A DNA stretch of 64,000 nucleotides, taken from the NCBI GenBank assembly GCA_963920765.1, contig OY987249.1:14384817-14448816 (forward strand). The letters are read 5' to 3'. Below the pieces are notes generated by a model. The model worked only from the letters and a program-made list of their open reading frames with translations, ran no database searches and had not been told where the DNA came from. Positions 1-64,000 of this stretch are shown here, piece after piece. This DNA comes from Ulota crispa. Taxonomy: Eukaryota > Streptophyta > Bryopsida > Orthotrichales > Orthotrichaceae. Position numbers and translations under genes: made by a program. Positions within the stretch are counted from its first letter, which is position 1. Each line of letters starts with the position of its first letter.

Positions 1-1258
1 TTAAATCTTTGAGCCATTTGTGACTCCAAATAGAAAATTGCAATATTTTTAAGAGTTGTTGATTGTGATTTTTTCTCTTGTTTTTTTTAAACATGGAGAC
101 TTAAAAATCTGAATATATGAAGATTTCAAAAGAAATATTCTAAGTTTATTATTTATGTACGTGTGAGATGTGGCATTGTTATTCTTAGCCAAATTTTGAG
201 GTTCGTTTGTCAGTTTATTTTCATTTAATTTTGTAAATTTTGTTGCGAGTAGTTTAGGTTAAACTAAATTTAATCACATTTATTATTGTAGTAACGAAGT
301 AAGATTGATTACCCACATTTTTGAGACTTGCTCTGTTTTCACAATCTGAAGTTCTAGTCATTACATTGTGAATTTGATTTTAGGGTCTCATCATTTGGAC
401 AGCAGCTTGTATGTGCTGTCCTGTTCTATCCATCCCGTATCCCGTGAGCTCTTATCCCTACTTTGACCTTTATATCCTTAGAGTTAGCCACATGATAGGC
501 CAACGGAAGACAGAAGATTGAAGATTAAAAAGTGAAGACCAAAGATTAATAACAATTTCTAGTTAGCATAACATGGTCGCAGCTAAACACCATGCGTGTT
601 CCCAAAGCGTTGTCAAGTAGAGAGGAGCGCGCTTTAAAATCACGCATGATGCCTAGCTACGATCATGCTTCGCTAATTAAAGAATGTCAATGGTCTTTAG
701 TTTTTATTATTTAAATTTTCAATCTTCAATCTTACATTGATCTATCCTTTGGCAGATTCTAAAAGTATAAAGATTAAAGTAAAAATAAGATGCCATGGAA
801 TACAAGATAAATAGAATAGAACAGCACACACGAGCTGCCATCCAAATGATGAGACCCTAAAATCAAATTCACAATGTGCTAATTAGAACTTTAGATCATG
901 AAAATAAAGCAAATCTCAAAAATATGGGTGATCAATTTCACTTCATTACAATGACAATAAATGTGGTTAAGTTTAATTTAACCTAAACTGCTTGCAACAA
1001 GGTTTACAAAATCAAATGGAAATAAATTGACAAACGAGCCTCCAAAACCGGCTAGGAATAATAAAACCACATTCCACACATACATAAAAAAAAACCCAAA
1101 ACATTTTTCTTGAAATCTTCATATCTTTAGATCTTGAAATCTTCAAGTCTTCAAGTCTTCATGCTTTAAACAAAACAATGAGAAAAAATTACAATCAACA
1201 AGTTCTAGAAAGGTTGTGACTTTCTATCTCGTGTCACAAATGGCTCAAAGATTCAAAT
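1..1258. repeat. Large foldback (palindromic) element, left edge at window border
   Basis: The first ~610 bases are mirrored, with scattered mismatches, by the reverse complement of about 630-1258. Matching anchors are 'aatctttgagccatttgtga' near base 4 against 'tcacaaatggctcaaagatt' near 1235, 'gggtctcatcatttgga' near 384 against 'tccaaatgatgagaccc' near 842, and 'accatgcgtg' against 'cacgcatgatg' at the centre near 620. Almost no unique sequence remains between the arms, so the whole element is one hairpin. No ORF is seen. The class is unknown; it resembles foldback or long-TIR MITEs. The left end may extend beyond the window. Confidence 0.8.
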
Positions 1259-2429
1259 GCTAAATGTAATGACATTTTAAAAAACCCTTCTAATTTTCTA
1301 ACATTTTTCTAAATTTTCACTCAATCTAAACTACCATTCAAAAGTTATACGAGTTCAAGGTTAAGGTTATTTTTAATTCTTCCAAACTAAACATTGCCCC
1401 TCTGAAACTCTATAACTTTTGTGTCATAGCTTCAAAACACAAAAGTGCTAGTAATTCAAAAAGCTGACACTATCAAATACATGTAAAAAATTCACTAAAA
1501 ACTAAAATTATGTCCAAAAGTTATAAAAAATTAAAGTTTGAGTCTCAATTTTTTGAGAGAACACCCATCCTCCCAACTTCTACACGCTATAATTTTCTCA
1601 AAAATCTTTCAAATGATTTGAGTGATAACAATCTGAAAAAATAATTGAATGAGCTAGCATTCATAAAAATTTCAAAAGAAAATTCCAAAGCCAAAATTTA
1701 TAGCTCATCTAAATTGCGGCATTCTTCATGTATAAAAAAGCAACCTACCTCCTAACTTCCACTCAATATAACTTCCTCAATAATTTTTCAAATAATATAA
1801 ATAATAGCAATTTGAAGAGACAATCTCATAAACTATTGCTCCTACAAATTTCAAAAGAAAGTATTAACCTAACAAGAAGTTATGACCCTCTAAAGTTATA
1901 GCTTCTCTTTCATCAAAGACATGCAACCTCTAGGCCTTTGCTCCTCTATACCTTCTCTTTTAAAGCTCCAATTCTTAAATTTGATTGTTTTTTAGAAAGC
2001 TTATACAATAATCTTCACATTCCTAAAATTTTGTAGCAAATCATCAAGCTATTTGATTTGGTTGATCAAAATCTCTACCCCTTTACATGAGAGGCAGCAG
2101 ACCTTCTTACTTAAACAAGCACAGCTTTTGAATGTTAAATCAAATTCAAGCAAGCATAGAATTTTGGAAACCTCACATAAAGATACACAAGCTCAACAAA
2201 TTTCACTTCAAAATTCAATATACATCATGAATTATGGCTCTTGCCACATTCAAGTCTCTTTTCCCACTTTCCACTATACTCCAAAAGGCTTGGAAACTTC
2301 ATAAGTTGCTTTGGGTCCATGGGTCAACCTATACTCCTCTTACATAGGTGGGTCTACTCCCATGAAATTCCATCACTTATCATTATCATTATTTTGAGGT
2401 TATTCTACCTCAAAATTTAAATTAAAGGT
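1259..2429. other. AT-rich intergenic stretch, nothing recognised
   Basis: No credible coding sequence, RNA gene or repeat boundary is seen. A short open frame near 2053-2304 has no family signature. Confidence 0.5.
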
Positions 2430-2570
2430 AAACTACTTTAGGATTTCTTCCAAACTACTTTAGGTTTTCTTCCAAACTACTTTAGGTTTTCTTCCAAACT
2501 ACTTTAGGATTTCTTCCAAACTACTTTAGGATTTCTCCCAAACTACTTTAGGATTTCTCCCAAACTACTT
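2430..2570. repeat. Minisatellite, 22-bp unit, about 6.4 copies
   Basis: The unit 'aaactactttaggatttctt' plus 'cc' starts at 2430, 2452, 2474, 2496, 2518, 2540 and 2562. Units differ only by a/t and t/c changes. There are no spacers between units, so it is not a CRISPR-like array. Confidence 0.95.
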
Positions 2571-2860
2571 CCACCAAAGATATCTACTTCATTTTCTTTC
2601 ACATTTCCTAATAAAAAGAACAAAAATAAAACAAATGTCATCGTATAGTGGTCACATGCCATCATGAGCATACAAAAGCGCTGAAAACTTACCTCAAATT
2701 GCCAAGTTGTAGACTTGGTTGGTTAGAGAAACAACAATTTTTAACCGTCACTTTTACTTCAACTCTTCATTTATTGAAATCCAAACCAAACTAAACAATA
2801 AACAAATATTTACATGATAGAGGCATCTCCATCAGGACAACGCGCTATTTTCTACTTGAC

Positions 2861-3429
2861 AACGGGGCGAGGTGGCAAATAACGTTTTACTAGTTGCAAC
2901 CAATCAATATTCCTTGCAAGCTTCCTTGCATGTGATTTTTGGTAGCAAGAAATTTGCTAGCAAAGGTTTAAACATGTTCTAAACTCTTATTGTGGCAACG
3001 CTTTTTGATTGTGTTGGTCATTGTTTTCTGTGCAATAGCATTTTGAGGCTTTAAAATTTGACTTAAAAAAAAGTACTACCTTCAATAATTTGCGTATGTG
3101 TGTATTCACATCTAATCTTGCTACTCACAAAATTTGAAATAAATTAAAGGCTTATAGAATTTTGTAAAAATCATCAAATAGCAACTACTTACCAAAAAAT
3201 GAGATTTTGTCATCTCATGTTGTTTGATCAAATATTATTATCTCCTATCTTCTACTATTAATTGTTCCCAAAATTTGCAAATCATTTTCTAAGTAGGTGT
3301 TCCACCATTTTGAATGGTCATTTTATGTGCTTCATTTCATTAAGTGAGATACAATACATCAAAGTGGTAGGTCTCCCAAAACTTTAATCTTGGTGAAAAT
3401 GGCATGGGCGCTTACAAGTGAAGGGTTAA
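2861..3429 (+). mobile_element. TTAA-bounded element, copy A (left end lost)
   Basis: This stretch aligns along its length with the element at 56748-57527, sharing for example 'ccttgcaagcttccttg' and 'aaaaatcatcaaatagca'. Its right end is GGGTTAA at 3423-3429. The left TTAA end could not be found, so it is probably truncated. No transposase is encoded. Confidence 0.7.
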
Positions 3430-3659
3430 TCCTTAAACAACTGAAAGGCCCTTTGCACCCAGTACAGTACGGGGTATTTTTCTTGTTTTTGAAATATATC
3501 CACACATCTACTACATTTGAGACAAACAAAGAAGTTGGAGAATAGATCAATGCGGTTCTAGTGAGCTACTTGAGATCCCAAATAAAAATTTCTTATTGGT
3601 AGCAAATGACTATTATACATCAACATATACACTATGTCCTATGGTTGTTTAAGTGTTAA
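3426..3659 (+). mobile_element. TTAA-bounded ~235-bp MITE, copy 1
   Basis: It begins TTAATCCTTAAACAAC and ends GGTTGTTTAAGTGTTAA, giving imperfect terminal inverted repeats of about 20 bp that start with the target TTAA. The inside matches the copies at 7879, 34351 and 45612 (the last reversed), with shared words such as 'gatcaatgcggttctagtga'. The left TTAA is shared with the element ending at 3429 and the right TTAA with the one starting at 3656. No ORF is seen. Confidence 0.85.
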
Positions 3660-4383
3660 CCCCTAAACGTTGAAGAGGACAAAAAACATCTTTTGGGTCT
3701 AAAAAAAAGCTTCTATGATTTAGAAAAAAGTTGTTTTTCATCTGGTTTTTTTTCAAAAGTGATCGTAAATACATAATTCATTGTAGAAGACAAATTAAAA
3801 ACTATCTCTTGAGATGCATTCATTTTTTTTGTAACCCAATATGTGATAAGATTCAAAAACATTGTGTTAGCTCCCAAGCTGCTCTTCTTGCAATTTTCAT
3901 GAGAGCACCATGCACTGTTGACTTTTCCAAATTTTTGAAGCAATAGTGCTTGTGTCCATGTGCAAAACACTATAGACTTCTACAAGCAAGGCAAGCCACG
4001 GTGATCCATCCGTCCTTAAAGGATAAAGAGTCGAGGAGGACAAAAAACATCCTTCGGCTCTAAAAAGAGATTCTATGATTCAAAAAGAAGTTGTTTTTCA
4101 TCTAATCTTTTTTCAGAAGTGACCATAAACACATGGTCCATTGTGGAAGATAAAAAATTACGTCTTGAGATGCATTCATTTTTTTTGTAACCTAAATTGT
4201 AATAAGATTTAGTAACATGGTGTTAGCTCCCAAACTGCCCTTCATGCAATTTTCATGAGGGCACCATGCTTTGTTGACTTTTCCAACTTTTTGAAGCAAT
4301 ACTACTGGTGCCCATGTGTAAAACATTGTAGACTGCTAAAGGCAGGGCAAGCCATGGTGATCCATCCGTCCTCTCAGGGTTAA
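3656..4383 (+). mobile_element. Tandem pair of ~360-bp TTAA-bounded elements
   Basis: It starts TTAACCCCTAAACG and ends CAGGGTTAA. It consists of two direct copies, about 3676-4030 and 4037-4380, sharing 'gaggacaaaaaacatc' and 'tgagatgcattcattttttt'. The joint near 4014 keeps a TTAA ('gtccttaaagga'), so the pair may be two elements fused through one TTAA. It encodes nothing. Confidence 0.7.
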
Positions 4384-5226
4384 GGATTAATGGTTAAGCA
4401 ACTATTTTTGGCAATTTTTATTATATGTGTACTACAAGGCATTGACAATTTTTGGGAGTTTTTGTAGGTGAGAGCTTAAAGCATCATCAATGTATACACG
4501 CAAAAAGAGACGGGCCTGCATTTTGTTTGGTAGGGGCCATTTTAGCAAAAAGTTTAGGGTTTTCTAGGGCTCCAATGTAGCCACCAGAATGGAAATGCCA
4601 GACCTAACTCCATTAAAACCACCTCCTGGAGCAACATATTGTCTCATTTTCTTGTGCCCTAGCTAGTTTTCCCAATGTGCATATTTTTTGACAAAGTGAC
4701 ACGTTGCTTGTGATAACTAACAATAGCTTGTAATTTCCCAACAACAACTTGCAAGTACTTGTGTTCTTCTACTACCGTTCTTGAATTTGCAGCGGAAGTT
4801 GTGTCAACATTGAGAGGATCCGGCCGATGAAAGAAACTACATACATAAGGAGCAGGGAACAACGCAAGACCGGCTACTTCCGAGTTCCATTCGCAATGTA
4901 CACATTGATGATGCTCTTATACAGGGAATGTTTCTCCCCAGGTATAGATGCTTCCCGGATATAGACTCCGAAGGGTGTGGAGTCCACACGTTCAACGCAG
5001 CAAGTGTGGAGCTAGTTGAGGTTGGAGAAGGAGAAGGGGCAATTCTCTAGGGCAACGGGAGAGATTTTGCACAAGTTTTGCAGGAAGGATCGTGGCAATG
5101 ACGCTCCGCAAGTGAAGCAACACTTCACCAGGATAAAGATGGAAGGCAAAAAGTATCAGGTACTTCTAAGCTTACTACCATTTGTACATTCTCTGAATTA
5201 GTCACCAGCCATAACTTTGTAATACA
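4384..5226. other. Unassigned stretch with an exon-like GC-richer part
   Basis: From about 4790 to 5158 the DNA is GC-richer than its surroundings. An open frame (5016-5158) reads into 'cag|gtactt', which looks like a splice donor. The peptide, with KFCRKDRGNDAPQVKQHF, is not recognised. It could be a captured or relic exon. No upstream coding sequence joins it. Confidence 0.25.
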
Positions 5227-5433
5227 TAAGGTAGGAGGTTCTAATGCAGATCAGCTTTAGGAAGGGCTGACCTTTTAGATCAAATATCTATTATTATCAT
5301 AGATGATTTAGGCAGGTTTTGCAAGTTAACCTAATTTGCTAAGCTCACTTAACTCATCAATGATAGTAATAGATATTTGATCTAAAATGTCAGCTCTTCC
5401 TAGAGCTAATCCAAATTAGAGCCTCCCACCTTA
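5227..5433. mobile_element. Palindromic MITE, TAAGGTAGGAGG family, copy 1
   Basis: It begins TAAGGTAGGAGGTTCTAA and ends TTAGAGCCTCCCACCTTA, and the arms pair along most of its length ('gatcaaatatctattatta' against 'tagtaatagatatttgatc'). The trinucleotide ACA flanks both sides (5224-5226 and 5434-5436), a plausible target duplication. Relatives lie at 12102, 38985 and 55650. Confidence 0.8.
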
Positions 5434-5496
5434 ACACCAAACAAAAGAGCGGCTACTTTAAACGTCATAGGTTTTGGAGAAAAATGCCAATAAGGT

Positions 5497-5672
5497 AAGA
5501 GCACCCATAAACATCAAACTAAGGGTTTTGAACATGATGACTATTAATAAACAACTAGTAATTTATAGGATCCTATTCGGAACAAAAAAAAAAGTTTGCA
5601 TTTTCAAATGTATTATTTGAATATTTGAATATTGTGAGAATAAGTTATGAATTTTTAAAGAGCAAATTGCCA
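5497..5672 (+). repeat. Dispersed repeat, pairs inverted with 9406-9555
   Basis: Words such as 'aagggttttgaacatgatga' and 'caaatgtattattt' occur here and, reverse-complemented, in 9406-9555. The class is unknown. Confidence 0.6.
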
Positions 5673-6916
5673 TTGCATCCATAACTACTTGAAGAATTCA
5701 TGTTCACATATTGTACAGTATACGTAGAAATCCCTTGCTACCTCTGAATCAAAGTTGAGTGGAAATTTTTCACATGCAACTTCAAAATGTCATGGTAGGT
5801 GAGATATTAACTCAAATCGAGATTTGACAAGTGCATTAAGTAGGTGTATCTGTCTGCTTTTAGTAAAATCTTGATATTATCAGAAGAAATGTAGAGAGCT
5901 TTACATATAGAGCTTTTTTGTGGTACGTATAGTAAAAGTCTTGGTACAATAAGGGGTCTCCCACATGTCAAATTTCAGGCCCCTATTGCCATGGCACTTA
6001 TGCGTGATGGACAAGTAGATTAAGATTTTTGTTAGTTCAAGCAACCTCTTGTATAATTGACTTCAGATTTCTTTAAACAATCCAGTCTTACGTTGCACAT
6101 GGAATTAGTGTATTCATGTTTTGTTAGAGCGTTGCCCATGGTACTAGTTTGTTCTTCAGAGCCCCTCTTGAGAGCCATCCACCCCATGCTTGTAGTGAAA
6201 TTTTGGTGAATTCTCACGGCAGATGCTACTAGTGGCATTCTTGGGCCCCATTCTTCAATTCTTGTTCATTCCTCAGCTCCCCCTTTTACTTGACATTTTT
6301 CTAGTAGTTTAGTTTTTGATTCAATGTCACTAATTCAATCTTGGAAGCCCCTCTCCTCCAAGGCGCAGCAAAAAAAGTAGCCCAAATACATTTTTGTGAG
6401 TTATTGAAATCCTTGAGGTGCAGCAAAGAATCAATTTGCCAAACGTGCACATGTTTTTCCAACTTGAGGGTGGTCTTCACTTCTTACGTGAATGGAGTGA
6501 TTTGACATGTGCCTGGATTGATTTGACAACCAAAGGCGGGACCAGTTTCAAAACATCATTGAAGAAATTGATCAAGGTACTTGAAAATTTTCTACTAGTT
6601 GTGAGTTTAAAGATTTGATAGTTATATATCAGAGGTTTACAATTCTCCAAAACATGGATCATTGAAGTATTTACTAATGGATTGTTTTTAGTAGTACATT
6701 TGTATTATAAATCAATAATTGAAGACCCAAATTTGAAGTTTGAAATTGAGATTTAGTGGATTGGACATTTTTAATTCTTGCATTGACATCATTTTGACAA
6801 CTTTGGCTATTTCTTGCAAAGACTAGAGAGTTTGGCTAGAAAGAATCTAGAAAATAATAATTTATGTAAGCAGTGCAATCTTTGCAATTTTACCAAACTC
6901 ATTCTAAATTCTTTTC
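5673..6916. other. Intergenic, nothing recognised
   Basis: Short open frames on both strands (for example 6032-6238 and 6418-6618) show no family signature. Confidence 0.4.
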
Positions 6917-7202
6917 TTGTTCAATTTTATTAGGTTTTTGAAAGTTGCAACCATAAAGAATTGCCAACTAAGCATTGAAGAAAAGACAACTATAATGGGC
7001 ATGCACAAAACAAGTATGAAAATGGTGCATATTATAGAGGCACTACATATGCCACCTAGTACCGTTTATAGTGTTGTGCAGAGATGTAAACTTCGTGGAA
7101 CAGCAGTATCGCCAAAACCTAGTGGAAGACCTTCTAAGCTAACAACACAAGATAAGAGACAATTACAACGGCTTACAACACAAGATCGCCGATTGACACT
7201 TT
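6917..7202 (+). pseudogene. Tc1/mariner-type transposase, N-terminal part up to assembly gap
   Basis: This fragment gives the DNA-binding half of a Tc1-like transposase, which binds the element's terminal repeats in the nucleus. The frame reads SIEEKTTIMGMHKTS, then an HTH segment with MPPSTVYSVVQRCK, then a linker with the GRP motif (PSGRPSKLTTQDKRQL). This is the order helix-turn-helix, 'SGRPRKL', second paired-like domain. The catalytic DDE part would lie in or past the N run at 7203-7402 and is not seen after it. The start codon is uncertain; upstream residues look unrelated. Whether the copy is intact cannot be told because of the gap. Tc1-type elements are unusual in land plants, so contamination of this contig join is an alternative. 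Confidence 0.65.
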
Positions 7203-7402
7203 NNNNNNNNNNNNNNNNNNNNNNNNNNNNNNNNNNNNNNNNNNNNNNNNNNNNNNNNNNNNNNNNNNNNNNNNNNNNNNNNNNNNNNNNNNNNNNNNNN
7301 NNNNNNNNNNNNNNNNNNNNNNNNNNNNNNNNNNNNNNNNNNNNNNNNNNNNNNNNNNNNNNNNNNNNNNNNNNNNNNNNNNNNNNNNNNNNNNNNNNNN
7401 NN
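7203..7402. other. Assembly gap (200 N)
   Basis: Exactly 200 undetermined bases. Round-number gaps usually have unknown true size, so the sequences on either side need not be close neighbours. Confidence 1.
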
Positions 7403-7415
7403 CTCTTTAATATCT

Positions 7416-7520
7416 CAAGAAACTTATCGTAGCAAGACAAGAAACTTACCGTAGCAGGACAAGAAACTTACTGTAGCAAGATAGTTTGAGTGCTGGACAA
7501 GGAAACTTACCGTAGCATGA
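7416..7520. repeat. Minisatellite, 22-bp unit, three clear copies plus one displaced
   Basis: The unit 'caagaaacttaccgtagcag' begins at 7416, 7438, 7460 and, after a break, 7498. The downstream part (7521-7760) has no gene and may belong to the same unknown repeat. Confidence 0.8.
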
Positions 7521-7878
7521 TAGGGAAATTTAGCATAACAGAACATGGAAACTTAGGGTTCAAACGCCTAGCATATAACCTAGCTTAGGTAACAATGTTC
7601 CTAAGCTATCTCTTGTTAATACAAAGTTGTCAAGGTTCCTTGTTGTATTTGATTCATTCCACTCCTCTCATGTTTCTTGCTAGTCGCATCTGTATTTTTT
7701 TGCTACAGTACTGCAAGGATTGTTGACTGCTTGAGAGAGGGAGAGAATTAACTAGTCAAGTTTATTTAGGAACTGAAAGCCGTTACAAGACTAGGCTGTG
7801 GTATTAAAGAGACTAGGCTGTGATGCTACAGAAATCATTGAGATTTGAGTAGTATCCTTAGTAGCAACACCATTCTCT

Positions 7879-8119
7879 TTAATCCCTAAAGGACGAGGCA
7901 ACCCTTTGCGACCAATACAATATGATATATTTTTCTTGTATTTGGAGTGCATCCACACCTTTATTACATTTGAGATCAACAAAGAAGTTAGAATATAGAT
8001 CAATGATGTTCTAGTGAGGTAGTCAAGATCCCAAATTTAAAAAAATGTTGGTAGCAAATGCTAGTTATACAGTAGCGTACATAGTATGAATAATAGTAGC
8101 CCCGACCTTTAAGGGTTAA
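7879..8119 (+). mobile_element. TTAA-bounded ~240-bp MITE, copy 2 (diverged)
   Basis: It starts TTAATCCCTAAAGG and ends CTTTAAGGGTTAA. The inside aligns with the copies at 3426, 34351 and 45612 (for example 'atatttttcttgtatttgga'). It is the most diverged of the four, so probably the oldest. Confidence 0.8.
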
Positions 8120-8870
8120 TATCATAGCCTAGCCTTGTTAATATCACATCCTAGCCTCTTTAATATCACTATAGTATCATAGCGTAACCTCTTTAATATC
8201 ACATCTTCACTTTGTGTGATATTGTAGATACATTCATAGTGACCTTTGTAATATCACATCTTGACCTCTATAATATCACATCTTCACTTTTTGTGACATT
8301 ATCTCATACATACAATTTGAAGACTTGCTAAAATTTTTATCAAGTAGTTTGTGAAGCTTTGCAAGGGTGAAAACTTTGTAAATTGTGGTGCTTGGTAATT
8401 CTTGCTCTTGGTGTAGATTTTTGCTTAGAGAGAAATGCAATTGAATGTGTGTTTCCTCTCTTTCAAGTGGTCCTTCTTGTACCCAAAGTACCTCACCCAC
8501 AACACCAAACAATGTGGGATAAATTCCCACTCCCTTACAAGTTGTTTTGTCGAGAGAGCTGACAGAGTGTACTGCGCACGACTCAAGGATCTGATAGGGG
8601 TCTGATAAGGGCCGTACTGTGCATGAGTGGTCTAACAAGGGCTGTACTGCGCAAGACATAGGGGCATGATGGGACCTGACAGGAACGGGGTCGTTTTTGG
8701 GTAGCCAAGCCCTTGTCCTACCCCAAGCTCCACGTAGGCTCGGCCCACTTTTGTAAGCACGATTTAACATTGCGCAAGTTGGAGTGGGAGCCGAGGCCTT
8801 GGGACTGTTTGAACCAAACTTTTTCATCCGTCTGCCATAATTAATAGGGGACTTCAAACATCAACTTTTT
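8120..8870. repeat. Dispersed repeat of unknown class, copy 1
   Basis: The first part repeats 'ttaatatcac' and 'tataatatcac' motifs. From about 8388 to 8770 it matches 39868-40230 in the same order ('attcttgctcttggtgtaga', 'caagttgttttt'). A 193-codon minus-strand frame here follows the repeat and has no known domain. Confidence 0.65.
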
Positions 8871-9405
8871 AGGTGACTCACGTTGCAATTCACCTTTGTG
8901 AATTCACTTGTGAACTGCAAGGTGACTCACCTCTGGACTTCACTTCTAACATGATTCACATGAGGAGTGAATTTTAGAAACTCACTTTTGGAGCTTTGCA
9001 GGGCTCATTCTGTGTCCTCAAACCTTGAACTTCTTTTGTATAAATTTTTGCAAACTCACGGGTGTCTTAGACTTTGCGCATGCAAGGGAACAAAAACAAT
9101 TCACTAGTGAAAGGAGATCCTGTGAGGTGAGAAGTTTGAAGGCCAGATTTTATTTCTGAAAACCCCTACTGATTGCTAGAACGTTTACAAAATTATTGGG
9201 GTACTTTTTAGACGTGAAGACAAAGCTCTTCATGTGCCATAAGGATAGCAACACCCATAACCATCACTGTACCCATAGCCATCACCTTTAAAATTTTGGA
9301 AAATTTGTGGAAGTGAATAGATGTAATCACAAGGATGTACAACATGTGAACATGAAACCTAAGTGTTGATCTTAGGTGCAATTGCAATCGGCTCTTTAAA
9401 AATTC

Positions 9406-9555
9406 ACAATTTATTCTCACAATATCCAAATAATACATTTGAAAGTGCAAACTCATCATTTTTTTTCTTGCTAATAGGATCTTGTAATTTGCTAGATGTT
9501 TATTGATATTCATCATGTTCAAAACCCTTAATTTGATGGTTATGGGTGTTGCTAC
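9406..9555 (-). repeat. Dispersed repeat, inverted partner of 5497-5672; carries its own short inverted repeat
   Basis: It is the reverse complement of much of 5497-5672. The phrase 'gatggttatgggtgttgcta' at its right end is also mirrored at 9245-9264 ('tagcaacacccataaccatc'), enclosing about 270 bases. Confidence 0.6.
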
Positions 9556-9588
9556 CCTTAGATGTGTTTTTGTATAAAAAATTAAGGG

Positions 9589-9961
9589 AATTGATATAGG
9601 CACACTTGGGGTTTGTTACGTGAACACCAAGGGTTTAATTTTAGATATATATCATTTGAAAATTTTGAATTGGGATTTAAATTTAGAGACCTTGATTTGG
9701 TCTAGAACCATGAAGGAGGTCATCATTGAACAACACCTAATGGAAAAGCTTGGTTAGGGGGCAAATTACTATTTTTACCCTTATTTGTAAAAAAACTAAA
9801 CTTTTTCTTTATGCGTTATTCAATTATATCCGCCTTCGTGTCTTTAGACGAAATCAAGGTGTCTATATCCAAATGGAAAATTCAAATCTCCAAATGCAAC
9901 TTTTTGACGGTAAATATCTAAAATTCACCCTTACCCCCCTTGGTGTGTGCCTATATCAATT
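9589..9961. mobile_element. MITE with AATTGATATAGGCACAC ends, copy 1
   Basis: The left end AATTGATATAGGCACAC is mirrored exactly at 9945-9961. Further inward the arms stay complementary ('aattttagatat' on the left, 'atatctaaaatt' on the right). Inner sequence such as 'agagaccttgatttggtcta' relates it to the hairpin in the AP endonuclease intron (27491-27905) and the fragment at 22163. No coding capacity. Confidence 0.85.
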
Positions 9962-11342
9962 GCGAAAATTCATTTGTCTTTGAAACCAAAGGTTTTTGTG
10001 TGCCATGTGAGAAGAGTTGATATCATGTGACCTGTACTACATGTAATGATTTGAGATCAACTTTAAAATTCGTGGGCCACGTTGGAAATTTTAATCCACT
10101 ACAGCATGAATGCAATTCATTGATATTTGTAAATATTGTCTTCTCATTGCAAAAGGACTGCTTTTCATAGCACTAGTTATAATGAGACTATAATGGGTGT
10201 TCTTTCACTCATGTTTAAGAGGTTATGAAATCAAAAGTTTGAACTCATTGTAATAAATATTGAAAAGTTCAAATGGAAAAGAATGCAGAAAAAGACCACA
10301 TATAGTTGTTAAGATTTCAATTTCATGCTATGATGGTGGATACTGAAATGATTGTTATCTCTTTAAATCAAACTTGGTAAGCACCTTCAAGGAAAAATCT
10401 TAGATTTCTATTTTTGGTGAACTCAATACTTGGAAATGGGATTGTGTCATTTTTTGTCCTCTAAATATAAATGTATTTCTAGCTGTTTTTTGCCACAACT
10501 CTTGGTTTGATGATACCCAAGATGATACTAGAGATGATTCCATATTTTGAATCAAGAAGAAGCTAAGAAAGGATGTGCTAGGGTTTCAAATTTCCTCAAT
10601 TCCTCATAAAATTGGCCTTAGTAGTGGCTCAATTGGTGACACAAACCATACCAACATCAAGGTTTCAAAATCAAAATAAACAAACATAAATAGAGGCATG
10701 TCAATTTGGTCAACAAACTAAAATGTTTTAATGTGCAAGGATTTTGGTGCAAAATTAATGGTAATGTACTACTTTATAATTTCTTCAATAATCTTGGAAG
10801 TTTGTTTTGATAGAAAGATAGTTGCACATTATTTTAAGAAACCATATTCAAAATCAACTATGAAAATCAAAAAATAATTCAAAAAATAATTTAGAAGAGA
10901 ACAACTTTAAAAATCAAGTAAAACATATATTATTTATTTAATGTTAAACTTTTGAAATCATAAACTACAAATACATAGTCAACAATGTGGCATAGTAAAG
11001 ATTTATAGACTTCTTCATAATTGTGATGATTCTTTGTATATTGAATATTGCAAATAGAGAAGAACCTCTTGTTAGTCTTTATTTTTCATTAGAGCACACA
11101 CTAGAAAAAAACAAATCCTACTTGATTATTTCACAATGATTATAAATGTTCACAATAATTGTAATTGAGTTTTTAAACAATTGTTGTGAACCACTCATAT
11201 GTGCATGTTTTTTTACTAATGATAACACACATTTACATGAAACTATCAGTAATACAAGACAAAAAATCCTTGTACATTCAATAATATTCTTGACCACTTT
11301 GCCAAAGGTTTACAATATGATGAAAGGGAATGATTGGAAAAA
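9962..11342. other. Intergenic, nothing recognised
   Basis: AT-rich, with no supported gene or repeat boundary on either strand. Confidence 0.45.
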
Positions 11343-11591
11343 TTAACCTTTGAGCACCCAGCCCAAATTTGTGCAGTGTTAGACCTCATTGCAAACAATT
11401 TGGCATCACAAGTTCAAAAACAACATTTGGAAGAGTTAGTCATTGATATTGCATGAGGCTTAGGGTCCACATATGTATGAAAAATTTGGTAAGTTTTTGT
11501 TGCATGAATCAAAATATTATAACGGTCAAATACAACAAACCGTCAAATATGGAGAGGCCACATTTTGGCCAGTGGAGCGCTCATGGGTTAA
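11343..11591. mobile_element. TTAA-bounded 249-bp element
   Basis: It starts TTAACCTTTGAGCACCC and ends GAGCGCTCATGGGTTAA, whose reverse complement is TTAACCCATGAGCGCTC. The ends resemble the TTAACCC termini elsewhere in the window, though the inside is different. No ORF. Confidence 0.6.
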
Positions 11592-12101
11592 ATGCTTGCA
11601 CTTGTTAATTCAAAATTAATTGTATAGGAGATGTAGTGATTACTTATCTTGAATCCTTGTTGAATTAGATTTTTCATTTTTTATTTTTTATTTTATTGTT
11701 TCATGCTTATTCCGTAAAATGCCATTCAAAATTAACTTTAGATGAATTTCCAAGAAATATTTCCAAAACAAAACAAAAAAATCACTTAAAGTACGTTATC
11801 TTCATTGCCAAGCACTATACGAAGAGAGTACGTGGCTTGACAAGTCACCTACCATGTCAGGTTTGAAACCTCATCCACATTGGCTATGCCTGTTCTTTAG
11901 TTCCAAGCCAAAAATTCCATGTCCTTCAGCCAATTTGTCTTCTCAATATCAATCTTTCAATTGCAATTTTGGAAGCCACTTCTGTCATCATCCTTGTGCC
12001 TGCTTTTCCATTTTCTGACTTTGAAGCTGAGGTTAGTGGAAGTTATTGCACCTTTTTTGGTTGCTTGTGGAGGTTTTTTGCAAGTCAGGATAGCAATTGT
12101 C

Positions 12102-12242
12102 TAAGGTAGCTCACCCATACTTGAGCGGTACCTTAATGTGAGCTCTATGTACCCAGGTTGTTCATTTTAGAACTGAAATGAACAACTTGGGTACATAGCA
12201 CTCACAATAAGATACCGCTCAGGTATGGGTGAACTTACCTTA
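12102..12242. mobile_element. 141-bp palindromic MITE, TAAGGTA ends
   Basis: The left arm TAAGGTAGCTCACCCATAC is mirrored by GTATGGGTGAACTTACCTTA at the right end. The arms continue through 'tatgtacccaggttgttcat' against 'atgaacaacttgggtacata', leaving a loop of only a few bases. The ends relate it to the TAAGGTAGGAGG family. Confidence 0.85.
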
Positions 12243-13760
12243 CTTCTTTACGGTATAGGGCCAAATTAAAAAAGACAATGCTTGTTAATTTGGGAAAAAC
12301 ACTTTATCAAAATGGATTTTGAGATATTGAATGCTGTATTTGTGAGAATATTTTGATAGTTTAAAATGAATTTTTTGATAATTATTTTAAGATATTTCAT
12401 CATCATTGATATAGGGTTTTAAAGAAATTATCATAAAATTCACTCAAAATCACCTAAAAACTCTTAGAAATGAAAAAATTAGAATGCCCAAAAATTGAAG
12501 TTTTTCCCCAAATTAACGAATAAACCCTTCAAGAGTTTTGTGTCCATTGGTGATCATCGCCACGCCTATTCGATTTTTTAGTTGATTTTGTTACAATTGG
12601 ATGATGATTCCTCATGCCGCATTGGTAGGAAATGGTGGGTCAGGTTACTAATTCGTTTGTAGTCAGTTTGGCAATTATGAATCAAGGTTGACTATCATGC
12701 CTCCTCATTCACGTAATTTTTTGTTCTTAAGTTTTTGATGCTATAACTAGTGAGCAATCTATTAGTATAGATTGTGGTATTTTATAGTTGTGATCGAACT
12801 CCAGGGTGTAAATTGAGAGGTGTGGTGCTTGGAATGCTTGACTTAGGTTTCTTGAGTGCATGTATTCATTGTGCAATTTTGTGTTAGTTTTGCAGTGTGC
12901 TTTATAATTCTCTTTCTTTTTTTGTCCAATTTTTTTTAAACCGCTATACAGGAATCTGATTCTTGTATTTGGTTTTATAGTTTTAAACAAATTTTGTTAC
13001 AATTAAGTGATGATTCTTGATAAGTTAGGTTATTGAGTTTGTTAGCAAGGAATAGTTAGGTAGGCAATTAAGGATAGATGTTGTGAATTATCTCTATAGT
13101 CTTTAATAGGTTTTTCTTGATTTTCCTAATGCTAGAAAATCTTCAATCTATAATTGCGGTATTCTGAGTATATGAGATAAATTCTAGGGTGAAAATTGTG
13201 AGTAGTGGTGCTTGAGCCCATGAATTTGATGTTTTCGTTTTGAGTTAATCTATTGTGTCAATGTTTGGATGTTCTTTCTCTTGTTTCAAATTTCATGACT
13301 CCTTTGATTATATGCAATAGAGCCTTGTATGCTTTGTGATACGTGTGTTTGAAATGAATGAAGCTTAGGAAGGTTTTGTAGGTATGAAAATGTTATGTTG
13401 GACTTCATTGGTGGAATGGCATTTTATTGGCAGAAGATGACTAGTTTCTGCTTGACTCTAAGGTAATTGTGCTCGTTTACATTTTGATCCTAGATACAAA
13501 TCTATTTGTATTGTTAGAAGAAAATTATTTGCATGCCTCCAAATATGCTTGTCAGTATTATGTGAAACTACTATCATGCTCTTTATGCATAAGTTTTATC
13601 ACATGTGAGTTGCTCTCCTAATTCAAAACCACATGACATAGTCCTTTTCATCTATAAATGACTTGGAGCAAGTTTGTGTCAAATTACAAAGCCTTGTCTC
13701 TTTACAATTTTGTGACCTTTTTTTTGTAAATTAAACATTCATGTCACTGTATGGTTATAG
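12243..13760. other. Region upstream of the BTB gene, no gene seen
   Basis: Likely promoter, 5' UTR or upstream introns of the BTB gene. A short segment around 13439-13469 sits between 'ttggcag' and 'aaggtaatt' and could be a small upstream exon, but this is weak. Confidence 0.3.
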
Positions 13761-16700
13761 GTGTCAAGAATGAAGAAAGAATGTAGGCAAAAGTTGGAAA
13801 CAATCTCAAACACAAGGGTCATGTATGTAACCAATAAACGACAACGTGTATGTGGCACCAATTGGCTTCCCTCTTTGATTTCCTTGTGCAAAGAAAATCA
13901 TATGGATGAGGGCAACAACTTGGTAAGAAATCACATTTTAAAAAGTACTAAAATTAAGGTTGTTTCACACATTGTTGAGTGCATGATAACAAGTTGTCAT
14001 GTACTCATTTAAGCATATTTCTTGTCTTGGGGTTCAATATCATGTGTTGTGAATTTTTTGGTGCACTTCATTTTCTTAGCCAAGATTTTTAGCCTTTAAT
14101 TGTGATTGCATTACGCAATCATGATTAGTTCAATTGACATTTTGTAATATGGAGTGCTTTTTTAAGAATTAAAGTAAATTTAAGCTTTAATAATCATATA
14201 AGTAATCCTTTTGAATATGTGATACATATACACAACAACCCATGAATACATGTTTACCTTTCATAAAGCTAATATTTTCTTGGACTATTGTTCATTGTAA
14301 ATTCATAAATTTTAATTTTTGAAGGGTTGTACACATAATAATGGCTAATATTCAAACTTGTTGTTCTTTTCCTTTTATATTCATCCAACAAGTAGTTGTA
14401 GTGGTGCATTGTGTCCATTGGCATTTTGTAAGTATCAAACTTACAAAGATTGAAGCAACATTTTGTTAACACCTAGCATATTTGACAATTTTAGTTTGCA
14501 ATATAGTGGGAGTAGAATTTATGTAATACATACAATGTTTTAATGTTTATAAATGTAACATGTACCATTCCCAACTATAGTTTGCTATGTAGTGACTATT
14601 GTGTTGAACAATTGAATTAACATACTCAATTTATGATTTTGATTTTCTCTATTGATTAGACGCTTTGGATCCTTAGAAACATACAATAGTAACATTGCAT
14701 GCTGTTAATTTAATTTGTACATGTAGGCATGCGCACAATAGTGCATTTATTAAAACCCATGTTGTGGTTCACAAGCTTGTATTTAATTATTACTTGTGTT
14801 CTGTTGATTTTGCCCATAGAGGAGGGCAAACTTTGTCAATTTCTTCAAATCATGTGAGGGTCATAATTTAGTGCGTGTGAACACATGTTTTCAACAATTT
14901 ATATGACAATAATTGTGATATCTTTATTAAGAAGCCTTGCTCTAGCGTGAAGATTTCCCTTCAACACATCTGTAGCCACTGCTAATCCTTGTTGAACATA
15001 TCAATGTTATGGATACAATCACTATTATCACACAACCTACAAAGGTTGTTGATTTAGTAGTTTGGGTGAGCTGTTAAATTTTTTTACACCTTTGTCTCTT
15101 CATACCCTATGAAATTGAAGCATGGTTATGCCCATGTCATTTAAGATCAACAACATGAAATCTTGTAGTCATGCACACAATGTGACACTTGGGTTGCTAG
15201 TCAATCAAGGTTGTGTCAAACCTATTGTGGGACGGCCTTTTCTTAAAGTTTTTAAAGCATTAAACATCTCAATTATTTTGGTGCTTATAAGTAGTGGGTG
15301 AATTAACCTGGGTACTTGTTCTATCTTGCCCTTGTTGTTTTGTAGAAAGTATATTAGAGTATTTTGAACAATACTTTATGTGATTTTTTGTCTTACATTT
15401 GATTTTTAGCACACCATTGAGATCAAAGTTATAAGCTTAGTCATAGAGCAATATTGTTTACAATTCTTATAGAGTATATTTTGTTGTGATCATTTTGACA
15501 GGGAATTTTGAAGTTTGATGATGTGAGCACAGCAGATGTGATTCTACACTTGCAACAAGATGAAGGATCTCTATTAGAACAAGAAATACCCAAGGATAAA
15601 ATTATAAACACTTCCAAAGCCGTAACAATCAGTCATGGAGACCCTATTAATGTTCATGCTCATGTTTTAACCCAATGTCGCTACTTTGATGCGCTCTTGT
15701 CAGACAGATGGCAAGACCAAGCCCAAACCTCAACAATAGAAGAGAGCGAGAAAACAAGACCCATTCATATCAATCTTTGTGTGGTTCCAGGACGTCATCG
15801 AAGCTCGTACATAGCAACATTGAAACTTCTATACACGCAAGATTTTATTGGAACCATATACAATGTTGAAAATGCCTTGAGCATACTTCCCATAGCTGCA
15901 GAGTTGCTATATGACCATTGTATATCTATTTGCATGAGATTTCTAGAAGCAGTCTCATGGACAAGGGAGGAAGAACGGCAAATTGTGCAGCTTATATCAT
16001 GTTTGCAACTCAAAGAGTCTTCTCTACTGCTAGCAAGGCTTAGTCCTGTGAATGTAAGTGATTTCAATTCTAGGTTTGTGCACACATGGACGAGAGGAAT
16101 CCAATGCCTATCTCCTTATCAATTAGAAAAATTGCAATCTTCCACCTAAGCATAAACTATATTGGTTACTTTTTTATATCTTATGTAGCAACTTTCACTC
16201 TATACATGTGATCACTTATAAAGTGCAATTTGAATTTTTCATTGATGCTGATTGTAATGCTCATTATGAAGGAAACTGCAGTTGTGGACATGTTCAACGG
16301 GCTAGTATATGCAGCTACACATAGCCACCAAAATGGTGCCACTGTGAAAGCCTTTGTAGCACAGCTCTTGAGCAGACATGCCTCTCAAGACACTATTCAA
16401 CAAGTTCTAGATAAGGCGTTTGCACACAGTTTAAAGATTGTAAAGGACTCGGTTGAAGAGTACGCAAGTCCTAATGTGAGGGGCCACCATGATGAAATTG
16501 AAGCTTTACAAAGGCAAAATCTTCATACTGCTGTTGTCAACGGACGACATTTGCTTTGGATTATTGAAAGAATGATAGAACTTCGAGTTGCTGAATCTGC
16601 AGTTGTAGAATGGAGTGAACAAGGAGCATTTACAGCAAATTTAAGACGTGCATTTAGCGATGATACTTGGAGAAGTATTGCACCTGGACTCCCTGCTCTT

Positions 16701-17519
16701 GTGCTTCGTTGCACGTGTCGATTGGCAAGCGCGGTTGCTAATGGATCCATCATTGCCTCACAGCAGGTTAGGCATTACTTTTACAATTGATGGATGTAGT
16801 CGTGTTGGTTCCAATTAATTATGTCTTATTTTTGCCAAAGTAATATTGCAATGGATTTATTGATAAAAGGAGATTTTTTTAGAAACCAATTGTCAGTATC
16901 ATAATTGAGAGTATTTTTGATGATTCATGGTGAGGTTTGCCTATTGTCAAAGTGATTTTACAAAGACCTCCATATGAATCATTGTGATTATAGGAAGACT
17001 TTGTCATGAATTAAAGAGTAGTTTCTCTTTTTGATGTCCATAAGTTTTCAAAGTAGTTTAATGGAAATTCTTGCTTTTTGATATTTGTATAGTTTATTTT
17101 ATGAATAGCAAAATTTCATTAATCCCTTTGTGAATTTTATCATACAAGTGCTTCTTTATTTGTGAAAAATGGTGTAATCAATGTGCCACAACAATTTTTT
17201 ATATTTTTCTAACTCTTTGTTTGATTCTTTTTATTATTAGGTACGTCTCAAGCTGGTAAAAAAATGGCTGCCTGTACTTGTAATATCTCGAGAAAGTCAA
17301 GGTCGAGACAATCAAAATAGACACCTTCATCAAGAACTAGAGGACATATTCTTGAATATCATTCTCACCCTTCCAATGGCTGAGTCTCAAAAACTTCTCC
17401 AACAATGTTTGAGCTTTGCCACTCGAAACTTGGAAGACTGCCCGCATCTTGTGAATGCTTTCAACATGTGGTTTTGTAGAGCAACTCAAATGCCTGCAAT
17501 GGAACTGGAGGAGATGTAG
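13761..17519 (+). CDS. BTB/POZ domain protein (plant At1g63850 / At3g50780 type), four exons
   Basis: This is a plant BTB/POZ protein. Such proteins usually act as substrate adaptors for CUL3 ubiquitin ligases; the substrate is unknown. Proposed exons are 13761-13922, 15502-16053, 16272-16766 and 17241-17519 (TAG), all joined in phase 0 by GT-AG introns, giving about 495 codons. The first joint was chosen because exon 1 ends at 'ttg|gtaaga' and exon 2 opens GILKFDD in phase. Exon 2 carries the BTB fold: DVSTADVILHL, then HAHVLTQCRYFDALLSDRW. It should end at 'aat|gtaagt' (16053); the open frame running on to 16149 is probably intronic. Later exons give the conserved C-terminal half (YAATHSHQNGATVKAFVAQL, LHTAVVNGRHLLWIIERM, KKWLPVL, and DCPHLVNAFNMWFCR). 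The ATG may be in exon 1 (MKKECRQK) or further upstream. No defect is seen. Confidence 0.85.
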
Positions 17520-18570
17520 TTAGAGAGTTGTTAATAATGATTGTAGGTAAAGGTTGAAGTGTGTAAGTTGACAAGTAAGAGTGGATAGCTCAATTGGAAG
17601 TGAGTTTTATCAATACATTTTAGAGAAGGGACTGCATGAAAAGGAACTACTTAGGCACTTATGTAGGCCTCTATATTGAGTATTTGGGTCCAATTTAACT
17701 GTTAGATTTGTAAAAATTGATGATGTGCTTAGGCTACCTATTCCTTTGCTTTGCTCTGCACTGCAAAGAAGGAGGCTTTGCTTTAAGAAAAGCTATAGTA
17801 AGGAAGAGTTTGAATAGCCACCTTACTTGAAAAGGAAGCCAATACTACATGGACAAAGCCTCTTATAGAATACTTGTTTATTGATATTGTGATGAAATGT
17901 TTACCAAGTACCAAATTGCTAACTAGAGTAGTTTTGTAGTTTTGTGAGAAAATCTCAATTCTTGAAGAAGTAAAGTTTCTTTGTTGTTGATGTTTTTGAC
18001 AAAGAGTTTTATAAGTGGCAATAAAATAAAATAAAACTATTCCATGAAAAATAAATACTAAAATATTGAATTTTGAGGAGAATAGAGTTCACATTTTGTA
18101 AATATTGTATTATAACAAATAATCTTAAGAAGTGAAAGAACACAATATTTGCCAAAAGGGTTCACATTAGTTAGCCAAAAGTGGCTAATAGATCATGTAG
18201 GGAGTTGGATAAATTGTATTGTTTAGCAACACTCAACTTTGTAAAAAATCAATGAGATGCAATCTTGAATCATATCCAAATAATTTTAAAGCATGCCCTC
18301 TATTTTATCATTCTAAAGTAGAAATCATACATAGAATGAACAAAATATACAACCAAATACAACCAAGTACCAAACAAAATTAGACTTTGAATCTATACAA
18401 CAAAACATTATCTAAATGCAAAGGTGGGCAACTAACTTACCTAGTCCAACTCTGCCCTTCTCCACATTGCCTTGGACTTATGTTATTGCACAAACGTTGA
18501 TGTGGGGCTAGGGTGGAATAACACTATTTTTTTCACTCATCAAAAAATATGAGAATTTAGAAATTTACCA
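17520..18570. other. 3' region of the BTB gene and intergenic DNA
   Basis: No gene. The last ~80 bases ('gaatttagaaatttacc') appear to be the left part of an AATTGATATAGG-type MITE that the CACTA element at 18571 split. Confidence 0.45.
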
Positions 18571-20244
18571 CACTAGAAGAAAACGTTGGTAAATCTAACT
18601 GACAGCATATGACTTACTGTCCTAAACAATTGCACAATGACAACTAAGCGACTCTGGTCATGGCTAAAGTTGTAGCAGGTGTAGAACAGTTGTTTATTTG
18701 ACTTGAGAGATGAGGTTTGTTGTGTATATTTTGGGATGAATGATTTTAGGTCCATGATCAAATGAAATCTTTACTGCCGTTAGAGCAATCTGACATCTTT
18801 GATTTAGAGTTGTATGTGAGTCGTATGAATAATTAACTTCTTTGTCTTTACTACTAGAGTAATACTATGAAACAACTATTAAACGACTCTTGATAGAATT
18901 GAATTAAATAATTAATAAAATTCATATTTAGGCTGCCAGCATTGCAGCTCCCAATACCATTCTTATTTTAGTTGGAAGATGTGCACATTAATGAGTGGTT
19001 TCCTAATTGTTCCATAGTTGTTGATTAGTGCTAGAGTGCTATATCTAATTAGGGACTATACTGACGTGGTTGTATTGTAGATGCAATGCGTTTCTTCTTT
19101 CTCAATTGAACTATTTTGCCACTTGTGATACATTTTTGAAGCTTTTATCTTTAAATTTGGTCATGAAAACAATTAGATCATTGCCACTGCTAAACAACTA
19201 CTCGATTGTAAATTGACTTGATATCAACTACACAACAACTACAAGACTAAGCTCTGACTTTACATTGACTAAACAACAACTACAAGACTATACACCTACT
19301 ACTAAGCAACTATAAACTGACTCAGTTGCTCCTACAATTGTTGTGTACTTGTTATGTAGTTGTTCTAGTCTAGTCGTTTATTGCTTGTTCTTCTTCTTAA
19401 CCCATTCTCTTGAGTTGCTTAAAATGTCCAAACTAGCTCATCTCATCAATGTTAGTAATGAGTGTATATTATAGAGTGCCAATAACCAAATGTTTACTAA
19501 TACCTTGCACATGCTAATAAGTCCTCTTTGGCAAACAATTCAGTAGCACCTACCAAAGAATGTTTACAAAACAAGAAATGTCATGCTTTTCCTACTCCAA
19601 TTCCAACCAACTATTTAAAAGGGGTGTATTTTGGCTAGCTTACTAAACCGTATGTTTAGCAAAACTTTAGTTGTATTTTAGGTTTACATGTATTGTAGTG
19701 AGATCATTACAATATTCTCCAAGCATGTACTAGTTGTAGCTTAGTTGTATTTGAGTCATAAATTCAATTATTATTATTACTACTATTAACAACAATTAAA
19801 AAGCTACAATTAAAGCTCTTTGAAAGCTAAAAATTGAATGTTTCATAATAATAATATTTTTTTAATTATGTTTTTTAAAGATAGACAGAAATAAAAAAGA
19901 TATGATTTGTTTTAAAATAGAAAATTAACCCATTCAAATATTAGAATTTAGAATTTTAAAGTTTGCAAAAAACTTGTTACAAATGCTAGGTTTTAGCATG
20001 TAAGTAGTCCATTTTGAGATAAATATGTATTTTAGGCACATTTTTAATGTTAAATTTGCCAAAATCAAATTATTTAAGTTTTAATAGTAATCACCCATAA
20101 AATCAAATTATAATTTTAGAATCAGTTTAGACTTTCATTTTGAGATTATGGTTGGTAGTTTGTAGGGTGAAGATGCGGCTGCCACCTTTGAATTTAGGGT
20201 TTAGCTCTACAGACTTGGTCTATTGGCTCTGTGCTCTTTTAAGG

Positions 20245-20665
20245 GTTTGTTGACATTGTGCACTTGTCAAAGTTTGTTGCCTCTGGATTCTTCTCATGTT
20301 TGTTTGTTTTGCTAAGGTTCGTTTGCACTGTAATCTTTTTAGGTTTGTTTGCTCCACACTTTTCTCAAGTTTACGCGCTCCGCGCTCTTCTCAAGTTTGC
20401 TTGCACTGTGCACTTGTTAAAGTTTGTTGGCTTTGTATTCTTCTCATGTTTGTTTACTTTGCTAAGGTTCGTTTGCATTGCGATCTTCTTAGGTTTATTT
20501 GCTCTACAATTTTCTCAAATTTACGCGCTCCGCACTTGTCTCAGGTTTTCTTGCACCGCGCACTTGTCATAGTTTGCTGGCTCCGTGCTCTTCTCTAGAT
20601 TTGTTGGCTCTATGTTCTTTGTAAGTTTGCTTGTTCCGCACACTTATTAGGGTTTTTTGGCTCCG
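20245..20665. repeat. Higher-order minisatellite: ~30-bp units in a 150-bp period
   Basis: 'cacttgt' blocks recur at 20261, 20411 and 20561, exactly 150 bases apart. Each block is built of five ~30-bp variants around 'aagtttgttggctccgtgct'. The open frames here are side products of the repeat. Confidence 0.9.
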
Positions 20666-21404
20666 AGCGATACCACATTGTAACTAAGTTTGATGTTTTG
20701 CTTTCATTATCTATATGGAATTGCAAGCGTGTGCACATGATGTTGAGTGGATACAAAGGACAATGTGTTATAATATGTGATTGCTAAATAAGTAGTAGAC
20801 CCACTGTGAGTTTCTAATATACATGAAGCTTTTTGATCTGGTATATACGATTGATATGTACTTTGAAGTAATTGTGTGTATTAATTATGAAGTAAGTGAT
20901 GACTAGGTGACAACTAGGTGGCAACTCTTGGATTTGATGTGAAGCGTGATTGAACTCAGATGCTAGAAAGATACGACTCTAGTAGGACTCAATGGTAAGT
21001 AAGATATGTTTGTAGCAAATAGGATGTTATTATTCTGTAACTTAGTAACTAGTACAATTGCACGACTCTTATTTTACTCAGTGTTCACTATATTACTACT
21101 ATGCCATGAATTTGTGACTACAGAATCACTTCTGCAATGACTACTTGTCCAATGAATTATGACTTTGTTATTACTCAGTGACCAATAAAATGTGACTCTA
21201 GTACAACTCAGTGGCCATTGAGGTAGTACTATAGCATGATCCATTGATCATCACTATATGACTTTGCAGTATCTAATTAACAACTAAACTATGATAGCAC
21301 TATGACTATGTCATGACTTTGTAGACACTAGATTATCACTATGTCATGATTGAACAAGAACTACTATACGACTGTATGATGATTAGGTAACCACTAAGCT
21401 ACAA

Positions 21405-21640
21405 CTCAACTATGACTCAACTACAACTCAACTACGAATCAACCACGACTCAACTATGACTCAACCACAACTCAACTATGACTCAACCACAACTCAACTA
21501 TGACTCAACCACGACTCAACCACGACTCAACTATGACTCAACCACGACTCAACCACGACTCAACCACAACTCAACCACGACTCAACCACGACTCAACCAC
21601 GACTCAATGGCCTCTCAATTACGACTCAACTACAACTCAA
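21405..21640. repeat. 11-bp tandem repeat (actcaaccacg)
   Basis: About twenty copies of 'actcaaccacg' or 'actcaactatg' without spacers. It lies near the right end of the CACTA element and may be an amplified subterminal motif. Confidence 0.95.
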
Positions 21641-22162
21641 TAACAACTACAGAATTACACTAATACAACTCAGAGTACTTCCATAAATGACTTACACAAC
21701 TAAAATTTGACTAACCCACAACTCAACTATAACTATCATTAGCATGATCATCTGAACATTATGTAATTTAGAGACAAAATAATTGTTGATAAATGTCCAT
21801 AAAGTTGCTCTCAGCAAATAGGAACAGAACAATTGGAAGAAAGTGGGCCCTACCACAAGTTGTATTGTAGTTGTAACCGTACCCATGAATAGTCGTATGT
21901 GAGCAGAGAATCTAGTATTTATCCGGGCACTTACTTAATGACCCACCGGAAAAAAAAAATATGACAGAGAGAAGTTAATACTGTGTCAGTTGTGTCAAAC
22001 GGATGAAAACTATTGTATCGCTAGAATGTCCTAAATGACAGGTTTTCTAGAACTAGGACATGACTTCACAGTTGTATAGTTGTAAAAGAGTCATTTGTAT
22101 CCTAAACGACTCAAAAATGAGTTGTTTATAGAATCTGATTTTACACATTTTCTTCTAGTGCC

Positions 22163-22310
22163 GTAGGGAGATTGAATTTGAGAATTTTGAGTTTGTATTT
22201 GGATTCAAAGACCTTGCTTTAATCTGGGACCCCGAAGGAGGATACAATTGAACAACAAAATAACAGGGGACAAATTATTACTATTACCCTTGTTTGAAAA
22301 AACACTCGAG
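22163..22310. mobile_element. Right part of a MITE split by the CACTA element
   Basis: 'tttgagaattttgagtttg', 'aaagaccttgctttaatctg' and 'caattgaacaac' match the MITEs at 9589-9961 and 27491-27905. Read across the CACTA insertion, 18540-18570 and 22162 onward continue the same MITE. Confidence 0.65.
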
Positions 22311-22390
22311 TTTTTTGCGCTGGCCTCACACTGACATATGTGCAATAAACTAAGCCCATTGTCTTGGAGCCCTACTTTTTAGCCAACTCA

Positions 22391-23040
22391 GGCCTAGTTC
22401 ACACTAGCAATCAAATAAAAATTTCTCAAATGTTATTGGTTGGAATATTAGTTTTGTCCGTCAAAGGGTTCACACTTGAGGTTTGTTTGGTGCTTCAACT
22501 TGTCATGTCACCAATCAATATGTCCATGTCAGTGGACAATATAATGAAATTTTGGAGCTTGCTCCGAAGGTGGTACCAAACTTGTCCAGTAGAGGAACAC
22601 TCCTGAAATGGCACATCCAACAACCAAATGACGTGGAAGTGATTCTAATAGATGAAACATTGGACAAGGTGCCAATTTTTGTGTTTTTTCTGGCCATTAG
22701 TCTGAACCAGGCCCCAGCCCCGTTCAAACCAACAACCAAACAAAAATTTCTTGAACGTCATTAGTTGGAATGTTAGTTTTGTTTGATAAAGGGTTTAGAC
22801 TTGGGATTTGTCCAATACTTCAATTTGCCATGTCACCAACCTAAATGTCCATGTCAGTGGACAAGGTAGTGAAATTTTGAGGCTTACTACAAGGACGGTA
22901 CCAAACTTGGCCAATAGAAGAACACTCTTGAAATAGCACACCCAACAATTGGATGACGTGGAAGTGACCCTGGCGTATGAAGCACTGGACACAATTCCAA
23001 TTTTTATGTTTTGTCTAGCCGCTAGTTTGAACCGAGCCTC
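22391..23040. mobile_element. Two tandem Tourist-like (PIF/Harbinger-type) MITEs
   Basis: Copy 1 runs from about 22391 to 22714 and copy 2 from 22715 to 23040, in direct order with strong similarity ('atgtccatgtcagtggacaa' in both). Each begins with a GGCC..GTTCA-A-C type end and closes with CTGAACCAGGCC or TTGAACCGAGCC, so the ends are inverted repeats. The ends resemble those of the Tourist-like MITE at 45157. The open frames here are not credible genes. Confidence 0.65.
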
Positions 23041-23500
23041 ATTCCATCCTAGCATCCCATCCCCATCCTATCCCATCCCCATTCTAGCATCCCATTCCAA
23101 CCCCATTCTAGCATCCCATCCCAATATAGTAGTGCTTTTTTAAGATGAACCTTTATAAGAAAAAATGCTTAGCTAAGATAAAAGAGATGATTGTCTTAGC
23201 AATTGGAGAGTTACAAAAAATGTGTTTGGTTACAACGAATGCTTTCCTTACACGAAATGAATATGCTGTCCAGATACCTTCATCTTATCGAGGCACCACT
23301 GTATCCCATTCCAACCCCATCCATCCTAGCATCCCATTCCAGCCTCATCCCAGCATCCCATTGTAGGCCCATCCCAACATTCCATCACCCAATCTCATCC
23401 CATCCCATCCCATAGCTCCATCTCATCCCATGACCCCATCTCATCCCATGATCCCATCCCATGATCCCATCCCATGATCTCATCTCATCATCTCATCTCA
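23041..23500. repeat. TCCCA-rich minisatellite in two blocks
   Basis: 'atcccatcccatgatcccat'-type units fill 23041-23120 and 23300-23500, split by about 180 bases of other sequence. Units vary from 5 to 13 bases. Confidence 0.9.
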
Positions 23501-23540
23501 TCAATCCACCATAGCTTGAAAATCAGATCACCAAATCTCA

Positions 23541-23816
23541 TTGACAGCAACGGAATTGACTGAATTCAGTTGCAACACCTTGCCAATCGTATCGTATCCA
23601 ATCAAAGGTGGATTAAGCTTACCTCACATAATCACCCCCACTTCAACCTTGCCCAACAATCATGTTTCAATACAAGACATCCAAGGTCCTTGTACCAAAG
23701 AAGAAAGCGCCATTGAAACAAAACTGCTTACTAGAGCTCTAGAGCTCATTGAATTCCATTCAACACTCGAGCTACAACGTAATTGTTTGAATCCATCTGC
23801 TTTCTCTCAGTATGCA
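23541..23816 (+). repeat. Outlying, diverged unit of the AP endonuclease promoter array
   Basis: 'gagctcattgaattccat', 'cgagctac' and 'atccatctgctttctctca' match the units at 25400-26890. Two TTAA elements (23817-25398) separate it from the rest, inserted where the array reads 'ggtatgcagtaaaa'. Confidence 0.75.
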
Positions 23817-24471
23817 TTAACCCTTCAACGCCTAAGGGGCATTTATTTTGCCCCTCTGAATTTTGTTGAGAGATACCAAAAGTTTTTGAAGATTTTTTGT
23901 GTGGTTATTATTATATCTAAATTGTTGTTGAAGTCTAGTTTCAGCATCAAGAGTCTGATCTTGAAAATGAATTAAAGTGATTTGTCTACTCAAGATTTTG
24001 TGCAAGGGTGTCCATTGCAAATCTTCACTTTCTAGTGTTGAAGGCTCTTGCAAATGAGCCTCAAGTACACTAGAACTTGGAAAAAAAAATTGCATTAAAA
24101 ATTCATTTAAAAAAAATTGTAGAATAGATTTTGAGAAGCCAAAAATTGATTGGAGTTATGCAAGTTGTACTTTACATACTCATATTTTTTTGGTACCCTC
24201 AATTTTAGGTTTGAGATGCAAAAAGAGGATTGAAAGACTTCAAATCACTTTCACAATTTTAACACCATCATGATCAAACATTATAATCTTTCAATCCATA
24301 AGTGATATAGTTGTGATTTCTTTTTGTATGCAATCTATAACATGTCTACTTTGAATTTTTATAGTTACATTTCAAAAAAAATCGATAAAATTGATCAAAA
24401 TGCTGGCACTTTGTTCACTTTTGAGCAAAATTCCGAGATACTCCAAAATTCTAGGGGCAGTGAGGGGTTAA
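23817..24471. mobile_element. TTAA-bounded 655-bp element
   Basis: It begins TTAACCCTTCAACGCC and ends GGGCAGTGAGGGGTTAA. The ends are imperfect inverted repeats. Its right TTAA is also the left TTAA of the next element. No transposase ORF. Confidence 0.75.
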
Positions 24472-25398
24472 CCCCTAAATGCCCAAGGCACCCAATTTGG
24501 GTGTCCAAAAAACTTTAAGAAACTTTGTAACCCTGTTAAAGGTACAGATTTTATCATTTTCAAGTTCATTTTTTTGGAAAAGTTGCGCGCTCAAGTTAGC
24601 TCTAGCGTTCAAATTCAACTTCCTCCATATCTTATTCCAATTGATTTTGGTGGAAGGTTAACTACAAGCATACATTTTGTGACACAATAGTGTTGTGAAT
24701 AGTGTCATGAATAGTGTTGTGAATAGTGTCATAGAGCCTATGAGAAGTTGCCACATTGAAAAGGTGGGCATCAAGTTGAGCAAAAGGTGAAGATTTCCCT
24801 TGGGCACTCCCTTAGGCAATAAGGGCCGTTTTACTGAAATTTTGACATTTAACAAAATCTAAAAGTGCTTTTGGACTAATTTTGCTTGGAATGTCTTTTT
24901 TATAAAAATTAGAATCCTTTCACCATTGAAAATTCTTTCATTCATAATGATTTTTGGTTAATAATTGGAGCTAAAAATTTCTTTGCATTAGACAGTTGCA
25001 TTTTGGCATTTGCATTGCAGGCTCATTTGTGAAATTGTGGTCATGGATTTGGAAGGGGGGCCATTGATTTTGAAGTAACAACAATAAACACTAAAGCAAT
25101 CTAAGTGGTTGTTTTTCAATTTTGTATCTAGAATTTGCCAATTTGCATTAGAAATTTTGGGTAGCTTTAGAAAAAGCAAAATATTCTATTTTCATCATCA
25201 TTCAATTGCAAATATCTTAAAATCCGCACGGCCATTTTAGATTCTTTTTGGACTGCGCCGTCTAGAAGTCTTGAAGTTCAAAATTCAACAATTACAATTT
25301 TATTTTGATGTTTAATAATGATCTTACAAGGACAAATCAAAAACTTCCAAACTGCCTTCCCAAAACAAGAAAAACACCCTTGGGCATTTAGGGGTTAA
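24468..25398. mobile_element. TTAA-bounded 931-bp element with perfect ends
   Basis: Its 21-bp ends are perfect inverted repeats, starting TTAACCCCTAAATGCCCA and closing TGGGCATTTAGGGGTTAA. The outer TTAA is the target duplication and CCC the first triplet, as in piggyBac-type elements. It shares the TTAA at 24468-24471 with its left neighbour, making the palindrome GGGGTTAACCCC. It has no coding capacity. Confidence 0.85.
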
Positions 25399-26890
25399 GC
25401 TTAAAACTTTGTAGAAACAAATGTCCTTCTCTCTACACTCAAACCTCTCTAATCTCACCGCAGAAACCCTAACTTTTTCTCTAGGACGTAGCTTAAAAGC
25501 TTGTGCCGGACATTCTAGAACATTCGCTTCGAGAAGGTTGGAATAAAGAGATTTGAGTGTTATTCTTGTTTGAATCCATCCGCTTATGCTCGGTATGCAG
25601 TAAAACTTTGTAGAAACAAATGTCCCTCTCTTTACACTCAAACCTCTGTAAACTCACCACAGAAACCCTAACTTTTCTTCTGGGACGTAGTTTGAAAGCT
25701 TGTGCCTGAAATTCTAGACCATCAGCTTCGAGAAGGTTGGAATAAAGAGATTTGAGTGTTGCTCTTGTGAATGCAGAGAATTGTGACCTAACTTACTTTC
25801 CAAATCGTGCTCACTGGAGCTCTGGAGCTCATTGAATTCCATGCAACATTCGAGCTACGACGCAATCGTTTGAAATCCATCCGCTTTCTCTCGGTAAGTT
25901 TATGCAGTAAAATTTTGTAGAAACAAATGTCCTTCTCTCTATTCTCAAACTTCTCTAATCTCACCTCAGAAACCCTAACTCTTCTTCTACGACGTAGTTT
26001 GAAAGCTTGTGCCGAACATTGTAGAATATCAGCTTCGAGAAGGTTGGAATAAAGAGGTTTGAGTGTTGTTCTTGTTTAAATCCATCCGCTTTCTCTCGGT
26101 ATGCAGTAAAACTTTGTAAAAATAAATGTCCTTCTCAAACCTCTCTAATCTCACCACAGAAACCCTAACTTTTCCCTTCGACGTAGTTTGAAAGCATGTG
26201 CCGGACATTGTAAACATTCGGTTCGAGAAGGTTGGAATAAAGAGATTTGAGTGTTGTTCTTGTTTGAATCCATCCGCTTTCTCTCGGTATGCAGTAACAC
26301 TTCTGTAGAAATAAATGTCCTTCTCTCTACACTCAATCCTCTCTAATCTCACTACAGAAACCCTAACTCTTCCTCTACGACGTAGTTTGAAAGGTTGTGC
26401 TGGACATTGTAGATCATCAGCTTCGAGAAGTTTGGAATAAAGAGGATTGAGTGTTGTTCTTGTGAATGCAGAGAATTGTGACCTAACTTATTTTCTAAAT
26501 CGAGCTACTCGGCAAGGTTTAATTTGTTTCAATGCGCACTCTGTATCCCTTTTGTTGCGTAGTTCGGTTTGTCAGGGTTTGGTTATGAAGAGCGCCATAG
26601 CTACACACAAGCTTCGGAATCCCATTCATTCCTTCCACCACCGTACACTCAAACCTCTCTAATCTCTCCACAGAAACCCTTACTCTTCCTCTACTACGTA
26701 GTTTGAAAGCTTGTGCCGGACATTCTAGACCATCAGCTTCGAGAAAGTTGGAATAAAGCGATTCTTGTGAATGCAGAGCATGTTGTTCCGAATTGCGACT
26801 TAACCTACTTTCCAGATCGAGCTACTCGGCAAGGTTTACTCTCAATGCGCACTCTGTATCCCTTTTGTTGCGTAGTTCGGTTTGTCAGGA
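25399..26890 (+). promoter_or_regulatory. Tandem array of ~195/310-bp promoter units with telo-boxes, upstream of the AP endonuclease gene
   Basis: Six units each carry 'cactcaaacctctctaatct', a telo-box AAACCCTAA, 'gacgtagtttgaaagc', and 'ggttggaataaagagatttg'. Telo-boxes lie at 25464, 25663, 25970, 26160, 26358 and (variant AAACCCTTA) 26674. Spacing is 199, 307, 190, 198 and 316 bases, so short and long units are mixed. Long units add an exon-like part ('gtgaatgcagagaattgtga'). The last two long units also hold a copy of the gene's start codon region (26585 and 26898). Telo-boxes are known in promoters of plant growth and DNA-metabolism genes; a role here is inferred. Confidence 0.8.
26585..26645 (+). 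pseudogene. Duplicated, truncated start of AP endonuclease exon 1
   Basis: From ATG it reads MKSAIATHKLRNPIHSF, close to the real exon 1 start [17 protein letters not shown] at 26898. It then runs into the next promoter unit. The distance of 313 bases equals one long unit. It could act as a decoy start or a short upstream ORF if transcription begins upstream. Confidence 0.75.
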
Positions 26891-26897
26891 TTTGGTT

Positions 26898-29800
26898 ATG
26901 AAGAGTGCCATAGCCACGTTCAAGCTTCGGATTACTACTCATTTCTTCGACCGTCTCCCAGCCATTGTCTCTCTCCAACCCCGACGCAACTCCAACCCTC
27001 ACGCTCTTGCTCCTTTTGGTTTACGCGGCTTCACAACGTCGGGTTTGGTGGATCTTTCAGACTGTCGCTCTCCATGGCATTGCAATACTTCGTGGAGCAG
27101 CTTCAGGAAAGCTGGACTTGTTCATAATGCTGTGAATATTCCTGACATATCTCGCAGGTGCGTCGTTTTTCTCATGACCTAATTTTGATTTTAGGGTTTG
27201 TGGCTTTGTTACGTGCAATGTAGAGGATAACCTTCCATGCAAGTGAAGTAAAGTCATATGGTTTGAAGAAAAAGTGCTTGTTGTTGTGCAGGCAGTTGCG
27301 GTGCTATTGTTTTGGGATTCCGAACTTGGATTCCGGCAATATGAGTGGCAGGCAACTCAGAGTTCGAAAGGAAAAAAGAACAACAACAATAACAACAACA
27401 ACCACAACTGCAGAGACGCGAAATGTAATCAGAAGCACTTCCGAGGTAGCTTTTTCTCTATTGTTTCGCAAAATGCACATGATTTATAAAGGGAATTTAT
27501 ATGTGCACACCGGGGGGTTGATATTTGCACACCTCCCTGGGAGGTAAATTATAGATTTCTACCATTAAAAATCTGAATTTGAGAGTTTTGAATTCAGATT
27601 TGGAATTAGAGACCATGGTTTACTCTAGAACCATAAAAAAAGGTTGCAATTGAACAACACTCAATGAAAAAGCTTATCTTTTTTTACAAACTTAAGTTAA
27701 AGTAACACTTTCCCCCCTAGTTAAGCTTTTTCACTGGGTGTTGTTCAATTGCAACTTTTTTTATGGTGCTAGAGTAAACCATGGTCTCTAAATCCAAATT
27801 TGAATTCAAAATTCTCAAATTCAGCTTTTTGATGGTATTATTCTATAATTTACCTCCCAGGGGGTGTGCAAATATCAACCCTTTGGTGTGCACATATCAA
27901 TTCCCTTTTTAAATGGAATTTTATAGCATTGTGACAACCAAGAGTGTAGAATTGACATTACAGAAGTACCATGGGGAAGAAGATGATGTAGAGTTTTCAC
28001 TTCACACTTTGTTAAACTCCTTATTATCGCATTTGTATGATGCAACTACATAGCTTGTTATGAGTTTTTGATTCTCAACTCTAGGGGAGAAGCTTCAGAT
28101 GGTGGAAACATGATGTGGTTGCAGGCCTCCCCGGGAGAAGTGGAGAAACTCAGTAAGGAAAACTTCGGGGTTGATAGCTGGCAGTTTCAATTGCTGGAAC
28201 GTCATGAGGCTAATAATCTGAACTCTTATACCGTTGCTGAGCTTCGGCAGCTGTTGAGGTTCGACACATATATTTTCCTGGATTGCCTGGTTTGAGGGAT
28301 TTTTACAACTGGAATTTGTGGAAAGAAAAGGCTTTTGTCAGAATTGTAACCCTTGTCGTTTGAATCTTTTCAGTTCCTTAAATGCTTCATTAGGGTCCTT
28401 TCATGCGCTAATTACACTTTGGTGAAGTAAACTCTCTGTGGATTGTATTTAATTTCTACGTGAATGTGAGTGCGTGTTTCTAAAGAGAAGTAGCAGTTTT
28501 TTTGCATCAAGCTCTTGGGAAGGGTTTTGTGTGTATGTACGCTTGATGCTCATACTGTGGTTCACAGGGAAATGCAGAAACAACCAAAAGGCCAAAAGTC
28601 AGATTTACTGAAGGCTGTGAAGAGTTGGCTCTATGATCATGGATGTCAACCACCATCTGGTACGTTTAATATCTTTGATTTTATATAAAAATGACGTCCC
28701 TACCTCAAATAACATGCACGTAGTTTCAAGTTTTGTGCTAAACCCCCTTCCGAGGTGTTCTAGAGATCCTACCCTTGGTTATATCTTGCCAATTGCAACG
28801 TTATTTAAGTCAGATTTTAGCTTAAACTTTGCCAGTTCTAAATTTCTAAAACAGCACGTCTTGGGTGGGTCGTAAGGTAGGGACACTCAAAATTACTGCT
28901 GATCCAAAGGCACCTTTTGTAAAGTCGTAGATAGTAGACAAATGTTGATTAAGAGGATGTACACCACCTCAACATCTTTTCAAGTGTTGGTTTTAATATA
29001 TCTACCAATCAAGCTTTATTCCTCAATAACTTTTGCATTAAATATCCAAATGGTGCGTTGTTTGGTGCGTTGAAACCCTCTTTTCATTTTTTAACAAAAA
29101 CATCTAAAAACTTGCCCAGAATAATTACAGGAACTATGCTCTCGAGGACTGTCATTGACTTGTTTCTATGACTGGTTGTAGCCTTGGAAGAAGAACCAAA
29201 TAAGGGACTTGAAGAAAAATCTTTGGACCAGGGAACACCCAAGGAGGTCACCATTGTATCAAAAACCAGAGAGGCGGTGTCTGAACGGACTGAAACTCAA
29301 AATGGCATAAAAAAGACATCCACTCCAAAAAACAGAAAGAGGCGAAAGGATGAGGAAAAGGAGGAAAACAGTATTGAAAACTCTCAAACTGAGAAACCTG
29401 AGAAGAAATCTAAATCCTCCAAAAAAGGTGCAGAAGAGTCTGTGTTGAAGGTAGAAACAGGCATAGACGGTACAGAGCCATGGACTGTTTTGGTGCACAA
29501 AAAGCCTCAACCGGAGTGGGTGGCATATAATCCTAAAACTATGAGGCCAGAACCACTTGCTAAGGAGGAGAAAGTGGTGAAGCTTTTGTCTTGGAATGTA
29601 AATGGCTTACGGGCACTTTTGAAGGAGAAAGGAGTTCAACATGAGCAGGGCTCTTTGATTGCTCGATTGGCTGCGAGAGAGGACTTTGATGTGCTTTGTC
29701 TACAAGAGACAAAATTACAGGTAAATTCGGGTCCCTGTTTTTTGTTGTTTTTCGGCACTCCCTCTGCCTCGCAATAAGTGGCTCATTAGAGCCTCATGTT

Positions 29801-32758
29801 TTGTTATTCCAATCTCATTGGCCATTTTGTAAAACACATTATTCATAAGAATCCAAATTATATATAACCACAAACAATGATGAATATTGTATGTGTTCAT
29901 TGCAACCAACCTGAATTTTGGGTCCAATAAACCTCCATTCAACCTTTTCAAAACTACTGAAAAAAATACGAGCTTCCAATGGGCTACTTATTGCGAGATA
30001 GAGGGAGCTAGAGACTTAGCAATGGTAGAAAGTATTTTTGTTGCCCAACAAAAAAAGGAGGCATGTCGGGTTTCATAATATCAAAGAATGAATGACGAAA
30101 CTGTGACTTTGTGTTTATAGAAAACAATGACATTCTACTAACTGTTTTTTGAGTGGATTATAAAAAGGGCTATATAAAATGAGATATAAATGTTATAGTA
30201 TTTTTATTGGGAGTAGATTTACTTGCAATTAGCCATTTTATTATTAGTAATTGGATGCTCGTGAGTTTCATTATTTTCTCGTCTGCTTAACTTTTTCTCG
30301 GAGGGGCAATATCATTTAGAGTTTGACAAGTAACAAAGTCTGCTTCCGCTTTGTGGTGATTAGGAAAAAGATGTGGAAGACATCAGACAGTCTCTTCTGG
30401 CAAGTCACGAGGAAAGTTTGTGGAGTTGCAGTACCAGCAAGCTTGGCTACTCTGGCACAGCCATCATTTCACGGGTTAGGAAAACTTTATTCGCATGATC
30501 AAATATTTAAAAAAGAGTAGATATTTTTGCTTTTTTCGATGCTGTGGATTTCCCTTCCTAAAATGCTCTTATAATTGTTTCTCCAGATTAAGCCTTTGTC
30601 AGTACATTACGGACTCGGCGTGCCGGATCATGATAAAGAGGGACGCCTCATTACTTGCGAGTTTGACAGTTTTTATTTTATTGTCAGTTACGTTCCCAAT
30701 TCAGGAGCTAAGTTGGAAAGACTGGTACGCCTCTCTCTACATCAATTCCTTCTCTCCACAATCTGAAATTTTTTTGCCCGTTTTTTGCTTGTTTTGAGAA
30801 ATATTTTCAGTGTATGGTTGCTTGTATTTGTAGGCATATCGTACACAAGAATGGGATGTCGCTTTAAGCAGCTACTTGAAGGTAAGTCAACGACATCTAA
30901 AAGCTCACTCCTATGCTCACTCCTAATATTTGAATGACTTACTTTTTGTACTAGTTTTGTTAGCAGTTGAAAGACAATAGTGGGCATCTAGGACTAGAGA
31001 TAGAACTCTTGGGTGACACACACCTCACATCTAGGAAAGAAAATAACTTTGACCCCATATTATAGCTACATGCAAGTTTGTCTTTTTTTTTAGTGAGAGG
31101 CCCGACTAAAGGGATTCAAAAACCAAGAAGGCTCTCAAAATTTAGCTTCTCTCCTTGGTTTTACAGAATAACTAGAAGAAGGAATCTTCAATGACGTGGT
31201 TATTTTGTCCTAAATTTAGGCCTACTTTTGAAAGCGCGGGTTTCAATCTTCCAATGCTGATGCATGTATCATTTGGATATTATGTAATAAGTTATAAATT
31301 TTTAAATTAGTTGTAATAATTTTGCTACTCAGATAGTGCACATCCTCATAATTCTATCTACTTTGTAGCCAAGATTCACTATGGTCGCTTTTACGTCAGG
31401 GTTGCTACTACAATGCCCCTGCATTTACTCAAAATATAATCCAAACTTTGTACTGTTTCTGTATTGGACGTGTCATAATGAAAAAGCTCTGATTTTCACC
31501 CTTCTATTTTTTTATCAGGAGTTGGAGAAGAAGAAACCAGTGGTATTCACAGGAGATTTAAACTGTGCCCATGAGGATATAGATATACATGACCCTGCTG
31601 TAAGGCTCAAAGCTGCCTTTTATTATTTTTCTTTATTTTTTATTTTGATCTGTGTTTAATTGGTATTTTTGAAGTTGATGAGTAGGTAGCTTATGGAAAA
31701 GGGCTGTTGCTGTGTCCAGGGTAACAAGAAAAGTGCAGGATTTACAGACGAGGAACGAGAATCCTTTAGAACAAATTTTCTTAGTAATGGCTTTGTGGAC
31801 ACTTTCCGAAAGCAACATCCACTTGCTGTTGCTTACACTTACTGGGGTTACCGTACTGCAGCTCGACCTAAAAATAGAGGTATGGATTTTATGGAGTTCT
31901 GCTCTTTCTTCTGTGTTTTCCAGGAAAAAACTCCAAAGAATGTTAATCGCTTTAGCCAAGTCAATACTCTTCATGCAGACCTTGCCAGGTTACTTGAAAC
32001 AATTGACAAGACTCAACTGTTTCTAGTAAGACCTTGATTCTCTTGCCAAGGTATACGTATACATACATATATATATATATATATATATGTTTCATTTCAT
32101 TGGCCAAGCAACATGCACCCTTGAATGCATGTAGACAAGGAAAAAAAGGATATAACCATCCATATGTACACGTGCGTCCATAATATCAACTAATACAAAC
32201 AATGAAGCTTAGTGTTGTGGTAAGTTTAGAGATGTGCATCCTCTCATGTAACTCACTCTAATTATCATTTCTCATTTAGTTGAAAAGTAATGTTCATGTT
32301 GGATACCACTTTAGAGCATGCTGAACGAGTTCAGTATGGTGAAATATCTTGGTGCTAACTTAGGTTTTTGGGTGGAAATTTGGTTGACACTTAGTGTTTG
32401 TGTTGATGTTTAGGGTTGCTAACATTAGCAGCGTTGTTGACATTTAGTGTAACTACTGTTGCCAGTTCTAAATTTCATTATCAGCATATTGACTTTCAAA
32501 TAATTTCAACTCACCGAGTGTTTTTGGATTTGGCAATTTCATCCAATCTTTGACCCAATTTTGTTTAGTGTTAAGATAGCTATTGGGACTAAGCAAAGGC
32601 TTTACACTTTTGGATGGTTTTTTCATGGTTATGCAGGGTGGCGTCTAGATTACTTTCTTGTATCAGAGTCCCTTTCTAAACAGGTGCATGACTCTTATAC
32701 TATCCCTGATGTCGGTGGTAGTGATCATTGTCCTCTTGGACTCGTTCTCAGAACTTAG
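26898..32758 (+). CDS. ARP: Plant apurinic/apyrimidinic endonuclease (ARP/APE1-type) with SAP domain and organelle leader
   Basis: It cuts DNA 5' to abasic sites in base excision repair; Arabidopsis ARP acts in chloroplasts. Likely exons are 26898-27157, 27292-27445, about 28065 or 28085 to 28258, 28568-28659, 29182-29720, 30364-30474, 30587-30724, 30834-30881, 31519-31599, 31720-31879 and 32637-32758. All have GT-AG borders and matching phases except the start of exon 3, which stays open. Exon 1 is Ser/Arg-rich and acid-poor, like a transit peptide. Exons 3-4 form the SAP DNA-binding domain ([11 protein letters not shown], then [15 protein letters not shown]). Exon 5 has a Lys/Glu-rich linker, then [12 protein letters not shown] and the nuclease start [13 protein letters not shown] and LCLQETKLQ (catalytic Glu). 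Later exons give [49 protein letters not shown] and the end [10 protein letters not shown] (catalytic Asp-His). No break is seen. Intron 2 carries a hairpin MITE. Confidence 0.93.
27491..27905. mobile_element. 415-bp palindromic MITE inside AP endonuclease intron 2
   Basis: It starts GGGAATTTATATGTGCACACC and ends GGTGTGCACATATCAATTCCC. The arms (27491-27680 and 27718-27905) pair almost throughout ('agagaccatggtttactcta' against 'tagagtaaaccatggtctct'). It is related to the MITE at 9589 and the fragment at 22163. Transcribed with the gene, it would fold into a hairpin of nearly 190 bp. Confidence 0.9.
32070..32090. repeat. (AT)n microsatellite
   Basis: Uninterrupted alternating a/t run within the last intron of the AP endonuclease gene. 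Confidence 0.9.
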
Positions 32759-32811
32759 TGAATCAGGGTTTCTGTTTTGCAACTTTTGTCAATGGTGACA
32801 TAACCTGGTTG

Positions 32812-32951
32812 CACTCAAACCTCTTTAATCTTACCATTAGGGTTCCCGGCTTTTTCCAATGTCACAAAGTGTGAATGGTGTTAGTGTGGCAAGTGTACAG
32901 GATGTTCTTCTAGCATGTTGTTTTAAAGGTCATAATAAAGAGGTTTGAGTG
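32812..32951. repeat. Stand-alone copy of the CACTCAAACC inverted-repeat module
   Basis: It begins CACTCAAACCTCTTTAATC and ends AATAAAGAGGTTTGAGTG, so it is flanked by inverted repeats of about 17 bases. The same module sits in each promoter unit upstream of this gene. Here it lies just past the stop codon, probably in the 3' UTR. It may be a small MITE that the promoter array later amplified. Confidence 0.7.
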
Positions 32952-32952
32952 T

Positions 32953-34197
32953 ATTAGGAAAGATCTGCTCCAGGGTTGCTTGGTTTCACCATTGCAATGA
33001 ACCATTTGGAATCAGAGTTTTTTGTAAGCGTCAGCTTCTGTTACTTTTTTCTTTTCTTTTTTCCTCTATGAAGAGAATTAAGTCGGCAATATACCCCTCC
33101 ATCAGGTAGTGATAAAGTAGATTATCATGACTGGTGGGAACCCAATACCATTTGCTACATGCTGGCCCATGTAGAATGATTTTTTTGTGTAGTGTCATTC
33201 CAATACAATAGTGAAAGTTTTAAGCACGTATATTTTATACTATTAAAGTATGTATCCTGACATCTTTATTACTTTTGCTTGAAATACTCAAATGCTTTTC
33301 TTGAACTTCACGTAGTTTTTTTCTGCATTATTAAAAGTTACACGTTGTTGTCGTACATCATGCTTGTTAAAGAGTACCTTGCTTTGAGAACTCGACCACT
33401 TAACCAAAAGTTTCTTGCCGTGGTCGCATTAGCACATGGGCTTGACTTGCTGTAACATGGGTTCATCGTATTAACTAGGGCGTAATATTAAAGCTTCTAA
33501 ATAGGTTAGAAATATGTCAAGTGTATGTGGATTTAAATACTACAGTGATTGTAAATTTGTTGATTAGAACACCTACAATCATAAACTGTAGAGAGGTTAC
33601 AAACTTTCGCATTGATTTTGAATGCTTTTGTTTAGTAGAAATTGGAAAAGCATGCTCACCTGTATCTTGGTAGTTCGTAAGGGTATCCGCCAATGTCCAA
33701 CGTTCTAAATGTTGGGATATACAGTGACTCACAAAATTGTCTCAATGTTTGCTTCAACGCTAAGTTTTTTTCAATATCTCCACTATACAGTGCTAGAATA
33801 TAGGATATAATTGAAATTTTATCTTCAGATTTTTTATATGTGATCCTCGTGCAATCATGATCAAGTATACCAAATTTCAGTTACTGAAAATCAAAATCCT
33901 ATTTTTGGTAAGTTGTTTTGTGTCAAAATCATGCCTATTTTTGGTAAGTTGTTTTGTGTCAAAATCATGGTTTTACAAGAAAGTTGATTAAAAAACATTG
34001 GTGATGAATTTTTGAGATTTGATTGCATAGATATGTAGGAGACATTCATATGCACATCTTTGTTTCAAACAAACATTTCCAAAAAGTTTCAAAATTCTTT
34101 CTACAGAGATTTTAATGTTATGGTGATCATGACCAAACTTAGTAAAATAGATAATTCTTCATGGGAATTAGTTTTTGGCAAAATAACTCATATATTG
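32953..34197. other. Intergenic region after the AP endonuclease gene
   Basis: No gene is seen. It holds one 36-bp direct duplication ('cctatttttggtaagttgtt...') at about 33898-33969. Confidence 0.5.
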
Positions 34198-34970
34198 TTA
34201 ACCCCTAAGCGCCCAATCGACCATTTTTTGGTTGTTGCCCGTTTTTTTAGGTTGCCTGAGATAAAAAAAAACTTTTTTCAAATTTTTTCTTTTTTTGTAA
34301 TAGAAAATCAAGTATACTTTCCAACTTAACTTGAATCATGTCAATCCAAGTTAACCCTTAAGCAACCAAAAGGCCCTTTGTGGCCAGTACAATACGGGAT
34401 ATTTTTCTTGTATTTGGAATGGATCCACACCTCTACTACATTTGAGACCAACAAAGAAGTTGGATAATAGATCAATGCGGTTCTAGTGAGCTATTGGAGA
34501 TCCCAAATTAAAATTTCTTATCAATAGCAAATGACAATTATACATCAGCGTATATACAATCCCCTATGGTTGTTTAAGGGTTAAACTCCACCAAGGAGAA
34601 TTTTTCAAAAACAAACACTTCAACATTTGCTAGTGTTGTAAAATTTACTATTTTGAGAAACTAATGATCTCTCCTTTCAAAAGATTGGATTTTTGAAGTT
34701 TAGGATATAATTTATATTTTTAACCAATCATACCAAATTTTGAAATCTGCGAGTAAAATTTGTACTTTTAGTGAATGTTAAATGGTAAATGCTTTTACAT
34801 TCATTACATAAAAATCTAAAACTTTTTTTTAGTGTTTGACCATATGGATAATTACTAAACATTATGATTCTTATTTTCTCTTTTGAAACAAACTTCATCA
34901 AAGTCACAAAAGTATTATTTTATAACACATCTATGTTTTGCCCTTACCCCCTTGAGCCTATAGGGGTTAA
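34198..34970. mobile_element. TTAA-bounded ~770-bp element, split by a nested MITE
   Basis: It starts TTAACCCCTAAGCGCCCA and ends GAGCCTATAGGGGTTAA. A complete TTAA-bounded MITE (34351-34584) sits inside it, so the host element is about 540 bases. It shares its right TTAA with the next element. No transposase. Confidence 0.75.
34351..34584 (+). mobile_element. TTAA-bounded ~235-bp MITE, copy 3 (nested)
   Basis: It starts TTAACCCTTAAGCAACC and ends GGTTGTTTAAGGGTTAA, a near-perfect inverted repeat. It closely matches the copies at 3426 and 45612. It lies within the element at 34198-34970. Confidence 0.9.
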
Positions 34971-35970
34971 TCCCTCATTGCCTAAGGGGACAATTTCTGT
35001 CCCTGGCAATCCATCACTTCAATTTGAAGTGTTGCAACTTTTGCATTTAAGGTCCAAATTCAATAAGATTTGTTGGTAGAGTTGCACACACTAGTCTAGT
35101 TTCTATGATAGAATTTTCAGATCCATCTAAGACATATTCAGTTTATGAAATCCATTCAAAGTTCACAGGGTCAATTGGAGTTCACCACTCTTCATTTTGA
35201 TGGCTGCAAATTTGGGAGCTTGTATCTTTTTCATGAAATGTTTTTTGTCAATAAAATTTGTTGGGGTTTGTCCCCTTAAAGTCTAGTAATTGTGGTAAAA
35301 AATTCATATCAAACCAAGTTTTCTTGAATGTTTGGGAACAACTCAAAGTTCAAAATCCACACATTTTTGCATTATAGTGAACTTTGGTGGCTTATAACTT
35401 CTTCATAAAAACTTTGTTTTCAATACTTGTTATTGGAAAAGTTGCACATACTCATCTTGTTATAGTGGTTAAAATTTCATGTCAATCCAAGAAGTTATGA
35501 ATGAGTGAGAAGCATTTTAGTTCAGGGAGGTTTAGCCATAGATGTGATTTTTAGGTACTTTTTCACTATTTTTTGACATTTCAAAACAATTTTGCAAGCA
35601 AAATGAGTATATTGATTGATATTTTCTTTCACCAATGTGTTTGTATACTGGTTTGAATCACTTTCTATTTTATTATCAAAATAGGTTTAGAAATCAAATT
35701 TCACCTCCAAATGTGTTTTTAAGAAAATTTCAGCATTTTTTTCAGCACTAAAACATTATAATCTTCCAATCTATGTGGTCAAATGACCCCAAATTTGATC
35801 CACATCATTCCAAATTTGATCCACATCATTCCAAATTTGATCCACATCATTCCAAATTTGATCCACATCATTTGATGAGATTTTCATATTCCATCGGAGT
35901 TCAAACATACAACGCTTGAAAGGCAAGGAGATCTTTAGCCCTCTTTGGACCTTAGGCGATGAGGGGTTAA
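34967..35970. mobile_element. TTAA-bounded 1004-bp element
   Basis: It starts TTAATCCCTCATTGCCTAAG and ends CTTAGGCGATGAGGGGTTAA, inverted repeats with two differences. Near its right end is a four-copy 21-bp repeat (35789-35872). No coding capacity. Confidence 0.85.
35789..35872. repeat. 21-bp tandem repeat, four copies
   Basis: Four identical units 'ccaaatttgatccacatcat' plus 't' in a row, inside the TTAA element at 34967-35970. Identical copies suggest recent expansion. Confidence 0.95.
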
Positions 35971-36512
35971 GCGTGTATATAGCATTCACATCCGATTCAA
36001 AGGGAAAATGTATACTACATGGTTGCACCGTAGGGTGCCTATACAAGGCATAATCTATGTATGAATCTCAACACCCAACGTCAAATAAAACGCTACAATA
36101 GCAGAAACAAAAATATTCCAAGCTCTAGAAGCATAAAGGTCTGGAGTGCATCCAAGGAATGTAAAAATTGGAAACTAACCGAAGAGTGCAATTACTGCAG
36201 AGATAGAAACAGACAAATAAATAAGTGAGGTAGCATCTGAAACAAATTTCAACAAATTGATCTCCAAAAAGGTGTATGAACAAAATCAACACACAGGGAG
36301 AGACGGCGAGTGTATATAACATTTACATTCGAAAAGATATTCTACATGGTTGCACCTCAAGGTGCCTATACAAGCTGTAATCTGTGTATAAATCTCGACA
36401 CTCAACGCCAAATAAACGCTACAGTAACTGGAACAAAAAACACTCCCGACCTCAGAAGCATAAAAATCTGCCGAGCGTAATGTAAAAATTGAATACTAAC
36501 CAAACAGAGCAA
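35971..36512 (-). repeat. Tandem duplication of the 3' region of the gene at 36513
   Basis: About 35975-36215 and 36305-36540 are similar in order ('catggttgcacc', 'ggtgcctatacaag', 'agaagcataaa', 'gcaattactgcagaga'), with a period near 325 bases. The right copy runs into the stop codon of the gene at 36513. The left copy is thus a duplicated 3' end. Confidence 0.75.
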
Positions 36513-37118
36513 TTACTGCAGAGACGTGAGCTTCTGCAAATCCTCCTGCTCGCCCAAAAGGTTAATATGTTTCATCGAGGTCGCCAAAGACACTTGACTC
36601 AGAAGAGTAGACGGCAACTTTGACACCGTTCGCCGCAATCCCGGCATGGCCGACGCAGTGCGTCTAAGATCAACAGTACTACTGACACCATCTCCACTAC
36701 TCGTCAATGGCCTCACCATCCCCAAAGCAAGACACATCACCAGAGCACGTCTCCTGGTAGTCTTCGAGTTCGACTTACTCGCACTCGTCTTCCGCACTCG
36801 CATCGCCTCTGCAGATCCAAGGACATCTTCAGCAACCATAGCATCAGCCACGGCGTCAAAAACCTCTGCTGACGCACTTGCGACTTCATCTCCGACCTTT
36901 GCCACGGCTTCAGTAATCACAGAACCCTCGGCTGTAGCGCTAACCCTAGTTCCTTTCACAGGCTTCCTCGAATTCGACCGTTGCAGTGCGGAACTCTCGA
37001 ACGTCGGCTTCTTCACTGGCAACGGCAACACACCGCCTGCTTGATTCGTCGACAACTTCGCTGGCTCCGACATTGCCATCACGGGCTTCGTACACGACGA
37101 ACTCGCATTCAACGCCAT
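36513..37118 (-). CDS. Unknown protein, Ala/Ser/Thr-rich, 201 residues
   Basis: I do not recognise this protein. It is a single open frame from ATG at 37118 to TAA at 36513, much GC-richer than its surroundings, which supports a real gene. The N-terminal third is rich in Ser, Pro, Lys and Thr with basic clusters (SNSRKPVKGTR). The middle is acidic and Ala/Val-rich (DAVADAMVAEDVLGSAEAM), perhaps helical. It is followed by a basic stretch (KSNSKTTRRR) and a short hydrophobic segment (ALVMCLALGMV), then a Leu-rich tail. No catalytic motif is seen. An in-frame TTG upstream is unlikely to be the start. The 3' end is duplicated downstream. It could be a single-exon gene or the last exon of a longer one, though no upstream exon is evident. 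Confidence 0.6.
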   Translation of the reverse strand: MALNASSSCTKPVMAMSEPAKLSTNQAGGVLPLPVKKPTFESSALQRSNSRKPVKGTRVSATAEGSVITEAVAKVGDEVASASAEVFDAVADAMVAEDVLGSAEAMRVRKTSASKSNSKTTRRRALVMCLALGMVRPLTSSGDGVSSTVDLRRTASAMPGLRRTVSKLPSTLLSQVSLATSMKHINLLGEQEDLQKLTSLQ

Positions 37119-37615
37119 TGCTATCAAACCCTCGTCTCTCGTCTTTGATACGATTGAACTCTGATTTCAACTACAATTTCAACAATGCAACAAAAATATT
37201 AACGGGAGTTCGTCTAAGATGTGTTCAACGGCGAATTGATCGAGGTACAAAACTAGAGAATGGTGGAAGAAGGTAGAACGGCTTCGAATTATACTGTAGA
37301 AATCGCAATTATTGCGAGGAACATTTACGGAGAAAAAGTTTTGTAACGAAAGCTGAGTTTCGACAAATTAGGCGGAGTGTTTCGGAAAGAGAGAGTTGTT
37401 TGCGTGATTTGTGATGCAAGTGGAAGTTGGAAACGATGTCAGGCGATGGCGGAATGGTGGAATGGCGGAAGAGAGGAGACTGCAGAAAACAAAAGGCTGC
37501 GGGAAAGATGGGGTTCGGATATACGGGCGGGGAGAACAGGAGAGCGACAAGTGGCAGTGTGGGGTTGGGTAGTGCAGAGGGTGGGGGAAGTAGGGGGACA
37601 AGTGGCGTGGATATT
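37119..37615 (-). promoter_or_regulatory. Upstream region of the gene at 36513
   Basis: GC-rich compared with neighbouring intergenic DNA, and G/A-rich on the plus strand (37430-37610). It probably holds the 5' UTR and promoter of the minus-strand gene. No clear TATA box was picked out. Confidence 0.35.
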
Positions 37616-38960
37616 TTAACCCCTCAAGGACCAAGCCTTTTTTCTGTGAAAATCACTAAAAACTGCCACTTCTAAGAGGTTTAGTAAAAAGGACTTTATG
37701 TTTTGTTTTTGGGAAATTTAACCATAGGATCTTGTCCTATAAGGTAGCAGCATTCATAAGCGTTGCGTCCCTATGCCCGTCACCTGACAGTGGTAGGGCT
37801 AATCAATAAAAAAACAAATGGTTGTAGGTGATTGAGTGATGGTTATGGGTGATTGAGTGATGGTTATGGGTGATGAAGTGATGGTTGTAGGTGACTAGCA
37901 TGAGGTACCCATCTCACTATTTAAGAACCAATAATCCTTGTGTTTAGCATCTCTTACACATGGTTCCTACAATTTCAATGATTTTGGACTTTGAAAAATC
38001 TTTGTGAACAAATGCTTGCAGTTGGAACCTTGAAATTGATGCCAATATTTTTGGTTTCCATTTCCTAACTTACAACATTTTTTTCAAAGTTAGTCAATTG
38101 TTTTTCCTACTACAAAACCCTTATTTCCATGCTTATAGGTGCGCCTACCTTACTAGAAGAGGTACTTGTGGGCAAAAAATCAGCTCATTTTGAATGGCCT
38201 GGAGTAAGATATTTACATCTAAAGTGAAAAGAAATTTTTATTTCCATGTTGCCCAAAATTTTTAGAAGCCTTTGACCACTATTATAACAAAAAGAATTGC
38301 TCTACCCAAAGTTTTGCTTTTTTTTTGCATGTAGGAGATCAAGTTAGGTATGTGTGGGAGAATTTCAAATCAATTGGAACTATACAACACATGGGAATAA
38401 ATAGTAAGTATAAAGAGGTAGACAATGAGTCAAAATACTAAATTGTTAAGAATTTAATTACTGAAATGAAAAAAGCAAATCCCAACGGTTATAATGATGT
38501 GATAAATGATCTACTTCATTTGGTTTTTTTTTTTTTTTTCAAAATAATGAAAATGGAGTAAAATAAAGGACTTCAAATTTTATTTTAGAGTGGAGAATCC
38601 ATAACTCCCCGCAAACAAAAACTCCTCATAACTTTCATGTCATTGATTGAAATTGAATGATTCAAAGCCCCTTACATATAAAAAAATAAAAAGAACCATT
38701 TCAAATTTTAAATTTTAAAAAATAACAAATTTAAAGAAATTTTTGGGCTGCCTGAATAGGCAGTCTTCTCCAAATTTTCATAAATTCATGCATAACTTCT
38801 TCACAAATGTTGAAATGAAGAAAGAATTAGATGCCCACATAGATCTTTGAATTTCTCACCCTCAATAAAAATTTTAGAAAATCACACAAAGTAGTTTAGC
38901 CATAAGTACATGCCCAAAGTCTAGTCTGTCTCGCAAATGGACAAGTCCTCTAGGGGTTAA
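37616..38960 (+). mobile_element. TTAA-bounded 1345-bp element, long copy
   Basis: It starts TTAACCCCTCAAGGACCAAG and ends GACAAGTCCTCTAGGGGTTAA. The part 38150-38950 is nearly identical, in reverse, to 45850-46650. It carries about 430 bases (37730-38160) that the other copy lacks, including a ~21-bp repeat 'gtgatggttatgggtgattg' (37817-37893). No transposase. Confidence 0.85.
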
Positions 38961-38984
38961 TGCGGCCATGGGTCCCAGTTGTGC

Positions 38985-39315
38985 TAAGGTAGGAGGCTCA
39001 TAAATTGTCCATCTAAGGGCTGAAATTGGATTTTGGAGAGGTGAAACTTTTTGAAATATTTTTTAGTAAATTTTTCTCAAAAGACAAGAGGAATTGGCAT
39101 CTATCCCAAGTTGTTACAAATTTTTTGGAGCTTTGAAGGACATAGTTATGAAATTTTGAAGTTGAAGTAGCATAAGGCTCTAAAATCACCCACCTCCTCA
39201 AATGTACTCCACTTGTACATTTTTGAAGCTTAGAAAAAATTGCATGTACAAAAGGCGTACATTTGAGAAAGTTGATGGTTTTAATGCCCAGACGGTTTTA
39301 GAGCCTCCTACCTTA
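38985..39315. mobile_element. MITE, TAAGGTAGGAGG family, copy 2 (331 bp)
   Basis: It starts TAAGGTAGGAGGCTC and ends GAGCCTCCTACCTTA, a perfect 15-bp inverted repeat. The inside is not palindromic, unlike the 5227 copy. A further lone end with the same sequence lies at 39477. Confidence 0.8.
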
Positions 39316-39867
39316 TTGCATGTTGTTGAGAGCTTTCAAAGTTGAAGTCAACTGATAATTTGTCACCGCTGATTGTGGGTTTTGAGAGTATAATGTGAGC
39401 TCTTCTGCATGAAGAAGGTGTGACTTTCATTTTTTTTGGGATGGTGGAGAATGGAGAATGAGTTTGTTTTAGAAACTAAGGTAGGAGGCTTGGGAATAGA
39501 CCATGTAAGCAAAAGTGTGCTTCTGTGGAAAAATTAGGGCAACTTGGTAAAACAGAAATATTTTTGGTAGAAAGCTGAAGAAGAGACAATTATGTGGCCA
39601 TTTGATTTGAATTTTTTTGAGTTATTATGAATTAACTTCAATTTATCAAAGCAAAAAGGTGCATAGGTAGCTATTCTTGTTCATAGGTGGTAGCATTCAT
39701 GATGCAAAGGGGGCTTGTGCACCCTCTCTAGTATCACATTGATTTCACTAGCTATCTCTTCATTTTCTACAATTACAGAGATTGACAATGTGATATTACA
39801 AAGGTTGAATGTGATATTATAGAGGGCCTTGTGATTTTAGTAGTATGATTGAAATGACCAAAGTGCT
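39316..39867. other. Intergenic with a lone MITE end at 39477
   Basis: No gene. 'taaggtaggaggctt' at 39477 marks another member of the MITE family whose other end I did not find. Confidence 0.4.
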
Positions 39868-40230
39868 TGGCAATTCTTGCTCTTGGTGTAGATTTTTCAC
39901 TTAGAAAGAAATGAGATTGTGTATTTCTTCTCTCAAGTGGTCCCTCTACTCAAAGTAACTCACTTCCAATGACAAACAATATAAGATAACCCATCAATCT
40001 TCCTTTCAAGTTGTTTTTTGAATAAAGAGGGCTTAACAGAACAAAGTGTATTGCACAAGACGGAGGATGCAAATTGCAGAATGTAGAACATATAATACAT
40101 GACACATAATGCAACACGCAAGATGCAAGATGGGCCATCCAGGCAACATGGTCAAGGTTGGGCCCATGCTCCACCCTTCTTGCCACGTTAGGCAGGCTCC
40201 ACATTGAATAACAAGATTAGTGTTTGCCTT
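39868..40230. repeat. Dispersed repeat of unknown class, copy 2
   Basis: Matches 8388-8770 in the same orientation and order ('attcttgctcttggtgtaga', 'tcaagtggtcc', 'caagttgtttt'). No domain is encoded. Confidence 0.65.
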
Positions 40231-40801
40231 TCCACAATTTTGCTCCATGTAGAGGCACATGGGCACCTCCAAGAGTTTTGACAGATTTTAGTTGGTGATA
40301 GTTGGCATGCGTTTCTTCTTCCTGCTCTTTTTTGGCATTAGCTAGCTATGGAATACTAAATAGGTGGTGACCTCATTCTTGGACGTCAACATTGACCTCT
40401 TCCATGACAATACTTAATTGGTTTGTTTTTCATAAAAATCTAGTACAATGTATTAAGTTATAGACCTTCAAATAAAAAACATCATTGTTTTTAAGACTAA
40501 AAGTTATCTTAAGTTCTAGAAAAGCAAATATTGAAGCTTCCTCTTTGTTTGCCACATTTTCAACAATGAATAAAAAAATTTAGAATTAAATAAAAAATAC
40601 AAACAAAAAAATATGAAAAGAAAAAATCAAACCTATAATAAGAAATTCACCATCATTTATTCATAAGATAAACCCTAAGTTGTAATCATCCAGATTTTAA
40701 TGAGGTTTGTAGTTATAATCTTTTGTGAATGCAAACGATTTAAATGAAGTTCTACCAATTAATGCATTATTTCATTCAAATCTTTTTGTTTTTGTAATAT
40801 T

Positions 40802-40995
40802 CACTAGAAGAAAAACAAGGATAAACAACTAGGTCACCAAAATTGCCTTGCAATTGCACAACAACTCCACAACATTTGCACAACTACAATCTAATCATGC
40901 AGTTGTTGTGTAGCTGTTTGTGGAGTTGCAAGGCAATTCTAGTGACCTAGTCCTTGTGATTTGTGGAGTTGTTTATCCTTGTTTTTCTTCTAGTG
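40802..40995. mobile_element. CACTA-derived MITE, 194 bp, perfect ends
   Basis: It starts CACTAGAAGAAAAACAAGGA and ends TCCTTGTTTTTCTTCTAGTG, a perfect inverted repeat. ATT flanks it on both sides (40799-40801 and 40996-40998), the 3-bp target duplication expected of CACTA elements. The arms continue inward ('gttgcaaggcaatt' against 'aattgccttgcaattgc'), making a hairpin. Its ends match those of the 3.6-kb element at 18571. Confidence 0.95.
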
Positions 40996-41570
40996 ATTCC
41001 TTAAGTGTTCAAAAATAAAAGAGCATTGTTTTTTTTAAACAATTAGCCACAAATGTTGTCAATTCCTTTGAAACCTTATCGCAATCAAATTTTGTATGTA
41101 CGTACATATTAGAAAAACATGAAGAATATAAGTCATTCAAAATGATATTGATATTCAATAAAGAAATACACACATTATTATCAAATAATAATATTAAAAA
41201 AACATAAATAAAAAAATTCACCAACAAGTGTCTAATCTTGCTCCATTTCATCCCAAACATGTGCATTTTTGTACCTTTAATATTATTATACCTTTTTATG
41301 TTTCTAGCACTAGTTTCTAAAAATTTTGTTGCCTTTAAAATTAACATCAAATTTGTATTTGAAAAAACATTTATTCTTACATTAACCACAAAAAATATCT
41401 TGGTGAATCTCCATGAAGTATATAAGGTGTAGCCAACCGCTTGCAACTACAAAAAAATTCATTCATTTCAGCATTAAAAAAATCTACTGCAACAAACTTA
41501 GAGTTCAAAAGATTTACATATAATGAATTATCTGAAAAAAATCCTCTTTCCCATCATTACTAGTGTATTT

Positions 41571-41995
41571 TTAAATTTTTCCATGATAGTCTTCAACATG
41601 TTGTAGGAGAGATTTAGGTTTAGATTTTATATTCTTGTGACACTCCGTACAATGCAATTGGTTAGCATCTACTAACCAATCCATACCATATATTTTTGGA
41701 TTTGGCAACAACAACAAAATAGTGAAATTTCTAATATGTGGTTTAGATCCATAGTTTTTTAAAGACATTTTTTGTTAATAAGATTATCAAAACCGCAGTA
41801 ATTACAATGTTCCAATCCGTTTCTTTTCTTTAAATTATCTACATTTTTTTTCAAGCCATCTTTGTTTATTTTTTTAATGCCCATACTATTTTCCAAAAAC
41901 AATTTTTGAGCAATGAAAAGGCCGGTCACCACTGCAATAAAAGCAATCCATTCACCAATTTTTCTCATATAACAACATGTTATCGTTAGAGATGA

Positions 41996-41998
<3 letters not shown>
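41571..41998 (-). pseudogene. Possible zinc-finger protein remnant
   Basis: Two overlapping minus-strand frames carry Cys/His patterns: HCNYCGFDNLINKK in one, and LHCTECHKNIKSKPKSLLQH followed by a second His in the other. The second resembles a BED or C2H2 finger of a DNA-transposon protein. The frames do not join cleanly. The family is not established. Confidence 0.3.

Positions 41999-42000
<2 letters not shown>

Positions 42001-42052
<52 letters not shown>
42001..42052. repeat. (TA)n microsatellite, ~26 repeats
   Basis: An uninterrupted alternating run of about 52 bases. Confidence 0.98.
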
Positions 42053-42054
<2 letters not shown>

Positions 42055-42257
42055 TACAAAATTTTTTATCCAGATTCTAGAATTGATTTGACACATATGC
42101 TTAGAACTCATGGACACTCTAGATTTGTAATTGTAACATGAAAGAAGGCTTGTCAAAATCTATCAACATTGATATATGTTGGATTCACCTTAACATGAAC
42201 TGAACCAAGATAAACAATTCAATTAAAATATAACTACAAAGAACTCTACCATCAATA

Positions 42258-43107
42258 TACTAGTTTATGTACCCGTTGTATCAACGGAGGCAATAAAAAT
42301 ATCCATGCAATAAACAAATTGTGCAATAGCAATCTTATCCTCGTGCCCTCCTATCCTTCTGCCCCCCTATCTTTGTGCCTCCCTATCCATGTGCCCTCTA
42401 TCTCCATGCCCTCTTATCTTTGTGCCCCCTAACTCCGTGCCCCTATATCCGTGCCCCCTATATCCATGCCCTCTATTTCCGTGCCCCCTATCCTTGTGCT
42501 CTCTTATTCTCGTGCCCCCCTATCTTTATGCCCTCTTATTCTTGTGCCCCCCTATTTTTGTGTCCTATCCATGTGCCCCTTATCTCCATGCCCCCTATCT
42601 TTATGCCCCTATCTCCATGCCCCTATCCCCATGCCCCCTATCCCAATGCCCCCCAAGAATACAATTTTTTGAGCCACTCATTTTGATTGGGTGAGAGAGT
42701 GTTGTGGTGCAACCTCTAGTGACATGCTGTTGACTTCTAGTGAAACGGCTCAATCTAATTGGTTAAGAGAAAGTGTTGTGGTGTCACTTCCAGTGATACG
42801 TTATACTTTATTGTTAACTACCACATGAATCATGGAGCTACTTGCTTTTATTGACTAAAGAAAATGTAAATGGTGCAACTTGTTAAACTACTGTACTGCT
42901 ACATGCATGGAATGCAACTCATAGTTGCACTCAAACTCTCTCTTGGGATTCTTTTATAATAGAAAATGTAAAAGGTACAACTTGTTAAATAAAAATAAAA
43001 TAAAAGGTGCAACTTATATGCATAGAATGCAACTCATAGTTGCACTCAAACTCTTTACTTTTCATCCAAAATGGAGTCTTTGGATTCTTTTATAGATATA
43101 GACTAGA
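42258..43107 (+). repeat. Dispersed repeat with embedded minisatellite, copy 1
   Basis: It starts after 'actag' with 'tttatgtacccgttgtatca', then holds a ~15-bp minisatellite of 'cccctatccccgtgc' type (42340-42660), then 'gagccactcattttgattgg', and ends '...gatatagactag'. Near the end 'tgcaactcatagttgca' forms a small hairpin, seen twice. A second start ('tacgtactcgttgtacca') follows immediately at 43108. A hairpin near a CTAG end recalls Helitrons, but the expected TC start is not clear. Confidence 0.55.
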
Positions 43108-44439
43108 TTACGTACTCGTTGTACCAATGGAGGCAACAAAAATATCCTTGCAACAAACAAATTGTGTAATGGCAACTTGGAGGGGTCACACCCCTTTATG
43201 ATTGGATACCACCTGCAATAATGGGGTAATTAAATGGGGGGTATTTAGATTCTTTAAAGTAATTTTTATCTCCCTTTCTTTAGATAAGAAGCTACTTTAG
43301 TGTGTTTTAGGGTACCCTATGCTTATTTCTAAATGGTTATATGACCTAATTTTTCAAACCCTATTTTTTTACAAATACAAAAGTATCATAAAAAAAAAAT
43401 ATGTGTATACAATGGGTTTATAAAAGGCTTTGGCCCGCAAGAAAACAACATAAGAATTTAACACGTAACAAGTCTCTCAAACCATACTTACTAAGCAACC
43501 TTCCTAAATCCTAATTCATTCCTAAAAATTCAAATTACCCTCAACCACATGCATACTCAAGAAATAGCAAATGATGAGTTTTGAAGCATTGAACTCTAAA
43601 ATGGAAAATAGGAGAGAAAAAAAACCGGGTAGAGGACAGCAGGTAAGTTTGAGCGTGAACCCAAGCTCTTACTGTCAAGAATTGCAGGAAGAATTGAGCG
43701 GTAATGCCAACGTCCACCACCATCGTTGGCGGTTGAAGATAAGAAATCCAACCCTGAACGTGCCAACAAAGAAAAAAAAATCCATCCCTAAACACAAATT
43801 CCACAAAGCTCACACTCTCGTGCTTGCAAGTACAGCGTTGTAATGAAAATTTTGTAAGAAGGATGAGAAGCTTCAATTGTACACCACCCTCGTTGTCACT
43901 TTCAGCGCACTTAGATAATCCAGGGGGATAAAAATTGCAAACATTAAGAAAACAATCTCAAATATGAAAATCCCAAGTGCTAGCAAGAGCAACGGTAAGC
44001 TTAGCATAACAATGTGTAAAGAAGCCAGAGTATAAATAATCCAATGTGCTTGCCAATACAAATTCTACTCTCGAGATTCTACAACAATGCCAACCTTTAC
44101 CAACACGCCTCGCCCTTCTTCAATTATCCTTCAGCTTATTGCTAAATCCTACACAGTTACAATCCAAAACTTGGACAGAAAAAACCATTTTTCATCCATA
44201 CTGCTTATGAACTCTAAACCCTACACTCATCCTACTAAACTCTTTTAGGATAATTCTATAATTCCCACCCTATTTTTTTCTACAGTATTCTAAAATGGAG
44301 GATCATACACCATCCTTTTTTACATATGATGAAGCAAGAAATATTTTTCCAATGCTATATTAAATCTAAAAAAGATATAAAATTTATCTCCAATGAATAA
44401 AATTGAACCTATTTTTTATCTCACGTAGTTTACTAAAAA

Positions 44440-45150
44440 TTGGAGAGTGACCTCCCCGAGAATGGCAATCTTATCCCCATGCCTCCTATTTCTATGCATC
44501 CTATCCATGTGCCCCCCTATCCCTGTGCCCCCTATCCTCGTGCCCCCCTATCCTTGTGCCCCCTATCCTCGTGCCCCCCTATCCCCATGCCTCCTATCCT
44601 CGTGCCCCCCTATCCTCATGCCTTGCTATCCCCGTGCCCCCCTCTTCTTGTGACCCCCTATCTCTATGCCCTCCTATTCCCATGCCCCCTATTCCTATGC
44701 CCCTCTATCCTCGTACCCTCCTATCCTTGTGCCTCCCTATCCCCATGCCCCCAAGAATATAACATTTTGAGCCACTCATTTTGATTGGGTGAGAGAGTGT
44801 TGTGGTGCAACCTCTAGTGACATGTTGACTTGCAATGAAACGGCTCAATCTAATTGGTTGAGAGAAAGTGTTGTGGTGTCACTTCCAGTGACCTATTATA
44901 CTTTATTGTTAACTACCACATGAATCATGGAGCTACTTGCTTTTATTAGCTAAAGAAAATGTAAAAGGTGCAACTTGTTAAATAAAAAATGTAAAAGGTG
45001 CAACAATAGAAAACGTAAAAGGTGCAACTTGTTAAATAAAGAAAATGTAAAAGGCACAACTTACATGCATGGAATGCAACTCATAGTTGCACTCAAAATC
45101 TTTACTTTTCATCCAAAATGGGGCCTTGGGATTCTTTTATAGATATAGAT
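44440..45150 (+). repeat. Dispersed repeat with embedded minisatellite, copy 2
   Basis: It parallels 42258-43107: the same 'ccccctatccccgtg' minisatellite (44470-44755), then 'gagccactcattttgattgg', 'gtgttgtggtgtcacttcca', the 'tgcaactcatagttgca' hairpin, and 'tatagatatagat'. Its left end is less clear. A reversed, partial relative lies at 55015-55230. Confidence 0.6.
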
Positions 45151-45156
45151 TACTTA

Positions 45157-45455
45157 GGGCCGGTTCAGACTAGGTCCCAAGTCCTAGTTCACAAAGTTCC
45201 ATCGAAATGCAAAGTCCCATCTTTCTAAGCTAGAAAAGATGGGTTGCCAAAATGCTAGACTCAATCTTGGAGTGAAATCCCACTTTTTTTGGCGCCAAAA
45301 CTTGGAAAAGTGCTACCATGTAGGCTCCATGTAAGCAAATTGGATGTGGGACTTGGGACAGTCTGAAACCCGAAGTCCCATCTTTCGCCTCTCCGCCAAT
45401 CATATTCTCAAAATTTAGTGGGACTTGGGATGTGGGACGCAATTTGAATCAGCCC
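45157..45455. mobile_element. Tourist-like (PIF/Harbinger) MITE
   Basis: It starts GGGCCGGTTCAGAC and ends GAATCAGCCC. TTA flanks both sides (45154-45156 and 45456-45458), the 3-bp target duplication typical of PIF/Harbinger elements. Inverted 'tcccaagtcc' and 'ggacttggga' lie near the two ends. No transposase. Confidence 0.8.
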
Positions 45456-45611
45456 TTACTTCAAATAGCCAAAGAAATGCTCAAGAAGGTTCAATGCAAG
45501 GTAGTGCATGAGAAGTACAGTCAACATATTTATCCTCCAGTTGGTCTTGTCCAAGATCAGCAAGTAGCTGCATAGAAAAACAACCATCAACAAAGTATTC
45601 CAACACATGTA

Positions 45612-45845
45612 TTAACCCTTAAACACCTATAGGGCATAGTATATATGTTGACATATAATTGTCATTTGCTACCAATAAGAAATTTTAGTTTGGGATCTCA
45701 AGTAGCTCACTAGAACCACATTGATGTATTCTCCAACTTCTTTGTTGATCTCAAATGTAATAGAGGTGTGGATCCATTCCAAATACATGAAAAATATGCC
45801 GTATTATATTGGCCGCAAAGGGCCTTCCCGTTGTTCAAAGGTTAA
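45612..45845 (-). mobile_element. TTAA-bounded ~235-bp MITE, copy 4 (reversed)
   Basis: It starts TTAACCCTTAAACACC and ends GTTGTTCAAAGGTTAA. Its inside is the reverse complement of the copies at 3426 and 34351. Its right TTAA is shared with the next element. Confidence 0.9.
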
Positions 45846-46774
45846 CTCGTAAAGTACCATTGTCCCTTCTCTAAATAGACTAGACTTTGGGCATGTACCT
45901 ATGGCTAAACTACTTTGTGTGATTTCCTAAGACTTTTATTGAAAGTGGGAAATTCAAAGATCTATGTGGGCATCTAATTTTTTCTTCATTCCGACATTTG
46001 ATGAAAAAGTTATGCATGAATTTATGAAAATTTGGAGAAGACTGCCTATTCAAGCAGCCCAAAAATTTCTTTAAATTTGTTATTTTTTAAAATTTAAAAT
46101 TTGAAATGGTTCTTTTTATTTTTTTATATGTAAGGGGCTTTGAATCATTCAATTTCAATCAATGACATGAAAGTTATGAGGAGTTTTTGTTTGCGGGGAG
46201 TTATGGATTCTCCACTCTAAAATAAAATTTGAAGTCCTTTATTTTACTCCATTTTCATTATTTTGAAAAAAAAAAAAAAACCAAATGAAGTAGATCATTT
46301 ATCACATCATTATAACCGTTGGGATTTGCTTTTTTCATTTCAGTAATTAAATTCTTAACAATTTAGTATTTTGACTCATTGTCTACCTCTTTATACTTAC
46401 TATTTATTCCCATGTGTTGTATAGTTCCAATTGATTTGAAATTCTCCCACACATACCTAACTTGATCTCCTACATGCAAAAAAAAAGCAAAACTTTGGGT
46501 AGAGCAATTCTTTTTGTTATAATAGTGGTCAAAGGCTTCTAAAAATTTTGGGCAACATGGGAATTTTTTTTTTCACTTTACATGTAAATATCTCACTTTT
46601 TTCCATCTGGAATGAGCTGATTTTTTGCCCACAAGTACCTCTTCTAGTTTGGGGCAAGCTCCTACAATTGGATTTTCCAAAAACAAAACATAAAATCCTT
46701 TTTTACGAAACCTCCTAGAAGTAACAATTTTTGTGATTTTCAAAGAAAAAAGGGCTTGGTCCTTTAGGAGTTAA
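45842..46774 (-). mobile_element. TTAA-bounded 933-bp element, short copy (reversed)
   Basis: It is the reverse complement of most of 37616-38960 and nearly identical over about 800 bases, including the A/T homopolymer next to 'ccaaatgaagtagatca'. It ends CCTTTAGGAGTTAA. The two copies form a long inverted pair about 7 kb apart. Confidence 0.9.
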
Positions 46775-47800
46775 TCAACAAATCACAATGTTAGAAGATC
46801 ATCTTTTGTAGCAATACGCCAAAAAAAATTTCTAAGGAATATGAAACCATAACAATTTCCACACCAAATAAAAAATAATCCAAGACCAAAGTAGTGACAC
46901 ATGCACATCTTAGCGATGATAACCATCAATAATACAATGCAATGTGATTTTGAGCACCACACAAACAAATTCACAACAAAACATTCAACGCAACAATGTG
47001 CCTTACAATAGCCATATCCTAACTAAGACTTTCTAAATTCATACCCGCTACTACAAGAAAAAATGATAGCAACATTTTAAGTGCTAGAAAGGCAGTGTGG
47101 ATAAACCAAGCTGTGTACAAAGTATCTTCACAAGCAACATTATGACTATGACCATCATAGCCAAACTAAGAAGCATTATGTCCACTTACAAAACAAAACA
47201 CGGCAAGAAGAATTTGAGTGGCAAAAGTGAGCATTACAATCCAATGCTAATACCAAGCATTTGTTCATACAAATCTTTCATTGTCCCTAAACCACACCAT
47301 ACATTGACAAATCAAACAAAAGTATTTCAACTTTTATTTCATAACACTCCAGATATAAGTGTTACTAAAATCCCCTTGAGCTCCAACTTCCATAACTATA
47401 GCACAGGAACATTGATGAGAATTCTTCCTCATCTTTGGGATGGTACATTAGGAGGTACGCATTTTTCAGAGTCTTTTAGAGATATGAGCTAATCAAGAAA
47501 CCGGTTGTATAAAAGCATGCGTGTATAAGGAGTGATCTCCCAAGGAACTAGTTATATAAAAGTATGGGAATGTTCAAATCTTCTCGCTATAGTTTATGCA
47601 CGAGAACATCTAGTAATACACATAAGTCTGTTTTAATGAAACCATTGGAGAGGGGGGTGATAGAGAACGTTGTAGTGAATGTGGAAAGTTAAAAAATGAT
47701 ATATTATCCATTGATTACTTACCAATCATGGAGCAATTATCATTGCTATGCAAGTCTACAACTTTTTGTAGCAAATTTCTTACCATGTGGAAAGCCAAAG
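46775..47800. other. Unassigned stretch, perhaps the 3' end of the copia fossil
   Basis: No gene is supported. 'actacaagaaaaaatg' at about 47052 resembles a CACTA end but has no partner. A G-run near 47650 could be the polypurine tract (on the other strand) of the copia element. Confidence 0.25.
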
Positions 47801-47817
47801 GTAGATGGTTGGACAAA

Positions 47818-50800
47818 CTAGTTGGATTTTCTAAAGTCTATACATGATTTTTGGAATGATGCAAAAGAGAGATGTTGGAATGATTTTTGGAATCCTACAA
47901 AACTATATGAGTTGCTAGTCACTTGCTCCACGTGCAATACAAAGTATACCGCTTTTCTACATAGTGATTGAGCAATAAAGTTGGACAAAAGTTGGTGACA
48001 ACATGGAAAATTTTTTACCTCAATTTGTCCACCTTGTATAAGATCTTGAGTGAATCCAAATATCTGAGGGCAGATATGCTTGAATTGATTGGTCTTGATG
48101 AATCTAGCTTCTACTTGTGCAACGCATGTAGCGTTGTCTTCAAAGATGACCGTCGGTTTGTTGTCTTGGGTGAGCCCACATTGTTCCATGATTACCTTGT
48201 GCATATTGCATAACTGCACTGCTTCCTTAGTAGCTTCATGAAAGGCAATTAGCTCCAAATGGTTGGCAGAAGTGGCCATGACAGTCTGCTTCACAGACTT
48301 CCATGAGATTGGTGCCTAATTCTTGAAGAAGATATAGCCAGTCTAGGACTTCCCAAAACTTTCATCAGAATTGAAACCAACATTAGCATACCCAGTGATT
48401 TCTGGGATTCCACCCTTGATGTAGTACAAGCCCAAGTCTTCTGTGCCTTTGAGATATTGGAGTAGATGCTTGACTCCATTCCAATGATGCACTCCGGGCT
48501 TCTGGCTGTGTGTCTGGCAAGCACACTTGTGACATGGGAAATATCCGGGCGTGTGTATGTAAACAAGTACAAAAGAGCTCCTACGGATGTGAGGTATATG
48601 TTCTTGTCATAGAATTCCTCCTCCTCCTTGCAAGGATGGTAGGGATCATCAAATGTTCTATTTTGCTCCATCATGGGGGCGGAAAGTGGACTAGCTTAAT
48701 CCATATGGAACCTCTTCAACAAGGTTTGAATATAAGTGATTTGATGGAGAAAAATATTCCCATCAGGTAAATAAGCCACCTGAAATCCTAGGCAAAAAGT
48801 AGTTTTACCTAGCAACTTCATCTCAAATTGAGTGGTAAGTAAGCTCATGGCATGCTTATAAGTGCCTAGAGTGCATACAAGATTAAGGTCATCCACATAT
48901 ATTGCAATAAAAACAAAACTAGTGGTTTCCTTCAAAGTAAAGAGACAGGTAGAGTTTGATCATGTTGGAATTTGTGGTGAAGCAAGAAGTCACGTAAGTG
49001 CTTATAACACATTCTACCGACTTGTTTTAGACCATAGAGGGCTTTCTAGAGTTTGAATCCAAAATAGGGTCTCTGAGTGTCCTCTGGAGAGGTCTTCATG
49101 AGGAAGTCAGGTGGGAGTCTAATATGAATGTCAGGATCTAAGGGACCATAAAAGTAGGCAGTAACAACATCAAGGAGTTGGGTGTCTAAGAAGTATTATA
49201 CAACAACACTCAACAAATAGCAGAAAGTGCCCGAGTCCATAATAGGAGAATATGTGAAGTTATTATCCACTCCAGGTCTTTGAGTGAATCTTTGGACAAC
49301 TAAACGGACTTTGTATCAAACGACATGCCCTTGGGCATTTTGTTTTTTGATAAAGATAAGTTTGAAACCAACAGGCTTAGTAGGGAGGTTATTGACTAAA
49401 GGACCAAAGACACCATGCTTCCTAAGGGAAGAATACTCAGCAATCAAGGCTTCTAACCATTGGGGCTAGTCGAAATTTGCTTTGGTGTCATCTAGTGTCA
49501 CAGGATTAGAACTAGAGGTAGTAATTTGGGTGACAAATGTGAGCACATAGTTAATTTTGGCTGGAGTACAGATGCAGGATTGATTAGAGTCAAAAAGGAA
49601 CAAGAGATCATTATGAAGACTGAGAGGGTCGGTCTGGGGCACTTTGAAAGAAAGTAAGACTGAGTCTGGATCAAGGCTATGCTTCTAATGCAAAATCATA
49701 ACTGGTGAAGGACTGATACTGGGGAGTGGGTTGCTAGTGACCCTTGTGGTATTATTGAAACCATTAGGCAATTTTTCAGCAAGGGACTTGAGCTGTAAAA
49801 GCTTAGAATTTTTTGAATCGGCAAGGGCAGTTCAAGGATCAAGGTTCAAAGTGAAGGTCTTTGAAGCCTAAAATTCCAAATTGGGACTACATTTGGAGAT
49901 TGCTATGGATAGAAACTGGGTTTCCTCAAATTGACAGTTTTGGAATCGGACTCTTTGAAGAGTCTCGACTGAGGGAATGACATAGCAAATAATAATAGGG
50001 GAATCAAAGCCTACATTTATACCATTTTGATGGTGACTACCAACTGTCTTCCTACGAGACTCTGCTATAGGGACCCAAACACAATACCCAAAGGTTCTCA
50101 AATGAACAACATTAGAAACTTGTCTTGATGCTAGCTCTAAGGGAGAATGATCATTGAGCAGAGTAGGATGGAACTTAAGGAGAGTAGTTACATGGAGCAC
50201 TACATGGCTCCAAAAGCTAGAAGGCAATTTGGCATGTATGAAAAGAGGTCAAATAATAAGCTGAATCTTCTTAATAAAAGCTTCAGCTAGACCATTTTGA
50301 GAATGCTCATAAGGAACATAGTTAGTTAAAGTAATACTTGATGCTACAAAATAGTCCTAAAACTTCTGAGACCTAAATTCTTTGGCGTTGTCTATTCTTA
50401 GAGTTTTCACAAGGCTATCAAGATAATGACTTTGGAACTTAAGTAGCATAGCTAATAGCTTTGCAAAGACCATGTTCCTAGTACTCAAGAGTGAGACCTC
50501 AAAATGCATTCTAGAAGCATCAACAAGGATAAAAAGTACCTGAAAGGTCTTGATGGAGGGTTTAGGGTTCACATACATCACTTTGCAGTCTTTGAAGTCT
50601 TGGTGGCAACTCCGCTGGTAATTTCCACCACAATGGCATCTGGATCAGCTTTCCTTGAGAGTAGGCAGCACAATCACCCACTTTGTTAGCATCACTGGAA
50701 CAAACTTCATGTCTTGTGAGTATTGGTAGCATGCGCTGAAACATTGTGGTTCCGGGATGCCCCAGCCTGCCATACTACAGCCCAATCTTAGTTGGGGAAA

Positions 50801-51681
50801 TCACAAAAAAACAGATATTTTAGGATGTTTACTTGTGAGTGGACTGTCATCAGTAGGGCTTGTAGCACTACTTGAAGTCTTCTGCCCATACAAGCCATTG
50901 GCTCCCGCATGTGCGGTGACAAGGCATTGCGGCCCTTGCTTGAGCTCTAAGACTTCTTCACCATTCCTCACCTCGGTGTGGACGTGGATCCTATTAGCTC
51001 TCAGATCCCGGTAGCTGATCAGACTCCAGGGAGCTTTGGAAGAGTACATTGCATGTATACACTTGAGGGGGTCTTCCCAGGCAATATTATAGTTTCTTGA
51101 CCCTTACAAAATTGGAAATTCTGTCTTCCAGCAATTGTGATGACATCATAATTTTGCTATGCTTCAGCTCCATGGCTGGGAAATGTGAAGTACTTTGGAT
51201 CTCGCAAGATCTTATGAGTAGTGGCGCTGTCCAACAAGGCAACATCACATTGTACCTTGGATTTATCCATGCTCACCATATAATTTTTGGGATCTACACT
51301 ATGTAGTGATGGAGCATCTAGTGTATGAGTTCCCCTATTCCTAGACTTAAGCTGCTGCAACTCCTAATACATTTTTACAAAGTACTCTGAAGTACTCCAT
51401 TCTTTAGCTAAGTGTCCAGGTCTACCACAGCTATAACAATTATGAGTCTTATGCTGTGACTTAGACTTATCACTCTTAGTATTTCCAAAGTTAGGTTTTT
51501 CAAATGACTTATCTTTGGATTTTGAGGACTGTTGAGGCTGATTTTGCTTTGATTGATGTTTCCTTGTGCCACGTGATTTTTGTGCTGCCATTTCCGCAAT
51601 ATGTGCTTCCTTCACAGGTTTGGACTCAATGTTCTTCAATAGAAGCTGATATTGCTTCTCCGCAAGCAAAAGATGAGACAA
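47818..51681 (-). mobile_element. Ty1/copia LTR retrotransposon fossil, coding region
   Basis: Read on the minus strand, the parts come in copia order: Gag zinc knuckle (CYSCGRPGHLAKEW, near 51420), protease-like segment (ALLDSATTHKIL), GAG-pre-integrase, integrase core (about 49870-50580), reverse transcriptase with the YVDDL box (near 48900), and RNase H (47818-48294). Integrase lying before reverse transcriptase marks the copia order. The element is clearly broken, with more than ten interruptions, so it is old and inactive. No pair of LTRs could be recognised, so the true ends are not set. Confidence 0.9.
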
Positions 51682-52319
51682 AATGTTTGAGAAACTAACA
51701 AATTGGTTTTTGAAATGAAGGGGGATCCAAGAGAATTTAGCATATTAGCACATTGGGATAGATTTTAACCAACAAGGACAACATTTAAAAATTGTTGGGC
51801 ACTAGAAATCACTATCCTAAATAGTGGAATGTCATCATCTATTAGACCATTTCCTATAATTTTCATTCCCTTATCATCAACAAAGTTACATAAGTCTATT
51901 AACTTCAATGTCATGAGCTATTTCTTGACCCCCTTCATTGATGAAATGGAGAAATTTTATATTGAGGGATTTGAGGTTGATTAATCTTATGAATCCTCAA
52001 AAAAAACTTCAAAGTCTAGTTCACTCAAAACTCAGGTATTTTTTTCATACACTAAATCTTAGAATTTTCTTTGGTTTCTTAATTTCAATTTTTTAATAAC
52101 AATTTTATATCATAATTCATGATCTATAATATTTTTGTAATTTATAGATATTACCTAACATACTAGTTTTTGATTTACATTCATTAATTCAATTCATTCA
52201 AAATTTCATATCAAATTTAACAATGAATTTCTAAAATGATTTTATGAAAATAATAATAATCATACAATTATTTATTAATGCAATTCTCACTAAACATATA
52301 TTGTTTGTATTGTTGGATA

Positions 52320-54720
52320 TTAGGATTTGTGCCACCTTATTCATTTTCACTAGTGACCACCCTGTCCAATGTAAAATTGGAAACTTAAAAGATGGAGGAC
52401 ACAATTCTTGCTGTTGATGTCATATTTCTCAAGAACTAATTGCCAATAAAAAAACTTGTATTTAAAGAAAGCTTTGATCCTGATTTGGTTGTTGCTACAC
52501 CCAAATCAATATTTAATTTACGTATAGCATTGACTTCATGGATGAAAGCTTGAACTCCAAACCAACATGCAATATTATCAAATGCCTCAGGTATTACTTC
52601 TTTTTACCAATTTTATGTTTAAATTAATTAAAATTTTGTATAAGCTTGGATACAAAAAAACCTTGGTTATTTTTGTACAAATTTCTTGAAATTTTTAATG
52701 ATCTTTCATAAGTTTGTATTTTTTTTGTGTGAAACTAATTTCCATTCTTTTTGTTAGATGCATAAATCCCTTCAATATTTCTATATTGTCTTTTTCAACC
52801 CAAATAACAAAATTATACAAATCTAGTTGAGTAAATAAAGAATTGTTTTTATACATATTATACTAGTCGTATATTGTAATCAAATTTATACTCTACTTTA
52901 CCAAAATTGAATTCAAAAATTTGTATTCAAATACTCTACTTTAGAAGAATAAAAAAAAAACTTCATCTTCTCTTTGTGCATTTTCTTCTCCCTTCTTAGA
53001 CAAAGTTTCCTTCTTGAATAAAATTCTCCCATTATGTCTAACGGAATTTCTTCCCCTCTATTGAAATCTCCCTCTCTTCACTACCTTTGCCCCTTTTATC
53101 TCCCCCTTTCTCTAATAACTTCTTCCTTTTTCTCATTTTTATGAATGGAACAAACAAAATAATTTTGGCTTAGGAAATTATGATTATATAAATAAATACT
53201 AATAACCATGTTACTTAGAAACTTATGCATAAATTGGATTGTTAGTTTTCTTCTCTATGAACCGCACCAATCATTGAGCTTTGCTGCATAGGTCTGTCAA
53301 GCTGTAATTGATATAATATTTGCACATTTCATTATGTCTCTTGTTATTTATCAAAATAACTTTGATAAATATAATAATTACTTGTATTTAAGTTCAAAAC
53401 AAAATAAATTTGTATTTGGTTTTCCAACAACATTTGATTGCTTTTTCTATTGCTAGAATCACTGGAAAATCACCATTGTGGTGCTTACGTGCATTATATA
53501 GATTTGATTTATCTTTAAACCTTGTATTTAACGTGATGCATTGTATATCTTTGAATATATTCAAAAATTATATTGAAGAATTCATAAAAATGTATGATAA
53601 GACAGCTGGTGAGAAAACTAAGGTGGAAGAAGCATTGGCAACAGTTTGTATTGCTCGATTGAAGACCATAGAAGGAAGATGGTCTCAAGCATCTAATTCT
53701 TGTCTCAAGTTTTTTAAAGAGGAAAAGTACCAACTATATCTATTGTGGTGCCTTCATTACACCATAACCCGCATTAAACTTGATTTTAATTCCAAACTAA
53801 TTCATATTGGATTAGTTTTGGTAAATATTGGAAGACTATATTATTGTTATGGTTGTGGGCATGGATGGTTGGTAAATGACCTCAACATAGCAAGAGATCT
53901 ATTTAAAATTTTGAAGAAACTGTGTATCAAGCATGGAGGACAAAGATAACTAGTTTTGGAGCATGTTGTTGGCGCTGAGCATTTAATGGATGATATATTA
54001 CATTATGGGTATTTATTGGTGCTACAAGTTTGAGCTCAAAGTTGACTCTTACATGCAAACAAGCAAAAATACAAATCATTATATGTATGATGTAAGTTTT
54101 GCATTATACTATACTCAAGTGTTCTTCACAAGGACAATTTCACAAATAAACCACAATAGCAATGGATTATACCTTAAAGATTGTGCATTACTTCTATTTC
54201 ATAGTAAGGTACAAAAATCTTCAATGTACTTGTTTCTTGTTACAAATCTGGATGAATGTCCTACATGGAATAGCCATTGTATTGTGAAGGTTTTTTTCTA
54301 TAGCAGAAGCTATGCTCATGTGGAAAAAATGATTTGTAATACCACCTTTTGCAACATACTTGCAAAAATATAATGGGGCAAAAAGGCATATTGATTGGAC
54401 CAAAATAGAGCAATAGAATGACATCACAAGCCCTTGAGGTATCTATTTCATTGCAAACTCACTATAGAGAAGACAATGCTTTCAATGGAGATGTCAAGAG
54501 ATTGGACTAGTAGCTATACCCATTTTGAGCTATTGTATCAAGAGGCTAGCTATATCAATTGGGGATAATGTAGTTGTAGAGGATGGTACAATTCATTCTT
54601 TGAAGGTAATTATAAGATCATTTTTTGTGCATGAGGTAGATGCATAACTCAATGTCTTATTTGCTAGAGAGTATTTTGAAATGCTTTGTGGTAGTAATAG
54701 TAATCTATTATTTCATCCTA
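52320..54720 (+). pseudogene. Decayed CACTA-type transposase (DUF4218-like)
   Basis: Remnants occur in collinear order. DHPVQCKIGNLKDGGHNSCC at about 52353 (then an in-frame TGA and CHISQEL) resembles the Cys-rich block of these transposases. An open frame at 53410-53949 has FNVMHCISLNIFKNYIEEF and EEALATVCIARLKTIEGRW. At about 53980 comes HLMDDILHYG, and after a frameshift YWCYKFELKVDSYMQTSKN, the block before DUF4218's end. Near 54570 comes DNVVVEDGTIHSLKVIIRSF. Stops and frameshifts between these blocks make it inactive. CACTA ends were not found around it. It may once have served the CACTA elements at 18571 and 40802, which is inference only. Confidence 0.65.
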
Positions 54721-55649
54721 TTATAAACACAAAATAATGAAGAAATCTATACAACAACTTGCAAATTTGATTATTCACTTAGTCTCTTCTATATAACATA
54801 AATTCATTTTGATGCCTAATTAGGCAATGAAGAATTGGAGCAAAATAATACACAAATGGCTTATAAATCAAACATTATTATTATTCTATATACATTATTT
54901 TGTTATATGTATTGTTATAAATAATAAAATACAACTTTTTTTATACATATAAGAATACAACCAAGAATAGAATACAACCTTTTAGATATATATAAAAGAA
55001 TATATCCTTTTGAGTTGCTCAATTTGATTGGTTTGAGAGAGAGTGTCATAGTGCGACTTCCAGTGACATGTTCATCTTTTAATAGGGAAGAGAGGAATAC
55101 AAACAATCACTCATGGTTTAATTTTTTAAATTGGCTACATTTTGTAATAAGATTGCTAGTCCAAAATTTGCTTATTGCAAGGACATTCATGTTGCCTCCA
55201 TTGGTACAACGGGTACCTACACTTATATATATATTTCTATATGAACTTTTTTTTCATTTTGTAACCTATAGGTGGTGCTAACCTATTTGGAATTAATTGT
55301 GCAAATTAGAGACCGTTTTGTCCGTCACTTCCAATCAAATTTCCTTATTTCATGGGATGGCATTGTTCATGAGAAAGCTAACATATAGTGATCAACTATA
55401 CATGGTACATGGCCATTATACTAGTCTAGTCCATTATGTTTAATAACAATGCCTATGCATGGATTTGAAGGAGTGATATGTTGGAGTGTCAGCATGCCTA
55501 AATCCTAAATGCTCAAGGCCTTTCTGAGCTTCTCTAAAATTTCATGAAACTAAACTAATCATGATTTTCATAAACTTCATAAAAAATTTTAATTGTTAAA
55601 CTAATGACACTTGGTACAAATATAGAGTTTTTGCAACCATTGGAGGAGG

Positions 55650-55790
55650 TAAGGTAGGAGGCTCTAAAAGCAACCATGTTCTTAACACGTTCTCTATTTA
55701 GAAATGAGTAATATGTTCCTTCAGATATCTATTATTGTCATTGATGAGTTTGATAGGCTTAAATGATTAGTTTACGGACCTTCTACTTTA
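55650..55790. mobile_element. MITE, TAAGGTAGGAGG family, copy 3 (141 bp)
   Basis: It starts TAAGGTAGGAGGCTC and ends GGACCTTCTACTTTA, an imperfect inverted repeat. The inside shares 'atctattattgtcattgatg' with the copy at 5227. Confidence 0.6.
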
Positions 55791-56747
55791 ATCCTCCAAA
55801 TTCCCTACATTTGCTTGGTTTTCTCTTTTGGGTAAACAAAAGTGTACTTGTGATTCCTATGCTTTTTAACTAGGATTGTTGTATTTCACCTTGCAATGAA
55901 ATATTAGTTTCATTTGTGTCACAAATTGTAATGTACACACATTTATACATATAGTACATATGCATGTGTAATGAGCATGGAGATCCAAAAACAATGAAAA
56001 GTTAGCAAAATGAAATGTTGAAAAAACCGTTTGAAATTTGAATCTTGGATTAAAACCAACCAGCTACACTTATGAAAATAATCTAATTATAGTATAAGTA
56101 TGTAAGCAATACCCAAAGTATACACTAAAAACCGATTGGAAATGAAAAATGTAGGATTTTTGATTGTAGAAGCTCAATGTTTCTCTAGACACTATATGTA
56201 CGTGAGTTTTTTTTCTGTGTTTAGTTTTTTTCTTTTTCCAAATGAATTGTCAACTACATTCCACATCTTACCTATGGACGTTCCACTCAATATTTGGGGT
56301 GAAACTTGAGCTTCATCAACTGAAATTAGGCAATTTATATTTTCAACATGATTGTACAAGCATGCTTTAAATAGTGCCTACATTCATTTTAATTAGACAT
56401 ACTTCTGAATGCCTACCCAATATTTATTTAGTAGTTTCAAATTTCAGTCAATTATTTTGCCATTTCAATCAATGGACTTTGTATTGATAATTGCTTCTCT
56501 CCACTCATTGGTCCCGCCTCAACATTGAATCCCACCTTTATCAATTTTATAAAGGACAAAGTTACCTTTATTGGTTTATAAAGGACAAAATTGAAGACAG
56601 AAAGAAAACCTTGCATATTTTATGCAAAAAATTGGTGTGATTTGGGCTTTTAGTTGACTTCTACACAATTGCTTAACTCAAATCTACGTTGAAATTAGCA
56701 CCAAAATGTCCATGGCATGTAAGGTAATTGTCCCCATACCTGAGCGT
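55791..56747. other. Intergenic, nothing recognised
   Basis: No gene or repeat end is supported on either strand. Confidence 0.45.
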
Positions 56748-57527
56748 TTAACCCGTGAGCGCCCCAGCGCCCCATATATTGCCTCCCACAATTTCAAAAC
56801 CTTGTTTTGAGGGATTGGATCTAACTTTTTGGTCTTGCTATAAAGTATAATTATGAAGGCATTCAAGTTGTACATGCCAATGGAATAATGGCAAAGAAAG
56901 CCAAATGTTGTACAAGTATTGCAAGAGATTTGATTGGGTGAAACACCATACCAGAAAGGGTGGCAAGCATATAGGGCGTGGTGGCAAGCATCAATTTACA
57001 AGCTGCAATTGATCAATATCCCTTGCAAGCTTCCTTGTGTAAACTTTGTGGTAGCGGGAAAGTTGTTGGCAAGGGTTCAAGCATGTTTTAGACCCTTATT
57101 ATGGCAACCCTCACTAACTCTGCTAGTCATCGTTTTTTGCGCAATAGCAATTTGAAGCCCTAAAACTTGACACAAAAAGAAGTGCAATCTTCAGTAATTT
57201 ATAGGTGTGTGCATTCACATCTAATCTTGCTCCTCACAAAATTTGAGATGAATCTAGGGGTTATTGAATTTTGTAAAAATCATCAAATAGCAGCTACCTA
57301 CCAAAAAATGAGATTTTGTCATCACATGTTTGATCAAATATTAAAATCTCCAATCTCCTGTGGTGAATTGTTCCCAAAATTTGCAAGTCATTTTCTAAAT
57401 AGGCGTTCCACTATTTTCAATGGTCAATTTTTGTGGATCATCTGATTGACCAAGATACAATGCATCAAAGTGGTTGGTCTCCAAAAACCCTGATTTTTAT
57501 GAAACGGCCTAGGCACTCAAGGGTTAA
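56748..57527 (+). mobile_element. TTAA-bounded 780-bp element, full copy of the 2861 type
   Basis: It starts TTAACCCGTGAGCGCCC and ends AGGCACTCAAGGGTTAA. The inside matches 2861-3429 in the same orientation. No transposase. Confidence 0.85.
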
Positions 57528-58729
57528 GGGTTTAGGATGCTTCAAGGTCTCAAAAAATTCAAGAAAAAAATCAATAAGGTTAACCTTTCAACAAGCTATC
57601 ATGGAACATAATTTTTGTGGAAAAAAGTATTGTAAATTTTTATATATTAAAGGGCAAAGTTATAGCTCATAAGGTCCCTATTAAACAACTCTAGACTACC
57701 CTTGCAATTGCTTGGATGTGTTCATATACATGTACTTGACGGTCCCAATCCCAACCCTCCAAAAGTAGCTCCTAATTTGCCATGTGACAAGATTTGCATA
57801 TGCAAGTGGCATTCACTGCTCCACCACTGCTCCACTTTGGGTTCACAGGAAGTGGTGAACAACTCAAAAGTAGGGTTTGCCTTTGGGGACCGCTGAAGTA
57901 TGGGGATTGTTATCTTAAGCTTTTTGTTTTTTGTTTTTTTGTAGTGAACTAGAACATGGATCTTAGGACATAGTATGAATGGCGAAGTCCCCGCGTTCTT
58001 AGATTTTAGTCAGACTTTGAGAGCAAACATCTATGCTAGCCTCAGAACTGGGAAACCCATAACTGACAAAACAATTTTACAACGCAAGGTTGTGTTGTTT
58101 CTGCATTCCGGTTTTGGGGTCAGCATGGGAGTTCACGTTCAGTTCTATTCACTAACGAGTGTCGATCTCTCCTTCATTTCAAACCTGTTTGTTGAAATTC
58201 TAGCTCCGTGCAACGACAAAAATTCTACCTCTGGGCTTTACTTGTGCAAAACTTCAAGCCCTACTAAACACCGTTATGCTCTCATCAACTTTATACAACT
58301 TGCATCACAGTTATATAAGACTAGAGTGCGATTACAAATGAGCATGCCCACACAACAAAACGAGAAACTACTGTCCTGAACACATTAAAGCATTGACAAC
58401 AAGCAAACCAGTCACCAGATAAGACACTCAATACCATGATAGAAACAAAAAAACACGCCCCTGCAGTAATTTCAGATTCTTTCCTCCAACAACCAGAATG
58501 AAAATGCCATACCAAAACAAATGAGATTTACCAAAAAGTTCAATATCAGGCCTTGAGTCAAGGACTTGTGCATGACACCAACTAGTCAATGCATAGCAAT
58601 TTCACTGCGCACCATGAAGGATAATTAAAGAAACACTCCTGCATATAACCCTAACAAATAATAATGCACCTTTAGTGGCGCAACCTACCTTCTGAGCGAC
58701 CCGGATCAAGATAGACCAAGCAGGAACTC
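57528..58729 (-). other. 3' flank of the UBA/PUB gene
   Basis: From about 57950 the DNA is GC-richer and probably includes the 3' UTR of the minus-strand gene. A 134-codon plus-strand frame (57975-58379) shows no family signature. Confidence 0.4.
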
Positions 58730-61700
58730 TCACAAAACACCAAAGAAAGGATTGTTGATGGCTGAAGTCAGCTCAGAGCCTGCGACGTTCAGCAGCATTG
58801 CGTCCACTCCCTCTCTTGGCAAATATAAGAACTCGCTCCCATCTCTCTCAAATCCACAAAGCTGCAGGAACTCCACTCCACCTTTCAGGCTCCCTACTCT
58901 CTCCTGTAACAACCGGCACCAAAGTCAGGACGTGACACAACATGTGATTGTAGCTCATTAGGCTCGGCCCTCGTGTCAAACATATGTACCCTCAGGCAGA
59001 AGCGAAATAAACATGCAAGAAAGAGGAGGGATGCAGTACAAACCTGGAAAGCAGCATTTGTCAACCGAATCTTCCGATATTTCTCCTCATCGGGATTTTG
59101 TGCCACGTTGCCTATGTAGGTCAGCATGGTCTGGAATGCCTTCTTCACCCTAGCATCCTCATCCTGTGACAGAAACATGGTCATCAGCATCAACAAGCCA
59201 GGACCACAATGCTACCTCGAAGTAAACGAAGTGACATGCATGGTGCGGCACATAGGGAAGCGATGGAAAGAACAGTGAAGAACAGGTTGTGTACAAAAAA
59301 CGACCACCTATACATCCGCATACTTGAGGGGCTTCACTGACAGTGATACCCGAATGAGTTCTCAAATTCACATTCAAAAAAATCCACGAACTGCACGAGC
59401 TATATTTGAACTTTGGACGACAGGTAAAGACAGGTACACTGTAAAAACCACATGGGAAGACGAAGAGAAATGAATCTACAGTGACGATAGTGATCGATGT
59501 CAACCTTGTGGGCATGCTTCAAACCTCGCAAGCACTCCCGCATTTGCTCTGCCTTCGAAGCTGGTCTCATAGGAACGAAAGGCTGTCACCAAATCATGCA
59601 AAAACATTCGTCACTCTGTGGCATGGATTCTTTCTACATCACATCCCACAAATGGGTAAAACACTAGAACTCCTAGACTTGTTTACTCTTCAAAGCAACT
59701 ATAGAACGCGTACACCTTAGCAGGACCGTGCCTAAATAGCCAAATGAACACTTATTGATCATTTGTCTCGTATGTCAACACGCAGGAGCCAGTCTAGGCA
59801 TCACTGAAACTCCTTCCCGAACCAGTTGGGGATCTACATTAGAAGGAAAAATACCTTCTTTTCTTCTTGTGGAGGAGGCGCAGCCTCTGCCGCCTTTGGA
59901 TCTTCAGGAGGCAAGCCCAATTTTCGCCGTCTCTCCGCCTTAACAAGCACCAAACACAGCGATTGTCCGTCAGGGTTGGCTATAATCCGGATTTCAATAC
60001 TGGTAGCACCATATTCAAGTGAGAATACAGAGGACATATTCGCATACCTTATCTTCCTCCACTTTTTGTCGAATTTTCAGTCGAGCACGCTGCTCTTCGT
60101 CTTTCTCAGCCTTTCTGAAGGCTATGATCCTGGAAGCACAATATAAATACATTAAACATCAGGAACAATGATTCTCTCTCAGTCCAGCTAGCCACTTTGA
60201 CAAAAGCTAGTAGGAGAACGATTACCTTACCCAAAACGAGATTCATACAGTCACGGCCTCGTTCACACAACAAATTGATTATGCAAATAAGAACTTCAAG
60301 TTCTTACATAGCAGAAATCAGAGCAAAAGGCGTTTCAACTGACCTCTGCCGCTCCTGTTGTTCTTCGATGCGTCTTGCTTCTTGCAGCTCCTTACCTATG
60401 CGAATCCGTTCCTACATTCAAAGCTCATCACAGCATTAGTCGCTCAGTTCATGGAAACCACGTACGAACAGAAGCACTCGGAATCTGAAAGTAAGCTCAG
60501 GTTCATGCTAGCTATTCACTGTTTGGCATCTCCATCGCAAACAACGCAGTACAACGCAGTACAAGCCTTTGTTGATCCAAACCACGACACTCTAGAGCAT
60601 ACGCACCTTCTCTCGTTCTTTTTCCATGCGCCTCTCTTCTTCCTCCTTTTTCCTTTTGGCTCTCACTCTGCAAATGAAAACCAGGAGATTACATAACCAA
60701 ATATGCGCCGAACCAAGATCGATATTTTACGCAAAATTTGAGGTAAGACGAACAACAGGTGTCCCACCGGCATTGTATGACTAATGATGAAACTCATGAC
60801 ATGGCCAAGAACACTACATCAGAAAGGGATGCTTACACAAGTTCCTGAGCCTTCGCCTTCGCCTCTTCAGGAGTCAACAGTGACTGAATAGAGGTGTTTG
60901 AGTCAGCAGCAACCTGCACGTTCGTTACCATAATTACTATCAGTTCTTCAAATATGTCACCATCACTCAAAGAGGGGGACGTCACAAGAAACTGGTGCGC
61001 CTTGCAACATGTCATCTCCTTCTCAACTAGTTTCAAATGTGAGCAGTTCAAAGAGCATAAGGATTCAAAAGAAGTAACAACAAGTGATTTTGACGTTAAT
61101 CAATAGACGAGTAAAGGACGTACCATAGGCATTTCATCAATATCAGGGTCATTTTCATGTTCGACGATCCAATTTACGGCGGTTTCTACGCTGCTGCTCC
61201 CTGCATATGCACATGTCTACATGAGCCTGACATCTGAATGCGTCCCTCAATGCAGCCATGTTGCTAGTATTCCCTATCCCAACCAACCCTATCTACAAGC
61301 AAATAGGTTGCTGGGATACACGTCATACACAACTGAAATGAACGAGTGCAGGCTTAAGCCTTCTGTAATTCAATGTTTGATCAAGCGCAAGTTCTCCAGA
61401 TACTCTATAAATATCCAAGGAAGTTCCTCACGTGTTTATCCTACACTAGAAATAAAGTTTTGCAATGATAGTTCACTATCAAAAGACTATGAAAATGGGA
61501 GCACCTGTGAAATGAAGAGCACGAGTAGAACGAGCAGCCGGGAATCCCATCAATTCCAGCTCTGCCAATGCTTCCTTATTCACTTCTGGCACAATCATCT
61601 CTGCAACAAGTTGCCCACAAAATGTCAGGACAGTTACCAGAATCACTTCAACCTGGTTCAAAAATATCCAAACAGTCTCCAGAGGACCTGGGAAGGTTCC

Positions 61701-64000
61701 TGGAGCTTGAGGCCACAGAAGTGACACTAGGACCTGTGCGAAGAAATCATGGACTACCTGGTGCACTTCCAGCACTCCCCTCTGCGCCAGAACTACTCGG
61801 ACCTGCAACCGGCTTGGTCTCCAAAACAATAGGTTTTGCTGTCTCTGCTGTTTTGTCCGCGAAATCGGCATGACCCGTTCTCTTCGTATGTAAGTCTTGT
61901 TCCTGCGCAAGGCCACAATATGGAAGAAACGAGTCACGATGAAGTCACCATTTTCCTTGCTCTTATTCTCCTCGGCTCATGCTTCACCACATTCGGGTGG
62001 CCAGCAATAGATATAAAAGCTCTGTATCGAGCACATCGTCCACATAGGAAGGATAACGGTACAACAACACTCCAACCTCATAAATGGCCATTCTTACGAG
62101 CGACATGACTACAAGGATGAAAGAAACCCCATGTGCATAGCACGATTGCTGGTGCTTAGCCAAAAAGGTACAAATTCTAGTAAAGAAATCAACAAACGAC
62201 GCATTCTACGCATTCCATCCAACCAGAAGCTCGTTAGACAAGTCAAACAAAACGGCAAATGAGAGGTGAGAAGATACCGTTTGAGTTCGACATGGCTTGC
62301 CGCAGGTAGTGCACACCAAGTTGAGCACCTGAGCACAGAAACCAGACAGAAAATAACAAGTGAATACACGACATGGCATCACTATTTCGTATTGACCCTT
62401 AAGAGATCAAGGATTCGTAATTTTAAAACAACAAATTCCATTGATCATATCATGAAAAAATGTTTCAAATAAGGCCAGGTTTTCAAATCAGCAGCATCAA
62501 TGAAGAACATTGCAAACGGATCAAGAATTAGATAACCCGAACAAAAGAAAGTCCCCATATAACCTACTCAAAATTGATCACAAAAACCTATAAGACCTAA
62601 TGTAGGCAAGGTGGTCCTCTAAAGGTTAAAACCAAGAGTGTCCAAAGCAAACCTGACTAGAAAGATGTTGAGATAGTTCTAAACAGGATTTGTGATCAAG
62701 ATCGTGACCCACGAATCCAACGAATCGCGTGAGAGCAATGTCGAAGCTTTCACAGCCAGAATAGGAAACGATTCACACGATTTACGTTTCCCATCCACTA
62801 ATGGAAGAAACAAAAATGAACAACTTTTACTATATTGAAACAAATTATTATAAGAGACGCAGATACTTGCCTACAGATACGAATTGATAATACCATACAA
62901 AAATTCCACCGACCAAAAAGTTAAAGTCATAATGAGAAAAATGAATTCGGGATCGGTTTCTGTCATCCGTTCACAAACCCTATCTGCTTCAATCGTGAGT
63001 AAACAGTCAACACAACTACCCTAATGTACACAGCAAATCGGTCACACAACACAATGACATAAGCCAAAGCTCACGCATATTGTCATTACTGCTCTAATCA
63101 CGACGATAAACACAAATACATCGGCGTAAGTAACCTAAGCTTGCAGCTTGTCAGTCGCAAAGAACAAAGCAAAGATAGCATCAGCAATCATCGCGATCAA
63201 CTCCTAAACCCTAAACCGTATAGCAAAAGAGCACACGCTCTGCTAATCCAAAAAACATGCTGATTTCACTAACATGCTATCGTCGGACCACGTTTGAATC
63301 ATCCTTCAATGCTAAGACCTCAATATTCATTCTTCCGCAAAGAAAAAGCTCTGGAATTTGAACAATAACACACGAATGCACAAGAAGAACCGGCGCAATT
63401 GTTGATATCGCGATGGCGAGCAATCGTTCACAAACCCTATCTGCTTCAATCGTGAGTAAACAGTCAACACAACTACCCTAATGTTCACAGCAAATCAGTC
63501 ACACAACAAAATGACATAAGCCAAAGCTCACGCATATTGTCCTTACTGCTCCAATCACGACGATAAACACAAATAAATCGGCTTAAGTAACCTAAGCTTG
63601 CAGCTTGTCAGCCGCACAGAACAGGGCAAGAGACTTAAACTTATCCACTGAAAAGATAGCATCAGCAATCATCGCGATCAACTCCAACTCCACTAACGTA
63701 AAACAAAAGACCACAAGCTTTGCCAATCCAAAAAACATGCTGATTTCACTAATATGCTATAATCGGACCACAATGTCCGTTCTTCCTCAAAGAAAAAGCT
63801 CCGGAAATATGGAAATCAACACACGAATGCACGAGAAGAAAAGGGCGCGATTGTTGATATGGCGATGGCGAGCAATCGCTACAACAAATACGAATGAGTT
63901 AGCGGAGAGGTTATCACTTACCGCCTGCGTGGATTCCTGGAAATTGGTGTGGCCGGTTAGCTCGGCGTGCTCCTGCGCCTCCTCCACACTCCGTAATTGC
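58730..64000 (-). CDS. C2H2-finger, UBA and PUB domain protein (At1g04850 type), 5' end outside window
   Basis: This is a plant ubiquitin-binding adaptor. PUB domains usually bind p97/CDC48 and UBA domains bind ubiquitin. Exons read leftward: 64000-63922 (partial), 62328-62278, 61902-61758, 61600-61505, 61200-61124, 60913-60837, 60667-60607, 60411-60344, 60129-60048, 59938-59855, about 59578-59519, 59163-59044 and 58903-58730 (TGA). The first exons give [16 protein letters not shown] and [17 protein letters not shown], then [12 protein letters not shown]: tandem zinc-finger-like segments. The UBA is [20 protein letters not shown] with [19 protein letters not shown] long charged helix follows ([38 protein letters not shown]). 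The PUB domain starts near [14 protein letters not shown] and [20 protein letters not shown] and ends [11 protein letters not shown]. No damage is seen. The joint between 60837 and 60667 is slightly uncertain. Confidence 0.93.
62965..63876. repeat. Tandem duplication of ~455 bp inside the first intron of the UBA/PUB gene
   Basis: 'gttcacaaaccctatctgct' occurs near 62970 and 63425, and 'attgttgatat' with 'gcgatggcgagcaatcg' near 63395 and 63850. The two copies are nearly identical over their length (small differences such as 'aatgtacacagc' against 'aatgttcacagc'), so the duplication is recent. Confidence 0.9.

Follow-up and report, generated by a model that had tools for sequence, protein, structure and literature searches.

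Transposons of the piggyBac superfamily are familiar chiefly from animals, fungi and protists. For land plants, several reports list piggyBac itself or MITEs attributed to it (PMC6890710, PMC10004981, PMC4438587, PMC8319324, PMC10794571). Among these are a fern genome with 1,230 piggyBac pieces covering 122,417 bp (0.00% of the genome) and a feather grass genome with a single 75-bp piece. No piggyBac expansion in a moss was found among the titles and abstract openings listed in searches of open-access papers, which does not imply absence in print; a paper on the moss Niphotrichum uses the term only as 'piggybacking'.

The locus described here is a stretch of 64,000 nucleotides (the window) in which a family of TTAA-flanked elements had been noticed. 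The host was taken in the preliminary description to be a plant, and this is borne out by 39 matches to the chlorophyll a/b-binding family (PF00504) in the genome. The one LHCB frame that was compared is closest, among single-domain PDB chains, to that of the moss Physcomitrium patens. The 14 elements listed in the window are as follows (window coordinates; no strand is assigned).

2861-3429: 5'-truncated piggyBac-type non-autonomous element with only the right TTAA end; the left end reads AACGGGG
3426-3659: 234-bp MITE family, copy 1, 86-87% identical to 34351-34584 and 45612-45845; TTAA common with both neighbours
3656-4383: ends TTAA-CCC; part of the interior is duplicated in tandem at an offset of about 356 bp (repeats D12 and D20)
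7879-8119: relative of the 234-bp MITE family, with 79-82% identity to the other three across 169-185 bp
11343-11591: 249-bp element; by end score, its ends most resemble those of transposase element L030
23817-24471: 655-bp element, TTAA common with 24468-25398; kin at 77-80% in L029, L042 and L002
24468-25398: 931-bp element of internal-deletion type, derived from a transposase element; ends match at 14 of 14 bp
34198-34970: 773-bp element, host of a nested 234-bp insertion
34351-34584: 234-bp MITE nested in 34198-34970, TTAA duplicated
34967-35970: 1,004-bp element, ends most like L029; TTAA common with 34198-34970
37616-38960: 1,345-bp element interrupted at about 37738-38151 by 414 bp of unrelated sequence
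45612-45845: 234-bp MITE family, inverted orientation, 86-87% identical to 3426-3659 and 34351-34584; TTAA common with 45842-46774
45842-46774: 933-bp element related to 37616-38960; its ends read TTAACTC
56748-57527: 780 bp long; its left end is matched best by the 5' end of L030 (score 25, next 14.5)

When all ends were printed, TTAA was present at 27 of the 28, so that 13 of the 14 elements carry it on both sides as claimed and only the truncated 2861-3429 does not. The CCC or TCC said to follow it was counted by eye at 22 of the 27 TTAA ends, but the other five read differently (11343 CCT, 45842 CTC, 3659 CAC, 45845 CCT and 46774 CTC). Across the window, CCC is enriched after TTAA (22 observed, 5.8 expected), compared with 2-11 observed and 3.7-11.3 expected after nine other tetramers; TCC in the same position shows no enrichment (10 observed, 8.8 expected). 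Measured against the strict terminal motif CC[C/T]T (PMC2872659), some window ends read CCCT or CCTT and many read CCCCT.

The window elements have the short, C-first terminal inverted repeats by which the piggyBac superfamily is recognized. Inverted ends of 15-21 bp, as first reported, are found in the best copies only, and the rest are uneven. Within 14 bp, mismatches number zero in 24468-25398, one in 34351-34584, two each in 34967-35970 and 45842-46774, four in 7879-8119, 34198-34970, 37616-38960 and 56748-57527, and five in 23817-24471; the ends of 3656-4383 did not pair at five mismatches or fewer. This test used a [CT][CT]C filter, which excluded 3426-3659, 11343-11591 and 45612-45845, each with one end that fails it. 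Counting the inverted pairs flanked by each tetramer was rejected as a TTAA-specific signal, since the window gave 13 TTAA pairs against 26 for AATT and 31 for TTTT; ten Markov controls gave 2-8 TTAA pairs. The interval 3656-8119 was also rejected as an element, being a product of pairing wrong ends.

Together the 14 elements cover 8,656 bp, or 13.5% of the window, in agreement with the earlier figure of over a tenth. Their interiors are indeed of several unrelated kinds, the real families being the 234-bp family with four related copies, the pair 2861-3429 and 56748-57527, and the pair 37616-38960 and 45842-46774. The first pair is 80% identical over 536 bp, with 2861-3429 aligned from base 227 of its relative and the first 226 bp absent. 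The second is 94.6% identical over 812 bp, and the 414-bp insert is absent from 45842-46774. Each half of 3656-4383 aligns to positions 7549-7923 of locus L044. Neither Rfam families nor tRNAs were found when the window was scanned.

A transposase of a TTAA-targeting superfamily had been proposed as the thing to look for, and it was found. At least 120 matches to the piggyBac domain DDE_Tnp_1_7 (PF13843) occur genome-wide, all above the cut-off and the best with an E-value of 1.3e-73; the count is a lower bound, with 116 of 528 candidates scored. None of the matches listed from these scored candidates lies inside the window. The candidate mobilizing transposases are, judging by their reading frames, diverse and mostly decayed. 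Stop-free stretches account for 10 of the 120 matches listed, and the identity of eight aligned frames to the first of them ranges from 30 to 57%. All three aspartates are kept in 14 of 22 transposase domains and at least one is lost in the other eight; by column, the first is present in 20, the second in 15 and the third in 19. The third column was set by the GVD..DQ motif, as the alignment to PDB 6x67 stops before it, and in this column the L046 frame, though stop-free, has N. At piggyBac positions 268 and 346 (counted along the alignment), both catalytic aspartates, D is found in all eight aligned frames. PF13843 was absent from 14 control genomes, which are a weak control because PF00504 is absent from them too.

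Some of these transposases sit in elements of 5-6.6 kb with TTAA-CCC ends like those in the window. Shorter stretches around the transposases did not span both ends, and 9-kb stretches were therefore taken at 20 loci (15 among the best-scoring and five stop-free, out of 120). Inverted TTAA-[CT][CT]C ends with at most three mismatches in 14 bp bracket the transposase at seven of the 20, whereas eight of nine control tetramers did so at none and AAAA at two. The other 13 loci gave no TTAA end pair at that threshold; at five mismatches the counts were 10 for TTAA, five for AAAA, three for AATT, and one each for TATA and TTTT. At one of the seven bracketed loci, L048, the left end belongs to an adjacent short element. 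As to the C-terminal cysteine-rich domain of piggyBac transposases, a frame of 155 amino acids in L032 has a cysteine cluster, seen by eye, and no Pfam match for it at E 0.01.

Both ends of one window element, 24468-25398, are matched by a transposase element. It aligns with the ends of L032 at 78% over bases 1-115 and 83% over bases 379-931, with end scores of 34 and 36, where unrelated ends score about 10-17.5. The shuffled null for these scores is lenient because TTAACCC is common to all ends of this type. The flanks of the transposase in L042 are also collinear with most of 24468-25398 (bases 1-205 at 66%, 266-295 at 93% and 355-929 at 77%). The features that define a MITE or other non-autonomous element are short length, high copy number, lack of a transposase and ends shared with an autonomous-type element; the window elements show them, the shared ends in 24468-25398 and the copy number in the genome-wide end counts given below. 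Scores for other elements are lower: 34967-35970 scores 22 and 19 to the L029 5' end (runners-up 16 and 15), and 11343-11591 scores 20.5 to the L030 3' end and 18 to the L030 5' end, the latter barely above 17.5 to the L034 5' end. Among the element ends tested, the right end of 56748-57527 (best score 13.5) and the 234-bp family (scores 11-14.5) had no clear partner.

These placements bear on the main alternative, in which the short elements would stem from Sola-type transposons, whose targets are also 4 bp long, and would merely lie near piggyBac transposases to which they have no relation. A 4-bp duplication by itself would be compatible with Sola, but same-ended TTAA-CCC elements encode PF13843, and to one of them the window element 24468-25398 is similar at both ends. 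With ends shared in this way Sola transposases become unnecessary, and a Sola origin is highly improbable.

The ends are abundant throughout the genome. For a 16-base end pattern 33,787 occurrences were counted, compared with 27 for its reversed control, and TTAACCCYTNA ends occur 65,422 times, compared with 3,454. The exact end CCCCTAAATGCCCA occurs 3,868 times and is preceded by TTAA (TTAA-CCCCTAAATGCCCA) in 3,235 cases, or 83.6%. Palindromic back-to-back junctions, TNARGGGTTAACCCYTNA, number 1,967, with none for the control. Such junctions are expected if new copies can enter the TTAA flanking an older copy, and five in the window join elements through one common TTAA (3426, 3656, 24468, 34967 and 45842). 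By our own arithmetic, uniform random insertion into about 1.6 million TTAA sites (hand-scaled from 376 in the window) would yield about 600 junctions, and the observed excess is threefold. This excess may reflect clustering alone, as in the 13 forward ends within 13 kb near C1:560-573 kb, so no site preference is claimed from junction counts.

The TTAA target site duplication characteristic of the superfamily was observed at the nested insertion 34351-34584, in addition to the 27 of 28 TTAA ends. The empty-site check suggested earlier gave a single TTAA in all 10 fetched copies, compared with two when the site is filled, and when the flanks in 34198-34970 were joined and compared with the genome, the 234-bp insert was missing from all of the 40 best-scored copies. 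For the insertion at 112-1050 of L037, a further single-TTAA empty site lies at 8092-8230 of L029, with 72% identity. The double insertion 23817-25398 was rejected as a clean empty site: none of four adjacent tandem-repeat copies, which read GCAGTAAAAC or close variants, holds TTAA, and the joined flanks have about six extra bases.

Single-TTAA empty sites are formally compatible with Tc1/mariner-like elements that duplicate TA, end in A-CCC...GGG-T and prefer TTAA by chance, and window positions 6917-7429 have a weak, below-cut-off match to the Sleeping Beauty helix-turn-helix. Yet the full TTAA precedes most exact ends, as counted above, and the transposase in same-ended elements is that of piggyBac, which leaves this explanation very little probability. 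Least probable of all is that the elements are ancient repeats or duplicated segments that kept their ends without ever transposing. Copies are about 8-24% diverged and transposases mostly decayed, but this explanation is refuted at the nested site, a clean insertion into a repeat whose 40 best-scored copies lack it.

The original reading of piggyBac-like non-autonomous transposons is therefore supported by the transposases, the same-ended elements, the shared ends and the single-TTAA empty sites. The window elements are very probably non-autonomous, comprising MITEs and internal-deletion derivatives, and belong to several families of the piggyBac superfamily in a green-plant host that is probably a moss. 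A piggyBac (DDE_Tnp_1_7) transposase would be produced by the longer elements of about 5-6.6 kb and would bind the CCC-first ends of short elements in trans. The short element would then be excised and joined into a TTAA, leaving TTAA on both sides; seamless excision and mobilization in trans are predicted here from the known piggyBac mechanism. A wider scheme can be put forward tentatively, and is rather doubtful: that piggyBac diversified into at least eight deep lineages within this one lineage of land plants, probably mosses, that their MITEs came to be a major part of the genome, about a tenth, and that insertion is favoured at element-flanking TTAA, giving back-to-back stacks and sparing genes.

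In the plant reports considered here, piggyBac appears as traces or as a MITE label only. A plant with more than 100 piggyBac transposase matches from many lineages, in which TTAA-flanked ends number in the tens of thousands, allows the superfamily to be studied under plant silencing, and plant-native transposases are candidates to test as seamless excision tools. The findings also suggest that plant repeat annotation perhaps leaves such elements unclassified.

Among characterized proteins, the piggyBac transposase of Trichoplusia ni (PDB 6x67/6x68) likewise has a DDE_Tnp_1_7 domain, carries D at the aligned positions (268 and 346) and targets TTAA. It differs in that the open frame L046 is only distantly related (E 4.1e-20), and in the plant host and many divergent lineages found here. 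The piggyBat transposase (PDB 9c0f), from a bat, aligns over residues 44-434 of L046, including the GVD..DQ motif region, at E 5.8e-17. Coral CMITEs, as described in PMC2872659, are also MITEs of piggyBac type: they duplicate TTAA, have C-rich ends, occur in tandem arrays and are linked to piggyBac-like elements. In contrast, their host is an animal and their interior is highly conserved across families, whereas several unrelated interiors are found here. Compared with the fern and feather grass traces, the ends here number in the tens of thousands. The kind of element is already known, also as traces in plants; its scale in a plant is the surprise.

The preliminary description of the 14 elements between 2861 and 57527 as piggyBac-like non-autonomous transposons in a plant is supported by transposase elements with the same ends and by duplication of TTAA. 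TTAA, described at the ends of every element, is present at 27 of the 28 ends. The exception is the left end of 2861-3429, a 5'-truncated relative of 56748-57527. The first bases described, CCC or TCC, were read at 22 of the 27 TTAA-bearing printed ends and not at the remaining five. In the window, CCC follows TTAA 22 times versus 5.8 expected; after nine other tetramers it was observed 2-11 times versus 3.7-11.3 expected. TCC was not enriched after TTAA in the window (10 observed, 8.8 expected), and a cruder window count of inverted pairs flanked by any tetramer did not single out TTAA. Mismatches between inverted ends range from 0 in 14 bp (24468-25398) to 5 (23817-24471), and the ends of 3656-4383 were unpaired even at 5 mismatches in 14 bp. 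Together the 14 elements span 8,656 bp, or 13.5% of the window. A lone end, TTAACCTTTAGAGGACCACC, lies without a partner at 62629 on the minus strand and perhaps belongs to a further truncated element.

A transposase of a TTAA-targeting superfamily, the expected partner of such elements, was found in the genome. A profile search gave at least 120 matches to PF13843, the piggyBac transposase domain, the strongest at E 1.3e-73 and every one above the curated cut-off. The count is a minimum, as 116 of 528 candidates were scored, and some matches are fragments of one gene. None of 14 control genomes matched PF13843, which has little bearing on plants, as those genomes also lack the plant family PF00504. 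The stop-free frame of transposase locus L046 matched the structures of piggyBac (6x67, E 4.1e-20) and piggyBat (9c0f, E 5.8e-17). Positions 268 and 346 of 6x67, which we take to be catalytic, are aspartates, and the matching columns, counted along the alignment, are occupied by aspartate in each of the eight frames aligned. Among L045, L046 and the 20 best-scoring domains (22 together), 14 retain the full set of three aspartates, the third located by a GVD..DQ motif; in a tree the 22 fall by eye into about 11 groups. Among the 20 best-scoring, the closest pair shares 89.9% DNA identity, and alignments longer than 600 bp exist for just nine pairs. Ten of the 120 PF13843-matched stretches listed are stop-free. 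At L044, two stop-free piggyBac-domain stretches (3941-5629) possibly represent a domesticated gene; no TTAA-CCC end pair was found around either.

Inverted TTAA-[CT][CT]C ends with at most 3 mismatches in 14 bracket seven of the 20 transposases in the 9-kb stretches fetched (L029, L030, L032, L033, L034, L045 and L048). L048 was rejected because its left end belongs to an adjacent short element, leaving six loci. At the same threshold eight of nine control tetramers bracket none of the 20 and AAAA two; at 5 mismatches, TTAA brackets 10, AAAA 5, AATT 3, TATA 1 and TTTT 1. Both ends of 24468-25398 match the 5,746-bp L032 element, one at 78% identity across 115 bp and the other at 83% across 554 bp, with end scores of 34 and 36; bases 116-378 have no match in L032. 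In L042, bases 1-205, 266-295 and 355-929 are collinear, the first two blocks preceding the transposase and the last following it. Because its ends match L032 and its blocks flank the L042 transposase, 24468-25398 appears to derive from a transposase element by internal deletion. End scores place 11343-11591 and the left end of 56748-57527 closest to L030, and 34967-35970 closest to L029. These links are less strong, because ends of this type that are unrelated can score up to about 17.5 and the shuffled null is a lenient one. For the 234-bp family (3426-3659, 34351-34584, 45612-45845 and the relative 7879-8119) there was no clear partner among the ends tested (scores 11-14.5), a comparison covering elements at the 20 loci fetched out of at least 120 transposase matches.

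Empty sites bear out the expectation that a single TTAA remains. Element 34351-34584 is nested within 34198-34970, and the best 40 of 1,471 genome-wide candidates for its joined flanks were all continuous without the insert, the query being biased towards uninterrupted copies. All ten fetched copies carry one TTAA at the junction; one (L053) has one A fewer following it. A second empty site (L037 112-1050 against L029 8092-8230) also shows one TTAA, at 72% identity over 139 bp. A third candidate, 23817-25398, was unclean, with TTAA at that point in none of four neighbouring repeat copies; a diverged tandem repeat array (25402-26952) adjoins this element pair. The main rival, as named in the preliminary description, is Sola elements. 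Duplication of TA with a preference for TTAA would also fit one TTAA in empty sites; the identity of the transposase, piggyBac, is what decides.

Transposases thus lie within same-ended elements, TTAA is duplicated at the nested site and copy number is high. The best reading is that piggyBac transposases would move the short elements in trans by cut and paste; precise excision and action in trans are what we infer. Neighbours have a single TTAA in common at five junctions in the window and, by a strict pattern, at 1,967 genome-wide, about three times the uniform expectation by our own arithmetic; local clustering could explain this excess.

Genome-wide counts were made on the 274.8-Mb assembly of 157 contigs containing the window. 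For the 18-base end TTAACCCCTAAATGCCCA there are 3,235 copies, and none when it is read backwards; dropping its TTAA raises this to 3,868, so that 83.6% are preceded by exactly TTAA. A degenerate 16-base pattern, which detects 7 of the 27 window ends, gave 33,787 copies versus 27 for its reversed control, and its density in the window (7 in 64 kb) is about the genome mean. A shorter pattern, fitting 14 of the 27 by eye, gave 65,422 versus 3,454. Scaled by hand from the pattern counts, the genome holds, very roughly, 60,000 elements. One element of 79 bp (L003 1501-1579) is hardly more than two 18-bp ends, and its end spacing recurs at C1:531562 and C1:3362792.

Other features of the window are as follows.
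38240-38803 and 46002-46564: roughly 560-bp central parts of 37616-38960 and 45842-46774, sharing 99% identity as inverted copies
37738-38151: 414-bp insert with AGGTAG/CTACCT ends within 37616-38960, missing from 45842-46774; other copies at 83-90% in L046, L036 and L002
6917-7429: open frame weakly matching a Sleeping Beauty-type helix-turn-helix (E 8.9e-5, under the curated cut-off)
29184-29774: frame matching Exo_endo_phos (E 2.8e-5, slightly under cut-off), possibly a LINE endonuclease
21316-21705, 2408-2605, 42316-42565 and 44469-44750: minisatellites whose repeat units are 11, 22 and about 15-16 bp long
Because the outer parts of 37616-38960 and 45842-46774 are just 72-89% identical, their near-identical middles suggest gene conversion.

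The genome has 39 chlorophyll a/b-binding matches; therefore the host is photosynthetic. For the LHCB frame at L049 the nearest single-domain PDB chains were 8htu_U and 7xqp_a, followed by 8c29_G, from spruce. Two long 9vfj chains were rejected as nearest, their higher totals coming only from summed repeated domains (best single domains 276 and 96 bits, against 433). 7XQP is from the moss P. patens (PMC12965295) and 8HTU is PpPSI-L (PMC10005731). On this single, thin line of evidence a moss host is likely.

The published hallmarks of piggyBac are TTAA, 12-19-bp ends and CC[C/T]T, and coral piggyBac-type MITEs form tandem arrays (PMC2872659); many ends here are CCCCT, in contrast to that hallmark. 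Other papers place PiggyBac among the superfamilies present in all groups studied, including land plants (PMC4438587), among MITE superfamilies in flowering plants (PMC10004981) and among plant superfamilies (PMC10794571), with 1,230 pieces annotated in a fern (PMC6890710) and one in feather grass (PMC8319324). On these accounts its presence in a plant is therefore not itself new. No similar expansion was reported in the titles and abstract openings listed from an open-access collection of incomplete coverage. What stands out here is how abundant the elements are and how many transposase lineages there are: the kind of transposon is known, but its scale and its host are both unusual.
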